This document shows positions 1 to 64,000 of a stretch of 64,000 nucleotides of DNA, piece after piece. Location of the stretch: positions 145,650 through 209,649 of the forward strand of contig NZ_SHKN01000004.1 of NCBI RefSeq assembly GCF_004217115.1, in the 5' to 3' direction. The stretch is from Ancylomarina subtilis (GTDB lineage Bacteria; Bacteroidota; Bacteroidia; Bacteroidales; Marinifilaceae). Below the pieces are notes generated by a model, which saw nothing but the letters and a program-made list of their open reading frames with translations, ran no database searches and was not told the origin of the DNA. Numbering within the stretch: position 1 is the stretch's first letter; each line of letters begins with the position of its first letter. Made by a program: the position numbers and the translations under genes.

Positions 1-430
1 AGATGGTGATGAAAACCTTTGGTTTAAGGGAATTCCTGGAGAATACACAATTACAGTCGATTTAAATACAAAATCAATCATACTGGATGCAGCACATACA
101 GATGATAATTCCAGAATATATATAGTTGGCGCAGGTGTTCCTGACGCTGGCTGGGATCCTGGTAAAGCTGTAGAAATGGTAAATATTGCTCCCAATGTGT
201 ATCAGACAGTTACTGAATTTGCAGTAGATCGCTTCCGCTTTCTGGGACAAAAAGACTGGAGTCCAACCTCATATAACTTTCCATTTTTTAGTGGAGGTGT
301 AAGTTCTAATCTTGAAAATGCTTTACAAGCAGATAGAGAAGATGGTGATGAAAACCTCTGGTTTAAAGGAACTGCAGGAAAACATATTATAACGGTTGAC
401 CTTGACAATAAAACCGTTGAAATTTATTAA
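1..430 (+). CDS. SusE/SusF-like starch-binding protein, 3' end only
   Basis: The reading frame is open from base 2 to the TAA at 428-430, so the gene begins before the window. About 142 residues are visible. They hold one full copy and the tail of another copy of a module about 113 residues long: DGDENLWFKG occurs at bases 2-31 and again at 341-370, each time followed by a TVDL strand and a K(S/T) turn. The same kind of module (WDxG, then a FxGQ strand, then a TVDL strand) is seen in the SusF-like protein at 6968-8707, so this is probably an outer-membrane alpha-glucan-binding lipoprotein of a neighbouring starch locus. The family call comes from resemblance of the modules; the N-terminus and signal peptide are not visible. 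Confidence 0.7.
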   Translation, partial: DGDENLWFKGIPGEYTITVDLNTKSIILDAAHTDDNSRIYIVGAGVPDAGWDPGKAVEMVNIAPNVYQTVTEFAVDRFRFLGQKDWSPTSYNFPFFSGGVSSNLENALQADREDGDENLWFKGTAGKHIITVDLDNKTVEIY

Positions 431-437
431 TACATTA

Positions 438-475
438 AAGAGGGAATCCAGAAACGGGTTCCCTCTTTTTTTTTT
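438..475 (+). terminator. Rho-independent terminator after the partial SusE/F-like gene
   Basis: A 10-bp stem (440-449 with 456-465, one G-T pair) with a 6-base loop is followed by ten T residues (466-475). It closes the upstream operon. Confidence 0.9.
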
Positions 476-970
476 GACTTCCATTTTCATGTGATTTAAA
501 TGATATAATTTCTCAACGCCAAACTTAATTAGTTCTTTTCTCTTTGATATATTGGCATATAAATGAAAATTCCGAATCAAGTCATCCCTCAAATAGCACT
601 GTGGAATACCCATCTGCAAGTCTGTGCCCTCCTATACCATTACCCCTGAAACTACAAGACTCAGTCACTAAGCGTTCGTCACTTTTTTCTTTTCCCAGAC
701 TTGAACTTGAATAACCTTAAAACGATTAGAGTATTTACGATAAAATTTCATACTCTGACACGATATCCTTTTAACATTTATTCACTTCTCATAAATTTTT
801 CTTATATTAGTATGTCAGCTAGGTTTCGGTAACACATTGATAATACACGAAATATGACCTCAAACAAACTTCTACTCCCTACTCTGAAGATGAGTATTAG
901 GAATAATTTAACAATGAATTGGGACCTTATTCTATGATACATATATTCAAACATACACATATTAATATAT

Positions 971-996
971 CAAACGTTTGCGGTGACGTTTGCGAC
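971..996. promoter_or_regulatory. Possible LacI-type operator: palindrome plus direct repeat
   Basis: CAAACGTTTG at 971-980 is a perfect palindrome resembling LacI/GalR operators. ACGTTTGCG occurs at 974-982 and again at 986-994, a direct repeat with a 12-base period. A related copy lies at 1212-1223. The bound protein is not identifiable from the window. Confidence 0.45.
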
Positions 997-1208
997 GATT
1001 TTATAAGCTTTTAACATTCATTAACTTATACGATTAATCAAGCACTTCATATATTTATGTAGAAAATAATTAAGGCTAACTTAAGATTTAGACAACAATT
1101 GGTATACAATAAAGGAAAATTCATAGTCGGAAACATTGAGTTCAATAATTGTAAACTAGTTCCTAAATCTAAACTTGATAGAATAATGAAATAAAGTGGT
1201 ATTAATAT

Positions 1209-1223
1209 CGAAAACGATTGCAG
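1209..1223. promoter_or_regulatory. Third copy of the operator-like motif, 64 bases before susC
   Basis: AAACGATTGCAG (1212-1223) matches AAACGTTTGCGG (972-983) at 10 of 12 positions, and both are preceded by TATC. Its closeness to the susC start suggests a regulator site near the transcription start. Confidence 0.35.
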
Positions 1224-1286
1224 TTAAACTCTATCTCTTAAAACTATCATTACATCTAACTTCTTATTTATCTTAAATTTACATTT

Positions 1287-4259
1287 ATGAAACTTAACAT
1301 TAGTATGTTCAGAAAACTACTTCTCTTGTTAGTAATGGTATGTTCTTTTACCATTATACAAGCTCAAGAGAGAGTAGTAACTGGTACAGTTACCGATGCA
1401 AACGATGGCATGGGAATACCCGGCGTTTCTGTAGTTGTTAAAGGAACAACTGTAGGTACAAGTACCGACATTGACGGTAAATTCACCGTCACAGCCGATG
1501 CCACATCAACCCTCGTATTTTCTTTTATTGGTTATAAAACTCAGGAAATACTTGTTGGCACTCAAACACTAGTTAATATCGTTTTAAGTGCCGACGTCGA
1601 AAACCTTTCCGAAGTTGTTATTGTAGGTTACGGTCAAGTTAGAAAGGAAGATGCTACAGGAGCAGTATTCTCATTAAAATCAGATGACTTTAACCAGGGA
1701 TCTACGAGTTCTCCTCAAGATTTAATCGTTGGTAAGGTTGCTGGGGTACAAATCATCAGTGATGGTGGAGCTCCTGGTTCTGGTGCAACGATTCGTATTC
1801 GTGGAGGGTCTTCAATGTCAGCAAGTAATGACCCACTCATTGTAATTGACGGAATGCCTTTGGATAATAAAGCAATTGATGGGATGAGTAATGTTTTAAG
1901 CTCATTAAACCCTAACGATATTGAAACTTTTACCGTATTAAAAGATGCATCAGCAACTGCTATTTACGGTTCACGTGCTTCGAATGGTGTAATCCTTATT
2001 ACAACTAAAAAAGGGAAAGCTGGTCAAAAAATACAAATCACCTATGACAATAAATTCTCAATAGGTAAGATTAAAGAAACTATTGATGTTTTAAGTGCTG
2101 AGGAATATAGAGCTTTAGTTAATGAAAGAGCTTTAACAAACTCTTCAGTCAACCCAGCATTAATGGGTAAGGCATCTACAGATTGGCAAGATGAAATATA
2201 CAGAGATGCAACAGGTCAAGAGCATAACCTTGGTATTTCAGGTTCTTACAAAAATATTCCATTTCGAGTTTCTGCTGGTTACACAGATCAAAATGGGATT
2301 TTGCAAACTTCTGAAATGCAAAGAACTACAGGAACCTTAAATTTAAACCCTAGCTTTTTAGATGACCATTTAAAAATAAACATGGGTGTAAAATACATGA
2401 TGATTGAAAACCGATTTGCTGATAAAGGGGCTATCGGTAGTGCATTACGCTATGACCCAACACAATCTGTTTTTAACAAGACTGGAATTTATGGTGGCTA
2501 TACAACATGGTTAATGGGAGATGGATCAAGGAACGTAAATGGAACACGTAACCCTGTCGCTCAACTACAACAAAAAAATGATAAATCTGAAGTATCAAGA
2601 GTAATCGCAGATTTTCAAGCAGACTATAAATTACATTTCCTTCCAGACTTAAAAGCTAGTATGAAGCTGGGCTATGACTATTCTGATAGTGATGGTAGTG
2701 TTATTACAGACCTAGATGCTTCATGGGTTAGAGCTTCTTCTACAGGTGTAAAGAGAGATTATACTCAAGAAAAGAAGAATGAATTAGTCGACTTCTACCT
2801 TACTTATAATAAAGACCTTCCATCATTAAGCAGTAAATTTAATGTCATGGGTGGTTATGAGTGGCAGCATTTCTGGTCTAAATCATCAGCTTTCGAAGTT
2901 GATCGAAATGATGACGAAATTGAAGATTCTAAAAATGAAACAGAAAACTATTTGGTTTCATTCTTTGGTAGAGCTAACTACACATTTATGGACAAGTACA
3001 TCGTTACAGCTACATTACGTAAAGATGGTTCATCAAGATTCCATAAGGATAATAGATGGGGAACTTTCCCTTCTGCAGCTTTTGCATGGAGAATGAGTGA
3101 AGAAGCCTTTGTTAAAAATATTGAGGCAATTAGTAATATCAAGCTTCGTTTAGGATATGGTATTACAGGTCAGCAAGAGTTAAATAGTGGGGACTATCCA
3201 TATATGGGAACCTACCGATTAAGTGATTCAAGAACCAGATACCAGTTTGGGGATCAATTCTATACTCTAATAAGACCTGATGGATACGACGAAGGCTTAC
3301 AATGGGAAAAAACGACTACTTATAATGCAGGTATCGACTTTGGATTCTTTAATAACAGACTGAATGGTACTTTTGATCTGTATAAGCGTAAAACAAAAGA
3401 CCTATTAAATACAATCCCTGTACCTGCAGGAACAAACTTTACGGATAGATTACTAACAAATGTTGGTGATTTAGAAAACAATGGATTTGAATTCTCTGTT
3501 AATGCAATCGTTTTGGATAAAGATAATTTGTATTGGGAGCTTGGATTTAATCTTGCATATAACAAAAACGAGATTACCCGTTTGACCAATTATGATGATC
3601 CTGATTACAGAGGTGTTGAAACTGGAGACATTAGTGGTGTTGGTGTTGGTAATACGATCCAAATTAATGCTGTTGGGCACGCACTAAATACATTTTATGT
3701 ATATGAACAAGTGTATAATAAAAGCGGAAAACCAATCGAAGGTCTTTATGTAGATAGAAACAAAGATGGTCAAATCACATCTGCCGATAAATATTATGCT
3801 GAAGATCCTGCCCAGGATTACAATATGGGATTTTCATCTTATATCAAATATAAGGACTTCGACTTTGGATTTAACGGTCGAATTGGAATTGGAGGTCAGA
3901 TTTACAACAATGTTATTGTAGGCGGTCGTTATCAGGAGATGACAGTCAACGAGTACTTGACCAACATGCCTTCAGAAATTAATAAGTCAAAGTTTGAGAC
4001 GGCTCAACAATATTCTGATTATTTCCTTGAAGACGCATCCTATTTAAGAATCGATAATATTACTCTGGGCTATAACTTTACTAAATTATTAAAACCTCTT
4101 CTAGGTTTTGATATGAACGCAAGAGCATTTGCAACTGTTCAAAATGCATTTGTATTTACAGACTATAGTGGATTAGATCCTGAAGTTAACGGAGGTATTG
4201 ACAATGATGTATATCCAAGACCAAGAACATTCTTGTTTGGATTAAATGTGAAATTTTAA
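1287..4259 (+). CDS. SusC/RagA-family TonB-dependent outer-membrane transporter (starch locus)
   Basis: A 990-residue SusC-type importer that moves oligosaccharides across the outer membrane using TonB energy. After a signal peptide (about residues 1-26, ending IIQAQ) comes a carboxypeptidase-like regulatory domain (GTVTDANDGMGIPGVSV, about 32-105), the segment VVIVGYG that is typical of the TonB-box region, and a plug domain with IRIRGGSSMSASNDPLIVIDG and YGSRASNGVILITTKKG. The remainder is a beta-barrel ending in an aromatic-rich strand (LFGLNVKF). It starts an operon with SusD (20 bp on), two SusE/F-like proteins and, past terminators, a GH13 amylase, which makes alpha-glucan the likely substrate. 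Family assignment is firm; substrate is inferred from neighbours. Confidence 0.95.
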   Translation: MKLNISMFRKLLLLLVMVCSFTIIQAQERVVTGTVTDANDGMGIPGVSVVVKGTTVGTSTDIDGKFTVTADATSTLVFSFIGYKTQEILVGTQTLVNIVLSADVENLSEVVIVGYGQVRKEDATGAVFSLKSDDFNQGSTSSPQDLIVGKVAGVQIISDGGAPGSGATIRIRGGSSMSASNDPLIVIDGMPLDNKAIDGMSNVLSSLNPNDIETFTVLKDASATAIYGSRASNGVILITTKKGKAGQKIQITYDNKFSIGKIKETIDVLSAEEYRALVNERALTNSSVNPALMGKASTDWQDEIYRDATGQEHNLGISGSYKNIPFRVSAGYTDQNGILQTSEMQRTTGTLNLNPSFLDDHLKINMGVKYMMIENRFADKGAIGSALRYDPTQSVFNKTGIYGGYTTWLMGDGSRNVNGTRNPVAQLQQKNDKSEVSRVIADFQADYKLHFLPDLKASMKLGYDYSDSDGSVITDLDASWVRASSTGVKRDYTQEKKNELVDFYLTYNKDLPSLSSKFNVMGGYEWQHFWSKSSAFEVDRNDDEIEDSKNETENYLVSFFGRANYTFMDKYIVTATLRKDGSSRFHKDNRWGTFPSAAFAWRMSEEAFVKNIEAISNIKLRLGYGITGQQELNSGDYPYMGTYRLSDSRTRYQFGDQFYTLIRPDGYDEGLQWEKTTTYNAGIDFGFFNNRLNGTFDLYKRKTKDLLNTIPVPAGTNFTDRLLTNVGDLENNGFEFSVNAIVLDKDNLYWELGFNLAYNKNEITRLTNYDDPDYRGVETGDISGVGVGNTIQINAVGHALNTFYVYEQVYNKSGKPIEGLYVDRNKDGQITSADKYYAEDPAQDYNMGFSSYIKYKDFDFGFNGRIGIGGQIYNNVIVGGRYQEMTVNEYLTNMPSEINKSKFETAQQYSDYFLEDASYLRIDNITLGYNFTKLLKPLLGFDMNARAFATVQNAFVFTDYSGLDPEVNGGIDNDVYPRPRTFLFGLNVKF

Positions 4260-4278
4260 TTGATAAATGTTATTAATT

Positions 4279-5844
4279 ATGGATAAGAAATATTTTAAAA
4301 CAAATTATATCATGATAGCATTTGCATTATTATTTGCATGTGTGTCGTGTGTCGATGATTTGAATACGCTACCTCTTGATGAGGATATAAAGACTGGAGA
4401 AAATGTATTAACTGATGCAGAGTCGTATAAACAACTCTTAGCCAAATGCTATGCAGGCCTAATCGTGGGAGGTCAAACAGCTGTTGACGCTGATCAGGAT
4501 ATCAGTAGTATCAATGGTGGTTTTTCATCTTATTTAAGACTATTTTGGAATCATCAGGAACTGCCAACCGACGAGGCTATTTGTGCCTGGAACGATGGGA
4601 ACTTAAGAGATTTACATGATATGGACTGGACAAATTCCAATGAGTTTATTACAGCCATGTATTATCGAATAACACTTCAGATAGCCTATTGTAATAATCT
4701 GATTAAACTCACAAATGGTAAATCAGAATACAAAGCTTTTAGTGATGAAGCCAGAGCTTTAAGAGCTTTAAGTTATTATCACATGTTAGATATGTTTGGA
4801 CGTGGTCCGTTTGTAACCGAGGAAGATGAGATAGGTTCATTTTTCTTTCCTGAAATGGCTACACAAAAAGAATTGTTTGACTACATCAAGAAAGAATTAG
4901 AAGCAATTGAAACAGACCTGGCTGAACCTGGAACAAACGAATATGGTCGAGCTGACAAAGGGTTAGCATGGGCTATTTTGGCAAAGATGTATTTAAATGC
5001 AGAGGTATATATTGGAGAACCTAAATATACCGAAGCCATTACTTATTGTAACAAAATAATTAATGGTGGCTATTCAATTGAACCCACTTATGCCAATTTG
5101 TTCTTAGCTGATAATCATTTGAGAACTAACGAAATCATCTTCCCAATAGCGGCAGATGGTAATAGCACTCAAACCTGGGGAGGTATGACTTTCCTACTTC
5201 ACTCTACTGTTGGAGGCGATATGCCTGCAAGCGAATCTGGTATTGACGGTGGATGGGGTGGTAACAGAACGACCAAAGCTTTTGTTGAACTGTTCCCTGA
5301 CGCTACAGGCACAGATAAGAGAGGCATGTTCTATACCGAAGGACAAAATCTGGAAATAGCAGATATTTTCAACTTTAGAGATGGGTATGCACTACGTAAA
5401 TTTAAGAATATTACATCGACAGGAGCTGTTGGTTCAAACCTATCATTCCCTGATACCGATTTTCCACTATTCAGATTGGCTGATTTTTACCTGGTATATG
5501 CAGAAGCAGTCCTCCGTGGTGGTTCTGGTGGAACAAAAGGGCAAGCTGTAATTTACATCAACAAACTTAGAGAAAGAGCATATGGCGATGCATCAGGAAA
5601 CATCACTGAATCAGATTTAACTCCGGATTTTATTCTTGACGAAAGAGGACGTGAGCTTTACTGGGAGTGTCACAGAAGAACTGACCTTGTTCGATTTGGA
5701 AAATTAACCGGAGGCACATACAATTGGCCTTGGAAAGGTGCTGTTGTTGATGGTAAAGCTACAGACGCAAAATATAATGTGTTTCCTATTCCATCCTCAG
5801 ACATAAATGCAAATCCAAATCTGTCGAATATCTCAGGTTACTAA
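4279..5844 (+). CDS. SusD/RagB-family surface glycan-binding lipoprotein (starch locus)
   Basis: SusD partner that captures oligosaccharides over the SusC pore. The frame opens at 4267, but the methionine at 4279 (MDKKYF) gives the better signal peptide, ending in a lipobox (ACVSC). The mature protein begins CVDD, acidic after the cysteine as in surface-exported Bacteroidota lipoproteins. Helical TPR-like repeats are visible (for example ALRALSYYHMLDMFGRGPF and AWAILAKMYLNAEVY), and the C-terminal half has LYWECHRRTDLVRFGKLTGG, a hallmark of the family. Length (521 residues) is normal. It lies between susC and the two SusE/F-like genes. Confidence 0.95.
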   Translation: MDKKYFKTNYIMIAFALLFACVSCVDDLNTLPLDEDIKTGENVLTDAESYKQLLAKCYAGLIVGGQTAVDADQDISSINGGFSSYLRLFWNHQELPTDEAICAWNDGNLRDLHDMDWTNSNEFITAMYYRITLQIAYCNNLIKLTNGKSEYKAFSDEARALRALSYYHMLDMFGRGPFVTEEDEIGSFFFPEMATQKELFDYIKKELEAIETDLAEPGTNEYGRADKGLAWAILAKMYLNAEVYIGEPKYTEAITYCNKIINGGYSIEPTYANLFLADNHLRTNEIIFPIAADGNSTQTWGGMTFLLHSTVGGDMPASESGIDGGWGGNRTTKAFVELFPDATGTDKRGMFYTEGQNLEIADIFNFRDGYALRKFKNITSTGAVGSNLSFPDTDFPLFRLADFYLVYAEAVLRGGSGGTKGQAVIYINKLRERAYGDASGNITESDLTPDFILDERGRELYWECHRRTDLVRFGKLTGGTYNWPWKGAVVDGKATDAKYNVFPIPSSDINANPNLSNISGY

Positions 5845-5864
5845 TCGATATTAAATGATACGTT

Positions 5865-6965
5865 ATGAAGAATTTTAAATATATACTAATATTACTTCTC
5901 GCAGTAAGCCTTTTTTCATGCGAAGATGATGATATTTTGAAGTTAAATGAGTCAGAATATGTACCTGCCTCAAATATTGCAGGCTTTGGTGAGACTTTAG
6001 CGATATCAAAGGCTATAAAAGCTGAGACTATTCAGGTATCGTATACACCTGCTTCATATGGAATAGATATTGTTGTAACAGATACCCTTCAATTTTCAAC
6101 TACAGCTGATTTTTCTAAACCTGTTAGTTTTGATATTGGTGCATCTGAAAACACGTTCTCATTCACTGTAGGAGCCATTAATGAACTACTTACAGAATCC
6201 CTAGAATTAACTGTAGATGTAGAAACTACAGTTTATGCAAGAATAATGACAAACTCACTAGATGGAGTTGAAACTCAGTATTCTTCGGTAGTGAACTTTA
6301 AAACAACACCTTATCTGGATATCCTATTTGCACCAAACACCTTCTATCTGTTTGGTGATGGTGTAGGACGCGTCGCACAGAACAACAAACTTAAACTAAA
6401 TAAAGTCTGGGGTGAAGATGATGCCTGGATGATTGTTTGGATGGAGGCTTCAGGAAGCTTTAAATTGTGTTCTGATGAAAACTACAAGGGAGTTATAGGA
6501 AGGATTGGAGATTCTGTTAATGGGGAATATACATTAGGAACTAATACGGGGACTCCTGAAGACAGAGGTGAAGATATTCCAGTACCAGGAACTGCAGGAT
6601 ATTATACTGTGGGTGTAAATCTGGCAACTAATAAACTAATGATAGAGCCTGCTAATGTTTATGTATGCGGACCTACCATCGGTGACGTGTGGCCTACAAG
6701 TTCTGTTACAGAAGAGAACAAATTTAAGTTAGATGCTGATAATAAAAAGATGTATTTAACCAAAAGTTATTCAGCTGGCGAACTAAGACTTCATGTAACA
6801 CATCCTTATATTTCCGCTTCAGACTGGTGGCACGCTGAATTCATATTCCTTAATGGCAAAATTGAATACAGAGCTGACGGTGATGATCAGGAAAGATTAA
6901 ATATTAACGCAGGTGAACAGACTATAGAGCTTGACTTTATTAATCAAACTGGTAAAATTGAATAA
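5865..6965 (+). CDS. SusE-like outer-membrane starch-binding lipoprotein
   Basis: A 366-residue lipoprotein (lipobox LFSC at about residues 16-19, then CEDDD, an acidic surface-export signal). Residues of about 30-145 look like the SusE N-terminal immunoglobulin-like domain, and about 150-366 hold two beta-rich modules with paired tryptophans (WMIVWMEASGSFKLCS; SDWWHAEFIFLNGKIEYR). By analogy with SusE/SusF these bind alpha-glucan helices at the cell surface. The C-terminal two modules are closely similar to the end of the next protein, so the genes are tandem duplicates. It follows susD by 20 bp and is separated from the next gene by 2 bp. Binding specificity is inferred from family and context. 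Confidence 0.85.
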   Translation: MKNFKYILILLLAVSLFSCEDDDILKLNESEYVPASNIAGFGETLAISKAIKAETIQVSYTPASYGIDIVVTDTLQFSTTADFSKPVSFDIGASENTFSFTVGAINELLTESLELTVDVETTVYARIMTNSLDGVETQYSSVVNFKTTPYLDILFAPNTFYLFGDGVGRVAQNNKLKLNKVWGEDDAWMIVWMEASGSFKLCSDENYKGVIGRIGDSVNGEYTLGTNTGTPEDRGEDIPVPGTAGYYTVGVNLATNKLMIEPANVYVCGPTIGDVWPTSSVTEENKFKLDADNKKMYLTKSYSAGELRLHVTHPYISASDWWHAEFIFLNGKIEYRADGDDQERLNINAGEQTIELDFINQTGKIE

Positions 6966-6967
6966 AA

Positions 6968-8707
6968 ATGACGAATCTTAAATATTTATTTATATCACTA
7001 TTGGCTGTTTTCTTTATCGCCTGTGAAGACGATTTTGAAACACCAAATGTAACCGCGCCTGTTCAAGGAACAGCTCCGGTACTTGAAGAAGTAACTGAGG
7101 CTATAGATCTGATTCTTATGAAAAAGAATGAAAAAGATACTATAGTCGATTTAAGCTGGTCTGCTGCAACATACGCTGATCCTATTGGAGTTAGATACTA
7201 CGTTCAGGTTGATACCGTAAATAATGAGTTTAAAAACCCATTGGAATTTGATCGTGTAGCAACAACTGAAACATCTATTAAAGTAGGAGATTTAAATACT
7301 CTTATTTCGAGCAGATATGCTCCAGCTAAACAGGTAGAACTTGAAGTAAGAATCAGAGCTTTTGCTAATGAGGATCTTGATAATTTGTACACTGCTTCGT
7401 TTACAATGAAGGTGACTCCATATCTTGATGTACCTATCCCTGCAGAACTATTTATGTACGGAACAGCGACTGCTACAGAACAAGTAAGTGGAGCCTTAAA
7501 AGCTTATGGTAAAGACAATATATTTACCAAATACCTAAAGCTGACAAAAGATGGTTTATTTAAATTTTCAGACAAACAAGCAGATGATGGTTATGACTAT
7601 AACTTCGGTAAATTTGCTACTGTTTCTGATAATATTGAAGCGGCTGCAGATGATGCAGGAAACTTCAAGTTTACAGGTGAAACAGGATGGTATGCCGTAA
7701 CGGCTGACTTTGTAAGCAGTAATTTATCTATAGCTCCTTATATGGTAGAATCAACTACTTATGGATATGACTACGATAATATTTATATGGTAGGTGGTTA
7801 CAATTCTACAGATCCATTTTGGGATGCTGGCAATGCGGTTGCAATGACCAAGAAAAGTGAAGGTGTTTTCACTATTGAAAAAGAATTACAAGATGGTGCT
7901 GAATTCAAATTTATTGGCCAACAGAGCTGGGGCGATCTTGATTGGGGTAACATCGCCGAAAAAGGTCAGTCTGGTATCTTAGCTCCTAAAGGAAAGAATG
8001 ATAACATAACTTTTGATGGTGCTGATGCTGTTTATAACATTACAGTCGACCTTAATGCTGGGACTTATAGTATTGAAGCTAAACCTGTTTTCCCAACAGA
8101 ACTATACATGACCGGTAATGGAGTTGGTCCGGATGATGAAGATTGGAATTGGAAAAACGAACTTCAATTTGTTCCTGTTAACAGTCATCCTGAATTGTTC
8201 TGGAAAATCGTTTGGATGAAAGGTTCAGGAAACTTCAAATGTGCTCCTCAAGCTGCATGGGCAGGTGGAGACTTTGGTAGAGATGGAGATGCAACCAATG
8301 GAGTTTATGCAAAAGGTGGTACAGACATTCCTGTTCCAGCTACAGCTGGATATTACATGGTTGTTGTTGACCTAGCAAATAACACTATCGAAATTGCCGA
8401 GCCTAAGGTTTACGGTATGGGTAATGTATTTGGTGGTTGGGATGGTGGAGATCCTGCTGATCTTTTCACTGTTGACAATACCAATAAAGTAATTAAATTT
8501 GATGGAGTTCCTAACGATGGCGAATTAAGAATGTATGTTGATGCACCAACATTGAACTGTGATTGGTGGCAAGCTGAATTCATCGTTCTTAATGACAAAA
8601 TTGAATTCAGAGGAACTGGTGGTGACCAGGATAGAGTAAATGTTACTGCAGGTGACAATATCTCTCTTAACTTCTTAACCGGAGCTGGTTCGATCACAAC
8701 ACCTTAA
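6968..8707 (+). CDS. SusF-like outer-membrane starch-binding lipoprotein, extended paralogue
   Basis: A 579-residue lipoprotein (lipobox FIACEDDFE). It has a SusE-type N-terminal domain (about 30-150) followed by about four beta modules, two more than its upstream neighbour. One (about 270-375) carries WDAGNAVAMTKK and FKFIGQQSWG, like the module in the partial gene at the window start. The final two modules carry WKIVWMKGSGNFKCAP and CDWWQAEFIVLNDKIEFR, nearly repeating the end of the 366-residue neighbour. The aromatic pairs are candidate glucan-stacking platforms. The gene begins 2 bp after the previous stop, so the two are probably co-translated. Function in starch capture is inferred. 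Confidence 0.85.
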   Translation: MTNLKYLFISLLAVFFIACEDDFETPNVTAPVQGTAPVLEEVTEAIDLILMKKNEKDTIVDLSWSAATYADPIGVRYYVQVDTVNNEFKNPLEFDRVATTETSIKVGDLNTLISSRYAPAKQVELEVRIRAFANEDLDNLYTASFTMKVTPYLDVPIPAELFMYGTATATEQVSGALKAYGKDNIFTKYLKLTKDGLFKFSDKQADDGYDYNFGKFATVSDNIEAAADDAGNFKFTGETGWYAVTADFVSSNLSIAPYMVESTTYGYDYDNIYMVGGYNSTDPFWDAGNAVAMTKKSEGVFTIEKELQDGAEFKFIGQQSWGDLDWGNIAEKGQSGILAPKGKNDNITFDGADAVYNITVDLNAGTYSIEAKPVFPTELYMTGNGVGPDDEDWNWKNELQFVPVNSHPELFWKIVWMKGSGNFKCAPQAAWAGGDFGRDGDATNGVYAKGGTDIPVPATAGYYMVVVDLANNTIEIAEPKVYGMGNVFGGWDGGDPADLFTVDNTNKVIKFDGVPNDGELRMYVDAPTLNCDWWQAEFIVLNDKIEFRGTGGDQDRVNVTAGDNISLNFLTGAGSITTP

Positions 8708-8722
8708 TAAAACTATAAGCAT

Positions 8723-8802
8723 GTAGGGTAGTCATGAGGCTACCCTGCTTCAAATAATTAAATGCAATTGGTAACTATTCTGGTTGCTGATTGCATTTTT
8801 TT
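8723..8802 (+). terminator. Two consecutive hairpins after the SusF-like gene
   Basis: A first stem (8725-8731 with 8740-8746) is followed by a second one (8760-8768 with 8790-8798) that ends in a run of eight T residues. The second looks like a true intrinsic terminator. It would lower or stop read-through from the SusCDEF genes into the amylase gene. Confidence 0.75.
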
Positions 8803-8845
8803 ATACTGAAACCAAACGGAATTCAATCAATACAAAGTTCTGATT

Positions 8846-11800
8846 ATGAAGAAACTTTACACATACCTTACCTTTATATTCCTGCTAATGTCATTCATTA
8901 GTCAGGCACAAATCATAACAACCTCTCCCGCCTTTCCAACCGAAAGTGATGGAGTAACCATCACTTATGACGCTACATTAGGAACCGGAGGTTTAAAGGA
9001 TTTCACTGGAGATGTTTATGCACATACTGGTGTAATTACAGATAAAAGTACAAACGATACAGACTGGAAATACGCTCCAACTTGGGGAGACAACAGTGCC
9101 AAATACAAATTGACCTCGCTGGGTAACAACAAGTGGGAACTAAAAATACTACCAAACATACGCGAATACTATGGTGTTGCTGCTGGTGAGAAAATATTAA
9201 AAATGGCTTTCGTATTCCGTTCTTCTGATAGCTCAAAAGAAGGAAAAGGCGATGGAGGAACAGATATATTTGCAGATGTAAGCGAAGGTGGCATAAATGT
9301 TAGCTTCTCTGTTCCTGCTAACAATAAAGTCATTCAAAAAAATGAAGATTTACAAGTAACAATACAATCAAATGCCAGCACAAACTTAATCCTATTTCTT
9401 GATGGTGTTGAAAATGAAACTACCACAGAAACCGAAATTAGTAAAATCATTAATACTGACGTTGCTGGCAATCATGAGTTGGTAGCTGTTGCCTCAGATG
9501 GTTCGGAAGAAGTTAGAGATACAGTTAATTTCTTCGTTCGCGATGATGTTGTAAATGAAACCATGCCAGCCAATGTAACTGCTGGTATCAATTATATTGA
9601 TGATACCTCAGTAACACTTGTACTGTATGCTCCTAATAAGGAATATGTATATGTCATTGGAGATTTTTCAGATTGGAAACTTGATAACATGTACCAAATG
9701 AAAAAGGATGGAGATAACTTTTGGGTGACCATTAATAACCTCCAAGTTGGTAAAGAATATATATTCCAATATCTTATTGATGGAGACATTAAAATTGCAG
9801 ACCCATATGCCGACAAGATATCAGATCCTTGGAACGATCAATACATATCCAATACAACCTATCCTAATTTAATTACATACCCTAGTGATAAAACAAGTGA
9901 AATTGCGAGTGTATTCCAAACTGCGCAAACAAGCTACAGCTGGACCGATTCAGGCTTCACTATTCCTGATAAAAAGGATCTTGTTGTTTATGAATTGCAT
10001 GTTCGCGACTTTGTTGCTACAGGCAATATTAAAACCATAAAAGATACTTTAGATTATTTGGAACGTTTGGGTATTAATGCGATTGAATTAATGCCTTTCA
10101 ACGAATTCGAAGGCAATGATTCGTGGGGATATAACCCATCCTTTTATTTTGCACCCGATAAAGCTTACGGAACAAAAGAGGATTACAAAGCCTTTATCAA
10201 CGAATGTCACAAACGTGGAATAGCCGTTTTGATGGATATGGTACTAAACCATTCTTTTGGGCAATCCCCTTTTCTTCGTATGTATTTTGATGGTACTAAG
10301 CCTACTGCCGATAGTCCATGGTACAATGTTGAGAACAATTTCGAAAACCCGGATGCCCATTGGGGATACGATTTCAACCATACCAGTCAGGCAACTAAAG
10401 ATTTGGTTGATAGAATTAACTCATATTGGATGACTGAATATCATATAGATGGTTTCCGCTTCGATTTCACAAAGGGGTTTTCAAATACACCACATAGTAA
10501 TTCAACAGATCCCTGGGGAAGTCAATACGATCAGCAGCGGATTGATATATTAAAACGAATGGCTACAGAAATATGGAATGTAAAATCAGATGCCGTCGTT
10601 ATTTTCGAACACTTATCAGAAAATTCTGAAGAAAAGGAACTGGCGGCTCATGGAATTATGCTTTGGGGAAATGCCAATCATGATTATAGCGAAGCTACTA
10701 AGGGTAATAGTTCAAATTTTAGTTGGACTTCTTGGAAAAACAGAGGCTGGGATGGCCCTAAAGTGGTCAGCTATATGGAAAGTCACGACGAAGAACGTTT
10801 GATGTACCGAAATCTATCAGAAGGTTCTTCTTTGGATGGTTATAATGTCAGAAATCTGAAGACTGCCCTTTCTAGAATCGAAACCGCTGCTGCTTTCTTC
10901 TTAACCATTCCCGGACCAAAAATGATCTGGCAGTTTGGCGAATTAGGTTATGACATTTCCATTGATGAAAACGGACGTACTGGTAAAAAACCAATTCATT
11001 GGGAATATCAAGATGATCCAAACCGAAAAAGAGTTTTCCAGGTGTTTGCAGCACTTGCTAAAATTAAAAAGGAAGAAGTTGCATTTGAATCTGACGATTT
11101 TAGCCTGAATACCAGCCAAGCTTTAAAGCAAATTGAGATCAACCACGCCGATATGGATGTCCGCATCATTGGTAACTTCGATGTAAAAACAGGTAGTATC
11201 TCTCCAAAATTTAGTCAAACTGGTACGTGGTATGATTACTTCTCTGGCACAGAAATCAATGTAACAGATGTTGATACCAGTATACAACTTGCTCCTGGAG
11301 AATACCATATCTATACAACAAAACAATTAACCACTCCAAATGTAATTTCAGCTCCCCAAGCATCCGATGTTCTTATAACCGGAACTGCCAAAGAGAATGA
11401 AACACTGACAGCCTCCTACTCCTACTCCGACGCAAATGGAGATTTAGAAGGAACATCAGTTTATAGATGGTATCGAGCAGATGATGTCAATGGTACAAAT
11501 GAAATAGGAATTACGGGTGCAACAGGTATATCTTACAATCCTGGTGCGGATGATCGTCACAAATTTATTCGATTTTCTGTTACTCCTGTAGCACAAACTG
11601 GGGAATTATTACAAGGAGATATTGTCTATAGTACTTACTCTGATAAAATAGTTTCCCTTGTGAATCCTCCTGTTGCTAGTAATGTAGCTATTAATGGTGA
11701 GTTCGTACAGGACGCTGTTATAACTGCTTCTTATGAATACTCTGATTCTGAAGAAGATCCTGAAAGCAATTCAATTTTCCAATGGTACCTTGCAGATGAT

Positions 11801-12229
11801 CAATCCGGGACCAACGAAGTGGCTATTACAGGAGCCAATACACTTGAATACACAATTACTCGTCAGGATGTGGGGCGCTATTTGCGTTTCTCTGTAACAC
11901 CTGTTGCTATAAGCGATGAATTACCTACTGGATCTAAGGTATACTCAGCATACTCTGAGCAAATTGACTATTCAACAGGCATTGAAGATGTTGTGGATGA
12001 AGAATTAAACATCTATCCAAACCCTGTACAGAACATGCTGCATTTGGATAATTTGAACCAGGTAAAACGTGTCAGTCTTTACAGTCTTACAGGAAAGACA
12101 ATTCTTTATAAGAATAACCCGAATAGCAACGAAATACTTGATCTCAGCCACTTAAATCAAGGTATTTACATTATCGTCTTTGATTTCCAGGACAATAGTC
12201 GTTTATCAAGAAAATTTATAAAAGAATAA
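8846..12229 (+). CDS. Large secreted GH13 alpha-amylase-family enzyme with T9SS sorting tail
   Basis: A 1127-residue secreted enzyme that should cleave alpha-glucans outside the cell. Order: signal peptide (1-21, ending ISQAQ); an N-terminal beta region; a CBM48/E-set-like domain near 245-340 (VYVIGDFSDWKL); the GH13 barrel from about 375, with DMVLNHS, GFRFDFTKG (nucleophile Asp540), VVIFEHLSE (acid Glu588) and ESHDEERL (Asp648); two tandem Ig-like repeats (about 835-1040, RWY and QWY signatures); and a type A T9SS C-terminal domain (YPNPVQNMLHLDNL, then GIYIIVF). SusG-type amylases of gut Bacteroides are lipoproteins, so T9SS display is a different way of reaching the surface. Exact linkage specificity (amylase, pullulanase or branching-type) cannot be read from sequence. 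Confidence 0.9.
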   Translation: MKKLYTYLTFIFLLMSFISQAQIITTSPAFPTESDGVTITYDATLGTGGLKDFTGDVYAHTGVITDKSTNDTDWKYAPTWGDNSAKYKLTSLGNNKWELKILPNIREYYGVAAGEKILKMAFVFRSSDSSKEGKGDGGTDIFADVSEGGINVSFSVPANNKVIQKNEDLQVTIQSNASTNLILFLDGVENETTTETEISKIINTDVAGNHELVAVASDGSEEVRDTVNFFVRDDVVNETMPANVTAGINYIDDTSVTLVLYAPNKEYVYVIGDFSDWKLDNMYQMKKDGDNFWVTINNLQVGKEYIFQYLIDGDIKIADPYADKISDPWNDQYISNTTYPNLITYPSDKTSEIASVFQTAQTSYSWTDSGFTIPDKKDLVVYELHVRDFVATGNIKTIKDTLDYLERLGINAIELMPFNEFEGNDSWGYNPSFYFAPDKAYGTKEDYKAFINECHKRGIAVLMDMVLNHSFGQSPFLRMYFDGTKPTADSPWYNVENNFENPDAHWGYDFNHTSQATKDLVDRINSYWMTEYHIDGFRFDFTKGFSNTPHSNSTDPWGSQYDQQRIDILKRMATEIWNVKSDAVVIFEHLSENSEEKELAAHGIMLWGNANHDYSEATKGNSSNFSWTSWKNRGWDGPKVVSYMESHDEERLMYRNLSEGSSLDGYNVRNLKTALSRIETAAAFFLTIPGPKMIWQFGELGYDISIDENGRTGKKPIHWEYQDDPNRKRVFQVFAALAKIKKEEVAFESDDFSLNTSQALKQIEINHADMDVRIIGNFDVKTGSISPKFSQTGTWYDYFSGTEINVTDVDTSIQLAPGEYHIYTTKQLTTPNVISAPQASDVLITGTAKENETLTASYSYSDANGDLEGTSVYRWYRADDVNGTNEIGITGATGISYNPGADDRHKFIRFSVTPVAQTGELLQGDIVYSTYSDKIVSLVNPPVASNVAINGEFVQDAVITASYEYSDSEEDPESNSIFQWYLADDQSGTNEVAITGANTLEYTITRQDVGRYLRFSVTPVAISDELPTGSKVYSAYSEQIDYSTGIEDVVDEELNIYPNPVQNMLHLDNLNQVKRVSLYSLTGKTILYKNNPNSNEILDLSHLNQGIYIIVFDFQDNSRLSRKFIKE

Positions 12230-12249
12230 ATGTTTAATTGATCATCATA

Positions 12250-12280
12250 ATCCCACTCAACCTGTTGAGTGGGATTTTTT
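12250..12280 (+). terminator. Strong intrinsic terminator after the amylase gene
   Basis: A 12-bp perfect stem (12250-12261 with 12264-12275), a 2-base loop as drawn, then a T run to 12280. It ends the starch locus. Confidence 0.9.
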
Positions 12281-12372
12281 CATCCAGAAAGCCCAAATCT
12301 TTTAAGAAAATAAAATCTTAATATATTTATATTTTTTAACAACACATCTAGATATTTCAATACTTTATTCAC

Positions 12373-12380
12373 TATATTTG
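12373..12380 (+). promoter_or_regulatory. Bacteroidota -7 box (TATATTTG) before the thioredoxin-like gene
   Basis: TATATTTG fits the TAnnTTTG consensus and lies 33 bases before the start codon at 12414. No TTTG at the expected -33 spacing is visible, so only half the promoter is supported. Confidence 0.5.
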
Positions 12381-12413
12381 GCAGTATTATTTTAATTTTT
12401 GAACAAAAACACT

Positions 12414-12854
12414 ATGAATTACAAAACTGTATTAATCGTTTTTTTCCTGGTAATTACAGGCCTTTCAACCAGTTTCGCAAAAGGAAATCAATTAGAAGAT
12501 GCTCAAATAAAAGCTAAGACAGAAGGAAAATTCATTTTCATGAATTTCTCAGGATCCGATTGGTGTCGATCTTGTATGATTCTTAAAAAGACAATACTGG
12601 AAAGTCCGGAATTTAAAACTTTTGCAGACAAAAATCTGGTCCTTGTTGATGTTGATTTTCCAAGGAAAAAAAAGAATAGACTGACTGCTGAGCAGACCCT
12701 ATACAACGAACAATTGGCTGAAAAATACAATAAAGACGGTCAATTCCCCACCATTATCATTATGGATTCTGACATGAATATTGTTGCGAAAACGGGCTAT
12801 AAAAACCTGAGCCCAACTCAGTATGTTGATCACATTAAAAGCTTGATTGAGTAA
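12414..12854 (+). CDS. Exported thioredoxin-like protein
   Basis: About 146 residues with an N-terminal signal peptide (ending SFAKG) and one thioredoxin fold. The redox motif is WCRSC at about residues 46-50, inside FMNFSGSDWCRSCM, which is like the DUF255/thioredoxin_7 type rather than classical WCGPC. A cis-proline segment (QFPTIIIMD) follows. It probably reduces or forms disulfides in the periplasm. ATG 12414 is chosen over an upstream TTG at 12399 because it starts directly at the signal peptide. Four bases separate its stop from the ApbE start, and it leads a four-gene unit with ApbE, DUF4266 and DUF3570. The client may be the Cys-ended DUF4266 lipoprotein (inference). Confidence 0.85.
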   Translation: MNYKTVLIVFFLVITGLSTSFAKGNQLEDAQIKAKTEGKFIFMNFSGSDWCRSCMILKKTILESPEFKTFADKNLVLVDVDFPRKKKNRLTAEQTLYNEQLAEKYNKDGQFPTIIIMDSDMNIVAKTGYKNLSPTQYVDHIKSLIE

Positions 12855-12858
12855 TCCT

Positions 12859-13902
12859 ATGATCCGAAATATTACCACATTATTATTTCTGATTTTTGCA
12901 CTGAATTCCTTTGGTCAGAAAGAATCTCACACAAAGGTTCTTCTTTTAATGGGATCCCGGTTTGACATTACAGCTGTAAGTCCAAATCAGGAAAAAGCTC
13001 TCAGTGCTATTGAAGCAGGTATTTCTGAAATCAAACGAATTGAGAAATTAATTTCCTCATGGGATCCAAATTCTCAAACATCGGAGATCATACAAAGTGC
13101 GGGTATAAAACCTGTCGTTGTTGATCAGGAGTTATTCAATTTGATTCGTCGTTCGCTAAAAATTTCGGACTTGACACAAGGAGCTTTCGATATCAGCTAC
13201 GCCTCACTTGATAAAGTCTGGCATTTTGATGAAGAAATGAAAGAACTCCCCGATTCGGCTACGGTCGCGGCTTCAGTATCGAAAATCAACTACAAAAATA
13301 TCATCCTAAATCCTGAAGAAAGAAGCGTATTCCTGAAGGATAAAGGAATGAAAATTGGCTTTGGTGCCATAGGTAAAGGTTACGCTGCCAATAAAGCTTT
13401 GGACATTATGTCGAAAATGGGCCTGACCGGAGCTTTGGTCAATGCCTCAGGCGATTTAATCAGTTGGGGAAAAGATGAAGGCGGTAAAGACTGGAAAATA
13501 GGTATTGTCAATCCTAAAGAAAAAGATAAGATTTTCTCATGGCTCAACATTAACGAAACCGCTGTTGTTACCTCAGGGAATTACGAGAAATTTGTCACTA
13601 TAAATGGTCAAAGCTATTCACATATCATCGATCCCAGAACTGGATATCCAGTCAGAGGACTATGTAGTGTCAGTATCATTTGCCCTAACGCCGAGCTTGC
13701 TGATGCCTTGGCCACCTCTGTTTTTGTGTTGGGGAAAGATAAAGGTCTCGAATTAATTAATCGATTAAACGGGATAGAATGTCTGCTTATCACCGACAAT
13801 CAAGAACTCTTCACCTCAGAAAATTTACATTTAGACTATATAAAGAAACCAATTACGAATCACAAATACCAAATTAAAATTGGAGATAAACATGCGCGAT
13901 AA
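12859..13902 (+). CDS. apbE: FAD:protein FMN transferase (ApbE family)
   Basis: A 347-residue ApbE-family enzyme, which attaches FMN from FAD to a threonine or serine of an exported redox protein, using Mg2+. A signal peptide ends near FGQKE, placing it in the periplasm. Family segments are visible: FDISYASLDKVWHF, the flavin site GFGAIGKGYAANKA (about 173-186), GALVNASGDLISWG, SGNYEKF, and the metal/nucleotide segment YSHIIDPRTGYPVRG with DALATSVFVLG. ATG 12859 is preferred over the upstream TTG at 12847, which overlaps the thioredoxin stop. Its 3' end overlaps the DUF4266 gene by 11 bases. No protein with the usual FMN acceptor motif is obvious among the neighbours, so the flavin acceptor is unknown. 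Confidence 0.93.
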   Translation: MIRNITTLLFLIFALNSFGQKESHTKVLLLMGSRFDITAVSPNQEKALSAIEAGISEIKRIEKLISSWDPNSQTSEIIQSAGIKPVVVDQELFNLIRRSLKISDLTQGAFDISYASLDKVWHFDEEMKELPDSATVAASVSKINYKNIILNPEERSVFLKDKGMKIGFGAIGKGYAANKALDIMSKMGLTGALVNASGDLISWGKDEGGKDWKIGIVNPKEKDKIFSWLNINETAVVTSGNYEKFVTINGQSYSHIIDPRTGYPVRGLCSVSIICPNAELADALATSVFVLGKDKGLELINRLNGIECLLITDNQELFTSENLHLDYIKKPITNHKYQIKIGDKHAR

Positions 13903-14119
13903 AAATAAGACAAAGCTGCTTCTTGCCAGTTTAGGCTTATTGTTTGGACTCAACTCATGCGTTTCAGTTGCAGCCTATCAAAAAGCCTATCTAAACGACG
14001 AGGCCATGGCTCTAAGAGCCAAAAAGCTTGAAAGCTATGAATCAAATTTTCAATCATACCGAGAAGGTGCCGCCGGAGCAAATGGGGGTAAATCAGGAGG
14101 AGGTTGTGGATGCAACTAA
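13892..14119 (+). CDS. Small DUF4266-type lipoprotein with Gly/Cys tail
   Basis: A 75-residue protein: signal peptide with lipobox (FGLNSC, cysteine at about residue 23), a short helical stretch rich in charge (MALRAKKLESYESNF) and a C-terminus that ends GGKSGGGCGCN. The size, the YQKAYLNDEAMAL segment and the Gly/Cys ending match DUF4266. The role of this family is not known to me. It overlaps apbE by 11 bases and the DUF3570 gene by 10, so all are probably made together. The two terminal cysteines could bind metal, form a disulfide handled by the thioredoxin-like protein, or hold a cofactor; none of this is shown by sequence. Confidence 0.8.
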   Translation: MRDKNKTKLLLASLGLLFGLNSCVSVAAYQKAYLNDEAMALRAKKLESYESNFQSYREGAAGANGGKSGGGCGCN

Positions 14120-15399
14120 GAAAAATAATATTACTCGCTACAATTTTAGCCGGGTCCTATACCCTAATGGCTCAAACTGATAAAAACAGCATTGATGACA
14201 AACAAAATGAGAGTCAGAAAAAAGTCAAAAAATCCAAAACAAAACTCAAGGATGCTGAAGCCAATTTCCTGTTAAACTATTATGAGCAGGATGGCGATCA
14301 TTCACCCGTTACCGGTGGACGTGGCACAGAGAAACTTGAGAATGTAGCCCCAACTTTTGTGGTGCATGTTCCTTTAGATTCAGTATCGAATCTGGATTTG
14401 AATTTCGGAATTGACTTTTACACATCTGCTTCTACCAATAACATCGATTATTTCGAAGGTCGTAAAACCGGAGCCTCCGGAAAAGACGTTCGCTCTCATA
14501 TCAATGCAGCCTACAACAGAGATTTGAGGAATTCTGGAAATGCTTATAGCTTAATGGCTGGATTTTCAGCCGAATTTGATGTCACATCATTTCACTTTGG
14601 TGGTTCTTACACGATTAATTCCAAAGATCAGAACCGTTCGCTAAGCCTTGATGCCTTGTATATGAACGATTCATGGAAATTATTATACCCCTACGAAAGA
14701 AGAGATGGTACAAATTGGTTAAAAGATGATAAGCGTACAACAATGAAATTTGGTTTATCGTACTCGCAAGTCATCAACAAGCGTTTACAAGCCTTATTTT
14801 CAGCTGAAGTTGTTTCTCAATCAGGTCTCTTAAGTACACCATTCCATCGGGTCTTTTTCGATGATGTTAATGGAGTTCCTGACGATAATTTAAGAGATTT
14901 CAGTCATGTCGAAATGTTGGATGACAATCGTCTTAAGATTCCAATTTCAATGCGTTTGAATTATTATCTGAACGATTTTATGCGATTGAGAACGTTCTAT
15001 CGTTTTTATACGGATAGTTGGGGGATTACAGCTCATACAGCAAGTATCGAACTGCCTATGCAAATCACACCATCCTTAATTGCTTCGCCATTCTTCAGAT
15101 ATCACACGCAAACCGCAGCTGATTATTTCTATGAATTTGGTCAGGTGAGTAAAGCAATGGTGGATGCAAAAGAAACTCAATTTTATACTTCAGACTACGA
15201 TTTATCAGATTTAAGCAGCACAAAAATAGGTTTAGGTTTACAATATTCACCCCTGTTGGGAGTCGGTAAGTTCAAACCGCCTTTTGTAAAAAACAAACAA
15301 GTTCAGTTAAAAAGTATTGGTTTAAGAACTGCCTTCTACGATAGAAGTGATGGCTTAAATGCCTGGTTGGTTAGCCTCGATTTTGCTTTTACTTTCTAA
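14110..15399 (+). CDS. DUF3570-type outer-membrane beta-barrel protein
   Basis: A 429-residue protein with a signal peptide (MQLRKIILLATILAG to LMAQ), a charged linker (KKVKKSKTKLKD) and alternating strands through to a terminal aromatic residue (LVSLDFAFTF), the pattern of an outer-membrane barrel. The N-terminal segment ANFLLNYYEQDGDHSPVTGG and later DVRSHINAAYNRDLRNSG are in keeping with DUF3570. Start ATG 14110 lies inside the end of the DUF4266 gene, just after a GGAGGAGG purine run (about 14096-14102) that could act as an unusually strong ribosome site. Its fixed place after ApbE and DUF4266 suggests it is the outer-membrane part of that system. Confidence 0.8.
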   Translation: MQLRKIILLATILAGSYTLMAQTDKNSIDDKQNESQKKVKKSKTKLKDAEANFLLNYYEQDGDHSPVTGGRGTEKLENVAPTFVVHVPLDSVSNLDLNFGIDFYTSASTNNIDYFEGRKTGASGKDVRSHINAAYNRDLRNSGNAYSLMAGFSAEFDVTSFHFGGSYTINSKDQNRSLSLDALYMNDSWKLLYPYERRDGTNWLKDDKRTTMKFGLSYSQVINKRLQALFSAEVVSQSGLLSTPFHRVFFDDVNGVPDDNLRDFSHVEMLDDNRLKIPISMRLNYYLNDFMRLRTFYRFYTDSWGITAHTASIELPMQITPSLIASPFFRYHTQTAADYFYEFGQVSKAMVDAKETQFYTSDYDLSDLSSTKIGLGLQYSPLLGVGKFKPPFVKNKQVQLKSIGLRTAFYDRSDGLNAWLVSLDFAFTF

Positions 15400-15404
15400 A
15401 AATA

Positions 15405-15445
15405 AAAAATGAGTAAAGAGGCGTACTAACTCTTTACTCATTTTT
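15405..15445. terminator. Bidirectional terminator between convergent genes
   Basis: A 16-bp perfect stem (15405-15420 with 15430-15445), A-rich on one side and T-rich on the other, sits between the DUF3570 gene and the minus-strand lipoprotein gene and can serve both. Confidence 0.9.
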
Positions 15446-15464
15446 ATTTACGGATAATTCGAAA

Positions 15465-16196
15465 TTAATTATTTAAAGGAACCAAAGTCGACATTTCACT
15501 TTCTTCCCCTTCAAATTCTTCTAAAATTTTCAATGAGTTATCTGTTAATTCTACAATATCAAAAGTTCCTCCTTCGCCATATTGAGTCCAAGAATAATTA
15601 ATAGCGGTTTTACTGCTGTTACTCCAAGACCATTCTGCCAAGCCACCCAACACATCCGGATTAGGGTTTACAAACTCAACAAAATAAGTCCCTGCTTTCG
15701 AGAAAAGAACGGTTATTTCCTCCTCTGTTCCCTCAACATTAACATCATTTATACGAATCAATTTCCAACTTCTACATAACAAATCAGTCCTTTCAGAGCT
15801 TCCCATCTCCTCCTTTTTTGTAGCTTTCAAAGAAACAGGTTCCTCTGTTCCATCCTTCAATTCCACAACAAAGTTCATATGATCGGTTCCATAATCCGAA
15901 ATCTTTATGGTTCCAAATTCTGAAAGGGTAATTGTTTGGTCAGCATCGTACTCATAGGTTCCAAACAATATTGAGTTACTAGCAGATGACTTCACCGTAC
16001 CCTCTTTTACAATAATGTAGTTGCCACTTTCATTAAACTCAAATGATTTAAATTCGCTGGTCCCTTCAACGACCCATTTTGCATTTATACTAGCCTTTGT
16101 TTCAAGCTCATTTTTTGACTCACTATCATCTTTATCGCAAGATACAAAACACATGATAGCTATGAATGCAAGTAAAGTTTGTTTAAAAATCTTCAT
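15465..16196 (-). CDS. Hypothetical lipoprotein with two lipocalin-like halves
   Basis: A 243-residue lipoprotein (MKIFKQTLLAFIAIMCFVSC, then DKDDSESKNE, an acidic tract that would favour surface export). Two similar beta-rich halves are visible: the first has NAKWVVEGTSEFKSFEFNES (about 38-57), the second CRSWKLIRINDVNVEG (about 141-156), each opening with a W and continuing as a calycin-like strand series. This resembles Bacteroidota lipocalin-like domains, but I do not recognise a specific family and no ligand can be named. It is a single gene with its own -7 box (TATTTTTG on the minus strand, 16250-16257) and the shared terminator at 15405-15445. Confidence 0.7.
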   Translation of the reverse strand: MKIFKQTLLAFIAIMCFVSCDKDDSESKNELETKASINAKWVVEGTSEFKSFEFNESGNYIIVKEGTVKSSASNSILFGTYEYDADQTITLSEFGTIKISDYGTDHMNFVVELKDGTEEPVSLKATKKEEMGSSERTDLLCRSWKLIRINDVNVEGTEEEITVLFSKAGTYFVEFVNPNPDVLGGLAEWSWSNSSKTAINYSWTQYGEGGTFDIVELTDNSLKILEEFEGEESEMSTLVPLNN

Positions 16197-16249
16197 ACTA
16201 ATATTACATCAGGTTTATAAATAAAATAATATCCATTTAACTCTTTTAA

Positions 16250-16257
16250 CAAAAATA
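16250..16257 (-). promoter_or_regulatory. -7 box of the lipocalin-like lipoprotein gene
   Basis: On the minus strand the sequence reads TATTTTTG, matching TAnnTTTG, 54 bases before the start codon at 16196. No clear -33 TTTG. Confidence 0.4.
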
Positions 16258-16389
16258 AGATTAAAAGATCTTAAATGGTTTTATATAAAGCCCGAAACTA
16301 TGAAAAATTTTCACAAAAACATAATCAACCAAAAAAGTTAATAAAAAATTAATCAATATTGAGAATTCAAAAAGGTGATTCCAGGACAG

Positions 16390-17301
16390 TTACACTTTTA
16401 CAATATTATTGGGGTTTAATTTCCGATTCCCATCCCAACGGTAAGCAATCAGATGTCCTCCATTTGCGACACAGGCATCCACACAGCATAAATTATCACG
16501 GATGACGCCAGCTTGGCCATTCAAACAATAGTGTCCAAAAAAGACAGGCGGATTCTCTACTGAATAAGGAGGTATTTCCACACAAAGTTCAGGAGGGATT
16601 GTATAATGAGGTAGCTTGAAACGATTACCAAAGGCCAAAGAACTAAAGCTCTCCCCCTCCATCTTATTCCACCACTTTATTCGAAACATGCTGCGTTTAA
16701 CCCCATAACTATCCTTAATAATCATATCATTGGGTAAAGCAAATTCTCTTCCCTTCAACAAAAGCATACAAGCCTCATAAAGCTTGCCTTTCTTAGAGTG
16801 AATCTTTCGTAGGAATTTCTTACTCAATCTATTTTGAGGATGTTTTTCACGAATCAAATCAACAGCTTCCTGATCCCAACAGGCATGAACGACTCTAAAC
16901 CCATCAAATTCAAGAAACATGGGTAGAGATCGTAACCATTTCAGGTAAACTTTCTTAGCCTCTTTATTCGCCTGAAACTCGAGATAAGTTCTTCTAATTT
17001 GAGCCTTATTCTTCAAACTATGCTCACGCAAGGGAAATCCTTCTTCGTCCTTCGTATAATAGGCCAAAACATTAAGTTCATGATTACCAACAATGGCATA
17101 AGCAGAACCGTAATCGACCATATTTTTTATCAGGCAAAGACTGTCAATCACACGAAATCCTCTATCGACAAAATCACCTACAAAAACAGCTTTACGTTCG
17201 GGATGAGCATAAACACCAGCTTCCTTTTTATACCCTAAGGTTTGAAGCATTTCTTCCAGGCTCTCAAATTCCCCGTGTATATCTCCAATTATATCGTACA
17301 A
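16390..17301 (-). CDS. Calcineurin-like metallophosphoesterase (PPP-type)
   Basis: A 303-residue cytoplasmic protein with the metallophosphoesterase motifs GDIHG (residues 6-10), GDFVDRG (about 42-48) and GNHE (about 72-75), which bind two metal ions. The spacing is like that of PrpE/bacterial PPP serine/threonine phosphatases and symmetrical diadenosine tetraphosphatases. A late histidine segment (FFGHYCLNGQ) supplies another metal ligand. Substrate cannot be decided: protein phosphate or dinucleoside polyphosphate are both possible. It is downstream of the class V aminotransferase gene on the same strand but a terminator lies between. Confidence 0.85.
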   Translation of the reverse strand: MYDIIGDIHGEFESLEEMLQTLGYKKEAGVYAHPERKAVFVGDFVDRGFRVIDSLCLIKNMVDYGSAYAIVGNHELNVLAYYTKDEEGFPLREHSLKNKAQIRRTYLEFQANKEAKKVYLKWLRSLPMFLEFDGFRVVHACWDQEAVDLIREKHPQNRLSKKFLRKIHSKKGKLYEACMLLLKGREFALPNDMIIKDSYGVKRSMFRIKWWNKMEGESFSSLAFGNRFKLPHYTIPPELCVEIPPYSVENPPVFFGHYCLNGQAGVIRDNLCCVDACVANGGHLIAYRWDGNRKLNPNNIVKV

Positions 17302-17376
17302 TGTGCTTCCTTTAATTATGAATAATAAATCGTAAACAAACCTCTAAGGGCTCATAGTTCTCTTTTATCAAAGATA

Positions 17377-17422
17377 TAAAAACAAAAAAACTCTCCCTAT
17401 TGTCAAACAATAAGAAGAGTTT
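17377..17422 (-). terminator. Terminator of the class V aminotransferase gene
   Basis: An interrupted stem (17388-17394 with 17416-17422, inner ATTG/CAAT pairs) is followed, on the minus strand, by a T-rich tract across 17390-17378. Confidence 0.7.
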
Positions 17423-17461
17423 ATATTTTAAATCAAATTAATACCTCGAATCAATCAGTCG

Positions 17462-18937
17462 CTAAAGCTTGAATAATTTCGAAACACGAACTTCTTTCTT
17501 TACTTTATTGGGGCCAACATAAGTAAATTCGTTGGTTTTACTACAATACTCATAATCATTTTTCCATTCCTCAAAATTGGCAATAATTTGCTTAATGGAC
17601 TCAACAAAATAGATAACCTCTTTGTCTGTGGTAGTTGGATGCAACGACCAACGCACCCATCCCGGCTTATGTGTTAAATCACCAGCGCTAATCTCACAGG
17701 TAATGGCTTGTGATTTCTCCGGTGTAACATTCAGCATATAATGGCCGTAAGTACCAGCACAAGCACAACCTCCTCGAACCTGAATACCAAAATGGTCATT
17801 CAATAATTTCACTAACAAATTAAAATGAATGTACTCAATATAAAACGACATCACACCAATACGCTTCTGACCATCATCAGCAAGAATCGTAACATCATCA
17901 ACTTCACGCATCAGACTAAAGGCTAAATCGAGCAATTCTTCCTCACGCGCTTCCATTTTATCTGTTCCCATCTGATTTTTCACATCGATAGCCAAAGCGG
18001 TTCTTATCGACTGTAAGAAACCTGGTGTTCCTCCATCTTCACGTGCCTCAATACTATTCACATATTTATATTCTCCCCAGGGATTTGTCCAATCCACAGT
18101 ACCACCACCTGGATTATCGGGAGCTGCTTCGGGATTATAAAGTGCTGAATCGAAAATCATAACACCTGACGAACCTGGACCACCTAAGAATTTATGTGGT
18201 GAGAAGAAAATTCCATCCAGCTTGCAAGCCTCATCTTCAGGATGCATATCAATATCAACATAAGGGGCTGAAGCTGCAAAATCAACAAAACAAATACCGC
18301 CATGCTTGTGCATCATTTTTGCCATTTCGTGATAAGGAGTAATAATCCCTGTCACATTTGAACAAGCGCTGAACGAGCCTATTTTGAGTTGACGATCAGC
18401 ATACTTCTCCAACTGTTTTTCTAACTCATTTAAATCAACTCTAAGACCTTCTCCGGGAGGCACGACAACCACATCAACATTGGTTTCATACCATGATGTT
18501 TGATTTGAATGATGCTCCATATGGGTGATAAATACTACAGGTTTTTGTCTTTCTTTCTGACAAACCGTAGAGCTCATATAACCACAACCTTTCAATCCTA
18601 AAATTCGTTGAAGCTTATTCACAACAGCAGTCATTCCATAACCCGCATGTATCAATACATCATTGGGACCAGCATTACAATGCTGCTTTATTAAATTCTG
18701 AGCTTCATGGTAACTTTGAGTCATTAAAGTACCGGTAACATTGGTCTCTGTATGTGTATTTGCCACATAGGGTCCAAAATCCTTCAGCATTCTCTTCTCG
18801 AGAGGCTTATATAAACGTCCGCTCGCAATCCAATCGCCGTATACGATAGTTTGCTTACCAAAGGGAGAATAAAATCGGGCTTCGTTTCCCACCGTATTCT
18901 TTCGGAACTTTTTGAAATGGTTCTCCAAATTGCTCAT
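17462..18937 (-). CDS. Class V aminotransferase / cysteine desulfurase-like PLP enzyme
   Basis: A 491-residue PLP enzyme of the cysteine desulfurase/selenocysteine lyase fold. The PLP lysine is K249 in SPHKFLGGPGSSG, with the cofactor Asp in CFVDFAASAPY. A Cys-containing loop RGGCACAGTYGHY near residue 390 could carry the sulfur-accepting cysteine. The N-terminal segment RFYSPFGKQTIVYGDWIASG replaces the usual short start and the protein is about 80 residues longer than IscS/SufS. No iron-sulfur assembly genes are near, so a role outside Fe-S biogenesis is possible. It is divergent from the acyl-CoA synthetase gene across a 390-base gap containing a nested palindrome. Confidence 0.85.
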   Translation of the reverse strand: MSNLENHFKKFRKNTVGNEARFYSPFGKQTIVYGDWIASGRLYKPLEKRMLKDFGPYVANTHTETNVTGTLMTQSYHEAQNLIKQHCNAGPNDVLIHAGYGMTAVVNKLQRILGLKGCGYMSSTVCQKERQKPVVFITHMEHHSNQTSWYETNVDVVVVPPGEGLRVDLNELEKQLEKYADRQLKIGSFSACSNVTGIITPYHEMAKMMHKHGGICFVDFAASAPYVDIDMHPEDEACKLDGIFFSPHKFLGGPGSSGVMIFDSALYNPEAAPDNPGGGTVDWTNPWGEYKYVNSIEAREDGGTPGFLQSIRTALAIDVKNQMGTDKMEAREEELLDLAFSLMREVDDVTILADDGQKRIGVMSFYIEYIHFNLLVKLLNDHFGIQVRGGCACAGTYGHYMLNVTPEKSQAITCEISAGDLTHKPGWVRWSLHPTTTDKEVIYFVESIKQIIANFEEWKNDYEYCSKTNEFTYVGPNKVKKEVRVSKLFKL

Positions 18938-19061
18938 TCGTTAGATTTGTTTTATGTGTTTTGTTGTTTGTTTAGATTTCGCATGTCTCAAATCGATTAA
19001 TATTCAGACTGTTTCATCTGATTTAAGAACGGTCGTAAATTTATATATTCTAAAAAAGGAA

Positions 19062-19106
19062 TACAAATAGCAACCGGATATATTCCTATATCTCAGGCTA
19101 TTTGTA
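19062..19106. repeat. Nested inverted repeat
   Basis: Outer arms TACAAATAGC (19062-19071) and GCTATTTGTA (19097-19106) are perfect complements. Inner arms GATATA (19077-19082) and TATATC (19087-19092) share nearly the same centre. There is no T run after either side, so it looks like an operator or structured leader rather than a terminator. Confidence 0.6.
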
Positions 19107-19258
19107 CCCACTCGCAATTCTAAACAGAACATGTATAAATCTGATTGTAAGTGTGTATTATTAAGAAAAGGCAACAATGTGTTAACAATAAATAATTCCG
19201 CCTCTTATTTAGAATGGAGCATATTTATGAAGGATAAAAGAATTTGAGGGGAAAACAC

Positions 19259-19266
19259 TAAATTTG
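19259..19266 (+). promoter_or_regulatory. -7 box (TAAATTTG) before the acyl-CoA synthetase gene
   Basis: TAAATTTG fits TAnnTTTG, 61 bases before the start codon at 19328; a TTTG at 19243-19246 is too close (12-base spacer) to be the normal -33 element. Confidence 0.45.
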
Positions 19267-19327
19267 TCTTCATTAAAAAAATACCCTTTTCAAAATAACT
19301 AGTATTTACAGCAGATTTTAAAGATAT

Positions 19328-21229
19328 ATGGAGACAATTATTCAACTCTTCGAAAAGAGTGTAGAACAGTATCCAAACAACCCTTTTTTGTGGGAAAAGA
19401 ATGATGGCGCATATATTCCTCAATCGTATAAAGAACTTCAAACTGAAGTGCATCTGTTAGCGGCAGGACTTTTTGCAATTGGCATCAAAAAAGGCGATCG
19501 AATTGGCCTGCTTTCAGAAGGTAGAAATGCATGGGTTCTCTCAGAACTGGGCATACTCTACGCTGGGGCTGTAAATGTTCCCCTTTCAGTAAAATTAGAT
19601 GCACAGAATGAATTAAAATTTAGACTTCAACATTCTGAAGCACGACTCCTTATCGTTTCGAAAAATCATCTCTCTAAAATCAGAGAAATTAAAGATGATC
19701 TTGATTTTCTGGAACAAATCATCGTAATAGACGAAGATATTGAGTTGCAATCAAAAGAAATTTATCTATCTTCCCTTTTAAGCTTTGGGCAAAACTTAAG
19801 TGACGAAGATAGAATGCAATTGGAAACCCTTTGGTTGGCGATTGAGGCAAACGATAATGCAAACATATCCTACACCTCAGGTACGACTGCCGACCCTAAA
19901 GGCATCATTTTATCGCACAACAACTACACCTCAAACGTGAAACAAGCATCAAGTTTGATGGATATTCCCCCCAGCTACAAAACGTTGCTTATTTTACCTT
20001 GGGATCATTCTTTTGCGCACACGGCAGGCATATACAGTTTCATGTTAAAAGGAGCTTCAATCGCTGCTGTTCAGCAGGGGAATTCACCTATGGACGCTCT
20101 AAAAAATATTCCCAAAAATATCAAAGAAATACAGCCGGACATTCTGTTGAGTGTACCAGCTCTGGCAAAGAATTTCAAAAAAAATATTGAAAAAAATATC
20201 AAGGCTAAAGGTCCTACTGTAGAACGAATGTTCAACAAAGCTCTCGACGTAGCTTATCGCTACAACGGAATAGGCATGGATAAAGGGAAAGGAACCCGAA
20301 AATTCCTTAAACCCATATATAAGTTCTACGACAAACTTCTTTTTTCAAAAATCAGAGACAACTTTGGTGGTAATTTAAAATTCTTTGTGGGTGGCGGTGC
20401 CTTACTCGATATTGAATTGCAACGCTTTTTTTATGCAATTGGTCTGCCCATGTATCAGGGATACGGCTTATCTGAGGCCTCTCCAATCATATCGTCCAAT
20501 GCACACCATCGCCATAAACTTGGTTCATCAGGCTTCCTTGTCAATAATATGGACTTCAAAATTTGTGACGATCAGGGGAATCCATTACCTGCAGGTGAAA
20601 AGGGTGAGATTGTTATCAAAGGGGGTAATGTTATGAAAGGCTACTGGAAAAATGATAAAGCCAGTGCTGAAACACTAAAAAATGATTGGCTGCACACGGG
20701 TGATATGGGCCATATAGATGAAGAAGGCTTTCTTTACGTTTCCGGTCGATTTAAATCCTTACTGATTGCCAACGATGGTGAAAAATATAGCCCTGAAGGT
20801 ATTGAAGAAGCCTTTGTTCATAACTCATCCTATATCGATCAGTGTCTTTTATACAACAATCAGAATCCATATACCATTGCCATGATTGTTCCTAACAAAA
20901 TGGCTATTCAAGCTTATCTGAAATCTTGTGGCTTAAGTTCAAATACTGAAGAAGGCCAAATTGAGGCACTTAAACTGTTGCAATCAGAAATGAATGCCTA
21001 TAAAACAGGTGGTATTTATCAGGATATGTTCCCACAAAGATGGATGCCAACTGCAACAGCTGTTCTACCTGAAGCTTTTTCTGAAGACAATAAGCTGGTG
21101 AATTCAACCATGAAAGTCGTTCGTGACAAAGTTATTCGCTATTTCAACGACTATGTCGATTATCTCTACACACCAGATGGTAAGAACTTCATCAATACAA
21201 AAAATAAAGAAACCATCAGGAATCTTTAA
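19328..21229 (+). CDS. AMP-forming long-chain acyl-CoA synthetase-like enzyme
   Basis: A 633-residue adenylate-forming enzyme that would activate fatty acids to acyl-CoA. Visible motifs are the P-loop ISYTSGTTADPKG (about 178-190), YQGYGLSEASPI (about 376-387), HTGDMGHIDEEGFLYVSGR (about 456-474, with the conserved TGD and R) and KYSPEGIEE near the hinge. The family lysine region near the C-terminus (STMKVVRDKVI) is present. There is no signal peptide; it acts in the cytoplasm, perhaps at the membrane. The chain-length preference cannot be told. The alkaline phosphatase gene starts 45 bases on. Confidence 0.9.
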   Translation: METIIQLFEKSVEQYPNNPFLWEKNDGAYIPQSYKELQTEVHLLAAGLFAIGIKKGDRIGLLSEGRNAWVLSELGILYAGAVNVPLSVKLDAQNELKFRLQHSEARLLIVSKNHLSKIREIKDDLDFLEQIIVIDEDIELQSKEIYLSSLLSFGQNLSDEDRMQLETLWLAIEANDNANISYTSGTTADPKGIILSHNNYTSNVKQASSLMDIPPSYKTLLILPWDHSFAHTAGIYSFMLKGASIAAVQQGNSPMDALKNIPKNIKEIQPDILLSVPALAKNFKKNIEKNIKAKGPTVERMFNKALDVAYRYNGIGMDKGKGTRKFLKPIYKFYDKLLFSKIRDNFGGNLKFFVGGGALLDIELQRFFYAIGLPMYQGYGLSEASPIISSNAHHRHKLGSSGFLVNNMDFKICDDQGNPLPAGEKGEIVIKGGNVMKGYWKNDKASAETLKNDWLHTGDMGHIDEEGFLYVSGRFKSLLIANDGEKYSPEGIEEAFVHNSSYIDQCLLYNNQNPYTIAMIVPNKMAIQAYLKSCGLSSNTEEGQIEALKLLQSEMNAYKTGGIYQDMFPQRWMPTATAVLPEAFSEDNKLVNSTMKVVRDKVIRYFNDYVDYLYTPDGKNFINTKNKETIRNL

Positions 21230-21274
21230 AAGGTTCCTTAAAATAACTCGACACAATCAACACACAATTCAACC

Positions 21275-22807
21275 ATGAAGTTTAATTCAAAGACAATCAA
21301 CCTGTTTTTTGCTTTGCTCCTGTTATCAATCAGCGTCAGTGCAAAAAACTCAGAAGCTGATAAACAACGAAACAATTACAAAGGTAAAGCCCCCAAATAC
21401 ATTTTCTATTTCATAGGCGATGGCATGGGCTTATCTCAAGCCAATGCAGCTGAAGCCTATATGGCAGCCGTTAACGGGCAGGATGGCATTCAAAAACTTG
21501 AAATGAATAAGTTTCCACACCATGGTTTTTACACCACAAATGCCACCAATAGATTTATAACCGGATCGGCCGCTGCAGGAACTGCTCTGGCAACAGGACA
21601 TAAAACCAGTGTCAATACCATTGGTATGGATGCTTCAAAACAAAAGCCCCTTCAATCTGTCGCTGAAAAAGCCAGAGATTTAGGCTATAAAGTGGGTATC
21701 ATTTCATCAGTCTCTATCGACCACGCAACTCCGGCTTCCTTTTATGCACACCAACCATCTCGTAGCATGTACTACAATATCAGTCTGGATTTAAGTCGAT
21801 CAAATTTCAATTATTTTGCTGGTGGAGGTATTAAGCATCCTGTAGGAGATGGTAAAGTGGATAAAAACAATATCATGGCAAATTTTGGTATGGGCACTGA
21901 TAAAGACGTTGAAAACAAGCAAACCAATTCAATTGAACTGGCAAAAAAACGTGGATATAAAATCTTAAACACTAAAAAAGAGTTTAATCAATTAAGAAAA
22001 GGTGATGATAAAATCATTGCTATTGCTCCTCGTTTGGTTGGTGGCAAAGCCCTACCTTACGCTATTGACCAGAATGAAAACGATATCCCATTAAGCGAAT
22101 TCACAAAAAAAGGGATCGAGCTTTTAAACAACAAAAAAGGGTTTTTCATGATGGTTGAAGGAGGAAAAATAGACTGGACCTGTCATGCCAATGATGCGGC
22201 TACGGCAATCAAAGAAGTCATGAATTTTGACGCTGCAATTAAAGTTGCACTTGATTTCTATAATAAGCATCCAAAAGAAACTCTAATTGTTGTAGGGGGT
22301 GATCACGAAACAGGTGGTATGGCTCTTGGTTTTTCTGGCAGCCATTATCATTCCGCTTTTAAACTGTTACAATATCAGAACATTTCTAACGATGGTTTTA
22401 CTGAAATTATCAATGAATACAAAAAAAATAATAAGGATAATTACAAACTTGAAGATGGAATGGCCTTAGTTGAAAAACACTTTGGTCTTGGCAATAAGAA
22501 TAAAGGCTTGGAACTTTCTAATCTTGAGAAAAAGCAACTTAAAAATGCTTTTGAACAAAGTATGAGTGACAATAAGGAAATCAAAAAAGATGACCAATTC
22601 TATCTGCTATATGGAAGTTATAATCCATTGGCAGTAACAGCCTGCCACATCTTATCTCAAAAAGCAGGAATTGGCTGGACTTCCTTCTCACATACTGCAA
22701 CACCAATCCCGGTAAAAGCAATTGGTGTCGGTTCTGAACTGTTTTCCGGCTATTTCGATAATACGGATATGGCAAAAAACATATTCAGACTTCTGGAGTT
22801 AAACTAA
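21275..22807 (+). CDS. Secreted alkaline phosphatase (PhoA superfamily)
   Basis: A 510-residue exported phosphomonoesterase. Signal peptide about 1-23 (ending VSAKN). Metal and catalytic motifs: FIGDGMGLSQANAAE (metal Asp), ITGSAAAGTALATGHKTS with nucleophile Ser98, ISSVSIDHATPASFYAH, MMVEGGKIDWTCHANDA, and VVGGDHETGG, plus a late histidine in TSFSHTATPIPV. The residue before the catalytic serine is Gly where E. coli PhoA has Asp101. It probably releases phosphate from organic esters in the periplasm or outside. No pho-box could be judged. Confidence 0.92.
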   Translation: MKFNSKTINLFFALLLLSISVSAKNSEADKQRNNYKGKAPKYIFYFIGDGMGLSQANAAEAYMAAVNGQDGIQKLEMNKFPHHGFYTTNATNRFITGSAAAGTALATGHKTSVNTIGMDASKQKPLQSVAEKARDLGYKVGIISSVSIDHATPASFYAHQPSRSMYYNISLDLSRSNFNYFAGGGIKHPVGDGKVDKNNIMANFGMGTDKDVENKQTNSIELAKKRGYKILNTKKEFNQLRKGDDKIIAIAPRLVGGKALPYAIDQNENDIPLSEFTKKGIELLNNKKGFFMMVEGGKIDWTCHANDAATAIKEVMNFDAAIKVALDFYNKHPKETLIVVGGDHETGGMALGFSGSHYHSAFKLLQYQNISNDGFTEIINEYKKNNKDNYKLEDGMALVEKHFGLGNKNKGLELSNLEKKQLKNAFEQSMSDNKEIKKDDQFYLLYGSYNPLAVTACHILSQKAGIGWTSFSHTATPIPVKAIGVGSELFSGYFDNTDMAKNIFRLLELN

Positions 22808-22825
22808 TCATTTGAAACATATTTG

Positions 22826-22873
22826 AAGGGTGAGCTTTTAAGTTTTCAAATAGAACTTAAAGACTCACCTTTT
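22826..22873 (+). terminator. Hairpin terminator after alkaline phosphatase
   Basis: Imperfect long stem (about 22827-22844 with 22854-22872, a few mismatches) followed by a short T tract. Moderate support. Confidence 0.65.
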
Positions 22874-22905
22874 CCATTTAAAAATATATTGCAAACACAA
22901 TTGGC

Positions 22906-24051
22906 ATGATTAAAGTTCCTAAAAAATCAGATCTCATCTTAGTTGGCTTATTAATTATTGCGTGCTTCAGCCTAATTGTTTTTCCCAATGAATTTAGTAA
23001 GGATCAAGAAGCTAATACGCAACGCGTAAAAGCCCTGGTTTTGTCCACGAATAATGAATTGATGGTAGAAACTGGGATCCTAAAAACAGGAACACAGAAA
23101 CTTCAAATCAGAATATTAGATGGGAAATTTAAGAACGTCGAAATTCAAGCATTTAATCAACTGATTGGACGTATGGAGTTTGATAAACTTTTTATTCCCG
23201 GCGATAAAACTTTAACGGTCTTAAACTTAAACCAAGACCATTCAACGATTAAAAGTGCCAATGTAATTGATCATTACAGAATCAATATGGAACTATGGTT
23301 ATTAATTCTTTTCGTTATACTACTGGTTAGCTTTGCTGGCTGGGTTGGACTCAAGGCCATTCTATCCTTCATGTTTGCGGGTTTAACCATCTGGAAATTA
23401 CTCCTACCCGGCTTTTTAAAAGGGTTCGCCCCCATCCCACTTTCTTTGGGAATTGTTGCGCTGCTAACTTCTGTTATTATATTCCTTGTCGCCGGGACAA
23501 ATAAAAAAGGCTTGGTGGCATTTTTGGGAGCAATGAGTGGGATTATTGTGACCTGCATGATGGCCATTATTTTTGGTGCAGAGTTCAATATACACGGCGC
23601 AATTAAACCTTTTTCTGAGACCTTACTCTATTCGGGTTATGCCCATTTAAATCTTACAGATATATTCCTTGCCGGTATTTTTATTTCCTCCTCAGGCGCG
23701 GTTATGGATATCTCAATGGATATTGCAGCCTCTCAAGCCGAAATCATCAATCACAACCCGGCAATTAGTACAAAAAAATTACGCCAGTCAGGATTCGAAG
23801 TTGGTAAAGTTGTTGTAGGAACCATGACGACCACCCTTTTACTGGCCTATTCGGGCGGTTTCTCAGCACTCCTAATGGTTTTCATCGCTCAGGGTACCCC
23901 CATGACTAATATCCTCAATCTTAATTACGTTTCGGGCGAATTGTTACACACCTTAGTTGGTAGCTTTGGTTTGGTCTTGGTCGCCCCTTTTACAGCAATC
24001 ATTGGAAGTTGGGTGTTTACCCGTCAAAAGGTTTCAAAAATATCAAACTAA
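22906..24051 (+). CDS. YibE/F-family multi-pass membrane protein
   Basis: A 381-residue inner-membrane protein. One N-terminal membrane segment (about 8-26) is followed by a roughly 90-residue extracytoplasmic domain and then about seven membrane segments from residue 127. The SSGAVMDISMDIAASQAEI segment and the YSGGFSALLMVF segment are characteristic of YibE/F proteins. The family's function is not established; transport has been suggested. It stands alone between a terminator and the lacI promoter. Confidence 0.8.
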   Translation: MIKVPKKSDLILVGLLIIACFSLIVFPNEFSKDQEANTQRVKALVLSTNNELMVETGILKTGTQKLQIRILDGKFKNVEIQAFNQLIGRMEFDKLFIPGDKTLTVLNLNQDHSTIKSANVIDHYRINMELWLLILFVILLVSFAGWVGLKAILSFMFAGLTIWKLLLPGFLKGFAPIPLSLGIVALLTSVIIFLVAGTNKKGLVAFLGAMSGIIVTCMMAIIFGAEFNIHGAIKPFSETLLYSGYAHLNLTDIFLAGIFISSSGAVMDISMDIAASQAEIINHNPAISTKKLRQSGFEVGKVVVGTMTTTLLLAYSGGFSALLMVFIAQGTPMTNILNLNYVSGELLHTLVGSFGLVLVAPFTAIIGSWVFTRQKVSKISN

Positions 24052-24125
24052 AAAAAGCCTTAAACCAAACTCTTCTCGATATAACGCCTAGTTTATTTAG
24101 ATTAAATCAAAATAAATAAATCTAT

Positions 24126-24156
24126 TTTGCCAAATAAAAAAATAGGCATACTTTTG
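24126..24156 (+). promoter_or_regulatory. Bacteroidota promoter of the lacI-MFS-ROK operon
   Basis: TTTG (24126-24129), a 19-base spacer, and TACTTTTG (24149-24156) give a full match to TTTG-N19-21-TAnnTTTG. The predicted start of transcription falls within the adjacent operator at 24161-24186, so binding there would block transcription. Confidence 0.75.
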
Positions 24157-24160
24157 ATTA

Positions 24161-24186
24161 ACCGATTTAGTAAACCGATTTAGTAA
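24161..24186. promoter_or_regulatory. Predicted LacI-family operator at the lacI promoter
   Basis: ACCGATTTAGTAA occurs twice in tandem (24161-24173, 24174-24186). The span 24168-24185 reads TAGTAAACCGATTTAGTA, a near-perfect palindrome. The reverse complement of the site before susC at 27522-27539 differs from it at one base. Its position just after the -7 box suggests autorepression. Confidence 0.75.
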
Positions 24187-24196
24187 AATTTACACA

Positions 24197-25195
24197 TTGA
24201 AGAAGAAGTCAATTAAGGATATCGCCCAAGACTTAGGTCTATCAAAAACGACCGTTTCTTTTGTTCTCAACAACAAAGGAGATGAGAAGAATATTAGTAA
24301 AAAAACGCAAAAAAAAATATTGGATTATGTCAGTGAAGTGGGCTATCAGCCCAATCAAATAGCTAAGAGTTTAAAAAAAGGCAAAACAAACACGATAGGC
24401 TATTTGGTTCCCGATATCTCCAACCCCTTTTTTGCAAAAATAGGACGTTTGCTTGAAGATCATTTTTGGGAAAAAGGCTATCACTTGCTTATTGGTAGTA
24501 CTGATGAAAATAAAGATAAAGAAACGCAAGTTCTTAACATGTTTGTGAACCGTCAGGTCGATGCCTTAATAGTCGCTTCCTGTTTTATACAAAGTGATGC
24601 GATCAAGTCATTATTGTCACAAGATTTTCCTCTCGTATTTTTTGATAGAGAAGATCCGGAAATCGAAGCCAACTACATTTTAGTTGAAAATAAAATATCG
24701 ATGAAAAACGCAGTTGAAAGTGCAATCGATTCCAAATCTCAGAAACTTGGCTTGATATCATTAACACCAGACGTATATTCTTTAAAAAATCGTATCGAAG
24801 GTTATAAGATGGCCTTGACAAACAACAAGATCGATTTTGACAAAGAATTAATCAGAATTGTTGACAACAACAATTTAAAGAAGGGAACGGAAAAAGAACT
24901 TAAATTTTTAATTGAATCGGGTGTTGATACTGTTGTATTTACGAATAACCAGATTGCAGTTATTGCCATTTGGCTGATGAACACTTACTATAAAGACAAA
25001 GTGAACGATATCAAATTCGTCAGTTTTGATAACGTCGACCTGTTCGATTATTCAATGCCCAAAGTCATATCTGTGGCGCAACCTATTGAAAAAATAGCCA
25101 TGCACACCACTGATATAATCGAAGAAATACTAAGATCTAAAAAAAGTGAAAACAAAAGAATTGAGTTAACACCTAAATTAATCGAACGAAAATAA
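24197..25195 (+). CDS. LacI/GalR-family transcriptional regulator
   Basis: A 332-residue regulator with an N-terminal helix-turn-helix and hinge (SIKDIAQDLGLSKTTVSFVL, about 4-23; PNQIAKSLKKGKTNTIGYLV, about 52-71) and a periplasmic-binding-protein-like effector domain (SNPFFAKIGRLLEDHFWEKG). The start is a TTG at 24197, eleven bases after the operator; no ATG fits the helix-turn-helix start. It is the first gene of an operon with an MFS sugar transporter (3 bp on) and a ROK kinase. Matching operators precede this gene and the SusC gene at 27634, so it probably controls both its own operon and the outer-membrane import genes. The inducing sugar is unknown; the transporter and kinase suggest a hexose such as mannose or glucose. 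Confidence 0.92.
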   Translation: MKKKSIKDIAQDLGLSKTTVSFVLNNKGDEKNISKKTQKKILDYVSEVGYQPNQIAKSLKKGKTNTIGYLVPDISNPFFAKIGRLLEDHFWEKGYHLLIGSTDENKDKETQVLNMFVNRQVDALIVASCFIQSDAIKSLLSQDFPLVFFDREDPEIEANYILVENKISMKNAVESAIDSKSQKLGLISLTPDVYSLKNRIEGYKMALTNNKIDFDKELIRIVDNNNLKKGTEKELKFLIESGVDTVVFTNNQIAVIAIWLMNTYYKDKVNDIKFVSFDNVDLFDYSMPKVISVAQPIEKIAMHTTDIIEEILRSKKSENKRIELTPKLIERK

Positions 25196-25198
25196 CAA

Positions 25199-26353
25199 AT
25201 GAAAAATAATTACTTAAAATCTGGTCCAATTTTCTTAGCCTTCCTATGTATGGGATTTGGCGATGTTGTGGGCCCTTTAACAAGCCAATTACAAGCTGAA
25301 TATCAGCTATCAAATTTCATGGCAGGCTTGGTAACCTTCATGGGCTTTATCATGTTTGGTTTACTCTCAGTTCCCATGGGACTCTATCAAGATAGAAAAG
25401 GGAAAAAAACGGTGTTGATATTAGGGATGATAGCAGCCCTTGCCGGGCTAACACTTCCTATCCTAGGTGATTTCTCTTCATTTGGTCTATTATTAGGCTC
25501 TCTCTTACTGCTTGGCACTGGTGCTACAATTTTACAGGTTGCCGGAAATCCAATCATGAGAGATGTATCTCCAGAGGGTAAATATTCAAGAAACCTATCA
25601 TTCGGACAATTCACAAAGGCAATCGGGTCCTTATCAGGAGCCCTACTCCCCCTGCTTGCAGCAAAATACTGGGACTTAGACTGGAAAATACTTTTCCCTA
25701 TTTATTCAAGCATTCTTTTAGTTGCCATTATCTATTTATGGTCTGTTAAAATCGAAGAAAAGAAAGATGAATCTGAAACTCCAGCATCCTTCAAATCGGT
25801 ATTGTCTCTATTAAAAAACCCCTACGTTTTTTTTATGGTTCTAGCCATATTTCTATACGTTGGAGCTGAAGTTAGTATGAGTGCAAAGCTTCCTAATTTC
25901 TTGGAACACAAATTCAATTTTGATATCAAAGAATTAGGCCTTTGGGGAACACTTTTCTTCTTTTTGGCATTGATGACAGGACGATTTCTAGGCGGTATTA
26001 TTTTAAACTGGATGTCACCTCAAAAATTCTTAAAGATAACATCTATAGTTGCTATAATTGGAATCTTGGGACTATATATCGCAAGTAATTCGATTATCGG
26101 CTTTGCTGCTATTCTGATTATCGGTTTGGGATTTGCCAATATTTTCCCTTTGGTATTTTCAATTACAATTGATGCAATGCCTGAGCGTAGTAATGAAATA
26201 TCAGGACTAATGGTAACCGCCATAATTGGAGGAGCTATTGTTCCAGTCATTTTTGGAGCAGTTGCTGACATTTTCTCATTGATGGCAGGTTTTATTGTAA
26301 CACTAGTTTGTATAGGCTATATTTTAGCCTTATCATTTTATAAAAGAAAGTAA
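25199..26353 (+). CDS. MFS sugar transporter (fucose-permease-like)
   Basis: A 384-residue inner-membrane protein with about 12 membrane segments. The opening GFGDVVGPLTSQLQAEYQLS and the loop MGLYQDRKGKK (MFS signature between segments 2 and 3) are typical of FucP/GlcP-type sugar:proton symporters. It lies 3 bp after lacI and directly before the ROK kinase, an arrangement for import and phosphorylation of a free hexose. The sugar is not determined by sequence; mannose or glucose would fit the neighbouring mannosidase locus. Confidence 0.88.
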   Translation: MKNNYLKSGPIFLAFLCMGFGDVVGPLTSQLQAEYQLSNFMAGLVTFMGFIMFGLLSVPMGLYQDRKGKKTVLILGMIAALAGLTLPILGDFSSFGLLLGSLLLLGTGATILQVAGNPIMRDVSPEGKYSRNLSFGQFTKAIGSLSGALLPLLAAKYWDLDWKILFPIYSSILLVAIIYLWSVKIEEKKDESETPASFKSVLSLLKNPYVFFMVLAIFLYVGAEVSMSAKLPNFLEHKFNFDIKELGLWGTLFFFLALMTGRFLGGIILNWMSPQKFLKITSIVAIIGILGLYIASNSIIGFAAILIIGLGFANIFPLVFSITIDAMPERSNEISGLMVTAIIGGAIVPVIFGAVADIFSLMAGFIVTLVCIGYILALSFYKRK

Positions 26354-26362
26354 TTGACGAAC

Positions 26363-27469
26363 ATGAATATATGGAGTGACAAAAGAGTCGTATTAACCCT
26401 TGATGCAGGTGGAACAAACTTTGTTTTTTCAGCAATTAAAGGTGGTAATGAAATTATAGATCCTATTCAAAAACCATCAAACGCTGATCAATTAGAGCTT
26501 TGTTTACAAACAATTGTCGACGGTTTTCAAGAAGTTAAAAATCAACTGGATGAAAATCCTGTCGCCATTAGTTTTGCATTCCCCGGGCCAGCCGATTACA
26601 AAAGAGGTATTATTGGAGATTTAACAAACTTACCTGCATTTCGTGGTGGCATAGCATTGGGGCCAATGTTGGAAGAATATTTTAATATTCCTGTCTACAT
26701 AAACAATGATGGTGATCTATTTGCATTTGGAGAAGCATTAGGAGGCATCTTGCCCGAAATAAATAAAAAACTGGAAGCTGTCAATAGTCCTAAACGCTAC
26801 AATAATCTAATTGGTATAACTCTGGGAACGGGATTTGGAGGAGGTTTGGTACAAAATAATGAACTTTTTATTGGCGACAATTCAATTGCTAGTGAAGTTT
26901 GGTTAACAAGTTCAAGGCTGTTCCCAGAGCAATTTGCCGAAGAAGGTATCAGTACAAGGGCGATTCAGAGAGTTTATCAAGAAAATGCTTCCGGTGAATT
27001 AAACAAAGATTTAATGCCAAAGGATATTTATGATATTGCAAAGGATGAAAATCATCCCAATACGAAAGCAGCAAAAATTGCTTTTAAGCAGTTTGGAAAT
27101 TGCTTAGGAGATAGTTTAGCCAACTTACTTACGATTACCGATGGTATCGCAGTAATAGGTGGTGGACTATCAGGAGCAAACGATTTATATATGCCTGCTG
27201 TGATGGATGAAATAAATGGACAGTTACAAACGGCTCAGGGAGAAAGTATCCCCCGATTGGTTCAGAAAGTTTATAATATTGATAACGAACACGAGTTTAA
27301 TGAATTCGTTAAAGATCAGTCCAGAGAAATTATAATACCTGGAACGAATAAATGTTTAAAATATGATCCAGAACCTCGTTTAGCTGTATGCTCAAGTAAA
27401 CTGGGAGCAAGCAGAGCCATTGGAATTGGTGCTTATGCTTTTGCATTAAAACAAGTAAGTCAGCAATAA
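26363..27469 (+). CDS. ROK-family sugar kinase, atypical
   Basis: A 368-residue sugar kinase-like protein. The phosphate-binding loop LDAGGTNFVFSAIKGG (about 11-26) and the catalytic segment INNDGDLFAFGEALGG (about 113-128) are clear, as are GITLGTGFGGG and AVIGGGLSGAND. The zinc-binding Cys cluster usual in ROK proteins is absent: the segment after GTGFGGG reads NSIASEVWLTSS and has no cysteines. ATG 26363 is chosen over a TTG at 26354 that abuts the MFS stop. It probably phosphorylates the hexose brought in by the adjacent MFS carrier. Fructokinase, glucokinase or mannokinase activity cannot be told apart. Confidence 0.85.
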   Translation: MNIWSDKRVVLTLDAGGTNFVFSAIKGGNEIIDPIQKPSNADQLELCLQTIVDGFQEVKNQLDENPVAISFAFPGPADYKRGIIGDLTNLPAFRGGIALGPMLEEYFNIPVYINNDGDLFAFGEALGGILPEINKKLEAVNSPKRYNNLIGITLGTGFGGGLVQNNELFIGDNSIASEVWLTSSRLFPEQFAEEGISTRAIQRVYQENASGELNKDLMPKDIYDIAKDENHPNTKAAKIAFKQFGNCLGDSLANLLTITDGIAVIGGGLSGANDLYMPAVMDEINGQLQTAQGESIPRLVQKVYNIDNEHEFNEFVKDQSREIIIPGTNKCLKYDPEPRLAVCSSKLGASRAIGIGAYAFALKQVSQQ

Positions 27470-27521
27470 CAATTGGCTCCATTTTATTGATCATTTTAAG
27501 ATTGAATTTTTTTACCTAGTA

Positions 27522-27539
27522 TACTAAATCGGTTTAGTA
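27522..27539. promoter_or_regulatory. Predicted LacI-family operator before the second susC
   Basis: TACTAAATCGGTTTAGTA is an 18-base palindrome with one mismatched pair. Its reverse complement matches the lacI-promoter site 24168-24185 at 17 of 18 positions. It lies 95 bases before the susC start, linking that operon to the LacI regulator. Confidence 0.75.
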
Positions 27540-27633
27540 ACTAACAAAAAGTCTTTTTTTATATTAAAAACGAAGTTAAGTTCATAATAACCAATTTGTT
27601 TAAAAAACCATTTATAATTAATATTTACTAACT

Positions 27634-30600
27634 ATGAAGAAGTACGTTTTACGAAATCTTCGCTCAGGCATAAACAACCCAATAAGGCTTGAGAGTAAGA
27701 TAGGAGTTTTAGCTTTGCTTTTTGCAATAATGGTTTTGCCATTATCAGTAAATGCAAACGTTACCAATTTGCCAGATGCAACATTAACGGTTGCCACTCA
27801 AAAACTTATTACGGGAGTTGTTACTGAAGAAAATGGAACCTCTCTCCCCGGAGTTTCTATCGTTATAAAGGGAACCACACAAGGAACGGTTTCTGATATC
27901 GATGGGAAATTCGAAATCTCAATTCCAAACGAATCCAGTATTCTGGTATTTAGTTTCATTGGAATGTTAACGCAAGAAATTACAGTTAGTTCTCAATCTG
28001 AGTTGAATATTGTTATGCTTGCTGATACAAAACAAATGAATGAAGTTGTTGTTACAGCCTTAGGTATTAAAAGAGAGAAAAAAGCTCTGGGATATGCTGT
28101 TCAGGATGTAAAAGCTGATGAATTAACCCAGACTGGTAACTCTGATTTGGTAAGTTCTCTATCAGGTAAAGTTGCCGGTGTGCAAATCAACCAATCAGGT
28201 GGCGGAGTTGGAGGAACATCCCGAATTGAAATTCGCGGGGCCAGTTCTCTATCAGGGAATAATGCTCCTCTTTGGGTTGTTGATGGTGTTCCTTTTGATG
28301 ATGGAAACAGTAGAGATGGATCAGTTTGGGGCGGAACCTCAAGAGCTGGTGGAGCTTTTGATTTAAATCCGGAAGATATTGAATCAATTTCTGTTCTTAA
28401 AGGGCCTAATGCTGCTGCTCTATACGGAGAACGTGGGGGTAATGGTGTCGTATTGGTTACCACAAAAAAAGGAACACGTGGAAAAGGATTGGGCATTAGC
28501 TATTCCGGAAGTTTCACTTTTTCTGAAGCGGCCTATATGCTCGATCTTCAGAATAAATATGGTCAAGGTACCAAAGGTGAATACGACAATACCAATACCT
28601 CATCATGGGGACCTGAAATGAATGGTCAAATGTTTGAATCATGGACAGGTGAAACAATTGCCTATGAGGCTCAAAAAGACCGCCTGAAAGACTTTACAAG
28701 AACAGGTGTTGCCCAAAAACACAACGTTTCATTTACAGGCGGTAACGATAAAGGTACTTACCGTGTGTCTTTGGGAAAAGATATCATGAATGGAATATAC
28801 GAAGATCATAAAGTTGAGAAAACAACTTTTGACTTAAGAGCAGATTATGACATTAATGAATGGCTGAATATAGATACCAAGTTATCTTATTTCTTAACTG
28901 AAGGTAACGAACGCCCTGAAATTGGGAATTATAGCTATGTGTCATACTTCAATTCCATGCCTATGAATATCCGCAACCAGGATTTAGCTCCAGGTTACAA
29001 CATCGTAGGTGGTAAGCACGTTGAAAAACTTTACACCACTCCTAACGCTGGCAATAGAAATCCATATTTTCTTCAAGCACAAACTACAAATCACGATGAG
29101 AAAAACAGAACCTTCGGTTATGTTGCAGCCAATATTAAATTGACTTCTGATTTGAAAGCCAAGTTTAAATATGGTATGGATTTCTATCAGTTTTCCAGTT
29201 TAGAAGGCTATTTATATGCAGATAATGTAGATGCTTCAAGACCAAATTATAGCCCTTCTCAATCCAATTTTAAAGAAGAAAACTATGAATTCTTGTTATC
29301 CTATAATAAGGATATTAATGAAGATTTTACAATCGGTTTAAATGTAGGTGCCAATAATATGAACAGGTACCATAAAATCTTGAATGCGACTTCCGGGCGT
29401 TTGAGTTCAGAAGGAGATTTCTTTTTAGGTGCAGGTTCAAACATCAAGGCTAGTGAAGGAATCACAGAATCAGAAGTTCGATCAATCTATGGATTTGGAC
29501 AGATTGCTTATAAAAACGTTCTGTTTCTTGATTTTACTGCCCGCAACGATTGGTCATCCACTCTTACTGCTGCTGATGCTAAGTTTGACAATTCATATTT
29601 TTATCCTTCATTCAGTTTAAGTGGAATCGTTTCTGAAATGGTAGACTTACCGGAATTTATCACATTTACAAAACTACGAGGTTCTTGGGCACAGGTTGGG
29701 AAAGCAACAACACCTTATAACACAAGTCAAAGTTTTAAAATTGAAAACTGGAACTTCGGATTGTCCAGAGGAATGGTTGCATCAACTCAAGTGATTAAAG
29801 ATCTCAAGCCTGAGATTTCCACATCATGGGAAGTTGGGGCTGACATGAGATTCCTGAACAACCGTATCGGACTTGATTTCACTTATTACAATGAAGAAAC
29901 AAAAAATCAAATATTACCAGCTCCAACAGTACAAAGTTCTGGTTACGATCTACGCTTAATCAATGCAGGTTTAATTACCAATAAAGGAATTGAGTTAATG
30001 TTAACTACAGTCCCTGTTAAAACCAATGATTTCAGATTAGGAATTGACTTTAATTTCGCTAAGAATGAAGGCATCCTCGAAAAATTGGCTCCAGGAATTC
30101 CTGAATATGATTTAGGTATGGGCGTTATGGCACTACCGGGTGAAAAACTAGGTGTTATTCGAGGAAGTATCTATAATAGAACTGAAAGTGGCGAAATCAT
30201 TGTTGATGCAAATGGTTTACAAACGACGGCTCAGGGTGATGATCATATTTTGGGGAATATTCAGGCTGATTGGACAGGATCCATTAATTTGAATGCTGAA
30301 TACAAAGGCTTCTTTCTTTCTGCTTTGATGTCGATCCAGGAAGGTGGTGATATTATTTCTACATCAGAGCAAAGTGCGGTGTCTTCAGGAACTGCGGCCA
30401 GAACAACCGAAAACAACCGTATGGCATTGTTTGTTGATGGAGTAACAGCTGATGGCGGAGCAAACAATGTCATGATTAGTGCTGAAGAATATTGGAGAGA
30501 ATTATCAAAAGTAGACGAAGAATTTATTTACGATGCCTCACATATGAAACTGAAAGAATTGGCCATTGGCTATAATATTCCGAAATCAATATTAAATAAA

Positions 30601-30792
30601 ATCCCTCATAGTCCTGTAAAAACAGCCAGATTTTCTGTTGTAGGAAGAAACTTATTCTATTTCTATAAGCATACGCCTGGAACAGCACCGGATGCAAGTG
30701 CTTATAGCTCTTCATTAGCAGCTCAAGCCTTTGACTTTTCGCCAGTACCTGCTACAAGAACATATGGATTCTCTCTTAATGTTGGTTTTTAA
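27634..30792 (+). CDS. SusC/RagA-family TonB-dependent transporter (second locus)
   Basis: A 1052-residue SusC-type importer. It has a long N-terminus before the hydrophobic signal core (signal ends about residue 41, VNANV), a carboxypeptidase-like domain (GVVTEENGTSLPGVSIVIKG), a VVVTALGIKREKKALGYAV segment typical of RagA-type proteins, a plug domain (SRIEIRGASSLSGNNAPLWV; YGERGGNGVVLVTTKKG) and a barrel ending FSLNVGF. It heads a set with a SusD-like protein and a LamG lipoprotein and has a LacI-type operator 95 bases upstream. Position beside the mannosidase locus suggests N-glycan or mannan fragments as cargo; this is inference. Confidence 0.95.
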   Translation: MKKYVLRNLRSGINNPIRLESKIGVLALLFAIMVLPLSVNANVTNLPDATLTVATQKLITGVVTEENGTSLPGVSIVIKGTTQGTVSDIDGKFEISIPNESSILVFSFIGMLTQEITVSSQSELNIVMLADTKQMNEVVVTALGIKREKKALGYAVQDVKADELTQTGNSDLVSSLSGKVAGVQINQSGGGVGGTSRIEIRGASSLSGNNAPLWVVDGVPFDDGNSRDGSVWGGTSRAGGAFDLNPEDIESISVLKGPNAAALYGERGGNGVVLVTTKKGTRGKGLGISYSGSFTFSEAAYMLDLQNKYGQGTKGEYDNTNTSSWGPEMNGQMFESWTGETIAYEAQKDRLKDFTRTGVAQKHNVSFTGGNDKGTYRVSLGKDIMNGIYEDHKVEKTTFDLRADYDINEWLNIDTKLSYFLTEGNERPEIGNYSYVSYFNSMPMNIRNQDLAPGYNIVGGKHVEKLYTTPNAGNRNPYFLQAQTTNHDEKNRTFGYVAANIKLTSDLKAKFKYGMDFYQFSSLEGYLYADNVDASRPNYSPSQSNFKEENYEFLLSYNKDINEDFTIGLNVGANNMNRYHKILNATSGRLSSEGDFFLGAGSNIKASEGITESEVRSIYGFGQIAYKNVLFLDFTARNDWSSTLTAADAKFDNSYFYPSFSLSGIVSEMVDLPEFITFTKLRGSWAQVGKATTPYNTSQSFKIENWNFGLSRGMVASTQVIKDLKPEISTSWEVGADMRFLNNRIGLDFTYYNEETKNQILPAPTVQSSGYDLRLINAGLITNKGIELMLTTVPVKTNDFRLGIDFNFAKNEGILEKLAPGIPEYDLGMGVMALPGEKLGVIRGSIYNRTESGEIIVDANGLQTTAQGDDHILGNIQADWTGSINLNAEYKGFFLSALMSIQEGGDIISTSEQSAVSSGTAARTTENNRMALFVDGVTADGGANNVMISAEEYWRELSKVDEEFIYDASHMKLKELAIGYNIPKSILNKIPHSPVKTARFSVVGRNLFYFYKHTPGTAPDASAYSSSLAAQAFDFSPVPATRTYGFSLNVGF

Positions 30793-30812
30793 TTATTAAA
30801 AATAAGAATATC

Positions 30813-32372
30813 ATGAAAAAAATATATTTAGGCCTGATCTCACTGGGACTATTCGTTCTGTCTAGTGGCTGTTCTGATGATTTTGGAGACATGAATGTCC
30901 CATCAGATGCCGTAACAGATGTTGAACCTAAATTCTTCCTTAATTCAATGCAACAGGAAGTATTTGCTAATTATCAGCGTAATGTCAACCTGTATCCTGA
31001 TTTATATTCACAATACTGGGCCAATACCGTTTCAGGTTTTGGATCACCTCGTTATGAATATGTAGATGGCTGGATCGGTAATCAGTGGAAAGAGTTTTAC
31101 ACTCGACATTTACGTGATGCACTTGCTATTGAGGCTTCGTACGCAGAAAACCCAGTATATGTGGATGCCATTGCTATAAAAGATATTTGGATGTGCTACT
31201 GGTGGTCAAGAATGACCGATACTTATGGCGATATCCCCTATTTTAATGCTGGTCAAGGTGAAGATGTGCCTTATACTTCACAACAGGAAATTTACGTCGA
31301 TCTTTTTAAACGATTAGACCATGCAATCTCCAGCATCACAGGTGGTGAAGAGCAATACAAATACGACGATGGTTACGATCTTATTTATGAGGGTGATGCA
31401 AGACAGTGGCAAAAATTTGGAAATTCTCTTCGACTACGTCTGGCTATGCGTATTTCCAATGTTGATCCTGTAAAAGCTCAAGCTGAAGTTCAAGCTGCTA
31501 TAAATGGAACCGGAGGTTTATTAACAAGTAATGATGATGTGGCAAAAGTTCCCATGTGGAGTCAGGGTTGGTACGATTATTTACACCAAATGGCTTGGAA
31601 TTGGGGCAATGTTCGCATGTCAAAAACCTTCTCTGACAACCTGTATAACCAATCAAGTGCAGGCGAAGACCCAAGAGCACCAAAATGGTTTGCCTACAAG
31701 GTAGAGGGGGAATCTAAGACAAAAGAGGAAGCTGGTTTCGATCGGTATAAAGGGATTGAAAACGGTTATAATCTTGTACCTGCAAATTCGGACGATGATT
31801 ATGCAACCATCAACCTTGAGGGTGGCTATATTGATTTTGAAGGCGATGGCGGAGTCAATCTGATGTATTGCCCTGTTATGTTCTACTCGGAAGTTAAATT
31901 TTTGCTGGCAGAAGCGGCTTTGCGTGGTTGGACTACTGGCGATGTTAATACACTTTACAAAGAAGGTGTATCTGCTTCAATGGAATATGTAGGCGTATCA
32001 AGTGATGATGCAAGCACTTATATCGATGGACTGCCAAACATTTCAGGTTCTAACGAAGCTCAATTAAAACAAATCATAACTCAAAAATGGCTGGCTAATT
32101 TTCCAAATGGTGTTGAAGGCTGGGCAGATTTCAGAAGAACGGACTACCCTGATGTGACTTTACCTAAAGATGGTGTGAGTGGTAGCTCAACCGTTGCTAC
32201 AGGAACCTGGGTTAAACGAGTACGCTATCCGGACAACGAACACCTTCAAAACGAAGCCAACATGCCATCGGCATTAAATACCTTGGACGGTGATAGAATG
32301 GATATTCGTTTATGGTGGGACACTGCTGATACCAAAACCAAAACAGCTGGTATCATGAATAGCAATTTTTAA
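30813..32372 (+). CDS. SusD/RagB-family nutrient-binding lipoprotein (second locus)
   Basis: A 519-residue SusD-like lipoprotein (lipobox LSSGC, then SDDFGD, an acidic surface-export signal). The segments YPDLYSQYWANT, YWWSRMTDTYGDIPYFNAGQ, GDARQWQKFGNSLRLRLAMR and WLANFPNGVEGWADFRRTDY are typical of the SusD-like_2 subgroup, different from the SusD at 4279. It lies 20 bases after its SusC and should cap that pore. It is followed by an intergenic hairpin and a LamG-type binding lipoprotein. Confidence 0.93.
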   Translation: MKKIYLGLISLGLFVLSSGCSDDFGDMNVPSDAVTDVEPKFFLNSMQQEVFANYQRNVNLYPDLYSQYWANTVSGFGSPRYEYVDGWIGNQWKEFYTRHLRDALAIEASYAENPVYVDAIAIKDIWMCYWWSRMTDTYGDIPYFNAGQGEDVPYTSQQEIYVDLFKRLDHAISSITGGEEQYKYDDGYDLIYEGDARQWQKFGNSLRLRLAMRISNVDPVKAQAEVQAAINGTGGLLTSNDDVAKVPMWSQGWYDYLHQMAWNWGNVRMSKTFSDNLYNQSSAGEDPRAPKWFAYKVEGESKTKEEAGFDRYKGIENGYNLVPANSDDDYATINLEGGYIDFEGDGGVNLMYCPVMFYSEVKFLLAEAALRGWTTGDVNTLYKEGVSASMEYVGVSSDDASTYIDGLPNISGSNEAQLKQIITQKWLANFPNGVEGWADFRRTDYPDVTLPKDGVSGSSTVATGTWVKRVRYPDNEHLQNEANMPSALNTLDGDRMDIRLWWDTADTKTKTAGIMNSNF

Positions 32373-32388
32373 TTTGAAAAAACTAACG

Positions 32389-32422
32389 AATGTGTATTGG
32401 GATTATTAATCCCAAGCACATT
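32389..32422 (+). repeat. Intergenic hairpin between susD-like and LamG genes
   Basis: Arms 32389-32403 and 32409-32422 pair except for one bulge, with a 5-base loop. There is no downstream T run of terminator length. It may protect upstream mRNA or tune expression of the downstream lipoprotein. Confidence 0.5.
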
Positions 32423-32438
32423 GTTTAAACTTTGTTAT

Positions 32439-34298
32439 ATGAAAACAATGAAATTAAACATAAAATTATGGTCCTTTCTGGCTGCCTTTTTAATGGTTTT
32501 TACCATTGCAGCTTGTGACGATGATAACGATTTAGGTCAGGTTGATGCAACTTCACTCGATTCATTAATTACTGAGGCTAATGACTTAATTGCAACAACT
32601 GAAGAAGGAACTAGTCCGGGCGACTACAAGCCTGGTTCTAAAAAACAATTACAGGATGTTTTAACCTGGGTCGATTGGAAAATTGCCAATGCTGAATCTC
32701 AAGATGATGTGGCAGATGCAGCGATTAAACTGCAAACTTATATTGATATTTTTAAAACAAATATTGTTAGTCTGGCTGTTCCAATTATTGGTCAATCTAA
32801 CGATACCTACATTCAAATATCGGATAATATTAAACCTCTTTTTAATGAAAGTTTCACCATTGAAACAAAGATTTATGTTGTCGATTTAGCTACAAAAGGT
32901 TATTCAAACAACATATTTGCAACTGAACAATCAGGTCCTGATAGTGGTTTTGTAATTCGTTATTTTGGTGATGGTACAATTCATTTAAATGTTGGTAGTG
33001 GCAGTGGCTGGAATACTATAGAATCAGAACCCGGTGTAATTAAAGCGGGTGAATGGATGCATATTGCATTTGTAAATGAAATTAGCAGCCAAAAACTGTA
33101 TGTTAATGGTGTAGAAATTTTATCACAAGACAAAGCTTATATGCCAGCTCCAGAAGCATCATTTGTGATTGGAAACGGCCCAACCTGGACTGACCGTGTT
33201 ATCAACGGAATGGTTAAAGATGTCAGAGTATGGTCTAATGCCAGAACTGAACAACAGATCTCAGACAATCAGGATGCTGCTTTTGAAAATACAGAAGAAG
33301 GTTTAGCCATGTATTTCCCTTTCGATGCTGATTTGGGTACTGAATTTAAGGACAACACAGGTAAATACACTGCCACTTTTAAAGGTGATGTTACCTGGGC
33401 TGCAGATGGGATTCCTCCTGTAATCGTAATCGATTTTTCAGAACTAAACACATCTATTGCTACCGCAACAAGCTTAAAAGCAGAAGTTGTTGAAGGGACG
33501 AACAATGGGGATTATCCAATTGGAACAAAAGACTACATTCAAGAACTAATTGATGAAGGAAATGATCTTTTAGCCAATGCTAAAAAACAAGATGAAGTTG
33601 CTGCGCAGGCTTCTTCAATTAACTCTAAGTTAAAATTAATTAAAGACAATCTAGTCGCAGATGCAACTGGTATCATGGTAGAACCAGAATCTGATATTTA
33701 TGGATTCAGCATTACACCTAACTATACGCCTCAGGGGGACTATACCATTGAAATGGATATCGAATTTGAATCTCTGGGCTATGGAACAGCAGTGTTCTTC
33801 TATGGTTATTCATATGGTATATGGGCTACAGGCTACGAAGAACTAACCGAAGAGAATGTCTTAAATTCCGGAGCCTTATGGAACTTCACTGACGCGGGTA
33901 GCGGATGGCAAGGCCCAAAAGCTGATGCATTGACAATCAAACCTGGGAACTGGCAGCATGTTGCTTTAGTTCACGACAATACCGCTCGTACAACTACGCT
34001 TTATGTTGACGGTATTGAAATGGGTGTTGATGACAATATTGGTACTCCTAATATTCCTTCCGATTCTGATTTCCGATTATTAGGAAGCAATTGGGGAAGC
34101 GTGATGCACGGCTCTATCAAAGATTTCCGTATGTGGGATGTTGCTAAAGCTGCTGCAGATCTAAACGCAGATATTGATGGAACTGAAGATGGTCTACAAG
34201 TTTATTTTCCTCTTGAAAAAGTTGCTGGTGTTAAATTTAAAGATGTAACTGGTAACTATGAAGGTGAACTTAAGGGTGTCAAATGGAATATTGAATAA
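32439..34298 (+). CDS. Double LamG-domain surface lipoprotein, probable glycan-binding protein
   Basis: About 619 residues; lipobox FTIAACDDDND (acidic after Cys, favouring the cell surface). The protein is an internal duplication: a short helical repeat (SLITEANDLIATTEEG, about 26-90), a concanavalin/LamG-like domain (about 105-310, with GEWMHIAFVNEISSQKLYVN), a second helical repeat (SLKAEVVEGTNNGDYPIG, about 335-400) and a second LamG-like domain (about 405-615, with GNWQHVALVHDN and TTLYVDGIEMG). Start ATG 32439 is used because the frame's earlier TTG (32397) lies in the intergenic hairpin. Third gene after SusC/SusD, the place normally taken by a surface glycan-binding protein. Ligand unknown. 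Confidence 0.85.
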   Translation: MKTMKLNIKLWSFLAAFLMVFTIAACDDDNDLGQVDATSLDSLITEANDLIATTEEGTSPGDYKPGSKKQLQDVLTWVDWKIANAESQDDVADAAIKLQTYIDIFKTNIVSLAVPIIGQSNDTYIQISDNIKPLFNESFTIETKIYVVDLATKGYSNNIFATEQSGPDSGFVIRYFGDGTIHLNVGSGSGWNTIESEPGVIKAGEWMHIAFVNEISSQKLYVNGVEILSQDKAYMPAPEASFVIGNGPTWTDRVINGMVKDVRVWSNARTEQQISDNQDAAFENTEEGLAMYFPFDADLGTEFKDNTGKYTATFKGDVTWAADGIPPVIVIDFSELNTSIATATSLKAEVVEGTNNGDYPIGTKDYIQELIDEGNDLLANAKKQDEVAAQASSINSKLKLIKDNLVADATGIMVEPESDIYGFSITPNYTPQGDYTIEMDIEFESLGYGTAVFFYGYSYGIWATGYEELTEENVLNSGALWNFTDAGSGWQGPKADALTIKPGNWQHVALVHDNTARTTTLYVDGIEMGVDDNIGTPNIPSDSDFRLLGSNWGSVMHGSIKDFRMWDVAKAAADLNADIDGTEDGLQVYFPLEKVAGVKFKDVTGNYEGELKGVKWNIE

Positions 34299-34315
34299 AT
34301 AATTAGTTAGAATGA

Positions 34316-34350
34316 AAATGGAGCCGTCTTTAAGTGGCGGCTCCATTTCT
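34316..34350 (+). terminator. Terminator after the LamG lipoprotein gene
   Basis: An 11-bp stem (34316-34326 with 34338-34348) ending in T residues closes the susC-susD-LamG unit and separates it from the glycosidase genes. Confidence 0.8.
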
Positions 34351-34415
34351 ATAACTCAATCAAAATCACCATATTTAATACACGAAATCAATTCAACCAT
34401 TTTAAGATTAACAAT

Positions 34416-35264
34416 ATGCATCCTATCAGAAGTCAACTGCTTTTTATTTTAATCGTCCTGTCTTTATCTCATTCGGTATTGGGACAATCTACAAAGCTTA
34501 TGTCCTTTAATATTCGATACGATAACCAATGGGATATTGAAAACAATTGGATGCTCCGCAGAGACAAAATCACAAAACTTATAAATAGATACCAACCTTC
34601 TATCGTAGCAACTCAAGAAGCTCTGAGTAATCAAGTTAACTTTCTGGATAGTACATTAAGTAATTACAGCTATATTGGAATTGGGCGGGAAGATGGAAAA
34701 CAAAAAGGTGAATTCTGTGCCATTTTCTACAATCCTGCCAAATATAAAGTCATCAAACAAGCCACATTTTGGTTATCTGAAACTCCGGATATAGTATCTG
34801 TGGGATGGGATGCCGCTCTTGAACGTATTTGTACATACGCTCTTTTTGAAAATATTAATACAAAAGAACAAGTCTACATCTTTAATGCTCATTTCGATCA
34901 TCAGGGGAAAGTAGCACAAGAAAATTCTGCCCGCTTAATTTTAAAGAAAATCGAGGCAATTAATAAAGAAGATTTACCTGTCGTTTTAATGGGAGATTTA
35001 AACGTGACCCCGGAAGAAAAGACTATTACAATATTAAAAGAAGAGCTCACTGATGCCATCACGCTCTCTTCTTCCCCATTTTATGGCCCTAAAGGCACAT
35101 TCAATGCTTTCAAAAACGAACCTGTTACCTCGCGAATCGACTACTGTTTCGTTAAAAACATCAAAGTATTATCCTACTCCCATATCGATGACAGACTTGA
35201 TAATAACAAGCATATTTCAGACCATTATCCTGTTCTGGTTGAAATTGGGACAATCAAAAAATAG
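34416..35264 (+). CDS. Exported endonuclease/exonuclease/phosphatase (EEP) family hydrolase
   Basis: A 282-residue protein with signal peptide (ending VLGQS) and the EEP fold motifs: MSFNIRYDN (metal Asn), ATQEAL (metal Glu), NAHFDHQG (catalytic His), VVLMGDLNVTPEE (Asp/Asn) and the final SDHYPV (Asp-His). Such enzymes hydrolyse phosphodiester or phosphomonoester bonds. Placed first in an N-glycan/mannoside locus, it could remove phosphate or phosphodiester groups from phosphomannans or sugar phosphates, but a nuclease or other phosphatase role is equally allowed by sequence. The GH92 gene follows after 42 bases. Confidence 0.85.
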   Translation: MHPIRSQLLFILIVLSLSHSVLGQSTKLMSFNIRYDNQWDIENNWMLRRDKITKLINRYQPSIVATQEALSNQVNFLDSTLSNYSYIGIGREDGKQKGEFCAIFYNPAKYKVIKQATFWLSETPDIVSVGWDAALERICTYALFENINTKEQVYIFNAHFDHQGKVAQENSARLILKKIEAINKEDLPVVLMGDLNVTPEEKTITILKEELTDAITLSSSPFYGPKGTFNAFKNEPVTSRIDYCFVKNIKVLSYSHIDDRLDNNKHISDHYPVLVEIGTIKK

Positions 35265-35306
35265 ATTCAGACAACATCAAACTTACAAGCTATATACCAT
35301 TTTAAA

Positions 35307-37547
35307 ATGAACAAGTTGAACCTAAGTAAAATTCTTATTTCTGCATTTGTATTTAGTCTGGGATGCATATCCTGCCAAACAAAAGTGAATTATATTCCCA
35401 TTGATAACAATCCAATTCAATTTGTAGATCCTACAATTGGATCAGGAGGCCATGGACATGTTTTTATTGGAGCCAGTGTTCCCTTTGGTGCGGTTCAACT
35501 CGGTCCCAATAATATTACAATGGAATGGGATTGGTGCTCAGGTTATCACCATTCTGACACAACCATTATTGGGTTTTCACACACCCATTTAAGTGGAACC
35601 GGTATTGGAGATTTAGGTGATATTCTTATGATGCCAGTCACCTCAGTTAACGATTACAGCATTGAAAATTTAAGTGCAAAAACACGTCTTTCTGGTTTCT
35701 CACATAAAACAGAAAAAGCGCAAGCTTCCTATTATTCGGTTCATTTAAACAAATATAACATTGATGTAGAGCTTACAGCCAGCGAGCGCGTTGGCTTTCA
35801 GAAATACAACTACAAACAAAAAGGCAATTCACAAGTAATTATCGATTTGGAAAGAGGAATTGGTTGGGATAAACTTGACAAAGCCGAATTAATAAAACTT
35901 GACGACTACAGTATTGCTGGGTATCGTTTTTCAAAAGGCTGGTCAAAGGATCAACGCATCTATTTTGTGACAAAATTCTCGAAACGTATTAAAGATTTCA
36001 AACAAGTTGGTGAAAACGCCCAGTATACAGTTTTAAGTTTCGAAGGGAATGGTGAATTAATGCTCAAAACAGCCATTTCTCCTGTAAGTATAGAGGGTGC
36101 TATCAATAATCTGACAACTGAAATCCCTGAATGGGATTTTGAAGAAGTAGTTGCCAATGCCAACACCAAATGGAATAAGGAGCTCAACAAAATTCAGGTT
36201 AAGACAGCCAGTCAAAAAGATTTAAAGATTTTTTATACGGCTTGTTATCACAGTATGATTGCACCAAGTCTTTTCAACGATTCGAATAAAGACTACCGAG
36301 GAACAGACAAGAAAGTCTATAAAGACGTTGACTTTAACAATTACTCAGTCTTCTCTTTGTGGGATACTTACCGTGCAGCTCATCCCCTATTTACAATTAC
36401 ACAAAGCGATCGTGTTAGTGATATGATTAACTCCATGCTTAAAATTTATGAGCAACAAGGGAAACTCCCAGTTTGGCACCTAATGGGAAGTGAAACCAAC
36501 ACAATGGTCGGTTACTCTGCCGTTCCTGTTGTTGTTGATGCCTGTTTAAAAGGGATAAAAGGTATTGATTATGAATTAGCCTACGAGGCAGTAAAAACAA
36601 CGGCAACAGGTGATTTCGAGCCTGGAGTGAAAGAAATGATGACGCTGGGTTACATTCCTGCCGATGCCATGCACGAATCGGTTGCCTCAGCCTTGGAATA
36701 CGCCATCAGCGATTGGGCAATCGGCCAATTAGCAAAACGTTTAGACAAAGAAGATGACGCTATTTATTTTGCAAAAAGAGCAGAAGCCTACCGAAATTAT
36801 TTTGACTCGTCAGACAAATTCATGAAAGGTAAAATGAAAGATGGCAGCTGGAGAACGCCTTTTGACCCTTACTCTGCTCAACATCGGGTTAACGATTATT
36901 GCGAAGGGAATGCCTGGCAATATCTGTGGTTGGTTCCTCAAAACCCGGAAGGTTTAATTGAGCTTTTTGGTGGTGATAAACCATTTATCAGTAAGCTTGA
37001 TTCATTATTCTCAATCTCATCAGAATTGGAAGAAGGAGCTTCGAATGATATTACAGGACTTATTGGACAATATGCACATGGCAACGAGCCTTCACATCAC
37101 ACCACCTATTTGTATGCCTATGCAGGCGAGCAATACAAAACGGCTGATAAGGTTCGTTACATCATGAACGAACTTTACTCCGACAAAATTGATGGTTTGT
37201 GTGGCAACGAGGATTGTGGTCAAATGTCGGCCTGGTACATCATGTCATCCATGGGAATGTATCCTGTTAATCCAAGTAATGGTGCTTACGTTTTTGGCAG
37301 TCCATTATTCAACGAAGTAACAATCAACCTACCGGGTAATAAAAGCTTTAAAATTCTTGCTAAAAACAATAGCGACAAGAATATCTACATTCAATCAGTC
37401 AGTTTAAATGGTAAAGAGTATACAAAATCTTTCATTACGCATAAGGATATCGTAAAAGGTGGAACCCTGGTTTTTAAAATGGGATCAACACCCAACACCA
37501 ATTTTGGGAAAGCCAATCAAGACAGACCTCAATCAATTGTTTATTAG
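35307..37547 (+). CDS. GH92 alpha-mannosidase, lipoprotein (first of four)
   Basis: A 746-residue GH92 enzyme, a calcium-dependent inverting exo-alpha-mannosidase family. Lipobox LGCISCQTK with no acidic tract, so probably periplasmic. N-domain: FVDPTIGSGGHGHVFIGAS and GFSHTHLSGTGIGDLGD. Catalytic (alpha/alpha)6 domain: FSLWDTYRAAHPLF, YCEGNAWQYLW (catalytic acid Glu region, about 531-541), YAHGNEPSHHTTYLY and CGNEDCGQMSAWYIMSSMG (acidic residues of the base/calcium site, about 631). All key segments are intact. The closest relative in the window is the fourth GH92 (56524), suggesting related linkage preference. It is 14 bases before the next GH92, so co-transcription is likely. Confidence 0.95.
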   Translation: MNKLNLSKILISAFVFSLGCISCQTKVNYIPIDNNPIQFVDPTIGSGGHGHVFIGASVPFGAVQLGPNNITMEWDWCSGYHHSDTTIIGFSHTHLSGTGIGDLGDILMMPVTSVNDYSIENLSAKTRLSGFSHKTEKAQASYYSVHLNKYNIDVELTASERVGFQKYNYKQKGNSQVIIDLERGIGWDKLDKAELIKLDDYSIAGYRFSKGWSKDQRIYFVTKFSKRIKDFKQVGENAQYTVLSFEGNGELMLKTAISPVSIEGAINNLTTEIPEWDFEEVVANANTKWNKELNKIQVKTASQKDLKIFYTACYHSMIAPSLFNDSNKDYRGTDKKVYKDVDFNNYSVFSLWDTYRAAHPLFTITQSDRVSDMINSMLKIYEQQGKLPVWHLMGSETNTMVGYSAVPVVVDACLKGIKGIDYELAYEAVKTTATGDFEPGVKEMMTLGYIPADAMHESVASALEYAISDWAIGQLAKRLDKEDDAIYFAKRAEAYRNYFDSSDKFMKGKMKDGSWRTPFDPYSAQHRVNDYCEGNAWQYLWLVPQNPEGLIELFGGDKPFISKLDSLFSISSELEEGASNDITGLIGQYAHGNEPSHHTTYLYAYAGEQYKTADKVRYIMNELYSDKIDGLCGNEDCGQMSAWYIMSSMGMYPVNPSNGAYVFGSPLFNEVTINLPGNKSFKILAKNNSDKNIYIQSVSLNGKEYTKSFITHKDIVKGGTLVFKMGSTPNTNFGKANQDRPQSIVY

Positions 37548-37561
37548 ATTAAAATAGAACC

Positions 37562-39853
37562 ATGAATAAAATACAAATCTTAATAATCACCTTTGCGACA
37601 CTGCTAACAGCTTGTCAACCTGCAAAAGAAATTAATCAAAATTCGTCATTGGTTGATTGGGTCAATCCTCTAATGGGAACAGATTCTGATTATAGCCTAT
37701 CCAACGGGAATACCTACCCCGCAGTGGCTTTGCCCTGGGCCATGAATTTTTGGACCCCGCAAACAGGAAAAATGGGAGATGGCTGGTGTTATGCTTATGA
37801 TGCAAAAACCATTAGGGGAATCAAACAAACTCACCAACCCAGTCCATGGATCAATGACTATGCAGCCTTTTCATTTATGGCTGTAACGGGTGATTTAAAA
37901 TTTAAAGAAGACGAAAGAGCTTCGTGGTTTTCACACAAAGCTGAAATCTCGAAACCCAATTATTATAAAGTTTATCTTGCAGATTACGATGTAAGTGTTG
38001 AGCTAACGCCAACCGAAAGAGCCGCGATGTTCCAATTCACATTTCCTGAGAATAAAAATTCGTACATCCTTTTAGATGGATTTTTTAAAGGATCAGAGGT
38101 GAAAATTCTGCCTGAACAAAGAAAAATAATAGGTTACTGTCGTAATAACAGTGGTGGTGTTCCCGATAACTTCCACAACTATTTTGTTGCCGAGTTTGAT
38201 AAGGACTTTGAACTGACACACACTTGGAATGGCGATAACTTAAAACAGAACTCAAAAGAAGCAACAGGGGATCATGTTGGAGCAATCATCGGTTTCAAAA
38301 CAAAAAAAGGTGAACAAGTTCATGTCAAAGTTGCCTCATCCTTTATCAGCCCCGAGCAGGCACAATTGAATTTGGATCGTGAAATCGGGAAAAAGAATTT
38401 TGATCAGGTTTTAGAAGAAGCCAAACTGGCATGGAATAAAGAACTTTCACGTATTAAAGTTGAAGGCGGAACTGATGATCAGCTTAAAACATTTTACTCT
38501 TGCTTGTATCGCGTTTTATTATTCCCTCGTAAGTTTCACGAAATTGATGATCAAAATAAAGTTGTTCATTACAGTCCTTACAATGGTAAAGTACTACCCG
38601 GTTACATGTTTACTGATAATGGCTTTTGGGATACGTTCCGGGCTGTCTTTCCATTTTTTACCCTAATGTATCCTGATTTAAATGCTCAGATTATGGAAGG
38701 GTTGGCCAATACTTACAAAGAAAGCGGTTGGTTACCCGAGTGGGCAAGTCCTGGTCACAGAGGATGTATGATTGGATCGAACTCGGCATCACTAATTGCA
38801 GATTCATATTTAAAAGGAATTCGGGGGTATGACATTGAAACCCTTTACAAAGCCATTTTAAAAAATACCGAATCCTACAACAAAGACATTACTTCAGTCG
38901 GTCGTTTTGGGGCTGAATACTATAACAAACTCGGCTATGTTCCCTACAATGTAGGGGTAAATGAAAATACCGCAAGAACATTGGAATACGCCTATGCTGA
39001 TTTTTGTATCTGGAAGTTAGCGATTGAATTAAAACGTCCTCAAAAAGAGATTGATTTATTTGCCAAAAGAGCTCAGAATTTCAGAAACGTATTCGACTCC
39101 GAAACGGGTTTAATGCGTGGAAAAAATGAAGATGGCATATTCCAAACACCTTTTAATCCTTTAAAATGGGGTGATGCCTTTACAGAAGGAAACAGTTTGC
39201 ACTACACCTGGTCTGTTTTTCATGATGTAAAGGGCTTAATCGATTTAATGGGCGGTGAAGATAAATTCACATCAACTTTGGATGGCGTATTTAATATGCC
39301 TCCAAAATTCGATGCGTCATACTATGGTTTTACCATTCATGAAATCCGTGAGATGCAAATTGCGAATATGGGGAATTATGCACACGGAAATCAACCCATT
39401 CAGCACATGATCTACCTGTACAATTATGCAGGTCAACCCTGGAAAACACAATCTCATATCAGAGAAGTTATGGATAGGCTTTATACGCCACAACCTGATG
39501 GCTATTGTGGTGACGAAGACAATGGGCAGACTTCTGCATGGTATGTATTCAGTGCAATGGGATTTTATCCGGTTTGTCCTGGTAGAGACGAATATGTTTT
39601 TGGTTCTCCCCTATTCAAAAAAGTCAGTTTAAGCCTTACTAATGGTAAAACATTCACTATAAATTCAAGTGAAAACACCAAAGAAAATATTTACATAAAC
39701 AGCATCAAGCTGAATCAAAAAAATTATGAATTTAATTACATCAAGCATCAAGATATCCTAAAAGGGGGAACACTCGATTTTGAAATGTCAGAGCATCCTA
39801 ACTTGAAAAGAGGAACCGGGAAAAGTGCTTACCCATCATCAATGACAAACTAA
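37562..39853 (+). CDS. GH92 alpha-mannosidase, divergent lipoprotein (second of four)
   Basis: A 763-residue GH92 protein (lipobox LLTACQPAKE, likely periplasmic). It differs from the first and fourth copies: the N-domain has IKQTHQPSPWINDYAAFSFM instead of the FSHTHLSGTG loop, the acid segment reads FTEGNSLHYTW (no WQY), the HGNEPSHH segment reads HGNQPIQH, and the last motif is CGDEDNGQTSAWYVFSAMG. The general acid Glu and the late acidic residues remain, so it should be active, but the changes around the +1 subsite suggest a different linkage than its neighbours. Which linkage cannot be decided here. A strong hairpin follows it. Confidence 0.93.
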   Translation: MNKIQILIITFATLLTACQPAKEINQNSSLVDWVNPLMGTDSDYSLSNGNTYPAVALPWAMNFWTPQTGKMGDGWCYAYDAKTIRGIKQTHQPSPWINDYAAFSFMAVTGDLKFKEDERASWFSHKAEISKPNYYKVYLADYDVSVELTPTERAAMFQFTFPENKNSYILLDGFFKGSEVKILPEQRKIIGYCRNNSGGVPDNFHNYFVAEFDKDFELTHTWNGDNLKQNSKEATGDHVGAIIGFKTKKGEQVHVKVASSFISPEQAQLNLDREIGKKNFDQVLEEAKLAWNKELSRIKVEGGTDDQLKTFYSCLYRVLLFPRKFHEIDDQNKVVHYSPYNGKVLPGYMFTDNGFWDTFRAVFPFFTLMYPDLNAQIMEGLANTYKESGWLPEWASPGHRGCMIGSNSASLIADSYLKGIRGYDIETLYKAILKNTESYNKDITSVGRFGAEYYNKLGYVPYNVGVNENTARTLEYAYADFCIWKLAIELKRPQKEIDLFAKRAQNFRNVFDSETGLMRGKNEDGIFQTPFNPLKWGDAFTEGNSLHYTWSVFHDVKGLIDLMGGEDKFTSTLDGVFNMPPKFDASYYGFTIHEIREMQIANMGNYAHGNQPIQHMIYLYNYAGQPWKTQSHIREVMDRLYTPQPDGYCGDEDNGQTSAWYVFSAMGFYPVCPGRDEYVFGSPLFKKVSLSLTNGKTFTINSSENTKENIYINSIKLNQKNYEFNYIKHQDILKGGTLDFEMSEHPNLKRGTGKSAYPSSMTN

Positions 39854-39857
39854 ATAT

Positions 39858-39900
39858 TTAAAATCAAGCTATAGGATTCAGACTTATAGCTTGATTTTAA
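39858..39900 (+). terminator. Strong hairpin between GH92 and PNGase-like genes
   Basis: A 16-bp perfect stem (39858-39873 with 39885-39900) with an 11-base loop. The T content is within the stem and there is no long T run after it, so it may be a partial terminator or RNA-stability element. The PNGase-like gene starts 21 bases later, so read-through is likely needed for its expression. Confidence 0.55.
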
Positions 39901-39921
39901 ACGCCTATAAGACATATACCT

Positions 39922-41592
39922 ATGAAAATAAAGTCCCTATTATTAATATTCTGTTTAATCAGTTTTCTTTTCAATTCGGTTGAAGGAAAGAATAACAAAA
40001 AAGAGAAGTTAGTCAAAATCACATACCAACAATACAACAGAGGTAACCTTATTCCTGATAAGGAAATCGTACTAACTTGTGCAAATGGATTTGTAAAATT
40101 ATCGAACCCCTCTAAAATAGAGAGCTTTTTCATCGATTACAATTCCAAAGCTGTCGTTAAAGTTCTTAATATCGATTCAATACAATACAAGCAAAGAAAC
40201 CCATTTTCGGAATTAGCCGAAGCTAAAGAAACTGATGAAAAGCAAACCATACTGGGCTACGAATGTAAAAAGGCCAGCTTTTTAATTTTCTCCAATAGAA
40301 TTAACGTTTGGTACACCACTGAAACCAAATTTAAAGCATCACCCTCGCTATCAGCAATTATTGAAAATGGACTAATTCTTAAATATGAGGCAAATGGCAA
40401 TTATACCATTCAGGCAAAATCGATTGATTTTGAAAAAGCTACCATGCAATACCCTCAAGAAAATCTGCCTGAAATAAATCAAGCGGAATATCGTGAACTG
40501 ATTATTAAATCAAGATATACAACCATTCCGGTATTCGATAAAGAACAAATTAATTTTCAAGGCGTAATAGAAAACCCAACAGAAGAAATATGCAACCACA
40601 CCTATCGTTTTTCAAAAGGGACCGTTATCATGAAAAAGATAAAAATGCCTAAAATGAGTCCGGGAGGAAATGTATTTGCAAAACTCACCAATTGGTCGAA
40701 TGGAGATGCTTATGATAGAACCGGTTGTGTCTTTACTCTTGCCGATGATAATAAGAAATCGATACTGACTGCCTTAAAAAATGGCTTAGATCAATTGCCC
40801 GTTTATTTAGACAAGCGAGGCAATGAATATCAAGGTGTTATTAGCACTGAAAATTATACCGTACCTACTGAATTGATGCGATTTTTCACTTCGTTTGGCG
40901 TGGGCTATTTTAATAACAAACGCCCTATTAATAGCTATAATTGGCAAGACTCTGTAGTCTATAAACAGGACATCACCGAACTAATCCCTGACAATAAGAA
41001 TGAAATTTGGATTGGTGTTTTTATTGGCAACTATGATAAAGGGGGGCATAAAGTGAGTTTAGAACTGGATTACTACCCTCCTTTTGAGAACTCTTCGGTT
41101 AAAGAAAAATTTATTAAGCCCTTGTTTTACACACTAAACATCATGGAAGCTCAAGGACAAAATTATGGTCGAATGTTTAAAAACGACACGCTAACAATGA
41201 CCTTTGATATAACAGATGACATCAAAAATCCACAACTATTATTTACAAGCACAGGTCATGGTGGTTGGGGCAATGGGGATGAATTCGTTCCAAAACTCAA
41301 TCAAGTTTTTATTGATGATGAATTGATTTTCAAACATATCCCCTGGCGATGCGATTGCAGCACTTATCGCATGTCGAATCCTGCTTCAGGAAACTTTGGC
41401 AATGGTCTATCAAGTAGTGATTTAAGTCGTTCAAATTGGTGCCCGGCCACCTTAACGCAACCTTTTTATATTCCATTAGCCAACTTAAAAAAAGGAAAAC
41501 ATATTATCAAGGTCGCTATTGATCAAGGCGATGACGAAGGTTCCAGTTTTAATCACTGGAGTGTTTCCGGAATCCTGGTTGGAAACAAGTAA
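39922..41592 (+). CDS. PNGase F-type N-glycan amidase with GLPGLI-like N-terminus
   Basis: A 556-residue exported protein (signal peptide ending SVEGK). Residues about 25-190 look like a GLPGLI domain (TILGYECKKASFLI, INVWYTTE, NGLILKYEA). The rest resembles the two jelly-roll domains of PNGase F, which cuts the amide bond between asparagine and N-glycan GlcNAc. Landmarks: DAYDRTGCVFTL (about 261-272; the Asp fits catalytic Asp60 of Elizabethkingia PNGase F, in EWDRYANV), GHGGWGNGDEF (about 446-456; Glu fits Glu206), WRCDCSTYRMSN, RSNWCPATLTQPF and the ending FNHWSVSGILVG. The segment holding Glu118 is not clearly conserved. The mannosidase genes around it support N-glycan release. Activity is inferred, not proven. 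Confidence 0.8.
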   Translation: MKIKSLLLIFCLISFLFNSVEGKNNKKEKLVKITYQQYNRGNLIPDKEIVLTCANGFVKLSNPSKIESFFIDYNSKAVVKVLNIDSIQYKQRNPFSELAEAKETDEKQTILGYECKKASFLIFSNRINVWYTTETKFKASPSLSAIIENGLILKYEANGNYTIQAKSIDFEKATMQYPQENLPEINQAEYRELIIKSRYTTIPVFDKEQINFQGVIENPTEEICNHTYRFSKGTVIMKKIKMPKMSPGGNVFAKLTNWSNGDAYDRTGCVFTLADDNKKSILTALKNGLDQLPVYLDKRGNEYQGVISTENYTVPTELMRFFTSFGVGYFNNKRPINSYNWQDSVVYKQDITELIPDNKNEIWIGVFIGNYDKGGHKVSLELDYYPPFENSSVKEKFIKPLFYTLNIMEAQGQNYGRMFKNDTLTMTFDITDDIKNPQLLFTSTGHGGWGNGDEFVPKLNQVFIDDELIFKHIPWRCDCSTYRMSNPASGNFGNGLSSSDLSRSNWCPATLTQPFYIPLANLKKGKHIIKVAIDQGDDEGSSFNHWSVSGILVGNK

Positions 41593-41681
41593 ACATACAG
41601 AATCTAAAATAAGATTTCATAGTCTGTTGAATTTTAAATAAAAAATTCAAATCAAAACAGATATATCAAAAAACGGATAAC

Positions 41682-43112
41682 ATGAAGAGACGAAATTTTC
41701 TTAAAAACTCCATGCTTTTTACAGGAGGCTTACTTTTGGCAGGTGGCCAAAGTTTTGCATTATCTAAAGACTTAATATATATATCAAACCGCCCAAAACA
41801 ATCGGAACGAAAATTCGTAAGTAAAGCGGTTGATAAGACTATTAATAAAATTAAAAGATCAATCAATAATCAAGAATTGGGCTGGATGTTCGAAAACTGT
41901 TTCCCAAATACTTTGGATACAACAGTAAAATATTCTGAGATTGATGGCAAACCCGATTCATTCGTTATTACAGGTGATATTGATGCCATGTGGCTACGTG
42001 ATTCAACGGCACAAGTATGGCCCTATCTCCCTCTGGTAGAAGACGACAAAGATCTCAAGAAATTATTCAGAGGATTAATCAATCGTCAGGCCAAATGCAT
42101 CAACATTGATCCATTTGCCAATGCCTTCAATTTTGATAAAGTTCAAAAAGGCCATTGGGATACTGATGTCACAGATATGAAGCCTGAAATTTACGAACGT
42201 AAATGGGAAATAGATTCACTTTGTTACCCAATCCGATTGGCTTACCACTACTGGAAAACTACAGGTGATACAGTATGTTTCGATGCCACCTGGCAAAATG
42301 CCATGCAAATTATCGTTGATACCTTTAAAGATCAGCAACGAAAAAATAATCAGGGCTCCTATTCATTCTTAAGAGTGACAGACCGATTCTATGATAATTT
42401 ACCGGGTGTGGGCTTTGGTAATCCCATTAATCCTGTTGGATTGATTGTTTCATCCTTTCGACCATCAGATGATGCCACACTATTCCCATTCCTGATTCCA
42501 TCGAATTATTTTGCTGTTGTCTCTCTTAAACAGATGTCGGAAATGCTTCTGTCACTTGGAGTGAAAAAATCATTGGCCAAAGAAGCTAAAGATTTGGCCA
42601 AAGAGGTAGAGACCGCTCTTGATAAATATGCAATTAGCGAACATCTCGATTTCGGAGAAATAATGGCCTTCGAAGCGGATGGTTTCGGCAACCAAATGTT
42701 TATGGATGATGCCAACATTCCAAATCTGCTCTCATTACCCTATTTAGGCGTGATGGACTTAGACAATCCGATTTATAAAAACACCCGAAACTTTGTATTG
42801 AGTAAAAGTAACCCTTGGTTTTTTAAAGGGAAAGTTGCCGAAGGCGTTGGGGGACCCCATGTCGGTTTAGATATGATTTGGCCAATGAGCATCATTATGC
42901 GAGCCATGACATCAACTGATGATGATGAAATTAAGTCTTGCATCGAAATGCTTATAAAAACACATGCTGGAACAGGCTTCATGCACGAAACTTTCCACAA
43001 AGACAATCCTGAGAAATTCTCCCGTTCGTGGTTTGCCTGGGCTAACACCCTTTTCGGAGAACTGATTCTTAAACTCTACAAAGAGAGACCAAATCTATTA
43101 GCCACAATTTAA
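41682..43112 (+). CDS. GH125 exo-alpha-1,6-mannosidase
   Basis: A 476-residue GH125 (formerly DUF1237) enzyme; members are inverting exo-alpha-1,6-mannosidases acting on N-glycan core branches. The N-terminus KRRNFLKNSMLFTGG with twin arginine fits a Tat signal, so export is probable. Signatures: TGDIDAMWLRDSTAQVWPY (about 89-107), YERKWEIDSLCYPIRLAYH with probable general acid Asp178, SFRPSDDATLFPFLIPSN, and GFMHETFHKDNPEKFSRSWF with probable base Glu436. Its length is that of the family. It is 11 bases before the GH97 gene. It should follow the GH92 enzymes to remove the alpha-1,6 mannose. Confidence 0.95.
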   Translation: MKRRNFLKNSMLFTGGLLLAGGQSFALSKDLIYISNRPKQSERKFVSKAVDKTINKIKRSINNQELGWMFENCFPNTLDTTVKYSEIDGKPDSFVITGDIDAMWLRDSTAQVWPYLPLVEDDKDLKKLFRGLINRQAKCINIDPFANAFNFDKVQKGHWDTDVTDMKPEIYERKWEIDSLCYPIRLAYHYWKTTGDTVCFDATWQNAMQIIVDTFKDQQRKNNQGSYSFLRVTDRFYDNLPGVGFGNPINPVGLIVSSFRPSDDATLFPFLIPSNYFAVVSLKQMSEMLLSLGVKKSLAKEAKDLAKEVETALDKYAISEHLDFGEIMAFEADGFGNQMFMDDANIPNLLSLPYLGVMDLDNPIYKNTRNFVLSKSNPWFFKGKVAEGVGGPHVGLDMIWPMSIIMRAMTSTDDDEIKSCIEMLIKTHAGTGFMHETFHKDNPEKFSRSWFAWANTLFGELILKLYKERPNLLATI

Positions 43113-43122
43113 CTGATAATCA

Positions 43123-45156
43123 ATGAAATCCGCCTCCATAAAATTATACACTCTCATAACTCGGGCTTCTTTATTAGTCTTTTTACTCTGCACCATTTCA
43201 TGCAGTACTAAAAGGGAAGTGAGCTTGGCTTCTCCGGATGAGAACCTCAACCTTTTGTTTAGTATAAACAAAAAGGGCGAAATGTATTATCAACTAGAGG
43301 GCTTTAAAACTCAGTTGATAAAACCATCAAAACTGGGATTCTTATTAAAAAATGATGATTCATTCTCACATTCATTCAAAATTGTCAAAACCGAAAGAAG
43401 CCATAAAGATGAGATATGGGAACCTGTTTGGGGAGAAAATAATAAGATTCGGGACAATTTTAAACAGCTATTGGTAAAACTCGAAAACACCAATGGGAAA
43501 ACGATGAACATCTATTTTAAGCTTTATAACGATGGGCTTGGGTTTCGCTGTGAAATTCCAAAACAAAATGGGATAGATGAAATTGTGGTAATGAATGAGC
43601 TTACCGAATTCAATTTTGCAAATGATGCCACAGCCTGGTCTATTCCTGCTAATTATGAGTCATATGAAATGTTGTATCGGACCAGCAATCTAAGCGACGT
43701 AAAAGATGCCAATACACCATTGACTTTGCGCACCAGGTCTGGAATTCACATGAGTATTCATGAGGCAAACCTGACCAATTATGCAGGCATGACCTTGAAG
43801 CAAACTAAAGGAACAAGTTTCTCATGTAATTTGGTTCCCTGGCCAGATGGGGCTAAAGTAAAAGCAAAAAAAACTCTTGTTTCCCCATGGAGAACAATTA
43901 CTGTGACACAAAATGCAGCTCAGTTGATTGAATCAAATTTGATTCTTAACCTAAATGAGCCTTGTAAACTAGAGGAGATATCATGGATTCAGCCTATGAA
44001 GTATATTGGAATTTGGTGGGGCATGCATTTAGGTGTTGAAACCTGGACAATGGGACCCAAGCATGGTGCAACAACAGCCAATATGTTTAAATATATCGAT
44101 TTTGCTGCTGAGAATAATATTCAAGCCGTACTTGCTGAAGGCTGGAATACCGGTTGGGAGAATTGGGGCAAACCTAAAGCCTTCGATCAAGTTACCCCTT
44201 ATGCCGATTACGATTTTGACAAGATTGTTGCGTATGCAAACAAAAGAGGTATTGAATTGATTGGGCACCATGAAACGGGTGGCGATATCTTCTTTTACGA
44301 GCAACAAATGGAAAAGGCTATGAAGAAACTTCATGATGCTGGTATCCGAAGTTTAAAAACGGGTTATGCCGGACCTATTCCTCAAGGCTATTTTCATCAC
44401 AGTCAGCGAATGGTTCAACACTATCGAAAAGTTTTGGAAACAGCTGCCAAATATAAATTAATGGTCAATGCTCATGAACCAATTAAGGCCACAGGTATTC
44501 GTCGTACCTATCCCAATATGATGGCTCGTGAAGGAGCTCGCGGCATGGAATGGAACGGATGGAGTGAAGGGAATCCACCTGAACATCACGTGATGCTTCC
44601 TTTCACGCGCTGTCTGGGGGGGCCTCTGGATTATACGCCTGGCATATTTGATATTCTATATCAAAATAGAAAAGAATACACCAAATGGAACAGTAACGAC
44701 AACGGAAACAGCAGAGTCAACACAACCCTTGCCAAACAATTGGCACTTTGGATTTGTCTGTATTCCCCTGTTCAGATGGCTTCCGATATGATTGAGAATT
44801 ACGAGGGGCAGCCTGCTTTCCAATTTTTTAGAAACCTGCCTTCTGAATGGGACACTTCAAAAGTATTAGCTGCCGAAATTGGTGATTACTATGCAGTAGC
44901 CCGAAAAAATGGCAACAACTGGTATATAGGAGCTATGACTGATGAAAAGTCGAGAACACTTTCTCTGGATTTATCTTTTTTAGAAACTGGCAAACAATAC
45001 AAGACCACTCTATATTCAGATAATAACCAAACATCACTGGATAAAAACCCAACAGCAATATCAATCAGTTCCACAGAAGTAAACTCAGATACAGTTTTAA
45101 GGATAAAAATGGCAGCAGGCGGCGGACAAGCCATTGAATTGATTGAAATAAACTAA
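43123..45156 (+). CDS. GH97 alpha-glucosidase-like enzyme (inverting, SusB type), lipoprotein
   Basis: A 677-residue GH97 protein, lipobox LLCTISCSTK, likely periplasmic. N-terminal beta-sandwich, (beta/alpha)8 barrel from about 300 (YIGIWWGMHLGVETW), C-terminal beta domain. GH97 has an inverting alpha-glucosidase branch, exemplified by SusB, and a retaining alpha-galactosidase branch with an Asp nucleophile. Here the nucleophile site reads SLKTGYAG (no Asp), and the Glu residues MVNAHE (about 452) and GMEWNGW (about 475) fit the inverting SusB type. So an alpha-glucosidase is predicted, inside a mannosidase operon rather than the starch locus. It could remove the glucose cap of Glc1-3Man9 glycans (inference). 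Confidence 0.9.
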   Translation: MKSASIKLYTLITRASLLVFLLCTISCSTKREVSLASPDENLNLLFSINKKGEMYYQLEGFKTQLIKPSKLGFLLKNDDSFSHSFKIVKTERSHKDEIWEPVWGENNKIRDNFKQLLVKLENTNGKTMNIYFKLYNDGLGFRCEIPKQNGIDEIVVMNELTEFNFANDATAWSIPANYESYEMLYRTSNLSDVKDANTPLTLRTRSGIHMSIHEANLTNYAGMTLKQTKGTSFSCNLVPWPDGAKVKAKKTLVSPWRTITVTQNAAQLIESNLILNLNEPCKLEEISWIQPMKYIGIWWGMHLGVETWTMGPKHGATTANMFKYIDFAAENNIQAVLAEGWNTGWENWGKPKAFDQVTPYADYDFDKIVAYANKRGIELIGHHETGGDIFFYEQQMEKAMKKLHDAGIRSLKTGYAGPIPQGYFHHSQRMVQHYRKVLETAAKYKLMVNAHEPIKATGIRRTYPNMMAREGARGMEWNGWSEGNPPEHHVMLPFTRCLGGPLDYTPGIFDILYQNRKEYTKWNSNDNGNSRVNTTLAKQLALWICLYSPVQMASDMIENYEGQPAFQFFRNLPSEWDTSKVLAAEIGDYYAVARKNGNNWYIGAMTDEKSRTLSLDLSFLETGKQYKTTLYSDNNQTSLDKNPTAISISSTEVNSDTVLRIKMAAGGGQAIELIEIN

Positions 45157-45161
45157 GAATC

Positions 45162-47396
45162 ATGAAACGATTATATAGCATCTTTATATTTCTACTAGTC
45201 TACTCAACGAACTTTGCTCAATATGTAGAATATGTCAATCCCTTTATTGGCTCCAGTAATTTTGGCACAACCAATCCTGGCGCACTCCTTCCAAGAGGTA
45301 TGGTTTCTGTGACGCCATTCAATGTAAGTGGCTCCGATATCAATTCTTTTGATAAGGACTCTCGTTGGTGGTCCACCCCCTACTCTTCGGACAATACGTA
45401 TCTCACCGGCTTTTCTCATGTCAACCTAAGTGGAGTTGGCTGTCCTGATTTGGGAGTCATTATACTGATGCCAACCACAGGGCCAGTTAAGGCTGATCCC
45501 AAAGAATACGGATCGATCATGGGTGAACAAAATGCAAAACCTGGATATTACCAAACCCAGCTCAAAAAATACAATATAAAAGCTGAAGTCAGTGCCACAC
45601 AAAGAACAGGGATCAGTCGATACACTTTTCCAAAAGGCAAATCAAATATTCTCCTGAATTTGGGATTAGGATTAACCAATGAAACTGGAGCAAGCCTTCG
45701 TATTGTGAACAATCAGGAAATTGAAGGCTCAAGAATGACCGGAAGTTTTTGTTATAATGATGGTTCTGAACGTTTGGTTTATTTTGTTGCACGGTTCAAT
45801 AAACCTGCTTCAGAATTCGGAGCTTGGAAAAAGATGCCCGAAATGCAAGCTGAAGCTGCATGGAGCAAAACAAGTGGCAAGTACAAATACTACAAAAACT
45901 TCATGCAGACAATGAATGGCCGTGATATTGGCACCTATTTTACCTTCAATACAGAAGCCAATGAAACCATAATCGTCGAAGTTGGTGTTTCCTATGTTAG
46001 CATCGAAAATGCCAGACTAAATCTGGAAGCTGAATCCAACCATTTTGATTTTGAAAAAACAAAACTCGAAGCTTCTGAAGATTGGAATCAAATTCTATCC
46101 CGCATCAAGGTAGAAGGAGGAACTGACGACCAAAAACGTATTTTTTATACGGCTCTATATCACACACAGATTCATCCCAACATCATCAACGATGTGAATG
46201 GGCAATATCCAGCCATGGAATCATTCGAAATAAAAGAATCAAAAGATTGTAACCGATATACCGTTTTCTCCTTGTGGGACACTTATCGCAATTACCATCC
46301 CTTAATGGCTTTGATTTATCCCAATGAACAGTTGGATATGGTTCGTTCTATGATCGACATGTATAAAGAAAGTGGCTGGCTACCTAAATGGGAGCTAAAC
46401 AGCCGTGAAACCCATGTGATGGAAGGTGATCCTGCAATCCCCGTTATTGTTGATACTTACATGCGTGGATTAAAAGATTTTGATGTGGAAACGGCTTATG
46501 AAGCTATGTACAAATCAGCAACTACTGAAGGTTCTAAAAATAAATTAAGGCCTGATATTGATCATTATCTTTCACATGGCTACGTCCCATTGCAAGAAGA
46601 ATTTGACAATTCCGTTTCACATGCACTTGAGTATTACATTGCTGATTGGAATTTGGCTCAATTTGCCAAAGATTTGGGTAAAACAAATGATTACAAAAAA
46701 TTCTTAAAACAGTCTCAAGGGTATAAATCTTACTTCGACAAAGAAACGGGCTTACTCCGACCAAAATTGGAGAATGGGCAATTTTTGAAAAACTTCAATC
46801 CCGATGAGGGTGAGAACTTTGCGCCTTCTCCAGGATTTCATGAAGGTACTGCCTGGCAATATGCCTTTTGTGTCCCTCACGATATTAAAGGTTTAAGCAA
46901 ACTAATGGGGGGCAATAAATCTTTCATCAATAAGCTTCAATCTGTTTTCGACAACAACAAATTCGATATGGCTAATGAACCTGATATTCATTACCCCTAT
47001 TTATTCAATTTTGTGAAAGGAGAAGAGTGGCGATCACAAAAAGCAGTCAGAAACCTTATAAACACTTATTATAAAAATTCACCTGATGGAATCCCCGGAA
47101 ACGACGATTGTGGAACGCTATCGGCTTGGCTTATTTATAGCATGATGGGCTTCTACCCTGTTTGTCCGGGAAATCCCGATTATGCGCTTGTTAGTCCTGT
47201 GTTCGATAAAATTACCATTCAACTTGATCCCAACTATTACTCGGGAGACAAATTTGAAATAGTCAATCATAAAGCCAACACAACTGACTATTTGATTCAT
47301 AAAATCATGTGGAATGACCGAAAATACGATTCCTATTTTATCAATCACAATACAATTACCAAAGGAGGAAAACTGGAATTCTTTCTAAAGAAATAA
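45162..47396 (+). CDS. GH92 alpha-mannosidase-like enzyme, divergent (third of four)
   Basis: A 744-residue GH92 protein with a type I signal peptide (ending NFAQY). N-domain: YVNPFIGSSNFGTTNPGALL and GFSHVNLSGVGCPDLGV. Catalytic domain: FSLWDTYRNYHPLM, FHEGTAWQYAF (acid Glu), ANEPDIHYPYLFNFVKGEEW, and GIPGNDDCGTLSAWLIYSMMG, where the usual GQMSAW is GTLSAW. This pattern marks a separate GH92 subgroup from the other three copies. It begins 5 bases after GH97 and is followed by an MFS carrier after 32 bases. Linkage specificity is unknown; differing copies probably cover alpha-1,2, alpha-1,3 and alpha-1,6 bonds. Confidence 0.93.
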   Translation: MKRLYSIFIFLLVYSTNFAQYVEYVNPFIGSSNFGTTNPGALLPRGMVSVTPFNVSGSDINSFDKDSRWWSTPYSSDNTYLTGFSHVNLSGVGCPDLGVIILMPTTGPVKADPKEYGSIMGEQNAKPGYYQTQLKKYNIKAEVSATQRTGISRYTFPKGKSNILLNLGLGLTNETGASLRIVNNQEIEGSRMTGSFCYNDGSERLVYFVARFNKPASEFGAWKKMPEMQAEAAWSKTSGKYKYYKNFMQTMNGRDIGTYFTFNTEANETIIVEVGVSYVSIENARLNLEAESNHFDFEKTKLEASEDWNQILSRIKVEGGTDDQKRIFYTALYHTQIHPNIINDVNGQYPAMESFEIKESKDCNRYTVFSLWDTYRNYHPLMALIYPNEQLDMVRSMIDMYKESGWLPKWELNSRETHVMEGDPAIPVIVDTYMRGLKDFDVETAYEAMYKSATTEGSKNKLRPDIDHYLSHGYVPLQEEFDNSVSHALEYYIADWNLAQFAKDLGKTNDYKKFLKQSQGYKSYFDKETGLLRPKLENGQFLKNFNPDEGENFAPSPGFHEGTAWQYAFCVPHDIKGLSKLMGGNKSFINKLQSVFDNNKFDMANEPDIHYPYLFNFVKGEEWRSQKAVRNLINTYYKNSPDGIPGNDDCGTLSAWLIYSMMGFYPVCPGNPDYALVSPVFDKITIQLDPNYYSGDKFEIVNHKANTTDYLIHKIMWNDRKYDSYFINHNTITKGGKLEFFLKK

Positions 47397-47428
47397 ATCA
47401 GAATCCGATAAAACACTATAAAAAGCAA

Positions 47429-48709
47429 ATGTCATCTACTAAAACCAAACAAAAACACCCGGCCACCTGGATTCCAACAGCCTATTTTGCAATGGGACTT
47501 CCTTTTGTTGCCATTGCACAAGCCTCAGTACTCATGTTCAAAAGCTTTGAGGTTTCCGATTCTCTGATTGCATTCTGGACCTCACTCATCATGCTCCCCT
47601 GGACATTAAAACCCCTTTGGAGCCCTATTTTGGAGATGTTTAAAACAAAAAAGCATTTTGTAGTCGCAACGCAACTCGTGACCGGAATTACGTTTGCCTT
47701 AGTCGCAATTTCATTGCCTTTGGAACATTTTTTTTCCTATTCGATAGCCCTACTTGCCATAGTCGCCTTTAGTGGTGCAACCCACGATATTGCTACCGAT
47801 GGCGTCTATTTAAGTGTCCTTTCCGGTAAACTACAAGCCAAATATATTGGCTGGCAAGGTGCTTCATATAATATTGCCAAGATATTAACAGCCGGAGCTT
47901 TAGTCTATTTAGCAGGAATATTGGAAAAACATTTCGGTGTTCTACATGCCTGGATGGCTGTCATGTTAACCTATGCTCTGATCATGATCTCTCTGGCTTT
48001 GTATCATATTCGAATGCTTCCTTCAGGAGGGACCGCCTCCAGCGAAGTACAATCATTAAACGAAGGTTTTAAAACCTTATGGGATGTCATCAGAACCTTT
48101 TTCCAGAAAAAACATATCGGATGGTTTATCGCCTTCATCATTGTCTATCGTTTTGCCGAAGGTTTTGCCGTAAAAATTGCGCCACTCTTCTTCAAAGCTG
48201 CAATTTCTGAAGGGGGACTTGGGCTCAGTACATCTGATATTGGACTCATTTATGGGGTGTTCGGATCAGGAGCCTTTGTCCTTGGTTCTATTTTAGCCGG
48301 ATATTTTATCGCTGCTCGTGGTCTAAAAAAATCCTTATTTACCCTGGTGTGTGTCTTCAATATTCAGTTTGTGGTTTATGCTCTTTTAGCCATCTACCGC
48401 CCGACTAATCTATATCTTATTGGTTCAGCCGTTGTTGTCGAATACTTTGTTTACGGATTTGGTTTTGTGGGTTTAATGCTATTTATGATGCAGCAAGTTG
48501 CTCCTGGAAAATATAAGATGGCTCATTATGCCTTTGCAACAGGAATCATGAATCTGGGTTTCATGTTTCCCGGAATGCTAAGTGGCTTTATGAGTGATTG
48601 GCTGGGCTACAAGCTATTCTTCATTTGTGTTCTTGTCGCTATAATACCCGCTCTTTTCGCGGCCAAATTTGTTCCTTTTATCCATAACGATAATCCTGAT
48701 ATAGAATAA
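47429..48709 (+). CDS. MFS transporter (AmpG/PAT-like), probable Man-GlcNAc importer
   Basis: A 426-residue inner-membrane protein with about 12 membrane segments. The N-terminal [19 protein letters not shown] and [17 protein letters not shown] segments are typical of AmpG/PAT-type MFS carriers that import sugar-peptide or disaccharide units. It sits 28 bases before the GH130 phosphorylase, the arrangement expected for a carrier that brings a mannosyl-GlcNAc disaccharide to a cytoplasmic phosphorylase. The cargo is inferred from that neighbour only. Confidence 0.85.
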
Positions 48710-48737
48710 AATAATACAACTAAATAAAGATCTTAAA

Positions 48738-49706
48738 ATGAAATCTAAATTGATAATCCCCTGGGAAAACAGACCCGATGGCTCCAATGATATCATGTGG
48801 CGTTATTCTAAAAATCCTGTTGTTGGAAGATATGATATCCCTTCATCAAATAGCATATTTAACAGTGCTGTAGTTCCATTTGAAGACGGATTTGCCGGAG
48901 TATTCCGATGTGATAATAAATCCGTTCAGATGAACATCTTTGCAGGCTTTAGTAAGGATGGTATTCATTGGGAAATTAATCACGATCCCATCGAAATGGT
49001 CGCCGGGAACACCTCGATGATCGACTCCGATTACAAATACGATCCGCGTGTGTGTTGGATTGAAGACCGCTATTGGGTAACCTGGTGCAATGGGTATCAC
49101 GGACCAACAATTGGAATTGCCTACACTTACGATTTTAAAACATTTCATCAATGTGAAAATGCATTCTTACCATTCAACCGTAATGGGGTTTTATTTCCGG
49201 AAAAAATTGATGGTAAATATGCCATGTTAAGTCGTCCCAGCGATAATGGACATACACCTTTCGGCGACATCTACATCAGCTACAGCCCGGATATGAAATA
49301 CTGGGGCGAGCACCGCTGTGTCATGAAAGTTGCTGACTTCACTAAAAGTGCCTGGCAGTGTACAAAAATTGGAGCGGGATCTGTACCGATTAAAACCGCA
49401 GAAGGCTGGTTGCTTTTTTATCATGGGGTAATCAATACCTGTAATGGCTTTCGTTACTCAATGGGTGCAGCCTTGTTGGATCTGGAAAATCCGGACAAAG
49501 TATTGTATCGTTCGCAGGATTACTTGTTAGCACCTGCTGCTCCCTATGAGCTAGCAGGCGATGTGCCTAATGTGGTCTTCCCTTGCGCAGCACTTACTGA
49601 TGACGATAAGGTTACGGTTTATTATGGAGCTGCCGATACAGTCGTAGGCATATCCTTTGGTTACATTTCGGAAATCATCGAACATTTAAAACAAAAATCA
49701 CTTTAA
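48738..49706 (+). CDS. GH130 mannosyl-GlcNAc phosphorylase-type enzyme
   Basis: A 322-residue cytoplasmic protein (no signal peptide). GH130 enzymes cleave beta-mannosides with phosphate to give mannose-1-phosphate. Segments [74 protein letters not shown] and [13 protein letters not shown] strongly resemble what I remember of subfamily GH130_2, whose members act on Man-beta-1,4-GlcNAc and Man-beta-1,4-chitobiose of N-glycan cores. The phosphate-pocket and Asp residues ([16 protein letters not shown]) are intact. It should finish the core in the cytoplasm after MFS import. It ends the tight part of the operon; a 199-base gap with an inverted repeat follows. Confidence 0.93.
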
Positions 49707-49763
49707 ATTAAACATCAACTCAAACTGACTATATCAACTAGAAATTAATTCCGGTTGAATAAA

Positions 49764-49847
49764 ACCGATACAGAATTTGATAACCTTTTTAGATAATCGT
49801 TTGGCTAGTGAAAATTTTAAAATTCGGTCATTCAAATTCGTATCGGT
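49764..49847. repeat. Long inverted repeat upstream of the transglutaminase-fold gene
   Basis: ACCGATACAGAATTTGA (49764-49780) and TCAAATTCGTATCGGT (49832-49847) are complementary over 16 positions with one extra base in the left arm; the arms are 51 bases apart. It lies 59 bases before the start codon at 49906. It could be a paired operator or an RNA structure that divides the operon. Confidence 0.6.
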
Positions 49848-49905
49848 ATCCTATTATTAAAATATATTTCTCACAACCGTTTATAAAGCCATTTTAGACT
49901 GAATT

Positions 49906-52539
49906 ATGATAAAAAAATTAATATTTATCCTCCTGATTTGTATCAGTTTTTCTTGTAGCCAGGAAGAGGAACATTTCCTTAAGGATACCAATTATAGAAA
50001 CGAGATTATATCAAAATTTGAATCTCGAAAACTGATCTTTCAAAATCGTAATTCAGAATTATTGGATGTCTTTGACAAACAGCTTACTTTAAAAGAGAAA
50101 GAAGCCCTAATGTTTCTATACGCCTATATGCCGTTAAACGATTTAGCTGATTATTCGGGAAAATATTTTCTGCAACAGGTTCAATATGCTTTTAAAACCC
50201 AAAATGAATTTCCTTGGGGGAAAAAGGTCTCCGAAGATAACTTCCGCCATTTTGTATTACCCTATCGGGTCAATAACGAAAATTTAGATTCTGCCAGACT
50301 CGTATTTTTCAACGAATTAAAAGTCCGGTTAAAAGGCTTATCAATGCATGAAGCTGCCTTAGAAATCAATCACTGGTGTCACGAAAAGGTTACCTATATC
50401 GGTTCAGACATAAGAACTTCTGCCCCACTAGCTACCGTTAAAAATGCCAAAGGACGCTGTGGTGAGGAATCGACATTTACAGTTGCAGCCTACCGCGCAG
50501 CCGGCATACCTGCACGTCAGTGCTACACGCCTAGATGGGCACACTGCGACGACAACCATGCCTGGGTTGAAATCTGTGTAGATGGCGTTTGGCATTATGT
50601 AGGAGCCTGTGAGCCTGAAGCTGAATTGAATCTGGGATGGTTTTCTCAATCAGCAAAAAAAGCCATGTTGGTACATACCAAAGTTTTTGGGCAATACAAG
50701 GGGAATGAAAGAGTAAGCTATCAAACCGAAAATTTCTCAGAATTAAATTTATTGGAGAAATACACAAAAACAGAAGAAGTAACAATTCACGTACAAGATG
50801 AAAATGGTAAACCAATTTCAAATGCTGACGTGCATTATTCGGTTCTAAACTATTCTGAATTCTATCCCCTTATCACAAAAAAAACAAATACGGATGGGAT
50901 TAGTCAGTTTACAACAGGCATTGGCAGTCTTTTTATTTGGGCGAGTAAGGATGGTTTATTTGCTTTTAAGGATATCGACCTGACTCAAACAAAAACACTG
51001 AAATTAACTCTTTCAAAACAAAATTCACGTTCGAGCGAAAATTATTACTTCGATCTAAATCCATCCAAATATGGAGGTTTAAGCCGTTCGACACCACACA
51101 ATGCCGAGAATGATAAAAAACTACAGAACGAAGATAAAATTCGAAAAGCCTACGAAAACACCTTTATATCAGATGAAGCCATCAAAGAATTTGCTGCAAA
51201 ACAAAACATGGATGAGCAGCTAAGCCTGGAATATCTAAAGAAATCAAGAGGGAATTATGCTGAGATTATCAGCTTTATTAAACAAGTTCCAGCTGAAAAA
51301 AGAGACTTGATTTTCCCTTTACTTGCTGCCGTATCCGATAAGGATTTACACGATACGCCGGCATCTGTTTTCCTGGATCACATCAATAATTCGTCTCAAA
51401 AAATTACCGATAAGAATCTATTCAACCAATACGTTCTGAATCCAAGAATCAAAAATGAAATTCTATCTCCATATAAAACTTCTATTTTAAAGGATCTAAG
51501 CTCCTCTTTTAGTCAGGATTCTTCACGAAATCCGCAACAAATTGAAAAGTGGATAATCGAAAATATTCAGATTTCGGATCATGATAATTATTACAAAACT
51601 CCTTTAACACCAATAGGAAGTCTTAAGCTTAAAATTACTGACCCAAGCTCCAGAGATATTCTTTTTGTCGCAATTTGTCGCACTTATGGGATTCCTGCAC
51701 GCATAGAACCTGCAACACTCAAAGCTCAGTATTATTCAGAAAACAACTGGATAAATGTCAATTTTAACAGCAAACAGGAATCTCCCAATACCTTTGGCTA
51801 TATCAAACTTAATAACACATCAAAGGGATTCGAAATTGATCCTGAATATTATAAAAACTTCACAATTGCCCGAATTGAAAATGGTGACTATCAAAGTTTA
51901 GAATTCGATTTCATGAAAAAACTTTCAAGTTTCGATTCTAAAATTCGTTTGCAAACGGGACATTATATGCTTACAACTGCAAATCGAAAACTGAATGGTG
52001 GTGTCTTATCAAAACTCTCGTTTTTCGAAGTTAAAGCAAACACAACAACACCCGTTGATGTTGAAGTCATGAAAATATCTTTTAAGAACCAGGTTTATTG
52101 CAATTTAGATCTCAACAAAAACGAGACGCTGAAAAATTCATTTAAAGAAAAGTTTTTGATTTTAGGCTGGCTGGCACCGGATAAGGAACCCACAAAACAT
52201 GCTTTAGTCGATTTTAACAAACTGAAAGCTGAATTCGAAAACACAGACGTTTCTATTGTCTTTATAATTCCTCAAGCCAAAAAAACTGAATCTTTTGATA
52301 AACAAAATCAAAAGCTTCCCAAGCAATGTTTGTTTATTGAAAATGAAGATTTGATCACTCAATTGGAAACCAAGACAGGCCAATCCTTACAAAACGAATA
52401 TCCTGTTTTCACGATTATCAAACAAAATGGTGATGTGGTTTATCTAAACAAAGGCTATAAAATTGATATTGGACCCGAAATCCTAAATGTCATCAGAGAA
52501 CTTGATCAAACGCCAGAACATTGTCTTTTCACAAAATAA
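49906..52539 (+). CDS. Transglutaminase-fold lipoprotein with PNGase-like triad
   Basis: An 877-residue lipoprotein: signal peptide with lipobox ISFSC, then CSQEEEH, acidic enough for surface export. A transglutaminase-like core (about 140-245) has Cys185 in GRCGEEST, His218 in DDNHAWVE and an acidic partner in GACEPE (236-238). The GRCGE / DDNHAWVE / CEPE pattern resembles that of the cytoplasmic eukaryotic PNGase (Png1: GRCGEW, DHVWTE, DPCE). Next are a carboxypeptidase-like Ig domain (about 288-375), a long middle region, a second transglutaminase-like segment (about 550-660; ICRTYGIPAR, no catalytic Cys) and a thioredoxin-like C-terminal domain without CxxC. The substrate is unknown; a protease, amidase or glycopeptide hydrolase are options. 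Confidence 0.8.
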   Translation: MIKKLIFILLICISFSCSQEEEHFLKDTNYRNEIISKFESRKLIFQNRNSELLDVFDKQLTLKEKEALMFLYAYMPLNDLADYSGKYFLQQVQYAFKTQNEFPWGKKVSEDNFRHFVLPYRVNNENLDSARLVFFNELKVRLKGLSMHEAALEINHWCHEKVTYIGSDIRTSAPLATVKNAKGRCGEESTFTVAAYRAAGIPARQCYTPRWAHCDDNHAWVEICVDGVWHYVGACEPEAELNLGWFSQSAKKAMLVHTKVFGQYKGNERVSYQTENFSELNLLEKYTKTEEVTIHVQDENGKPISNADVHYSVLNYSEFYPLITKKTNTDGISQFTTGIGSLFIWASKDGLFAFKDIDLTQTKTLKLTLSKQNSRSSENYYFDLNPSKYGGLSRSTPHNAENDKKLQNEDKIRKAYENTFISDEAIKEFAAKQNMDEQLSLEYLKKSRGNYAEIISFIKQVPAEKRDLIFPLLAAVSDKDLHDTPASVFLDHINNSSQKITDKNLFNQYVLNPRIKNEILSPYKTSILKDLSSSFSQDSSRNPQQIEKWIIENIQISDHDNYYKTPLTPIGSLKLKITDPSSRDILFVAICRTYGIPARIEPATLKAQYYSENNWINVNFNSKQESPNTFGYIKLNNTSKGFEIDPEYYKNFTIARIENGDYQSLEFDFMKKLSSFDSKIRLQTGHYMLTTANRKLNGGVLSKLSFFEVKANTTTPVDVEVMKISFKNQVYCNLDLNKNETLKNSFKEKFLILGWLAPDKEPTKHALVDFNKLKAEFENTDVSIVFIIPQAKKTESFDKQNQKLPKQCLFIENEDLITQLETKTGQSLQNEYPVFTIIKQNGDVVYLNKGYKIDIGPEILNVIRELDQTPEHCLFTK

Positions 52540-52553
52540 AGCACGACATCATA

Positions 52554-53660
52554 ATGAAAAATTATATCATCTTATCAAGCCTGTTTTTACTTATATCACT
52601 ATCGTGTCAGAACAAAAAAACAAAAGAAACATCACAACTCATTGATGTTTCCAATAGCATTGTTATCCCTAAACACTACATCGTTTCTAAAACAAACGAA
52701 CCAATCGTCATTGATGGCGAAGCGAATGAATTAAGCTGGGAATCAGCTCAATTCACAAGCTCTTTTATCGATATTGAAGGGATAAAAACACCTAAATATG
52801 ATACCAAAGTAAAAATGCTTTGGGATACAAGCTACCTTTATGTCTATGCGCAAATAGAAGAACCTCATATCTGGGGAAACCTAAAACAAAGAGACACGGT
52901 TATATTCTACAATAATGATTTTGAAATCTTTATAGACCCATCCGGAACGGCAACCAATTATATTGAAATCGAGATTAATGCTCTGGGAACCGTTTGGGAT
53001 TTAGCGCTAGATAAACCTTATCGGGTTGGAGGGAAGGCCAACGACAACTGGAATATTGAGGGTTTAAAATCAGCTATTCATATTCAAGGAACTTTAAACA
53101 AAGCCAATGATACGGATACACAATGGTCTGTTGAATTTGCCATCCCTCTGCAAAAAATTGCCGATCAGAAACATCTGAATAAAAACATCCCCATTGATGG
53201 TGAGCAGTGGCGAATCAACTTCTCGCGTGTGGAATGGGAACATGATTTAATCGATGGAAAATATCAACGAAAAAAAGTAAACGAAAAGTATTTAAGCGAA
53301 TACAATTGGGTTTGGAGTCCTCAAAGAGTTATCAATATGCACGAACCTGAAAAATGGGCTTATCTCCAATTTACCAAGCAAGCAAAAACCGATTCAGTAG
53401 TATTTAATACCGATAAAGATCTTCTGGTAAAACAAATCGCCTATGCACTATTCAGGGCTATCAGATTTGGACAATTGAACGATTTATTAAAACAACCAGC
53501 AGGCTATACACAAATCCTTAATGCCAAATTTGATGAGAACAAAGTCATCAAAACCACATACAAAAAAACAAACACTGGCTTTACAGTAGAGATCAATAAT
53601 ACTGATACAAATAACACCTTCATCATAAACGAAGAAGGTGTTCTAAATTCAAAAAAATAA
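52554..53660 (+). CDS. CBM9-like carbohydrate-binding lipoprotein
   Basis: About 368 residues. The start ATG 52554 gives a lipoprotein signal (LLISLSCQNKK); the earlier frame start at 52521 overlaps the previous stop. A CBM9/DOMON-like beta sandwich spans about 40-275: PIVIDGEANELSWESAQFT, MLWDTSYLYVYAQIEEPHIW, FEIFIDPSGT and EFAIPLQKI. Comparable Bacteroidota proteins are called carbohydrate-binding family 9-like and often sit beside exo-glycosidases. No catalytic motif is seen; the conserved acidic and Trp residues (WGN, WDLA) suggest sugar binding. It follows the transglutaminase-fold gene by 14 bases and precedes ManA by 3. Confidence 0.8.
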   Translation: MKNYIILSSLFLLISLSCQNKKTKETSQLIDVSNSIVIPKHYIVSKTNEPIVIDGEANELSWESAQFTSSFIDIEGIKTPKYDTKVKMLWDTSYLYVYAQIEEPHIWGNLKQRDTVIFYNNDFEIFIDPSGTATNYIEIEINALGTVWDLALDKPYRVGGKANDNWNIEGLKSAIHIQGTLNKANDTDTQWSVEFAIPLQKIADQKHLNKNIPIDGEQWRINFSRVEWEHDLIDGKYQRKKVNEKYLSEYNWVWSPQRVINMHEPEKWAYLQFTKQAKTDSVVFNTDKDLLVKQIAYALFRAIRFGQLNDLLKQPAGYTQILNAKFDENKVIKTTYKKTNTGFTVEINNTDTNNTFIINEEGVLNSKK

Positions 53661-53663
53661 ATC

Positions 53664-54641
53664 ATGCAATTATATCCTATTAAATTCAAACCCATTCCCA
53701 AAGAAACAATCTGGGGAGGAAACAAATTGGTTTCAGTTCTCTCAAAAGATTTTCCTTCAAACAAGAAGATTGGTGAGAGCTGGGAGATTTCCGGAGTCAA
53801 AAACGACATTTCGCTTGTAAGCAATGGCGAACTAAAAGGAGAATCTCTGAACGATCTGATTCATCAATTTGGAGGTCGTCTACTTGGCAAAGAAGTTTCT
53901 GAGAGATTTGGAAAAGAGTTCCCTTTATTAATCAAATTCATCGATGCGGATGATGCACTCTCTATTCAAGTGCATCCTGATGATGAATTGGCAAAAAAAC
54001 GTCACAATTCATTTGGGAAAACAGAAATGTGGTACGTTTTAGATGCTGAGAAGGATGCCAACTTAATTGTTGGCTTTAACCAGGAAATAGATCCCAAACG
54101 CTATCAGCAAAAACTAAGTGAAGGAAAACTCGAAGAAATATTAAACCTTGAAAAAGTTCAGAATGGCTCTTGTTATTTTATTCCGGCAGGTCGCGTTCAT
54201 GCCATCGGGAAAGGCATTCTTTTAGCCGAAATACAGCAAACATCTGACATCACCTACCGCATGTACGACTGGAACCGAGTTGATAAAGAAGGGAAATCAA
54301 GAGAACTTCACACCGAATTGGCTTTGGATGCTATCGATTATAGCATGGAAGAAAACTATGCAACAAAATATGTTTCGGAAATTAATAAAACAACAGAGCT
54401 AGTGCAATGCGATTACTTTACAACCAATCAGCTAATTTTCGACAAAAATAAACGATGTAATTATTCGAATCTGGATTCATTTGTCATATATATTTGCCTG
54501 GATGGTGAATTTGAAATTAGCTGTAAGGGAAAAGAAAAAACGTCAGTAAAAAAAGGTGAAAGCATTTTAATTCCAGCTGAATTGAAAGAACTAACACTTA
54601 TTCCCTTGGGTAAGGCTGAATGTCTCGAAGTATATATTTAA
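53664..54641 (+). CDS. manA: Type I mannose-6-phosphate isomerase
   Basis: A 325-residue cytoplasmic zinc enzyme that converts mannose-6-phosphate to fructose-6-phosphate. The metal and active-site segments are present: IWGGNKL (N-terminus), SIQVHPDDELAKK (Gln, His), GKTEMWYVLDAE (Glu) and PAGRVHAIGKGILLAEIQQ (His) with TYRMYDWNR. It is the short bacterial form. The gene lies 3 bp after the CBM9 gene, placing mannose metabolism in the glycan locus. It would take mannose made by GH92/GH125 after phosphorylation by a hexose kinase such as the ROK protein at 26363. Confidence 0.95.
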   Translation: MQLYPIKFKPIPKETIWGGNKLVSVLSKDFPSNKKIGESWEISGVKNDISLVSNGELKGESLNDLIHQFGGRLLGKEVSERFGKEFPLLIKFIDADDALSIQVHPDDELAKKRHNSFGKTEMWYVLDAEKDANLIVGFNQEIDPKRYQQKLSEGKLEEILNLEKVQNGSCYFIPAGRVHAIGKGILLAEIQQTSDITYRMYDWNRVDKEGKSRELHTELALDAIDYSMEENYATKYVSEINKTTELVQCDYFTTNQLIFDKNKRCNYSNLDSFVIYICLDGEFEISCKGKEKTSVKKGESILIPAELKELTLIPLGKAECLEVYI

Positions 54642-54686
54642 ACTCTTAATTTATAAGTCCCGATACAATCGGATAAAATTATAAAA

Positions 54687-55769
54687 ATGAAAAATTTATT
54701 TATTCTCATAATCGGACTGGTTCTTATTTCATGTAACCAGACAAACAAGGAAAATCAGAATCAAACTGATACAAGATTTACCTTTTCAACATGGATACAT
54801 GCTGATAAAACGTTTGATAAGACAGTTTGGAAAAACAGGTTCAAACACTTTCGTGAACTTGGAATCTCTGAAGTTTTGGTTGGAGGTAATCACGAACATC
54901 TGGCGGATATTGTTGCATTGGCAACAAATTTCAAAATTAAAATCCATGCCTGGATGTGGACACTTAACCGCCCCAATGATACAATTGCAAACAAACACCC
55001 GGAATGGTATGCAGTCAATCGAAATGGTCAAAATTCGCTTGAATACAGAGCTTACGTCGACTATTACCAATGGTTAAGTCCTTTTCATCCGGAAGCACGT
55101 GAATATATCAAAAACAATGTTAGGAAATTGGCTAAAATAAAGGGACTTGCGTCCATCCACTTGGACTATGTGAGGTATGTAGATGTAATTTTGGGAGCAG
55201 ATCTCCAACCCCAATACAATTTGATACAAAGTACCGAAATGCCCGAATACGATTTTGGCTACCATCCAATAGCTCGCGAAGGTTTTAAAAAACTGTTCGA
55301 CAAAGATCCTATGGAGCTTGAACATCCTGAATTAAGTACCGAATGGCGTCAGTACAGATTGAATGCCATTACAACTTTAGTAAACGAACTTGTTGAAATT
55401 GCACATTCAGAAAATCAAAAGATGACTGCTGCCGTATTTCCATTTCCTGAAATGGCTCGTCAAATGGTCAGACAAGCCTGGAACAACTGGAATTTGGACG
55501 CCGCCTATCCGATGCTTTACCAAAACTTCTATCGAGAAAATATTAACTGGATTGGCTTTGCAACAGAACAAGGCGTGAGAGATGTTAATTTTCCGATTAT
55601 TGCGGGTCTGTACAGCCCTGGCTTAAGAGAACCTGCTGATCTTGAAAAGGCCATTCGACTTGCAAAAGAAAAAGGAGCTAAAGGAATTTCTATATTTAGC
55701 GCTGATGATTTAACAGAGGAGCAGCAAGCCGTTTTCATCAAGTTAAAAACGGAACTCTTAAACCTATAA
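54687..55769 (+). CDS. TIM-barrel lipoprotein of GHL10/DUF4015-like type, function unknown
   Basis: A 360-residue lipoprotein (lipobox LVLISCNQT, non-acidic, likely periplasmic). Its body reads as a glycosidase-like (beta/alpha)8 barrel: FSTWIHADKTFDKTVWKNRF, HAWMWTLNRPND, EYIKNNVRKLAKIKGLASIH followed by LDYVRYVD, MTAAVFPFPEMARQMV, DAAYPMLYQNFYRENI and GLYSPGLREPADLEKA. The IHLDYVRY strand (about 159-166) with its Asp is typical of the GHL10/DUF4015 group. I do not recognise a characterised relative. It sits between ManA and CutC in the N-glycan locus, which has no recognisable enzyme for the GlcNAc-beta-1,4-GlcNAc bond. A glycosidase role is plausible but unproven; a pseudo-enzyme is also possible. 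Confidence 0.75.
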   Translation: MKNLFILIIGLVLISCNQTNKENQNQTDTRFTFSTWIHADKTFDKTVWKNRFKHFRELGISEVLVGGNHEHLADIVALATNFKIKIHAWMWTLNRPNDTIANKHPEWYAVNRNGQNSLEYRAYVDYYQWLSPFHPEAREYIKNNVRKLAKIKGLASIHLDYVRYVDVILGADLQPQYNLIQSTEMPEYDFGYHPIAREGFKKLFDKDPMELEHPELSTEWRQYRLNAITTLVNELVEIAHSENQKMTAAVFPFPEMARQMVRQAWNNWNLDAAYPMLYQNFYRENINWIGFATEQGVRDVNFPIIAGLYSPGLREPADLEKAIRLAKEKGAKGISIFSADDLTEEQQAVFIKLKTELLNL

Positions 55770-55782
55770 ACCACATTGCCTG

Positions 55783-56403
55783 ATGTACATCAAAGAAGCC
55801 TGTGTCGAAAATTTGAACGAAGCAATAAAAGCGGAACAATTGGGCGCTGACCGAATCGAACTATGCGAAAATCTGAATGAAGGTGGGACCACACCTTCAT
55901 TTGAATTAATTCGTCAGGTAAAAGCAAATCTACACATTCCAATTCGAGTCATGATTCGGCCCAGAGCTGGTGATTTTTGCTATTCTGAAAATGAAATTGA
56001 AATAATGCTTTCACAAATTGAGTATTGCAAGAACTTAAAGCTTGAAGCTGTCGTATTTGGAATTCTGAATGCAGACAAAACTTTGAATATTGCTTCAATA
56101 ACAAAACTAGCTCAAGCTGCATCCCCTTTGAAAGTTGTTATTCACAAGGCAATAGATGAAACACCCAATATGATTCGGGCTTGTCAACAACTAATACAAA
56201 CCCGAAAAATATCAACCATTCTAACTTCAGGAGGTAAAGACTCTGCTGAAGAAGGTTTATCTGTCTTAAAAACGCTGATTGACTTATCTGCAGATAAAAT
56301 TGAAATAATGCCAGCAGGTAAAATCACACATAGCAATATTGAAAAGCTGCACAATAATCTTAAGGCAAAAGCCTATCATGGAAGACGAATTGTTGAGGAA
56401 TAA
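55783..56403 (+). CDS. cutC: CutC-family TIM-barrel protein
   Basis: A 206-residue protein of the CutC family (KEACVENLNEAIKAEQLGAD, RIELCENLNEGGTTPS, RPRAGDFCYSENEI, FGILNAD, VIHKAIDETPN, ILTSGGKDSAEEG). The family is usually annotated as copper homeostasis, but evidence for copper binding is weak and its biochemical role is unsettled. It has no signal peptide and is somewhat shorter than E. coli CutC, ending in YHGRRIVEE. Located 13 bases after the TIM-barrel lipoprotein and before a GH92, it lies inside a sugar-catabolic operon, which argues for a carbohydrate-linked role (inference). Confidence 0.88.
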   Translation: MYIKEACVENLNEAIKAEQLGADRIELCENLNEGGTTPSFELIRQVKANLHIPIRVMIRPRAGDFCYSENEIEIMLSQIEYCKNLKLEAVVFGILNADKTLNIASITKLAQAASPLKVVIHKAIDETPNMIRACQQLIQTRKISTILTSGGKDSAEEGLSVLKTLIDLSADKIEIMPAGKITHSNIEKLHNNLKAKAYHGRRIVEE

Positions 56404-56456
56404 AAAATTAAGATATCCCCCATCTGTCTCAAGAAAAATAACTAAACAACCCGTAT

Positions 56457-56491
56457 TGCCATGCTTTTTCAGATTTTTAAAAAGCATGGCA
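56457..56491 (+). repeat. 13-bp hairpin in front of the fourth GH92 gene
   Basis: TGCCATGCTTTTT (56457-56469) and AAAAAGCATGGCA (56479-56491) pair perfectly with a 9-base loop. No T run follows, and the GH92 gene begins 33 bases later. It may act as an attenuator or an RNA-stability element between cutC and GH92. Confidence 0.55.
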
Positions 56492-56523
56492 TACAAACAC
56501 ATTAAAACTCTAAATCAACAACT

Positions 56524-58866
56524 ATGAAGTATCTGTCTTATTTTCTCATTGCTACACTAAGCATATTGGGATATACAAAACTTAAGGCTCAGGATAAAGA
56601 TTTAACACAATTTGTCGATCCCTTTATCGGGACACAAGAAATGGGACACACATTTCCAGGCGCTTGTGCCCCTTTCGGCATGATCCAATTAAGCCCCGAT
56701 ACCGATAGCGTCCTGTTTTTAACTAATGGCAAATACAATAAAGATGTCTACCGCTATTGTGCAGGTTACCAATACACCGACAAATCTATTGTTGGCTTCA
56801 GTCACACCCATTTAAGCGGAACTGGACACTCCGACTTAGGAGATTTTTTAATTATGCCAACAATTGGCAAAGTACAATACAACCCGGGAACGATAGAGAA
56901 TACAAAAAATGGCTACCGATCGATGTATCGTAAAGAGACTGAAAAAGCAGAACCTGGCTACTATACAGTAGAATTAGATGATTATAACATTAAAGCAGAG
57001 TTAACAGCCACCCAACGTGTCGGTTTTCATCAATACACATTTCCTAAAACGGATGATGCCCATATTATTTTAGACCTTAATCATGGGATTTACAATTACG
57101 ATGGAAAAGTACTCTGGTCTACTCTCAGGGTTGAAAACGATACTTTAGTAACAGGCTATCGAATAACTCGCGGTTGGGCTCGCACCAACTACCTATATTT
57201 TGCAATTAGCTTCTCTAAACCAATTAAGAATTATGGTTGTCAAAATGATGAAAAAGTCATTTATAATGGCTTCTGGAGAAAGTTCGATGAGACCAAGAAT
57301 TTCCCGGAAATGGCGGGTAAAGCATTAACTGCCAATTTCGATTTTTCAACTGAGAAAAATGAACAGATAAAAATCAAATTTGCTCTTTCAGCAGTGAGTA
57401 CCGAAGGGGCTCTAAAGAACCTAAAGGCAGAAATTCCGCATTTCGATTTTGATCAAACAAGAGCAGAAACAAAGGCCGCTTGGAATGATGAATTAAGCAA
57501 GATTGCTATAAGTGCGTCAAATGAAAAAAAGACAACATTTTACACATCTCTTTATCATTCCTTTATCAACCCGGTAGTATATATGGATGTGGATGGAAAA
57601 TACAGAGGCCTGGACCACAACATTCATCAGGCTGAAGACTTTACCAACTATACTGTGTTTTCATTATGGGATACCTACAGAGCCCAACACCCTTTGCTTA
57701 CAATTATTCAACCCAAACGTGCCACAGATATGATTAACTCCATGCTGGCTCATTATGAACAAAGTGTCCATAAAATTTTACCGATATGGAGCCACTTTGG
57801 AAATGAAAACTGGTGTATGATTGGTTATCATGCTGTACCTGTTATTGCAGATGCCTGGGTAAATGGCTTACGCGGATTTGATCCAAAAAAAGCACTGGAA
57901 GCCTGTCTTGCAAGTGCAAACTATAACAAATATGATGGAATTGGAGATTACAAAAAATACGATTACATTCCTCACGAAACCAGCAGAGTTGGAGCTTCTA
58001 TCACTCTTGAATATGCTTACGATGATTATACCATAGCTCAACTAGCCAAATCATTGGGTGAATCTGACATCGAAAAAGAATACCTGAAACGTTCCGAGAA
58101 CTGGCAAAACCTTTTTGATGATACATCCGGTTATATCAGAGCCAAAACAAAAGACGGCAAATGGGTTGCACCTTTCGATCCTTTGGATACGCACGCTGCA
58201 GGTTTCATTGAAGGAAACTCATGGAATTACTCCTTATACATTCCACAAAATGTAAGTGGCCTAATTAAAAAAATGGGTGGTGAAAATCGTTTTTCTCAAC
58301 ATTTGGATTCATTATTTACTATGTACATTCCGGATAAATATTTCGAACATAACGAGGATATTACAAGAGAAGGAATAATGGGAGGCTATGTTCACGGGAA
58401 TGAGCCTAGTCATCATGTACCTTATTTATACAACTGGGCAGGTAAACCATGGAAAACTCAAGAGCGCATTCACCAAATAATGGACACAAAATATTTGAAT
58501 AAACCGGATGGTTTATGCGGGAACGATGATTGTGGTCAGATGTCCGCATGGTATATTTTTTCATCATTAGGCTTTTATCCTGTCTGCCCCGGTTCCGGTC
58601 AATATGTAATTGGTGCGCCTTCAATTAAGGAAGCAAAAATGAATCTTGAAAATGGGAAAACATTTGTAATCAAAGTACTCAATTACTCTGATAAGAACAA
58701 ATATATCCACTCTGTCACTCTAAATGGACAAGTTTGGAATAAAAGCTATATCAATCATAAAGATATTGTAACAGGCGGTGAATTGGTATTCAAAATGAGC
58801 AAACATCCGAATAAGAAATGGGCTACTGAACCTGACTCAAAACCCAAATCAACAGGCAGCAAATAA
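56524..58866 (+). CDS. GH92 alpha-mannosidase (fourth of four)
   Basis: A 780-residue GH92 enzyme with a type I signal peptide (ending KLKAQD). N-domain: FVDPFIGTQEMGHTFPGACA and GFSHTHLSGTGHSDLGDFLI. Catalytic domain: FSLWDTYRAQHPLL, FIEGNSWNYSLYI (acid Glu), YVHGNEPSHHVPYLYNWAG and CGNDDCGQMSAWYIFSSLG. It is closest in motif pattern to the first copy (35307), and the HGNEPSHH and GQMSAW segments are intact. As the last gene of the run it is followed by a strong bidirectional terminator. Natural substrates are likely alpha-mannosides of high-mannose glycans; precise linkage is unknown. Confidence 0.95.
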   Translation: MKYLSYFLIATLSILGYTKLKAQDKDLTQFVDPFIGTQEMGHTFPGACAPFGMIQLSPDTDSVLFLTNGKYNKDVYRYCAGYQYTDKSIVGFSHTHLSGTGHSDLGDFLIMPTIGKVQYNPGTIENTKNGYRSMYRKETEKAEPGYYTVELDDYNIKAELTATQRVGFHQYTFPKTDDAHIILDLNHGIYNYDGKVLWSTLRVENDTLVTGYRITRGWARTNYLYFAISFSKPIKNYGCQNDEKVIYNGFWRKFDETKNFPEMAGKALTANFDFSTEKNEQIKIKFALSAVSTEGALKNLKAEIPHFDFDQTRAETKAAWNDELSKIAISASNEKKTTFYTSLYHSFINPVVYMDVDGKYRGLDHNIHQAEDFTNYTVFSLWDTYRAQHPLLTIIQPKRATDMINSMLAHYEQSVHKILPIWSHFGNENWCMIGYHAVPVIADAWVNGLRGFDPKKALEACLASANYNKYDGIGDYKKYDYIPHETSRVGASITLEYAYDDYTIAQLAKSLGESDIEKEYLKRSENWQNLFDDTSGYIRAKTKDGKWVAPFDPLDTHAAGFIEGNSWNYSLYIPQNVSGLIKKMGGENRFSQHLDSLFTMYIPDKYFEHNEDITREGIMGGYVHGNEPSHHVPYLYNWAGKPWKTQERIHQIMDTKYLNKPDGLCGNDDCGQMSAWYIFSSLGFYPVCPGSGQYVIGAPSIKEAKMNLENGKTFVIKVLNYSDKNKYIHSVTLNGQVWNKSYINHKDIVTGGELVFKMSKHPNKKWATEPDSKPKSTGSK

Positions 58867-58892
58867 ACTGCTTTGCAATTAAATCCATACAC

Positions 58893-58937
58893 AAAAAGGG
58901 AGCATATCAGTCTTAATAACTGAACGCTCCCTTTTTT
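58893..58937. terminator. Bidirectional terminator at the end of the N-glycan locus
   Basis: An 11-bp stem (58893-58903 with about 58926-58936) with an additional inner TCAGT/ACTGA stem, A-rich on one flank and T-rich on the other. It serves the plus-strand GH92 gene and the minus-strand CPBP gene. Confidence 0.85.
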
Positions 58938-58956
58938 TATTTCCTTCCTTAAACTA

Positions 58957-59883
58957 TTACTCTTTTTCTCCCGCCACCCTCTGGTTTAAAACCGCAAAAT
59001 TCCAATTGTATTTTTTTGCAAGTATGGCGATGATAAGAACAGCTGCAAGTGTCATGACGATTAGATCTTTTACCGGATCAACATGATTGTTGACAAATAG
59101 TGCCGGTGTTTGCAGAACAGATGCTTTAGCTGTTACAAATATTGAGATAAAAATATTGTTGGCAGCATGGGCTCCCATAGCCGTTTCAATACCATCGTCA
59201 AGTACAGACATCAGCCCAAAAACTAAACCAAAGATAATGTACTGAGGCATCGTAATCCAAAAGCCATATTCCTTAACTTCAGGGTTCATAACATGCAATA
59301 AACCAAAGGCGATGGCAGGTAATATGGCAACCAGCCATCTGTTTCGCGTCCATCGGGCAACACCCTGAGCCAAATAACCTCTAAAGATGACTTCTTCGAA
59401 AGTGGTTTGAAAAGGAATAATCAAAAGGGAAATGATGACTAAGGGAAGAAATAAAGACCAATTTAAATTCAACTCAAAATACTCCGCATTTATTGAATAA
59501 TCAACAAGCAGCATCAAACCGGAAATCATTGCCCAAACAGCAGCCGAATAGAAAAAACGGTTCCAACGTATGCTTTGCGTTCCATTAATAACCTCTTTCA
59601 CATTTCGTTTATGAAAGGGTTTTAAAACCAAAATAAAACCGATCAGCCCAACTAGAAATGGGAACATCAAAAGAAATAAACTCAGATTTGGGTCAAGGCC
59701 CAATCCACTCAAATCACCAGGATTATCCGGATTCATAGCCCCGCCATTCACTACTCCAAAAATCGCAGCAATCCCCAATGGTATGGCTCCAATAGTATTC
59801 GCAATTAAAAATGCAATAATCGGAAGTAATAGGTACTTCCACCACTCATTGGGGCCTTTTAAGGCACGTTCCAGAAATTTCAT
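58957..59883 (-). CDS. CPBP-family intramembrane metalloprotease
   Basis: A 308-residue inner-membrane protein with about seven or eight membrane segments. CPBP (Rce1-like) motifs are visible: TTFEEVIFRGYLAQGV (EExxxR, about 161-176), FGLLHVMNPE (His, about 193-202) and AMGAHAANNIF (HxxxN, about 235-245). These proteins cut substrates within the membrane; some mature peptides or give immunity to them. No peptide gene is adjacent, so its target is unknown. It stands alone, convergent with the N-glycan locus. Confidence 0.9.
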   Translation of the reverse strand: MKFLERALKGPNEWWKYLLLPIIAFLIANTIGAIPLGIAAIFGVVNGGAMNPDNPGDLSGLGLDPNLSLFLLMFPFLVGLIGFILVLKPFHKRNVKEVINGTQSIRWNRFFYSAAVWAMISGLMLLVDYSINAEYFELNLNWSLFLPLVIISLLIIPFQTTFEEVIFRGYLAQGVARWTRNRWLVAILPAIAFGLLHVMNPEVKEYGFWITMPQYIIFGLVFGLMSVLDDGIETAMGAHAANNIFISIFVTAKASVLQTPALFVNNHVDPVKDLIVMTLAAVLIIAILAKKYNWNFAVLNQRVAGEKE

Positions 59884-59948
59884 ATTATACGATTTAGTCG
59901 ATTCTATATTTTAAAATCCAAACCTAATATAAATAATATAAAGCAAAA

Positions 59949-59977
59949 AAAAACGCTCAGTTGAATTGAGCGTTTTT
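59949..59977 (-). terminator. Terminator of the DEAD-box helicase gene
   Basis: An 11-bp stem (59949-59959 with 59967-59977) flanked by an A run on the plus strand (T run on the minus strand), 62 bases after the helicase stop. Confidence 0.85.
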
Positions 59978-60039
59978 AGATGATATCCTGATCTTAAACT
60001 ATAAAGTATAGCGATAACACGATTTATATTTTAAGAAAA

Positions 60040-61368
60040 TTATTTCTTTTTCCTTTTAGCATTTCGTTTGGCGTTTCTCTTTCTATTCTCACGTTGCTTC
60101 ATTAATCCCTTTGATCCGGATGGCGTTTTAGAATTTTTGGCAGACTTTTCATGGAAACCACTGCCCTTTTTAGCAGCTAACTTGATTCTTACATTTCGAG
60201 TCTGAATCTTTTCGTCTTCCAAAAGCTGAGACGTTAACTCAACGCCTTCAGGAATTTCTTCCAATGCAACAGGCTGACCAATTAATGCCTCAACCTTTTC
60301 CATCAACTCCTCTTCCTTCTCATTCACAAAACTAATGGCAACCCCCTCTTTATCAGCACGCCCTGTACGGCCCACACGGTGAACATACTCCACGTAATTG
60401 CTTGGCATATCAAAGTTGATCACATGACTCACATTTTCGATATCAATACCACGAGCGGCAACATCAGATGATACAAGAACTCTGGCTCTTCCCTCTCTAA
60501 AAGAATTCAAGGCATTCAGACGGGTATTCTGAGCTTTATTCGAGTGAATAACACTCATATCGTCACCCAGCATTTCCTCTAAGCGATCAACAATACGATC
60601 CGCATTCTTCTTAGTTTCGGTAAAAATCATCACCTTATTGAAAACCTCTTTATCTTCCAAAAGAAATTTCAAAAGACTGACTTTACTCAAGACATTCTTA
60701 ACATGATATTGTTTCTGATGGATATTTTTAACTGTACTGGCCTGAGGTGCCACTTCAATTCTTTGAGGTAATAATAAAAAATCGTCCGATAGTTTGGCTA
60801 CAATATCTGAGAAAGTGGCAGAAAATAACAGATTCTGATGTTTTTCAGGAAGAATTTCGAAAATTGCCTTCAATTGAGGCATGAATCCCAAATCCATCAT
60901 TTTATCAGCCTCATCAATCACTAAAGTTCTAATATTTGTAAACTTCAGAATTCGAGTCATATAAATGTCCATCAGACGACCCGGAGTCGCAACAAGAATA
61001 TCCACACCTTCGTAAACCTTCTCCTTTTGTGTATTGATATTAACACCACCATAAAGACCTAAGGCTCTAATGTTCATATAGGGCGTCAAAAGTTCAATGG
61101 TTTCACAAACCTGAACAACCAACTCTCGAGTAGGAACAACGATTAAAGCCCTGGGATCCATTCCCTGTGCATAGCCTAATTTCATCAGAATTGGCATCAG
61201 ATAAGCCAAAGTTTTTCCCGTACCGGTTTGGGCTATACCGATTACGTCTCTACCCGAACGAACAGGCGAAAAAACCTCTTGCTGAATCGAAGTGGGTTTA
61301 TCGAAACCTGCATCGATAAGGGCATTTAAAATTGGCTTACTTAATTTGATGTCGTCAAATGAACTCAT
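60040..61368 (-). CDS. DEAD-box RNA helicase (RhlE-like)
   Basis: A 442-residue ATP-dependent RNA helicase. All core motifs are present: Q motif (KPTSIQQEVF), IAQTGTGKT (Walker A), PTRELVVQ, TPGRLMD, DEADKMMDLGF (DEAD box), SATFSD, VMIFTETKK, VSSDVAARGIDIENV and HRVGRTGRADKEG. The C-terminus is very basic (ending in KRNAKRNAKRKKK), as expected for RNA binding. It probably remodels ribosomal RNA or mRNA, often important at low temperature. Single gene with its own terminator. Confidence 0.95.
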   Translation of the reverse strand: MSSFDDIKLSKPILNALIDAGFDKPTSIQQEVFSPVRSGRDVIGIAQTGTGKTLAYLMPILMKLGYAQGMDPRALIVVPTRELVVQVCETIELLTPYMNIRALGLYGGVNINTQKEKVYEGVDILVATPGRLMDIYMTRILKFTNIRTLVIDEADKMMDLGFMPQLKAIFEILPEKHQNLLFSATFSDIVAKLSDDFLLLPQRIEVAPQASTVKNIHQKQYHVKNVLSKVSLLKFLLEDKEVFNKVMIFTETKKNADRIVDRLEEMLGDDMSVIHSNKAQNTRLNALNSFREGRARVLVSSDVAARGIDIENVSHVINFDMPSNYVEYVHRVGRTGRADKEGVAISFVNEKEEELMEKVEALIGQPVALEEIPEGVELTSQLLEDEKIQTRNVRIKLAAKKGSGFHEKSAKNSKTPSGSKGLMKQRENRKRNAKRNAKRKKK

Positions 61369-61396
61369 ACTCTTTTTTTGTTTGTAGAAATTTGCG

Positions 61397-61404
61397 CAAA
61401 AGTA
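61397..61404 (-). promoter_or_regulatory. -7 box of the helicase gene
   Basis: On the minus strand the sequence reads TACTTTTG, a match to TAnnTTTG, 29 bases before the helicase start. No clear -33 TTTG at normal spacing. Confidence 0.45.
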
Positions 61405-61460
61405 GTCATTTTATTCCGAGTAGATTAATATTGACAGACTTTATAATCAAAAACACTGCT

Positions 61461-61973
61461 TTAAAATAAGCTTTGAACTTCTTCTTTTAAAAATGCAATT
61501 GCTTTAGCGTGCGCCGATTGCTTATCCTGCATATGCGCCTCAATGATGGCTTTACTCAGATTTATAGAACTATCCGTTGGAACCAATTGCAGCGCTTCAG
61601 AATTCACCAATTGCACCAAACTTTCCTTAGCTGCCTTAATCAGCATCCATGCTTGTGGTGTGACATACAATTGCTGAGATAAATTATGCTCAAATTCGCC
61701 TCTAATCATTCCGAGCAAAACCTGATGAAGTTGCTGATTGGTCATGTCGGGCTGATTTTCACGAATAACCAAAGATTCGGGATGTATTCTTTCCAATAAG
61801 ATAATAAGCCTTTCGTATGCCTGCAATCGTATTGGTGTAATTGCCTTTTGATTATTTAAGAAAACGTCTAATTTCATTTTCTTTTCTTCTTTCCCAAGCA
61901 ATGCTTTTATCAAAAAATAAGCTGTTGCAAAAACAACAAGGGCTGGTAGTGTGTATTTTAATAAATCAAGCAT
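61461..61973 (-). CDS. DUF7935-like single-pass membrane protein
   Basis: A 170-residue protein with one N-terminal membrane segment (about 7-26, KYTLPALVVFATAYFLIKAL) and a helical cytoplasmic domain (RLQAYERLIILLERIHPESL, GMIRGEFEHNLSQQLYV, EALQLVPTDS). I recall Bacteroidota proteins of this shape as DUF7935; the function is not known. It lies upstream of the helicase on the same strand, and is divergent from the aminotransferase gene across a promoter-rich palindrome region. Confidence 0.65.
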   Translation of the reverse strand: MLDLLKYTLPALVVFATAYFLIKALLGKEEKKMKLDVFLNNQKAITPIRLQAYERLIILLERIHPESLVIRENQPDMTNQQLHQVLLGMIRGEFEHNLSQQLYVTPQAWMLIKAAKESLVQLVNSEALQLVPTDSSINLSKAIIEAHMQDKQSAHAKAIAFLKEEVQSLF

Positions 61974-62081
61974 AGTAGTAATTAGGTATATGAGTATAAT
62001 AAAATCAATTTCAACTTACATTATCAAATATGAAAACATGCATCCCAACATATGAAATGTGTTTAAAAACATTACATTTGT

Positions 62082-62104
62082 AATTCAAATGTAAATTTGT
62101 CAAC
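62082..62104. promoter_or_regulatory. Palindrome made of divergent -7 boxes
   Basis: TTACATTTG (62082-62090) and CAAATGTAA (62096-62104) form a perfect 9-bp inverted repeat with a 5-base spacer. Each arm contains TACATTTG, a TAnnTTTG box facing one of the two divergent genes (minus strand DUF7935-like, plus strand aminotransferase). A further plus-strand TAAATTTG lies at 62102-62109. It may be a shared divergent promoter, an operator or both. Confidence 0.5.
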
Positions 62105-62150
62105 CACAAAAGTATCAAGCAATTTTATAAATCCCTAAAATTAACCAAGA

Positions 62151-63344
62151 ATGTTAAAGGTTTCAAATCGCATCGCTTCAATGGAGTTATCTCCAACACT
62201 TGGCATGTCTCAAAAAAGTAGAGAACTGAAAGATCAAGGAATTGATGTGATTAATTTAAGTGTAGGAGAACCCGATTTTAAGACTCCCGATCATATTAAA
62301 GAGGCTGCTCACAATGCCATTGTCAACAACTATTCATACTATTCGCCAATTCCTGGTTTCTTAGAATTAAGAAAAGCGATTTGCAACAAACTTAAACGAG
62401 ATAATCATCTGCAATATACGCCAGAGCAAATTGTCGTTTCAAATGGTGCAAAACAATCCATTCTTAACGTCATCATGTCAGTTATTAATCCTGATGATGA
62501 AGTTATAATTCCAAGTCCATATTGGGTGAGTTATGTTGAGATCGTAAAACTGGCAGAAGGTATCAATGTCTTTGTTCCTGCAGGTATCGAACAGAATTTC
62601 AAAATCACTCCAGAACAACTTGAAGCTGCCATAACACCTAAAACCAAAGCCTTTCTATTTAGTTCGCCTAATAATCCAACTGGAAGTGTCTACTCAAAAG
62701 AAGAACTGAAGGCTCTTGCTCAGGTTTTCGAAAAATATCCTGAGATTGTTATTATTTCAGATGAAATATACGAGCATATCAACTATATAGGTTCACACGA
62801 AAGTTTGGCTCAATTTGAAGAAATAAAAGATCGTGTGGTCATTATCAATGGCGTGTCAAAAGGCTATGCCATGACTGGATGGCGTATTGGCTATATTGCA
62901 GCTCCGCTTTGGATTGCGCAAGCTTGTACTAAACTTCAGGGACAAATGACTTCGGGTGCATCTACTATCGCACAAATGGCATCGGTTGAAGCTTTCAATG
63001 GGGATCAGATGTGCACACAAGAGATGAAAACAGCCTTCAAACAAAGAAGAGAAGTTGCTTTTGAGTTACTTTCTGAAATCTCTGGATTTGAAATTAAAAA
63101 ACCTGATGGAGCATTCTACTTTTTTCCTGAAGTTTCAAAACTATTTGGCAAAAAATGGAATGGACAAACAATTAACAACCCAACAGACTTAAGCCTTTAT
63201 CTTCTCGAAGAAGCGAAAGTTGCAACGGTTACAGGAGAAGCTTTTGGTGCGCCTAATTGCTTACGATTATCATACGCGACCTGCGAAGAGATAATGAAAA
63301 CTGCAATTTCGAGAATTAAAAAAGCAATTGAACAATTAAATTAA
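62151..63344 (+). CDS. Aspartate-type aminotransferase (class I PLP enzyme)
   Basis: A 397-residue class I/II aminotransferase. Landmarks: LSVGEPDFKTPDHIKEAA, YYSPIPGFLELRKAI, PSPYWVSYVEIV, SSPNNPTGSVYS, ISDEIYEHINY and the PLP-lysine segment NGVSKGYAMTGWRIGYIAA (about 242-260), followed by RLSYATCEEI with the substrate-carboxylate Arg. This pattern is that of the Ib-subgroup aspartate aminotransferases (AspC/AspB-like) of amino-acid metabolism, though a prephenate or other aminotransferase is possible. It has its own terminator and stands alone. Confidence 0.92.
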   Translation: MLKVSNRIASMELSPTLGMSQKSRELKDQGIDVINLSVGEPDFKTPDHIKEAAHNAIVNNYSYYSPIPGFLELRKAICNKLKRDNHLQYTPEQIVVSNGAKQSILNVIMSVINPDDEVIIPSPYWVSYVEIVKLAEGINVFVPAGIEQNFKITPEQLEAAITPKTKAFLFSSPNNPTGSVYSKEELKALAQVFEKYPEIVIISDEIYEHINYIGSHESLAQFEEIKDRVVIINGVSKGYAMTGWRIGYIAAPLWIAQACTKLQGQMTSGASTIAQMASVEAFNGDQMCTQEMKTAFKQRREVAFELLSEISGFEIKKPDGAFYFFPEVSKLFGKKWNGQTINNPTDLSLYLLEEAKVATVTGEAFGAPNCLRLSYATCEEIMKTAISRIKKAIEQLN

Positions 63345-63365
63345 TCACAAAATATTGAACACATC

Positions 63366-63391
63366 AAGCCACCTCAAAAAGGTGGCTTTTT
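63366..63391 (+). terminator. Terminator after the aminotransferase gene
   Basis: A 9-bp stem (63366-63374 with 63380-63388), 5-base loop, then T residues. Confidence 0.85.
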
Positions 63392-63469
63392 ATTTGCTTG
63401 ATAAACTTATATAAATCAATAAAATAAATAAGTCAATCAGTAAAACCTGATATTTATCTTCCTATTTTA

Positions 63470-63500
63470 TTTGCGATTTATGATTCTGAAACTATATTTG
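63470..63500 (+). promoter_or_regulatory. Bacteroidota promoter of tRNA-Pro
   Basis: TTTG (63470-63473), a 19-base spacer and TATATTTG (63493-63500) match the TTTG-N19-TAnnTTTG consensus. The tRNA begins 11 bases later. Confidence 0.8.
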
Positions 63501-63511
63501 TACTAACAATT

Positions 63512-63585
63512 CGGGATGTGGCGCAGTCCGGTAGCGTACTGGTCTGGGGGACCAGGGGTCGCAGGTTCAAATCCTGTCATCCCGA
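63512..63585 (+). tRNA. tRNA-Pro (anticodon GGG)
   Basis: A 74-base cloverleaf without an encoded CCA: acceptor arms 63512-63518 with 63578-63584, discriminator A at 63585, anticodon stem CTGGT/ACCAG around loop CTGGGGG, giving anticodon GGG for proline codons CCC/CCU, and a normal GGTTCAAATC T loop. A promoter lies directly upstream and a terminator directly downstream, so it is a single-gene unit. Confidence 0.95.
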
Positions 63586-63593
63586 CGAAACAT

Positions 63594-63626
63594 AAAGGGA
63601 AACTCTAATTAGAGTTTCCCTTTTTT
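63594..63626 (+). terminator. Terminator after tRNA-Pro
   Basis: A 30-base perfect palindrome (63594-63623) followed by T residues. Confidence 0.85.
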
Positions 63627-63760
63627 CATACATCTAAAAACACCAGCAAAATCAACACTTGCAAGCAGAGCTATCGTCTTGATAAATCAATTGAAAGATT
63701 ATTACCACGACAAAATCACACACTTTCTACTTAACGAATAATGTTACCACCAATTGTCGG

Positions 63761-63777
63761 TTGCAACATGGTTGCAA
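63761..63777. repeat. Short perfect inverted repeat
   Basis: TTGCAAC (63761-63767) and GTTGCAA (63771-63777) with a 3-base spacer. It may be an operator, but no gene on either side obviously begins here. Confidence 0.35.
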
Positions 63778-63795
63778 TAAATCATTCACTTTGCT

Positions 63796-63836
63796 TCTTA
63801 AAAAACAAAAAGCTGCAACGCATAACGAAGCAGCTT
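63796..63836 (-). terminator. Terminator of the minus-strand gene entering at the window edge
   Basis: A 7-bp stem (63810-63816 with 63830-63836) followed, in minus-strand direction, by a T-rich run (63809-63801 complement). It lies 26 bases after the stop codon at 63862. Confidence 0.75.
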
Positions 63837-63861
63837 AAAGTAGTTTGAATTTAGAGGAATT

Positions 63862-64000
63862 CTAAGATAAAATGATCTTAGAGTAAAGATCAGGCGAAAA
63901 TTGGCCTCCATCTGCCGTTCCAAAAAATGCATACACATGAACATTACCAGCTGGAACTGGCAAGGTAATTTCGGCTGACTGATCAGAACGAACTGAGGCT
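63862..64000 (-). CDS. C-terminal end of a minus-strand gene, DUF6266-like
   Basis: The minus-strand frame is open from the window edge to a TAG whose complement is at 63862-63864. The visible 45 residues include SDQSAEITLPVPAGNVHVYA and TADGGQFSPDLYSKI, then ILS. This resembles the end of DUF6266-type Bacteroidota proteins with a terminal beta domain; I am not certain. The start is outside the window. Confidence 0.5.
   Translation of the reverse strand, partial: ASVRSDQSAEITLPVPAGNVHVYAFFGTADGGQFSPDLYSKIILS

What the first reader, a model, noticed from the sequence alone, without database searches (positions are those of the whole stretch)
34416..58866. Fifteen-gene N-glycan degradation locus built around a PNGase F-type amidase
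One strand carries four GH92, GH125, GH97, GH130_2-like, an MFS carrier, ManA, an EEP hydrolase, a PNGase F-like amidase, a transglutaminase-fold lipoprotein, a CBM9 protein, a TIM-barrel protein and CutC. The set covers release, trimming, import and phosphorolysis of high-mannose N-glycans. No GH18/GH85 ENGase and no GH20 or GH84 hexosaminidase is present, so release seems to rely on amidase chemistry, and the chitobiose step is open.
Basis: partly seen in the sequence, partly recalled or inferred. Interest (0 to 1): 0.75.

Follow-up and report, generated by a model that had tools for sequence, protein, structure and literature searches.

The report
PNGase-led N-glycan locus, modular
A bacterium close to Marinifilum and Ancylomarina carries a 32-kb gene cluster that likely frees sugar chains from glycoproteins with a type II PNGase and would dismantle them down to the core; across five copies of the cluster the core genes stay while hexosaminidase, fucosidase and glucosidase genes come and go.

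Summary
In detail: 15 same-strand genes at 34416-58866 carry the stated families. The unit is drawn wrongly. It starts at a LacI regulator (24197), includes MFS, ROK kinase, SusC, SusD and a LamG lipoprotein, and ends at CutC (56403). The last GH92 belongs to a different PUL: DNA homology to sister species G397 stops at 56395; homology to another PUL in G396 starts at 56427. The PNGase is type II (NBL domain, Gly369/Glu409). GH97 is of the inverting alpha-glucosidase class, one GH92 is BT3990-like, GH130 is closest to Uhgb_MP. Among 34 family genomes searched for the PNGase, 5 (own included) carry the locus, each with LacI, MFS, ROK, SusC/D, three GH92, GH125 and GH130. GH20 sits beside the PNGase in three, GH29 lies in one; the window copy has neither. 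Its genome has one GH20 and one GH3 elsewhere, both apparently exported; no GH18 or GH29 was found. So the chitobiose step is only partly open. Predicted pathway: amidase release, trimming, import, phosphorolysis of Man-GlcNAc2. Nothing was assayed. It is a variant of known Bacteroides PNGase/GH92/GH130 loci, with unusually clear module exchange.

The parts
24197..25195 (+). LacI-family regulator, first gene of the unit
   Evidence: PF00356; conserved at the same place in G397 and three Marinifilum genomes, 68-85% identity
25199..26353 (+). MFS sugar permease (GluP/FucP/NagP-like)
   Evidence: PF07690; best NCBIfam gluP 107 bits, below its cut-off; 84-92% in relatives
26354..27469 (+). ROK sugar kinase
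   Evidence: PF00480; 73-78% in relatives; sugar specificity not resolved
27634..30792 (+). SusC-type outer-membrane transporter; first ~150 residues nearer G397, remainder nearer Marinifilum
   Evidence: PF13715/PF07715; piecewise identity
30813..32372 (+). SusD-type glycan-binding lipoprotein
   Evidence: PF12741/PF12771; 70-71% in Marinifilum; G397 has an unlike one
32397..34298 (+). LamG/DUF4972 lipoprotein, likely surface glycan-binding protein
   Evidence: PF13385, two stretches; 67-69% in Marinifilum, none in the G397 locus
34416..35264 (+). Endonuclease/exonuclease/phosphatase-fold hydrolase, leader by eye
   Evidence: PF03372; among the five copies only in window and G397
35307..37547 (+). 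GH92 (a), lipoprotein by eye; likely alpha-mannosidase other than alpha-1,2
   Evidence: PF07971 615 bits; nearest solved 6f8z and 7zgm; BT3990 Trp88 and His584/Glu585 equivalents not seen in the alignment
37562..39853 (+). GH92 (b), lipoprotein by eye; BT3990-like, predicted alpha-1,2-mannosidase
   Evidence: 1152 bits to BT3990 (2wvx), Trp and His-Glu of the +1 site kept
39922..41592 (+). Type II PNGase with NBL domain
   Evidence: PF22252+PF09112+PF09113; PNGF-II 4r4z 452 bits; Gly369/Glu409
41593..41681 (+). 89-bp gap at the slot where GH20 sits in G397, M. flexuosum and M. sp. D737
41682..43112 (+). GH125, predicted exo-alpha-1,6-mannosidase, Tat-like leader by eye
   Evidence: PF06824 569 bits
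43123..45156 (+). GH97 lipoprotein of the inverting alpha-glucosidase class
   Evidence: 5hq4 564 bits, SusB 484, retaining alpha-galactosidase 5e1q 213
45162..47396 (+). GH92 (c), leader by eye
   Evidence: PF07971 568 bits; nearest solved 6f8z
47429..48709 (+). MFS permease, AmpG-like; Marinifilum has an SSS-type symporter in this slot
   Evidence: TIGR00901 129 bits, below cut-off 350
48738..49706 (+). GH130, Uhgb_MP-like mannosyl-chitobiose phosphorylase (predicted), no leader by eye
   Evidence: 4udg 504.5 bits; 87-90% in the four relatives
49906..52539 (+). Transglutaminase-fold lipoprotein
   Evidence: PF01841; invariant Cys185, His218 and Glu236 in 33 aligned sequences; in the G397 locus but not the Marinifilum loci
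52521..53660 (+). CBM9-like lipoprotein
   Evidence: PF06452
53664..54641 (+). ManA, mannose-6-phosphate isomerase
   Evidence: TIGR00218 158 bits, cut-off 116
54687..55769 (+). GHL10-type TIM-barrel lipoprotein, candidate for the chitobiose bond
   Evidence: PF02638; invariant Asp160, Glu215, Glu255, Asp271 in 32 aligned sequences; fold
55783..56403 (+). CutC, last gene of the unit
   Evidence: PF03932 185 bits; next gene in G397 is the Rce1-like flank
56396..56426 (.). Junction between two homology blocks (G397 PNGase locus / G396 other PUL)
   Evidence: blastn
56524..58866 (+). GH92 (d), left over from a different PUL; not part of the PNGase unit
   Evidence: 89% protein identity to a gene of G396's unlike PUL at the same site

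Best explanation
Window 24197-56403 is a SusC/SusD-type utilization locus that likely takes up N-glycans or glycopeptides, is predicted to cut the glycan from asparagine with a type II PNGase, and would strip it with alpha-glucosidase (GH97) and alpha-mannosidases (three GH92, GH125) to a Man-GlcNAc2 core that GH130 would split by phosphorolysis. Shown by sequence: the gene set, the type II residues, the enzyme classes, and conservation of the core genes in 5 genomes. Inferred: SusC/SusD/LamG capture; release by the PNGase outside the cytoplasm; GH97 removing glucose caps; GH92b cutting alpha-1,2 and GH92a/c other mannose linkages; GH125 alpha-1,6; import of Man-GlcNAc2 or Man-GlcNAc by the AmpG-like permease; GH130 giving mannose-1-phosphate; free mannose entering by the second MFS, then ROK kinase and ManA. 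The chitobiose bond would be cut by the genome's other GH20, or by the GHL10 lipoprotein. Shown by comparison: GH20, GH29, GH65, GH97, EEP, the SusC/D cassette, the inner-membrane transporter and the right-hand block differ between copies, and the site between YibE/F and Rce1-like genes holds an unlike PUL in a sister species.
For: Pfam/NCBIfam assignments. PNGF-II homology and type II residues in 33 of 37 sequences including the window, Asp and no NBL in the other 4. BT3990 match with Trp88 and His584/Glu585 kept. GH97 class. Uhgb_MP match at full length, an enzyme described as mannosyl-chitobiose phosphorylase (PMC8950772 passages). Same core genes in order in G397, G401, G413 and M. flexuosum. 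No GH18 match in the genome. Sharp DNA junction at 56396-56426. PNGase and GHL10, or PNGase and transglutaminase, homologues are listed with equal contig lengths (92264, 95797; 1377589), which suggests linkage in further genomes.
Against: No activity, expression or localisation data; leaders were judged by eye. The five copies were found by searching for the PNGase, so its presence in all five is by construction. In 31 other PNGase genomes of the order whose flanks were read, no GH92, GH125 or GH130 of this kind lies nearby (13 of the 31 have less than 20 kb on one side or both), so PNGase-PUL linkage is not general. GHL10, CBM9 and the transglutaminase protein are common outside N-glycan loci. 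The permease and kinase matches are below curated cut-offs. No GH29 was found in the genome although the PNGase is of the fucose-tolerant type.
Confidence: 0.75

Rival explanations
1. The locus serves mainly plant-, insect- or alga-type N-glycans with core alpha-1,3-fucose rather than plain high-mannose glycans; GH29 and GH20 were lost here and the fucosylated core is left over or handed on.
For: Type II PNGase residues; same-genus G397 has GH29 (312 bits) and GH20 in the locus; [quoted passage not shown]
Against: No GH29 match in the window genome (control rang in 3 of 14); GH97 present, which fits glucose caps of high-mannose precursors; EM type II PNGase also acts on mammalian glycans.
Confidence: 0.2
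2. An alpha-mannan (fungal) locus in which the PNGase is incidental.
For: GH92, GH125 and GH130 together resemble yeast-mannan gene sets (recalled).
Against: No GH76, GH38 or GH99 match in 39 of 40 window ORFs; GH130 matches Uhgb_MP at 505 bits against 151 or less for the 1,2-mannoside enzymes; the PNGase keeps its invariant residues.
Confidence: 0.05
3. One reading: one 15-gene N-glycan operon at 34416-58866.
For: One strand, mostly short gaps.
Against: SusC/D and regulator upstream are conserved with the unit; GH92d continues DNA homology with a different PUL and is absent after CutC in G397.
Confidence: 0.05
4. The right-hand block (transglutaminase protein, CBM9, ManA, GHL10, CutC) is a general housekeeping or peptidoglycan-related group next to the N-glycan locus and takes no part in it.
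For: Transglutaminase protein in 129 of 393 order genomes, own included; CBM9-GHL10 adjacent in 7 of 12 fetched genomes, none with PNGase, GH92, GH125 or GH130 matches in the stretch read; CutC near the transglutaminase gene in 8 of 20; 199-bp gap before the block; absent from the Marinifilum loci.
Against: Same five-gene order in G397 directly after GH130; two of the 20 transglutaminase neighbourhoods hold GH92 or GH125 plus GH130 (G119, G257); ManA fits mannose use.
Confidence: 0.4

Closest known systems
Group 2 PNGase loci of Bacteroides (B. helcogenes, B. vulgatus, B. massiliensis; PMC9522356, passages)
   Same: Type II PNGase, NBL domain in most; neighbours in some species include SusC/D, GH92, GH130, GH29 and GH3; periplasmic release proposed
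   Different: Here GH125, GH97 and a LacI-MFS-ROK cassette are in the same locus (not mentioned in the passages I read); no GH3 or GH29 in the window copy
B. thetaiotaomicron high-mannose N-glycan PUL (BT3983-BT3994; PMC7021837 and PMC11180146, passages)
   Same: SusC/D, surface binding protein, BT3990-type GH92 plus two more GH92
   Different: Release by GH18 ENGase at the surface and ECF-sigma control there; type II PNGase and LacI regulator here; GH125 and GH130 are in the locus here
Uhgb_MP, GH130 mannosyl-chitobiose phosphorylase (4UDG)
   Same: Full-length match, 504.5 bits
   Different: Not assayed here
PNGF-II of Elizabethkingia meningoseptica (4R4Z)
   Same: NBL, N and C domains, Gly and Glu at the fucose-pocket positions
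   Different: Its genomic neighbourhood was not examined
N-glycan locus of Cutibacterium acnes (PMC6160142, passages)
   Same: Strain-variable loss of GH20 and GH18 from an N-glycan locus
   Different: Cytoplasmic GH38/GH5_18/GH20 route; its authors found no PNGase

Membership tests
Type II (group 2) PNGase | NBL domain before the catalytic domain | tested here: met
   PF22252 70.8 bits, cut-off 27.6; aligned in 33 of 37
Type II (group 2) PNGase | Gly in place of the Glu/Asp that blocks alpha-1,3-fucose, with compensating Glu | tested here: met
   Gly369/Glu409; matched to PNGF-II G380/E419 through the alignment with a constant numbering offset of 29 that I inferred
Type II (group 2) PNGase | Release of core alpha-1,3-fucosylated N-glycans | not testable with these tools
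   needs enzyme assay
N-glycan PUL (SusC/D type) | SusC/SusD pair, surface binding protein and regulator with the enzymes | tested here: met
N-glycan PUL (SusC/D type) | Induction by N-glycans | not testable with these tools
   needs transcriptomics
GH130 Uhgb_MP group | Full-length similarity to Uhgb_MP above other GH130 types | tested here: met
   505 bits against 434 (5ayd) and 151 or less for 1,2-mannoside enzymes; BT1033 has no listed structure and was not compared
GH92 BT3990 type (alpha-1,2) | Trp88 and His584/Glu585 in the +1 site | tested here: met
   GH92b keeps them; not seen in GH92a, c and d
GH97 inverting alpha-glucosidase class | Closer to GH97 alpha-glucosidases than to retaining alpha-galactosidases | tested here: met
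   564/484 bits against 213
BT3987-type high-mannose PUL | GH18 endo-beta-N-acetylglucosaminidase | tested here: not met
   none in 39 window ORFs, none in the genome
AmpG permease | Score above the curated TIGR00901 cut-off | tested here: not met
   129 bits against 350; called AmpG-like only
GH20 hexosaminidase for chitobiose | GH20 gene in the genome | tested here: met
   one, C4:5878-6819, lipoprotein by eye, 32% to the Marinifilum locus GH20; activity on chitobiose untested
GHL10 glycosidases (DigH and Cwp19 as members: recalled) | PF02638 domain | tested here: met
   53 bits, cut-off 27.9
GHL10 glycosidases (DigH and Cwp19 as members: recalled) | Fold closest to a peptidoglycan-cutting member | tested here: inconclusive

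The most novel reading that the evidence does not exclude
The GHL10 lipoprotein (54687-55769) is a new kind of N-glycan core enzyme that cuts the GlcNAc-GlcNAc bond outside the cytoplasm. It would replace the lost GH20 and the absent GH18 endoglycosidase, and would hand Man-GlcNAc to the AmpG-like permease and GH130.
Probability: 0.12. Interest if true: 0.75.

Novelty: new variant of a known kind. Interest (0 to 1): 0.5.

Why it matters
It gives a compact, self-contained amidase-first route for N-glycan use outside the gut Bacteroides, in a group linked to decay of animal and plant detritus in the deep sea (PMC9765461, start of abstract). Five natural versions differ by a few genes each (GH20, GH29, GH65, GH97, SusC/D, transporter), so each accessory enzyme can be matched to a substrate feature. 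The YibE/F to Rce1-like site suggests one PUL replacing another, with a boundary between homology blocks resolved to 31 bp. GHL10 makes the chitobiose question testable.

Tried and rejected
Phosphomannan idea: I first took GNQPIQH in GH92b as loss of the general acid and thought of CcMan5-type decapping plus an EEP phosphatase. The alignment showed the same letters in BT3990, and the real acid Glu is kept in all four GH92. Rejected.

Transglutaminase protein as a second, NGLY1-like amidase: Cys-His-Glu is invariant in 33 aligned sequences, but the rows listed by the fold searches match its Ig-like piece (3e8v and others) and a thioredoxin-like end; no PNG1 row was among the 50 listed, which tests little because the catalytic domain was not searched alone. 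The gene is in 129 of 393 genomes. Left open, not claimed.

CutC as a GlcNAc-asparagine enzyme: a recalled idea; the 15 papers listed of 2,165 show nothing on it by title. Promoter-like sites did not exceed shuffles (47 against 56.9 and 59 against 57.9) and terminator-like sites were within about one sd (19 against 14.5, sd 4.2; 10 against 13.2). The GH84 search is uninformative because its control was silent; GH85 was not searched genome-wide. A phylum-wide GHL10 search did not complete.

Not-in-print check: the listings (5 of 5 papers; 12 of 70; 5 of 5) show, by title and abstract start, no paper on a PNGase-led locus in Marinifilaceae; most subscription papers are not held.
Full report
Observation. 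Of 40 window ORFs of at least 120 aa, 39 were scanned; none is GH18, GH85, GH20 or GH84.

Organism. Nearest named proteins are from Ancylomarina (PNGase 83%; transglutaminase protein 72%), then Marinifilum (PNGase 73%) and Labilibaculum (71%).

Extent of the unit. Upstream, on the same strand, lie LacI, MFS, ROK, SusC, SusD and a LamG lipoprotein (24197-34298). The PNGase was searched in 58 relatives, of which 34 including the window's own belong to its family. Full-length type II PNGase occurs in 5 of those 34: the window genome, same-genus G397 (1 of 4 same-genus relatives), and Marinifilum G401, G413 and G422 (types). G415 has only the group 1 type. All five copies share, in order, LacI, MFS1, ROK, SusC/SusD, GH92a, GH92b, PNGase, GH125, GH92c and GH130; that the PNGase is in all five is by construction of the search. 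The three Marinifilum copies stop at GH130 in the stretches read. G397 continues with transglutaminase protein, CBM9, ManA, GHL10 and CutC, then the Rce1-like flank.

The foreign GH92. YibE/F and Rce1-like genes flank the site in all four same-genus relatives. The distance between them is 33.8 kb in G397 and 34.9 kb in the window, but about 21 kb in G395, G396 and G398, which have no PNGase match. A 12-kb stretch from the middle of the G396 interval (L197) holds another SusC, another SusD type, two GH92 and two BSP-peptidase proteins with lipoprotein leaders by eye. One of those GH92 is 89% identical to the window's GH92d. DNA homology of the window to the G397 locus stops at 56395 (apart from a 159-base match between GH92 paralogues), and to G396 starts at 56427. 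GH92d is thus best read as a remnant of a different PUL, and the PNGase unit ends at CutC. That the site exchanges whole PULs is an inference from one partly read interval.

PNGase type. The protein has the NBL domain and matches PNGF-II over 524 residues. In 37 sequences aligned, 33 (window included) have NBL, Gly and Glu at the type II positions; the other 4 have no NBL and Asp. The passages of PMC9522356 that I read tie the Gly to tolerance of core alpha-1,3-fucose. That paper reports a group 2 enzyme that needs this fucose for optimal activity and notes that EMTypeII also acts on mammalian glycans.

Trimming enzymes. GH92b is close to BT3990 and keeps the three +1-site residues named in PMC5930347 (passages). 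They are not seen in GH92a, c and d, so other linkages are likely. All four keep the general acid Glu. GH97 belongs with the alpha-glucosidases. A GH65, a family with a known bacterial alpha-1,2-glucosidase (PMC8626586 abstract start and passages), sits next to GH97 in all three Marinifilum copies. Both fit glucose caps of Glc1-3Man9 glycans, by inference; the same paper's enzyme was studied on dextran-type sugars.

Core and cytoplasm. GH130 matches Uhgb_MP, described as mannosyl-chitobiose phosphorylase (PMC8950772 passages). The transporter slot before GH130 is AmpG-like MFS in window and G397, SSS-like in Marinifilum; the SSS label is mine from the sequence. GH130, ROK, ManA and CutC have no leader by eye; leaders were judged by eye only.

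Chitobiose. GH20 lies between PNGase and GH125 in G397, G413 and M. flexuosum, but not in the window or G401. Two losses from an ancestral slot is the simplest reading, not a proof. The window genome has one GH20 elsewhere, close to 4c7d and 1hp4 (544 and 538 bits; Streptomyces origin recalled), and one GH3 with a leader by eye; no GH18. An exo-acting exported GH20 cannot reach the chitobiose while the beta-mannose is on (established mechanism), and no cytoplasmic hexosaminidase was recognised, so the step is narrowed but not closed. GHL10 is a candidate. Its family includes DigH, which cuts peptide-free peptidoglycan glycans (PMC12288456 passages; that DigH is GHL10/YddW is recalled, though one source names P0122 'lipoprotein YddW'). 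Its model resembles Cwp19, GH164, GH42 and PgaB barrels. Against it: GHL10 has relatives in 35 of 393 order genomes, own included; of the 12 others read, it lies beside CBM9 in 7 and near no PNGase, GH92, GH125 or GH130 in any; and the Marinifilum loci lack it, those genomes holding only a 34-35% relative elsewhere.

How general. In 393 genomes of the order, 34 have a PNGase match, own included. Flanks of up to 20 kb were read for 31 of the 33 others; none has a GH92, GH125 or GH130 match to the window genes nearby, three have a GH97 relative, one of these also an EEP, and one has SusC/D. In 13 of the 31, less than 20 kb was available or taken on at least one side; G011 and G339 were not read.

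Mosaic. SusC is nearer G397 in its first 150 residues (67 and 72% against 52 and 67% to G413) and nearer Marinifilum in residues 151-1050 (61-88% against 17-45%), so the SusC barrel, SusD and LamG were probably exchanged as a cassette in one lineage.

Verdict. A real, well-supported N-glycan locus, a new variant of a known kind. Its most useful features are natural gene-by-gene variants and a sharp exchange boundary. Function is predicted throughout; nothing was assayed.

Noticed in passing
1287-12229: A separate starch-type PUL: SusC, SusD, SusE/SusF-like proteins and a GH13 protein with a Por secretion tail.
   Followed up: no
L197 (G396), local 2-2801: Two BSP-type peptidase proteins beside two GH92 and a SusC/D pair: possibly a second glycoprotein-directed PUL at the same site.
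   Followed up: partly
L190:15892-17226 (G397): GH29 fucosidase between LacI and MFS1 of the same-genus PNGase locus; no GH29 found in the window genome.
   Followed up: yes
L187 (G397 C14): The same-genus genome also holds a group 1 PNGase (Asp, no NBL) elsewhere.
   Followed up: partly
L179 local 15502-18048 (M. flexuosum): 849-aa opposite-strand gene with weak kelch-like matches between ROK and SusC in all three Marinifilum copies.
   Followed up: partly
loci L154-L173: A CutC gene lies near the transglutaminase-fold lipoprotein gene in 8 of 20 genomes read; reason unknown.
   Followed up: partly
47429-48709: Unlike inner-membrane transporters (AmpG-like MFS, SSS-like) occupy the same slot before GH130 in different genera.
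   Followed up: partly
63512-63586: tRNA-Pro(ggg) downstream of the region.
   Followed up: no
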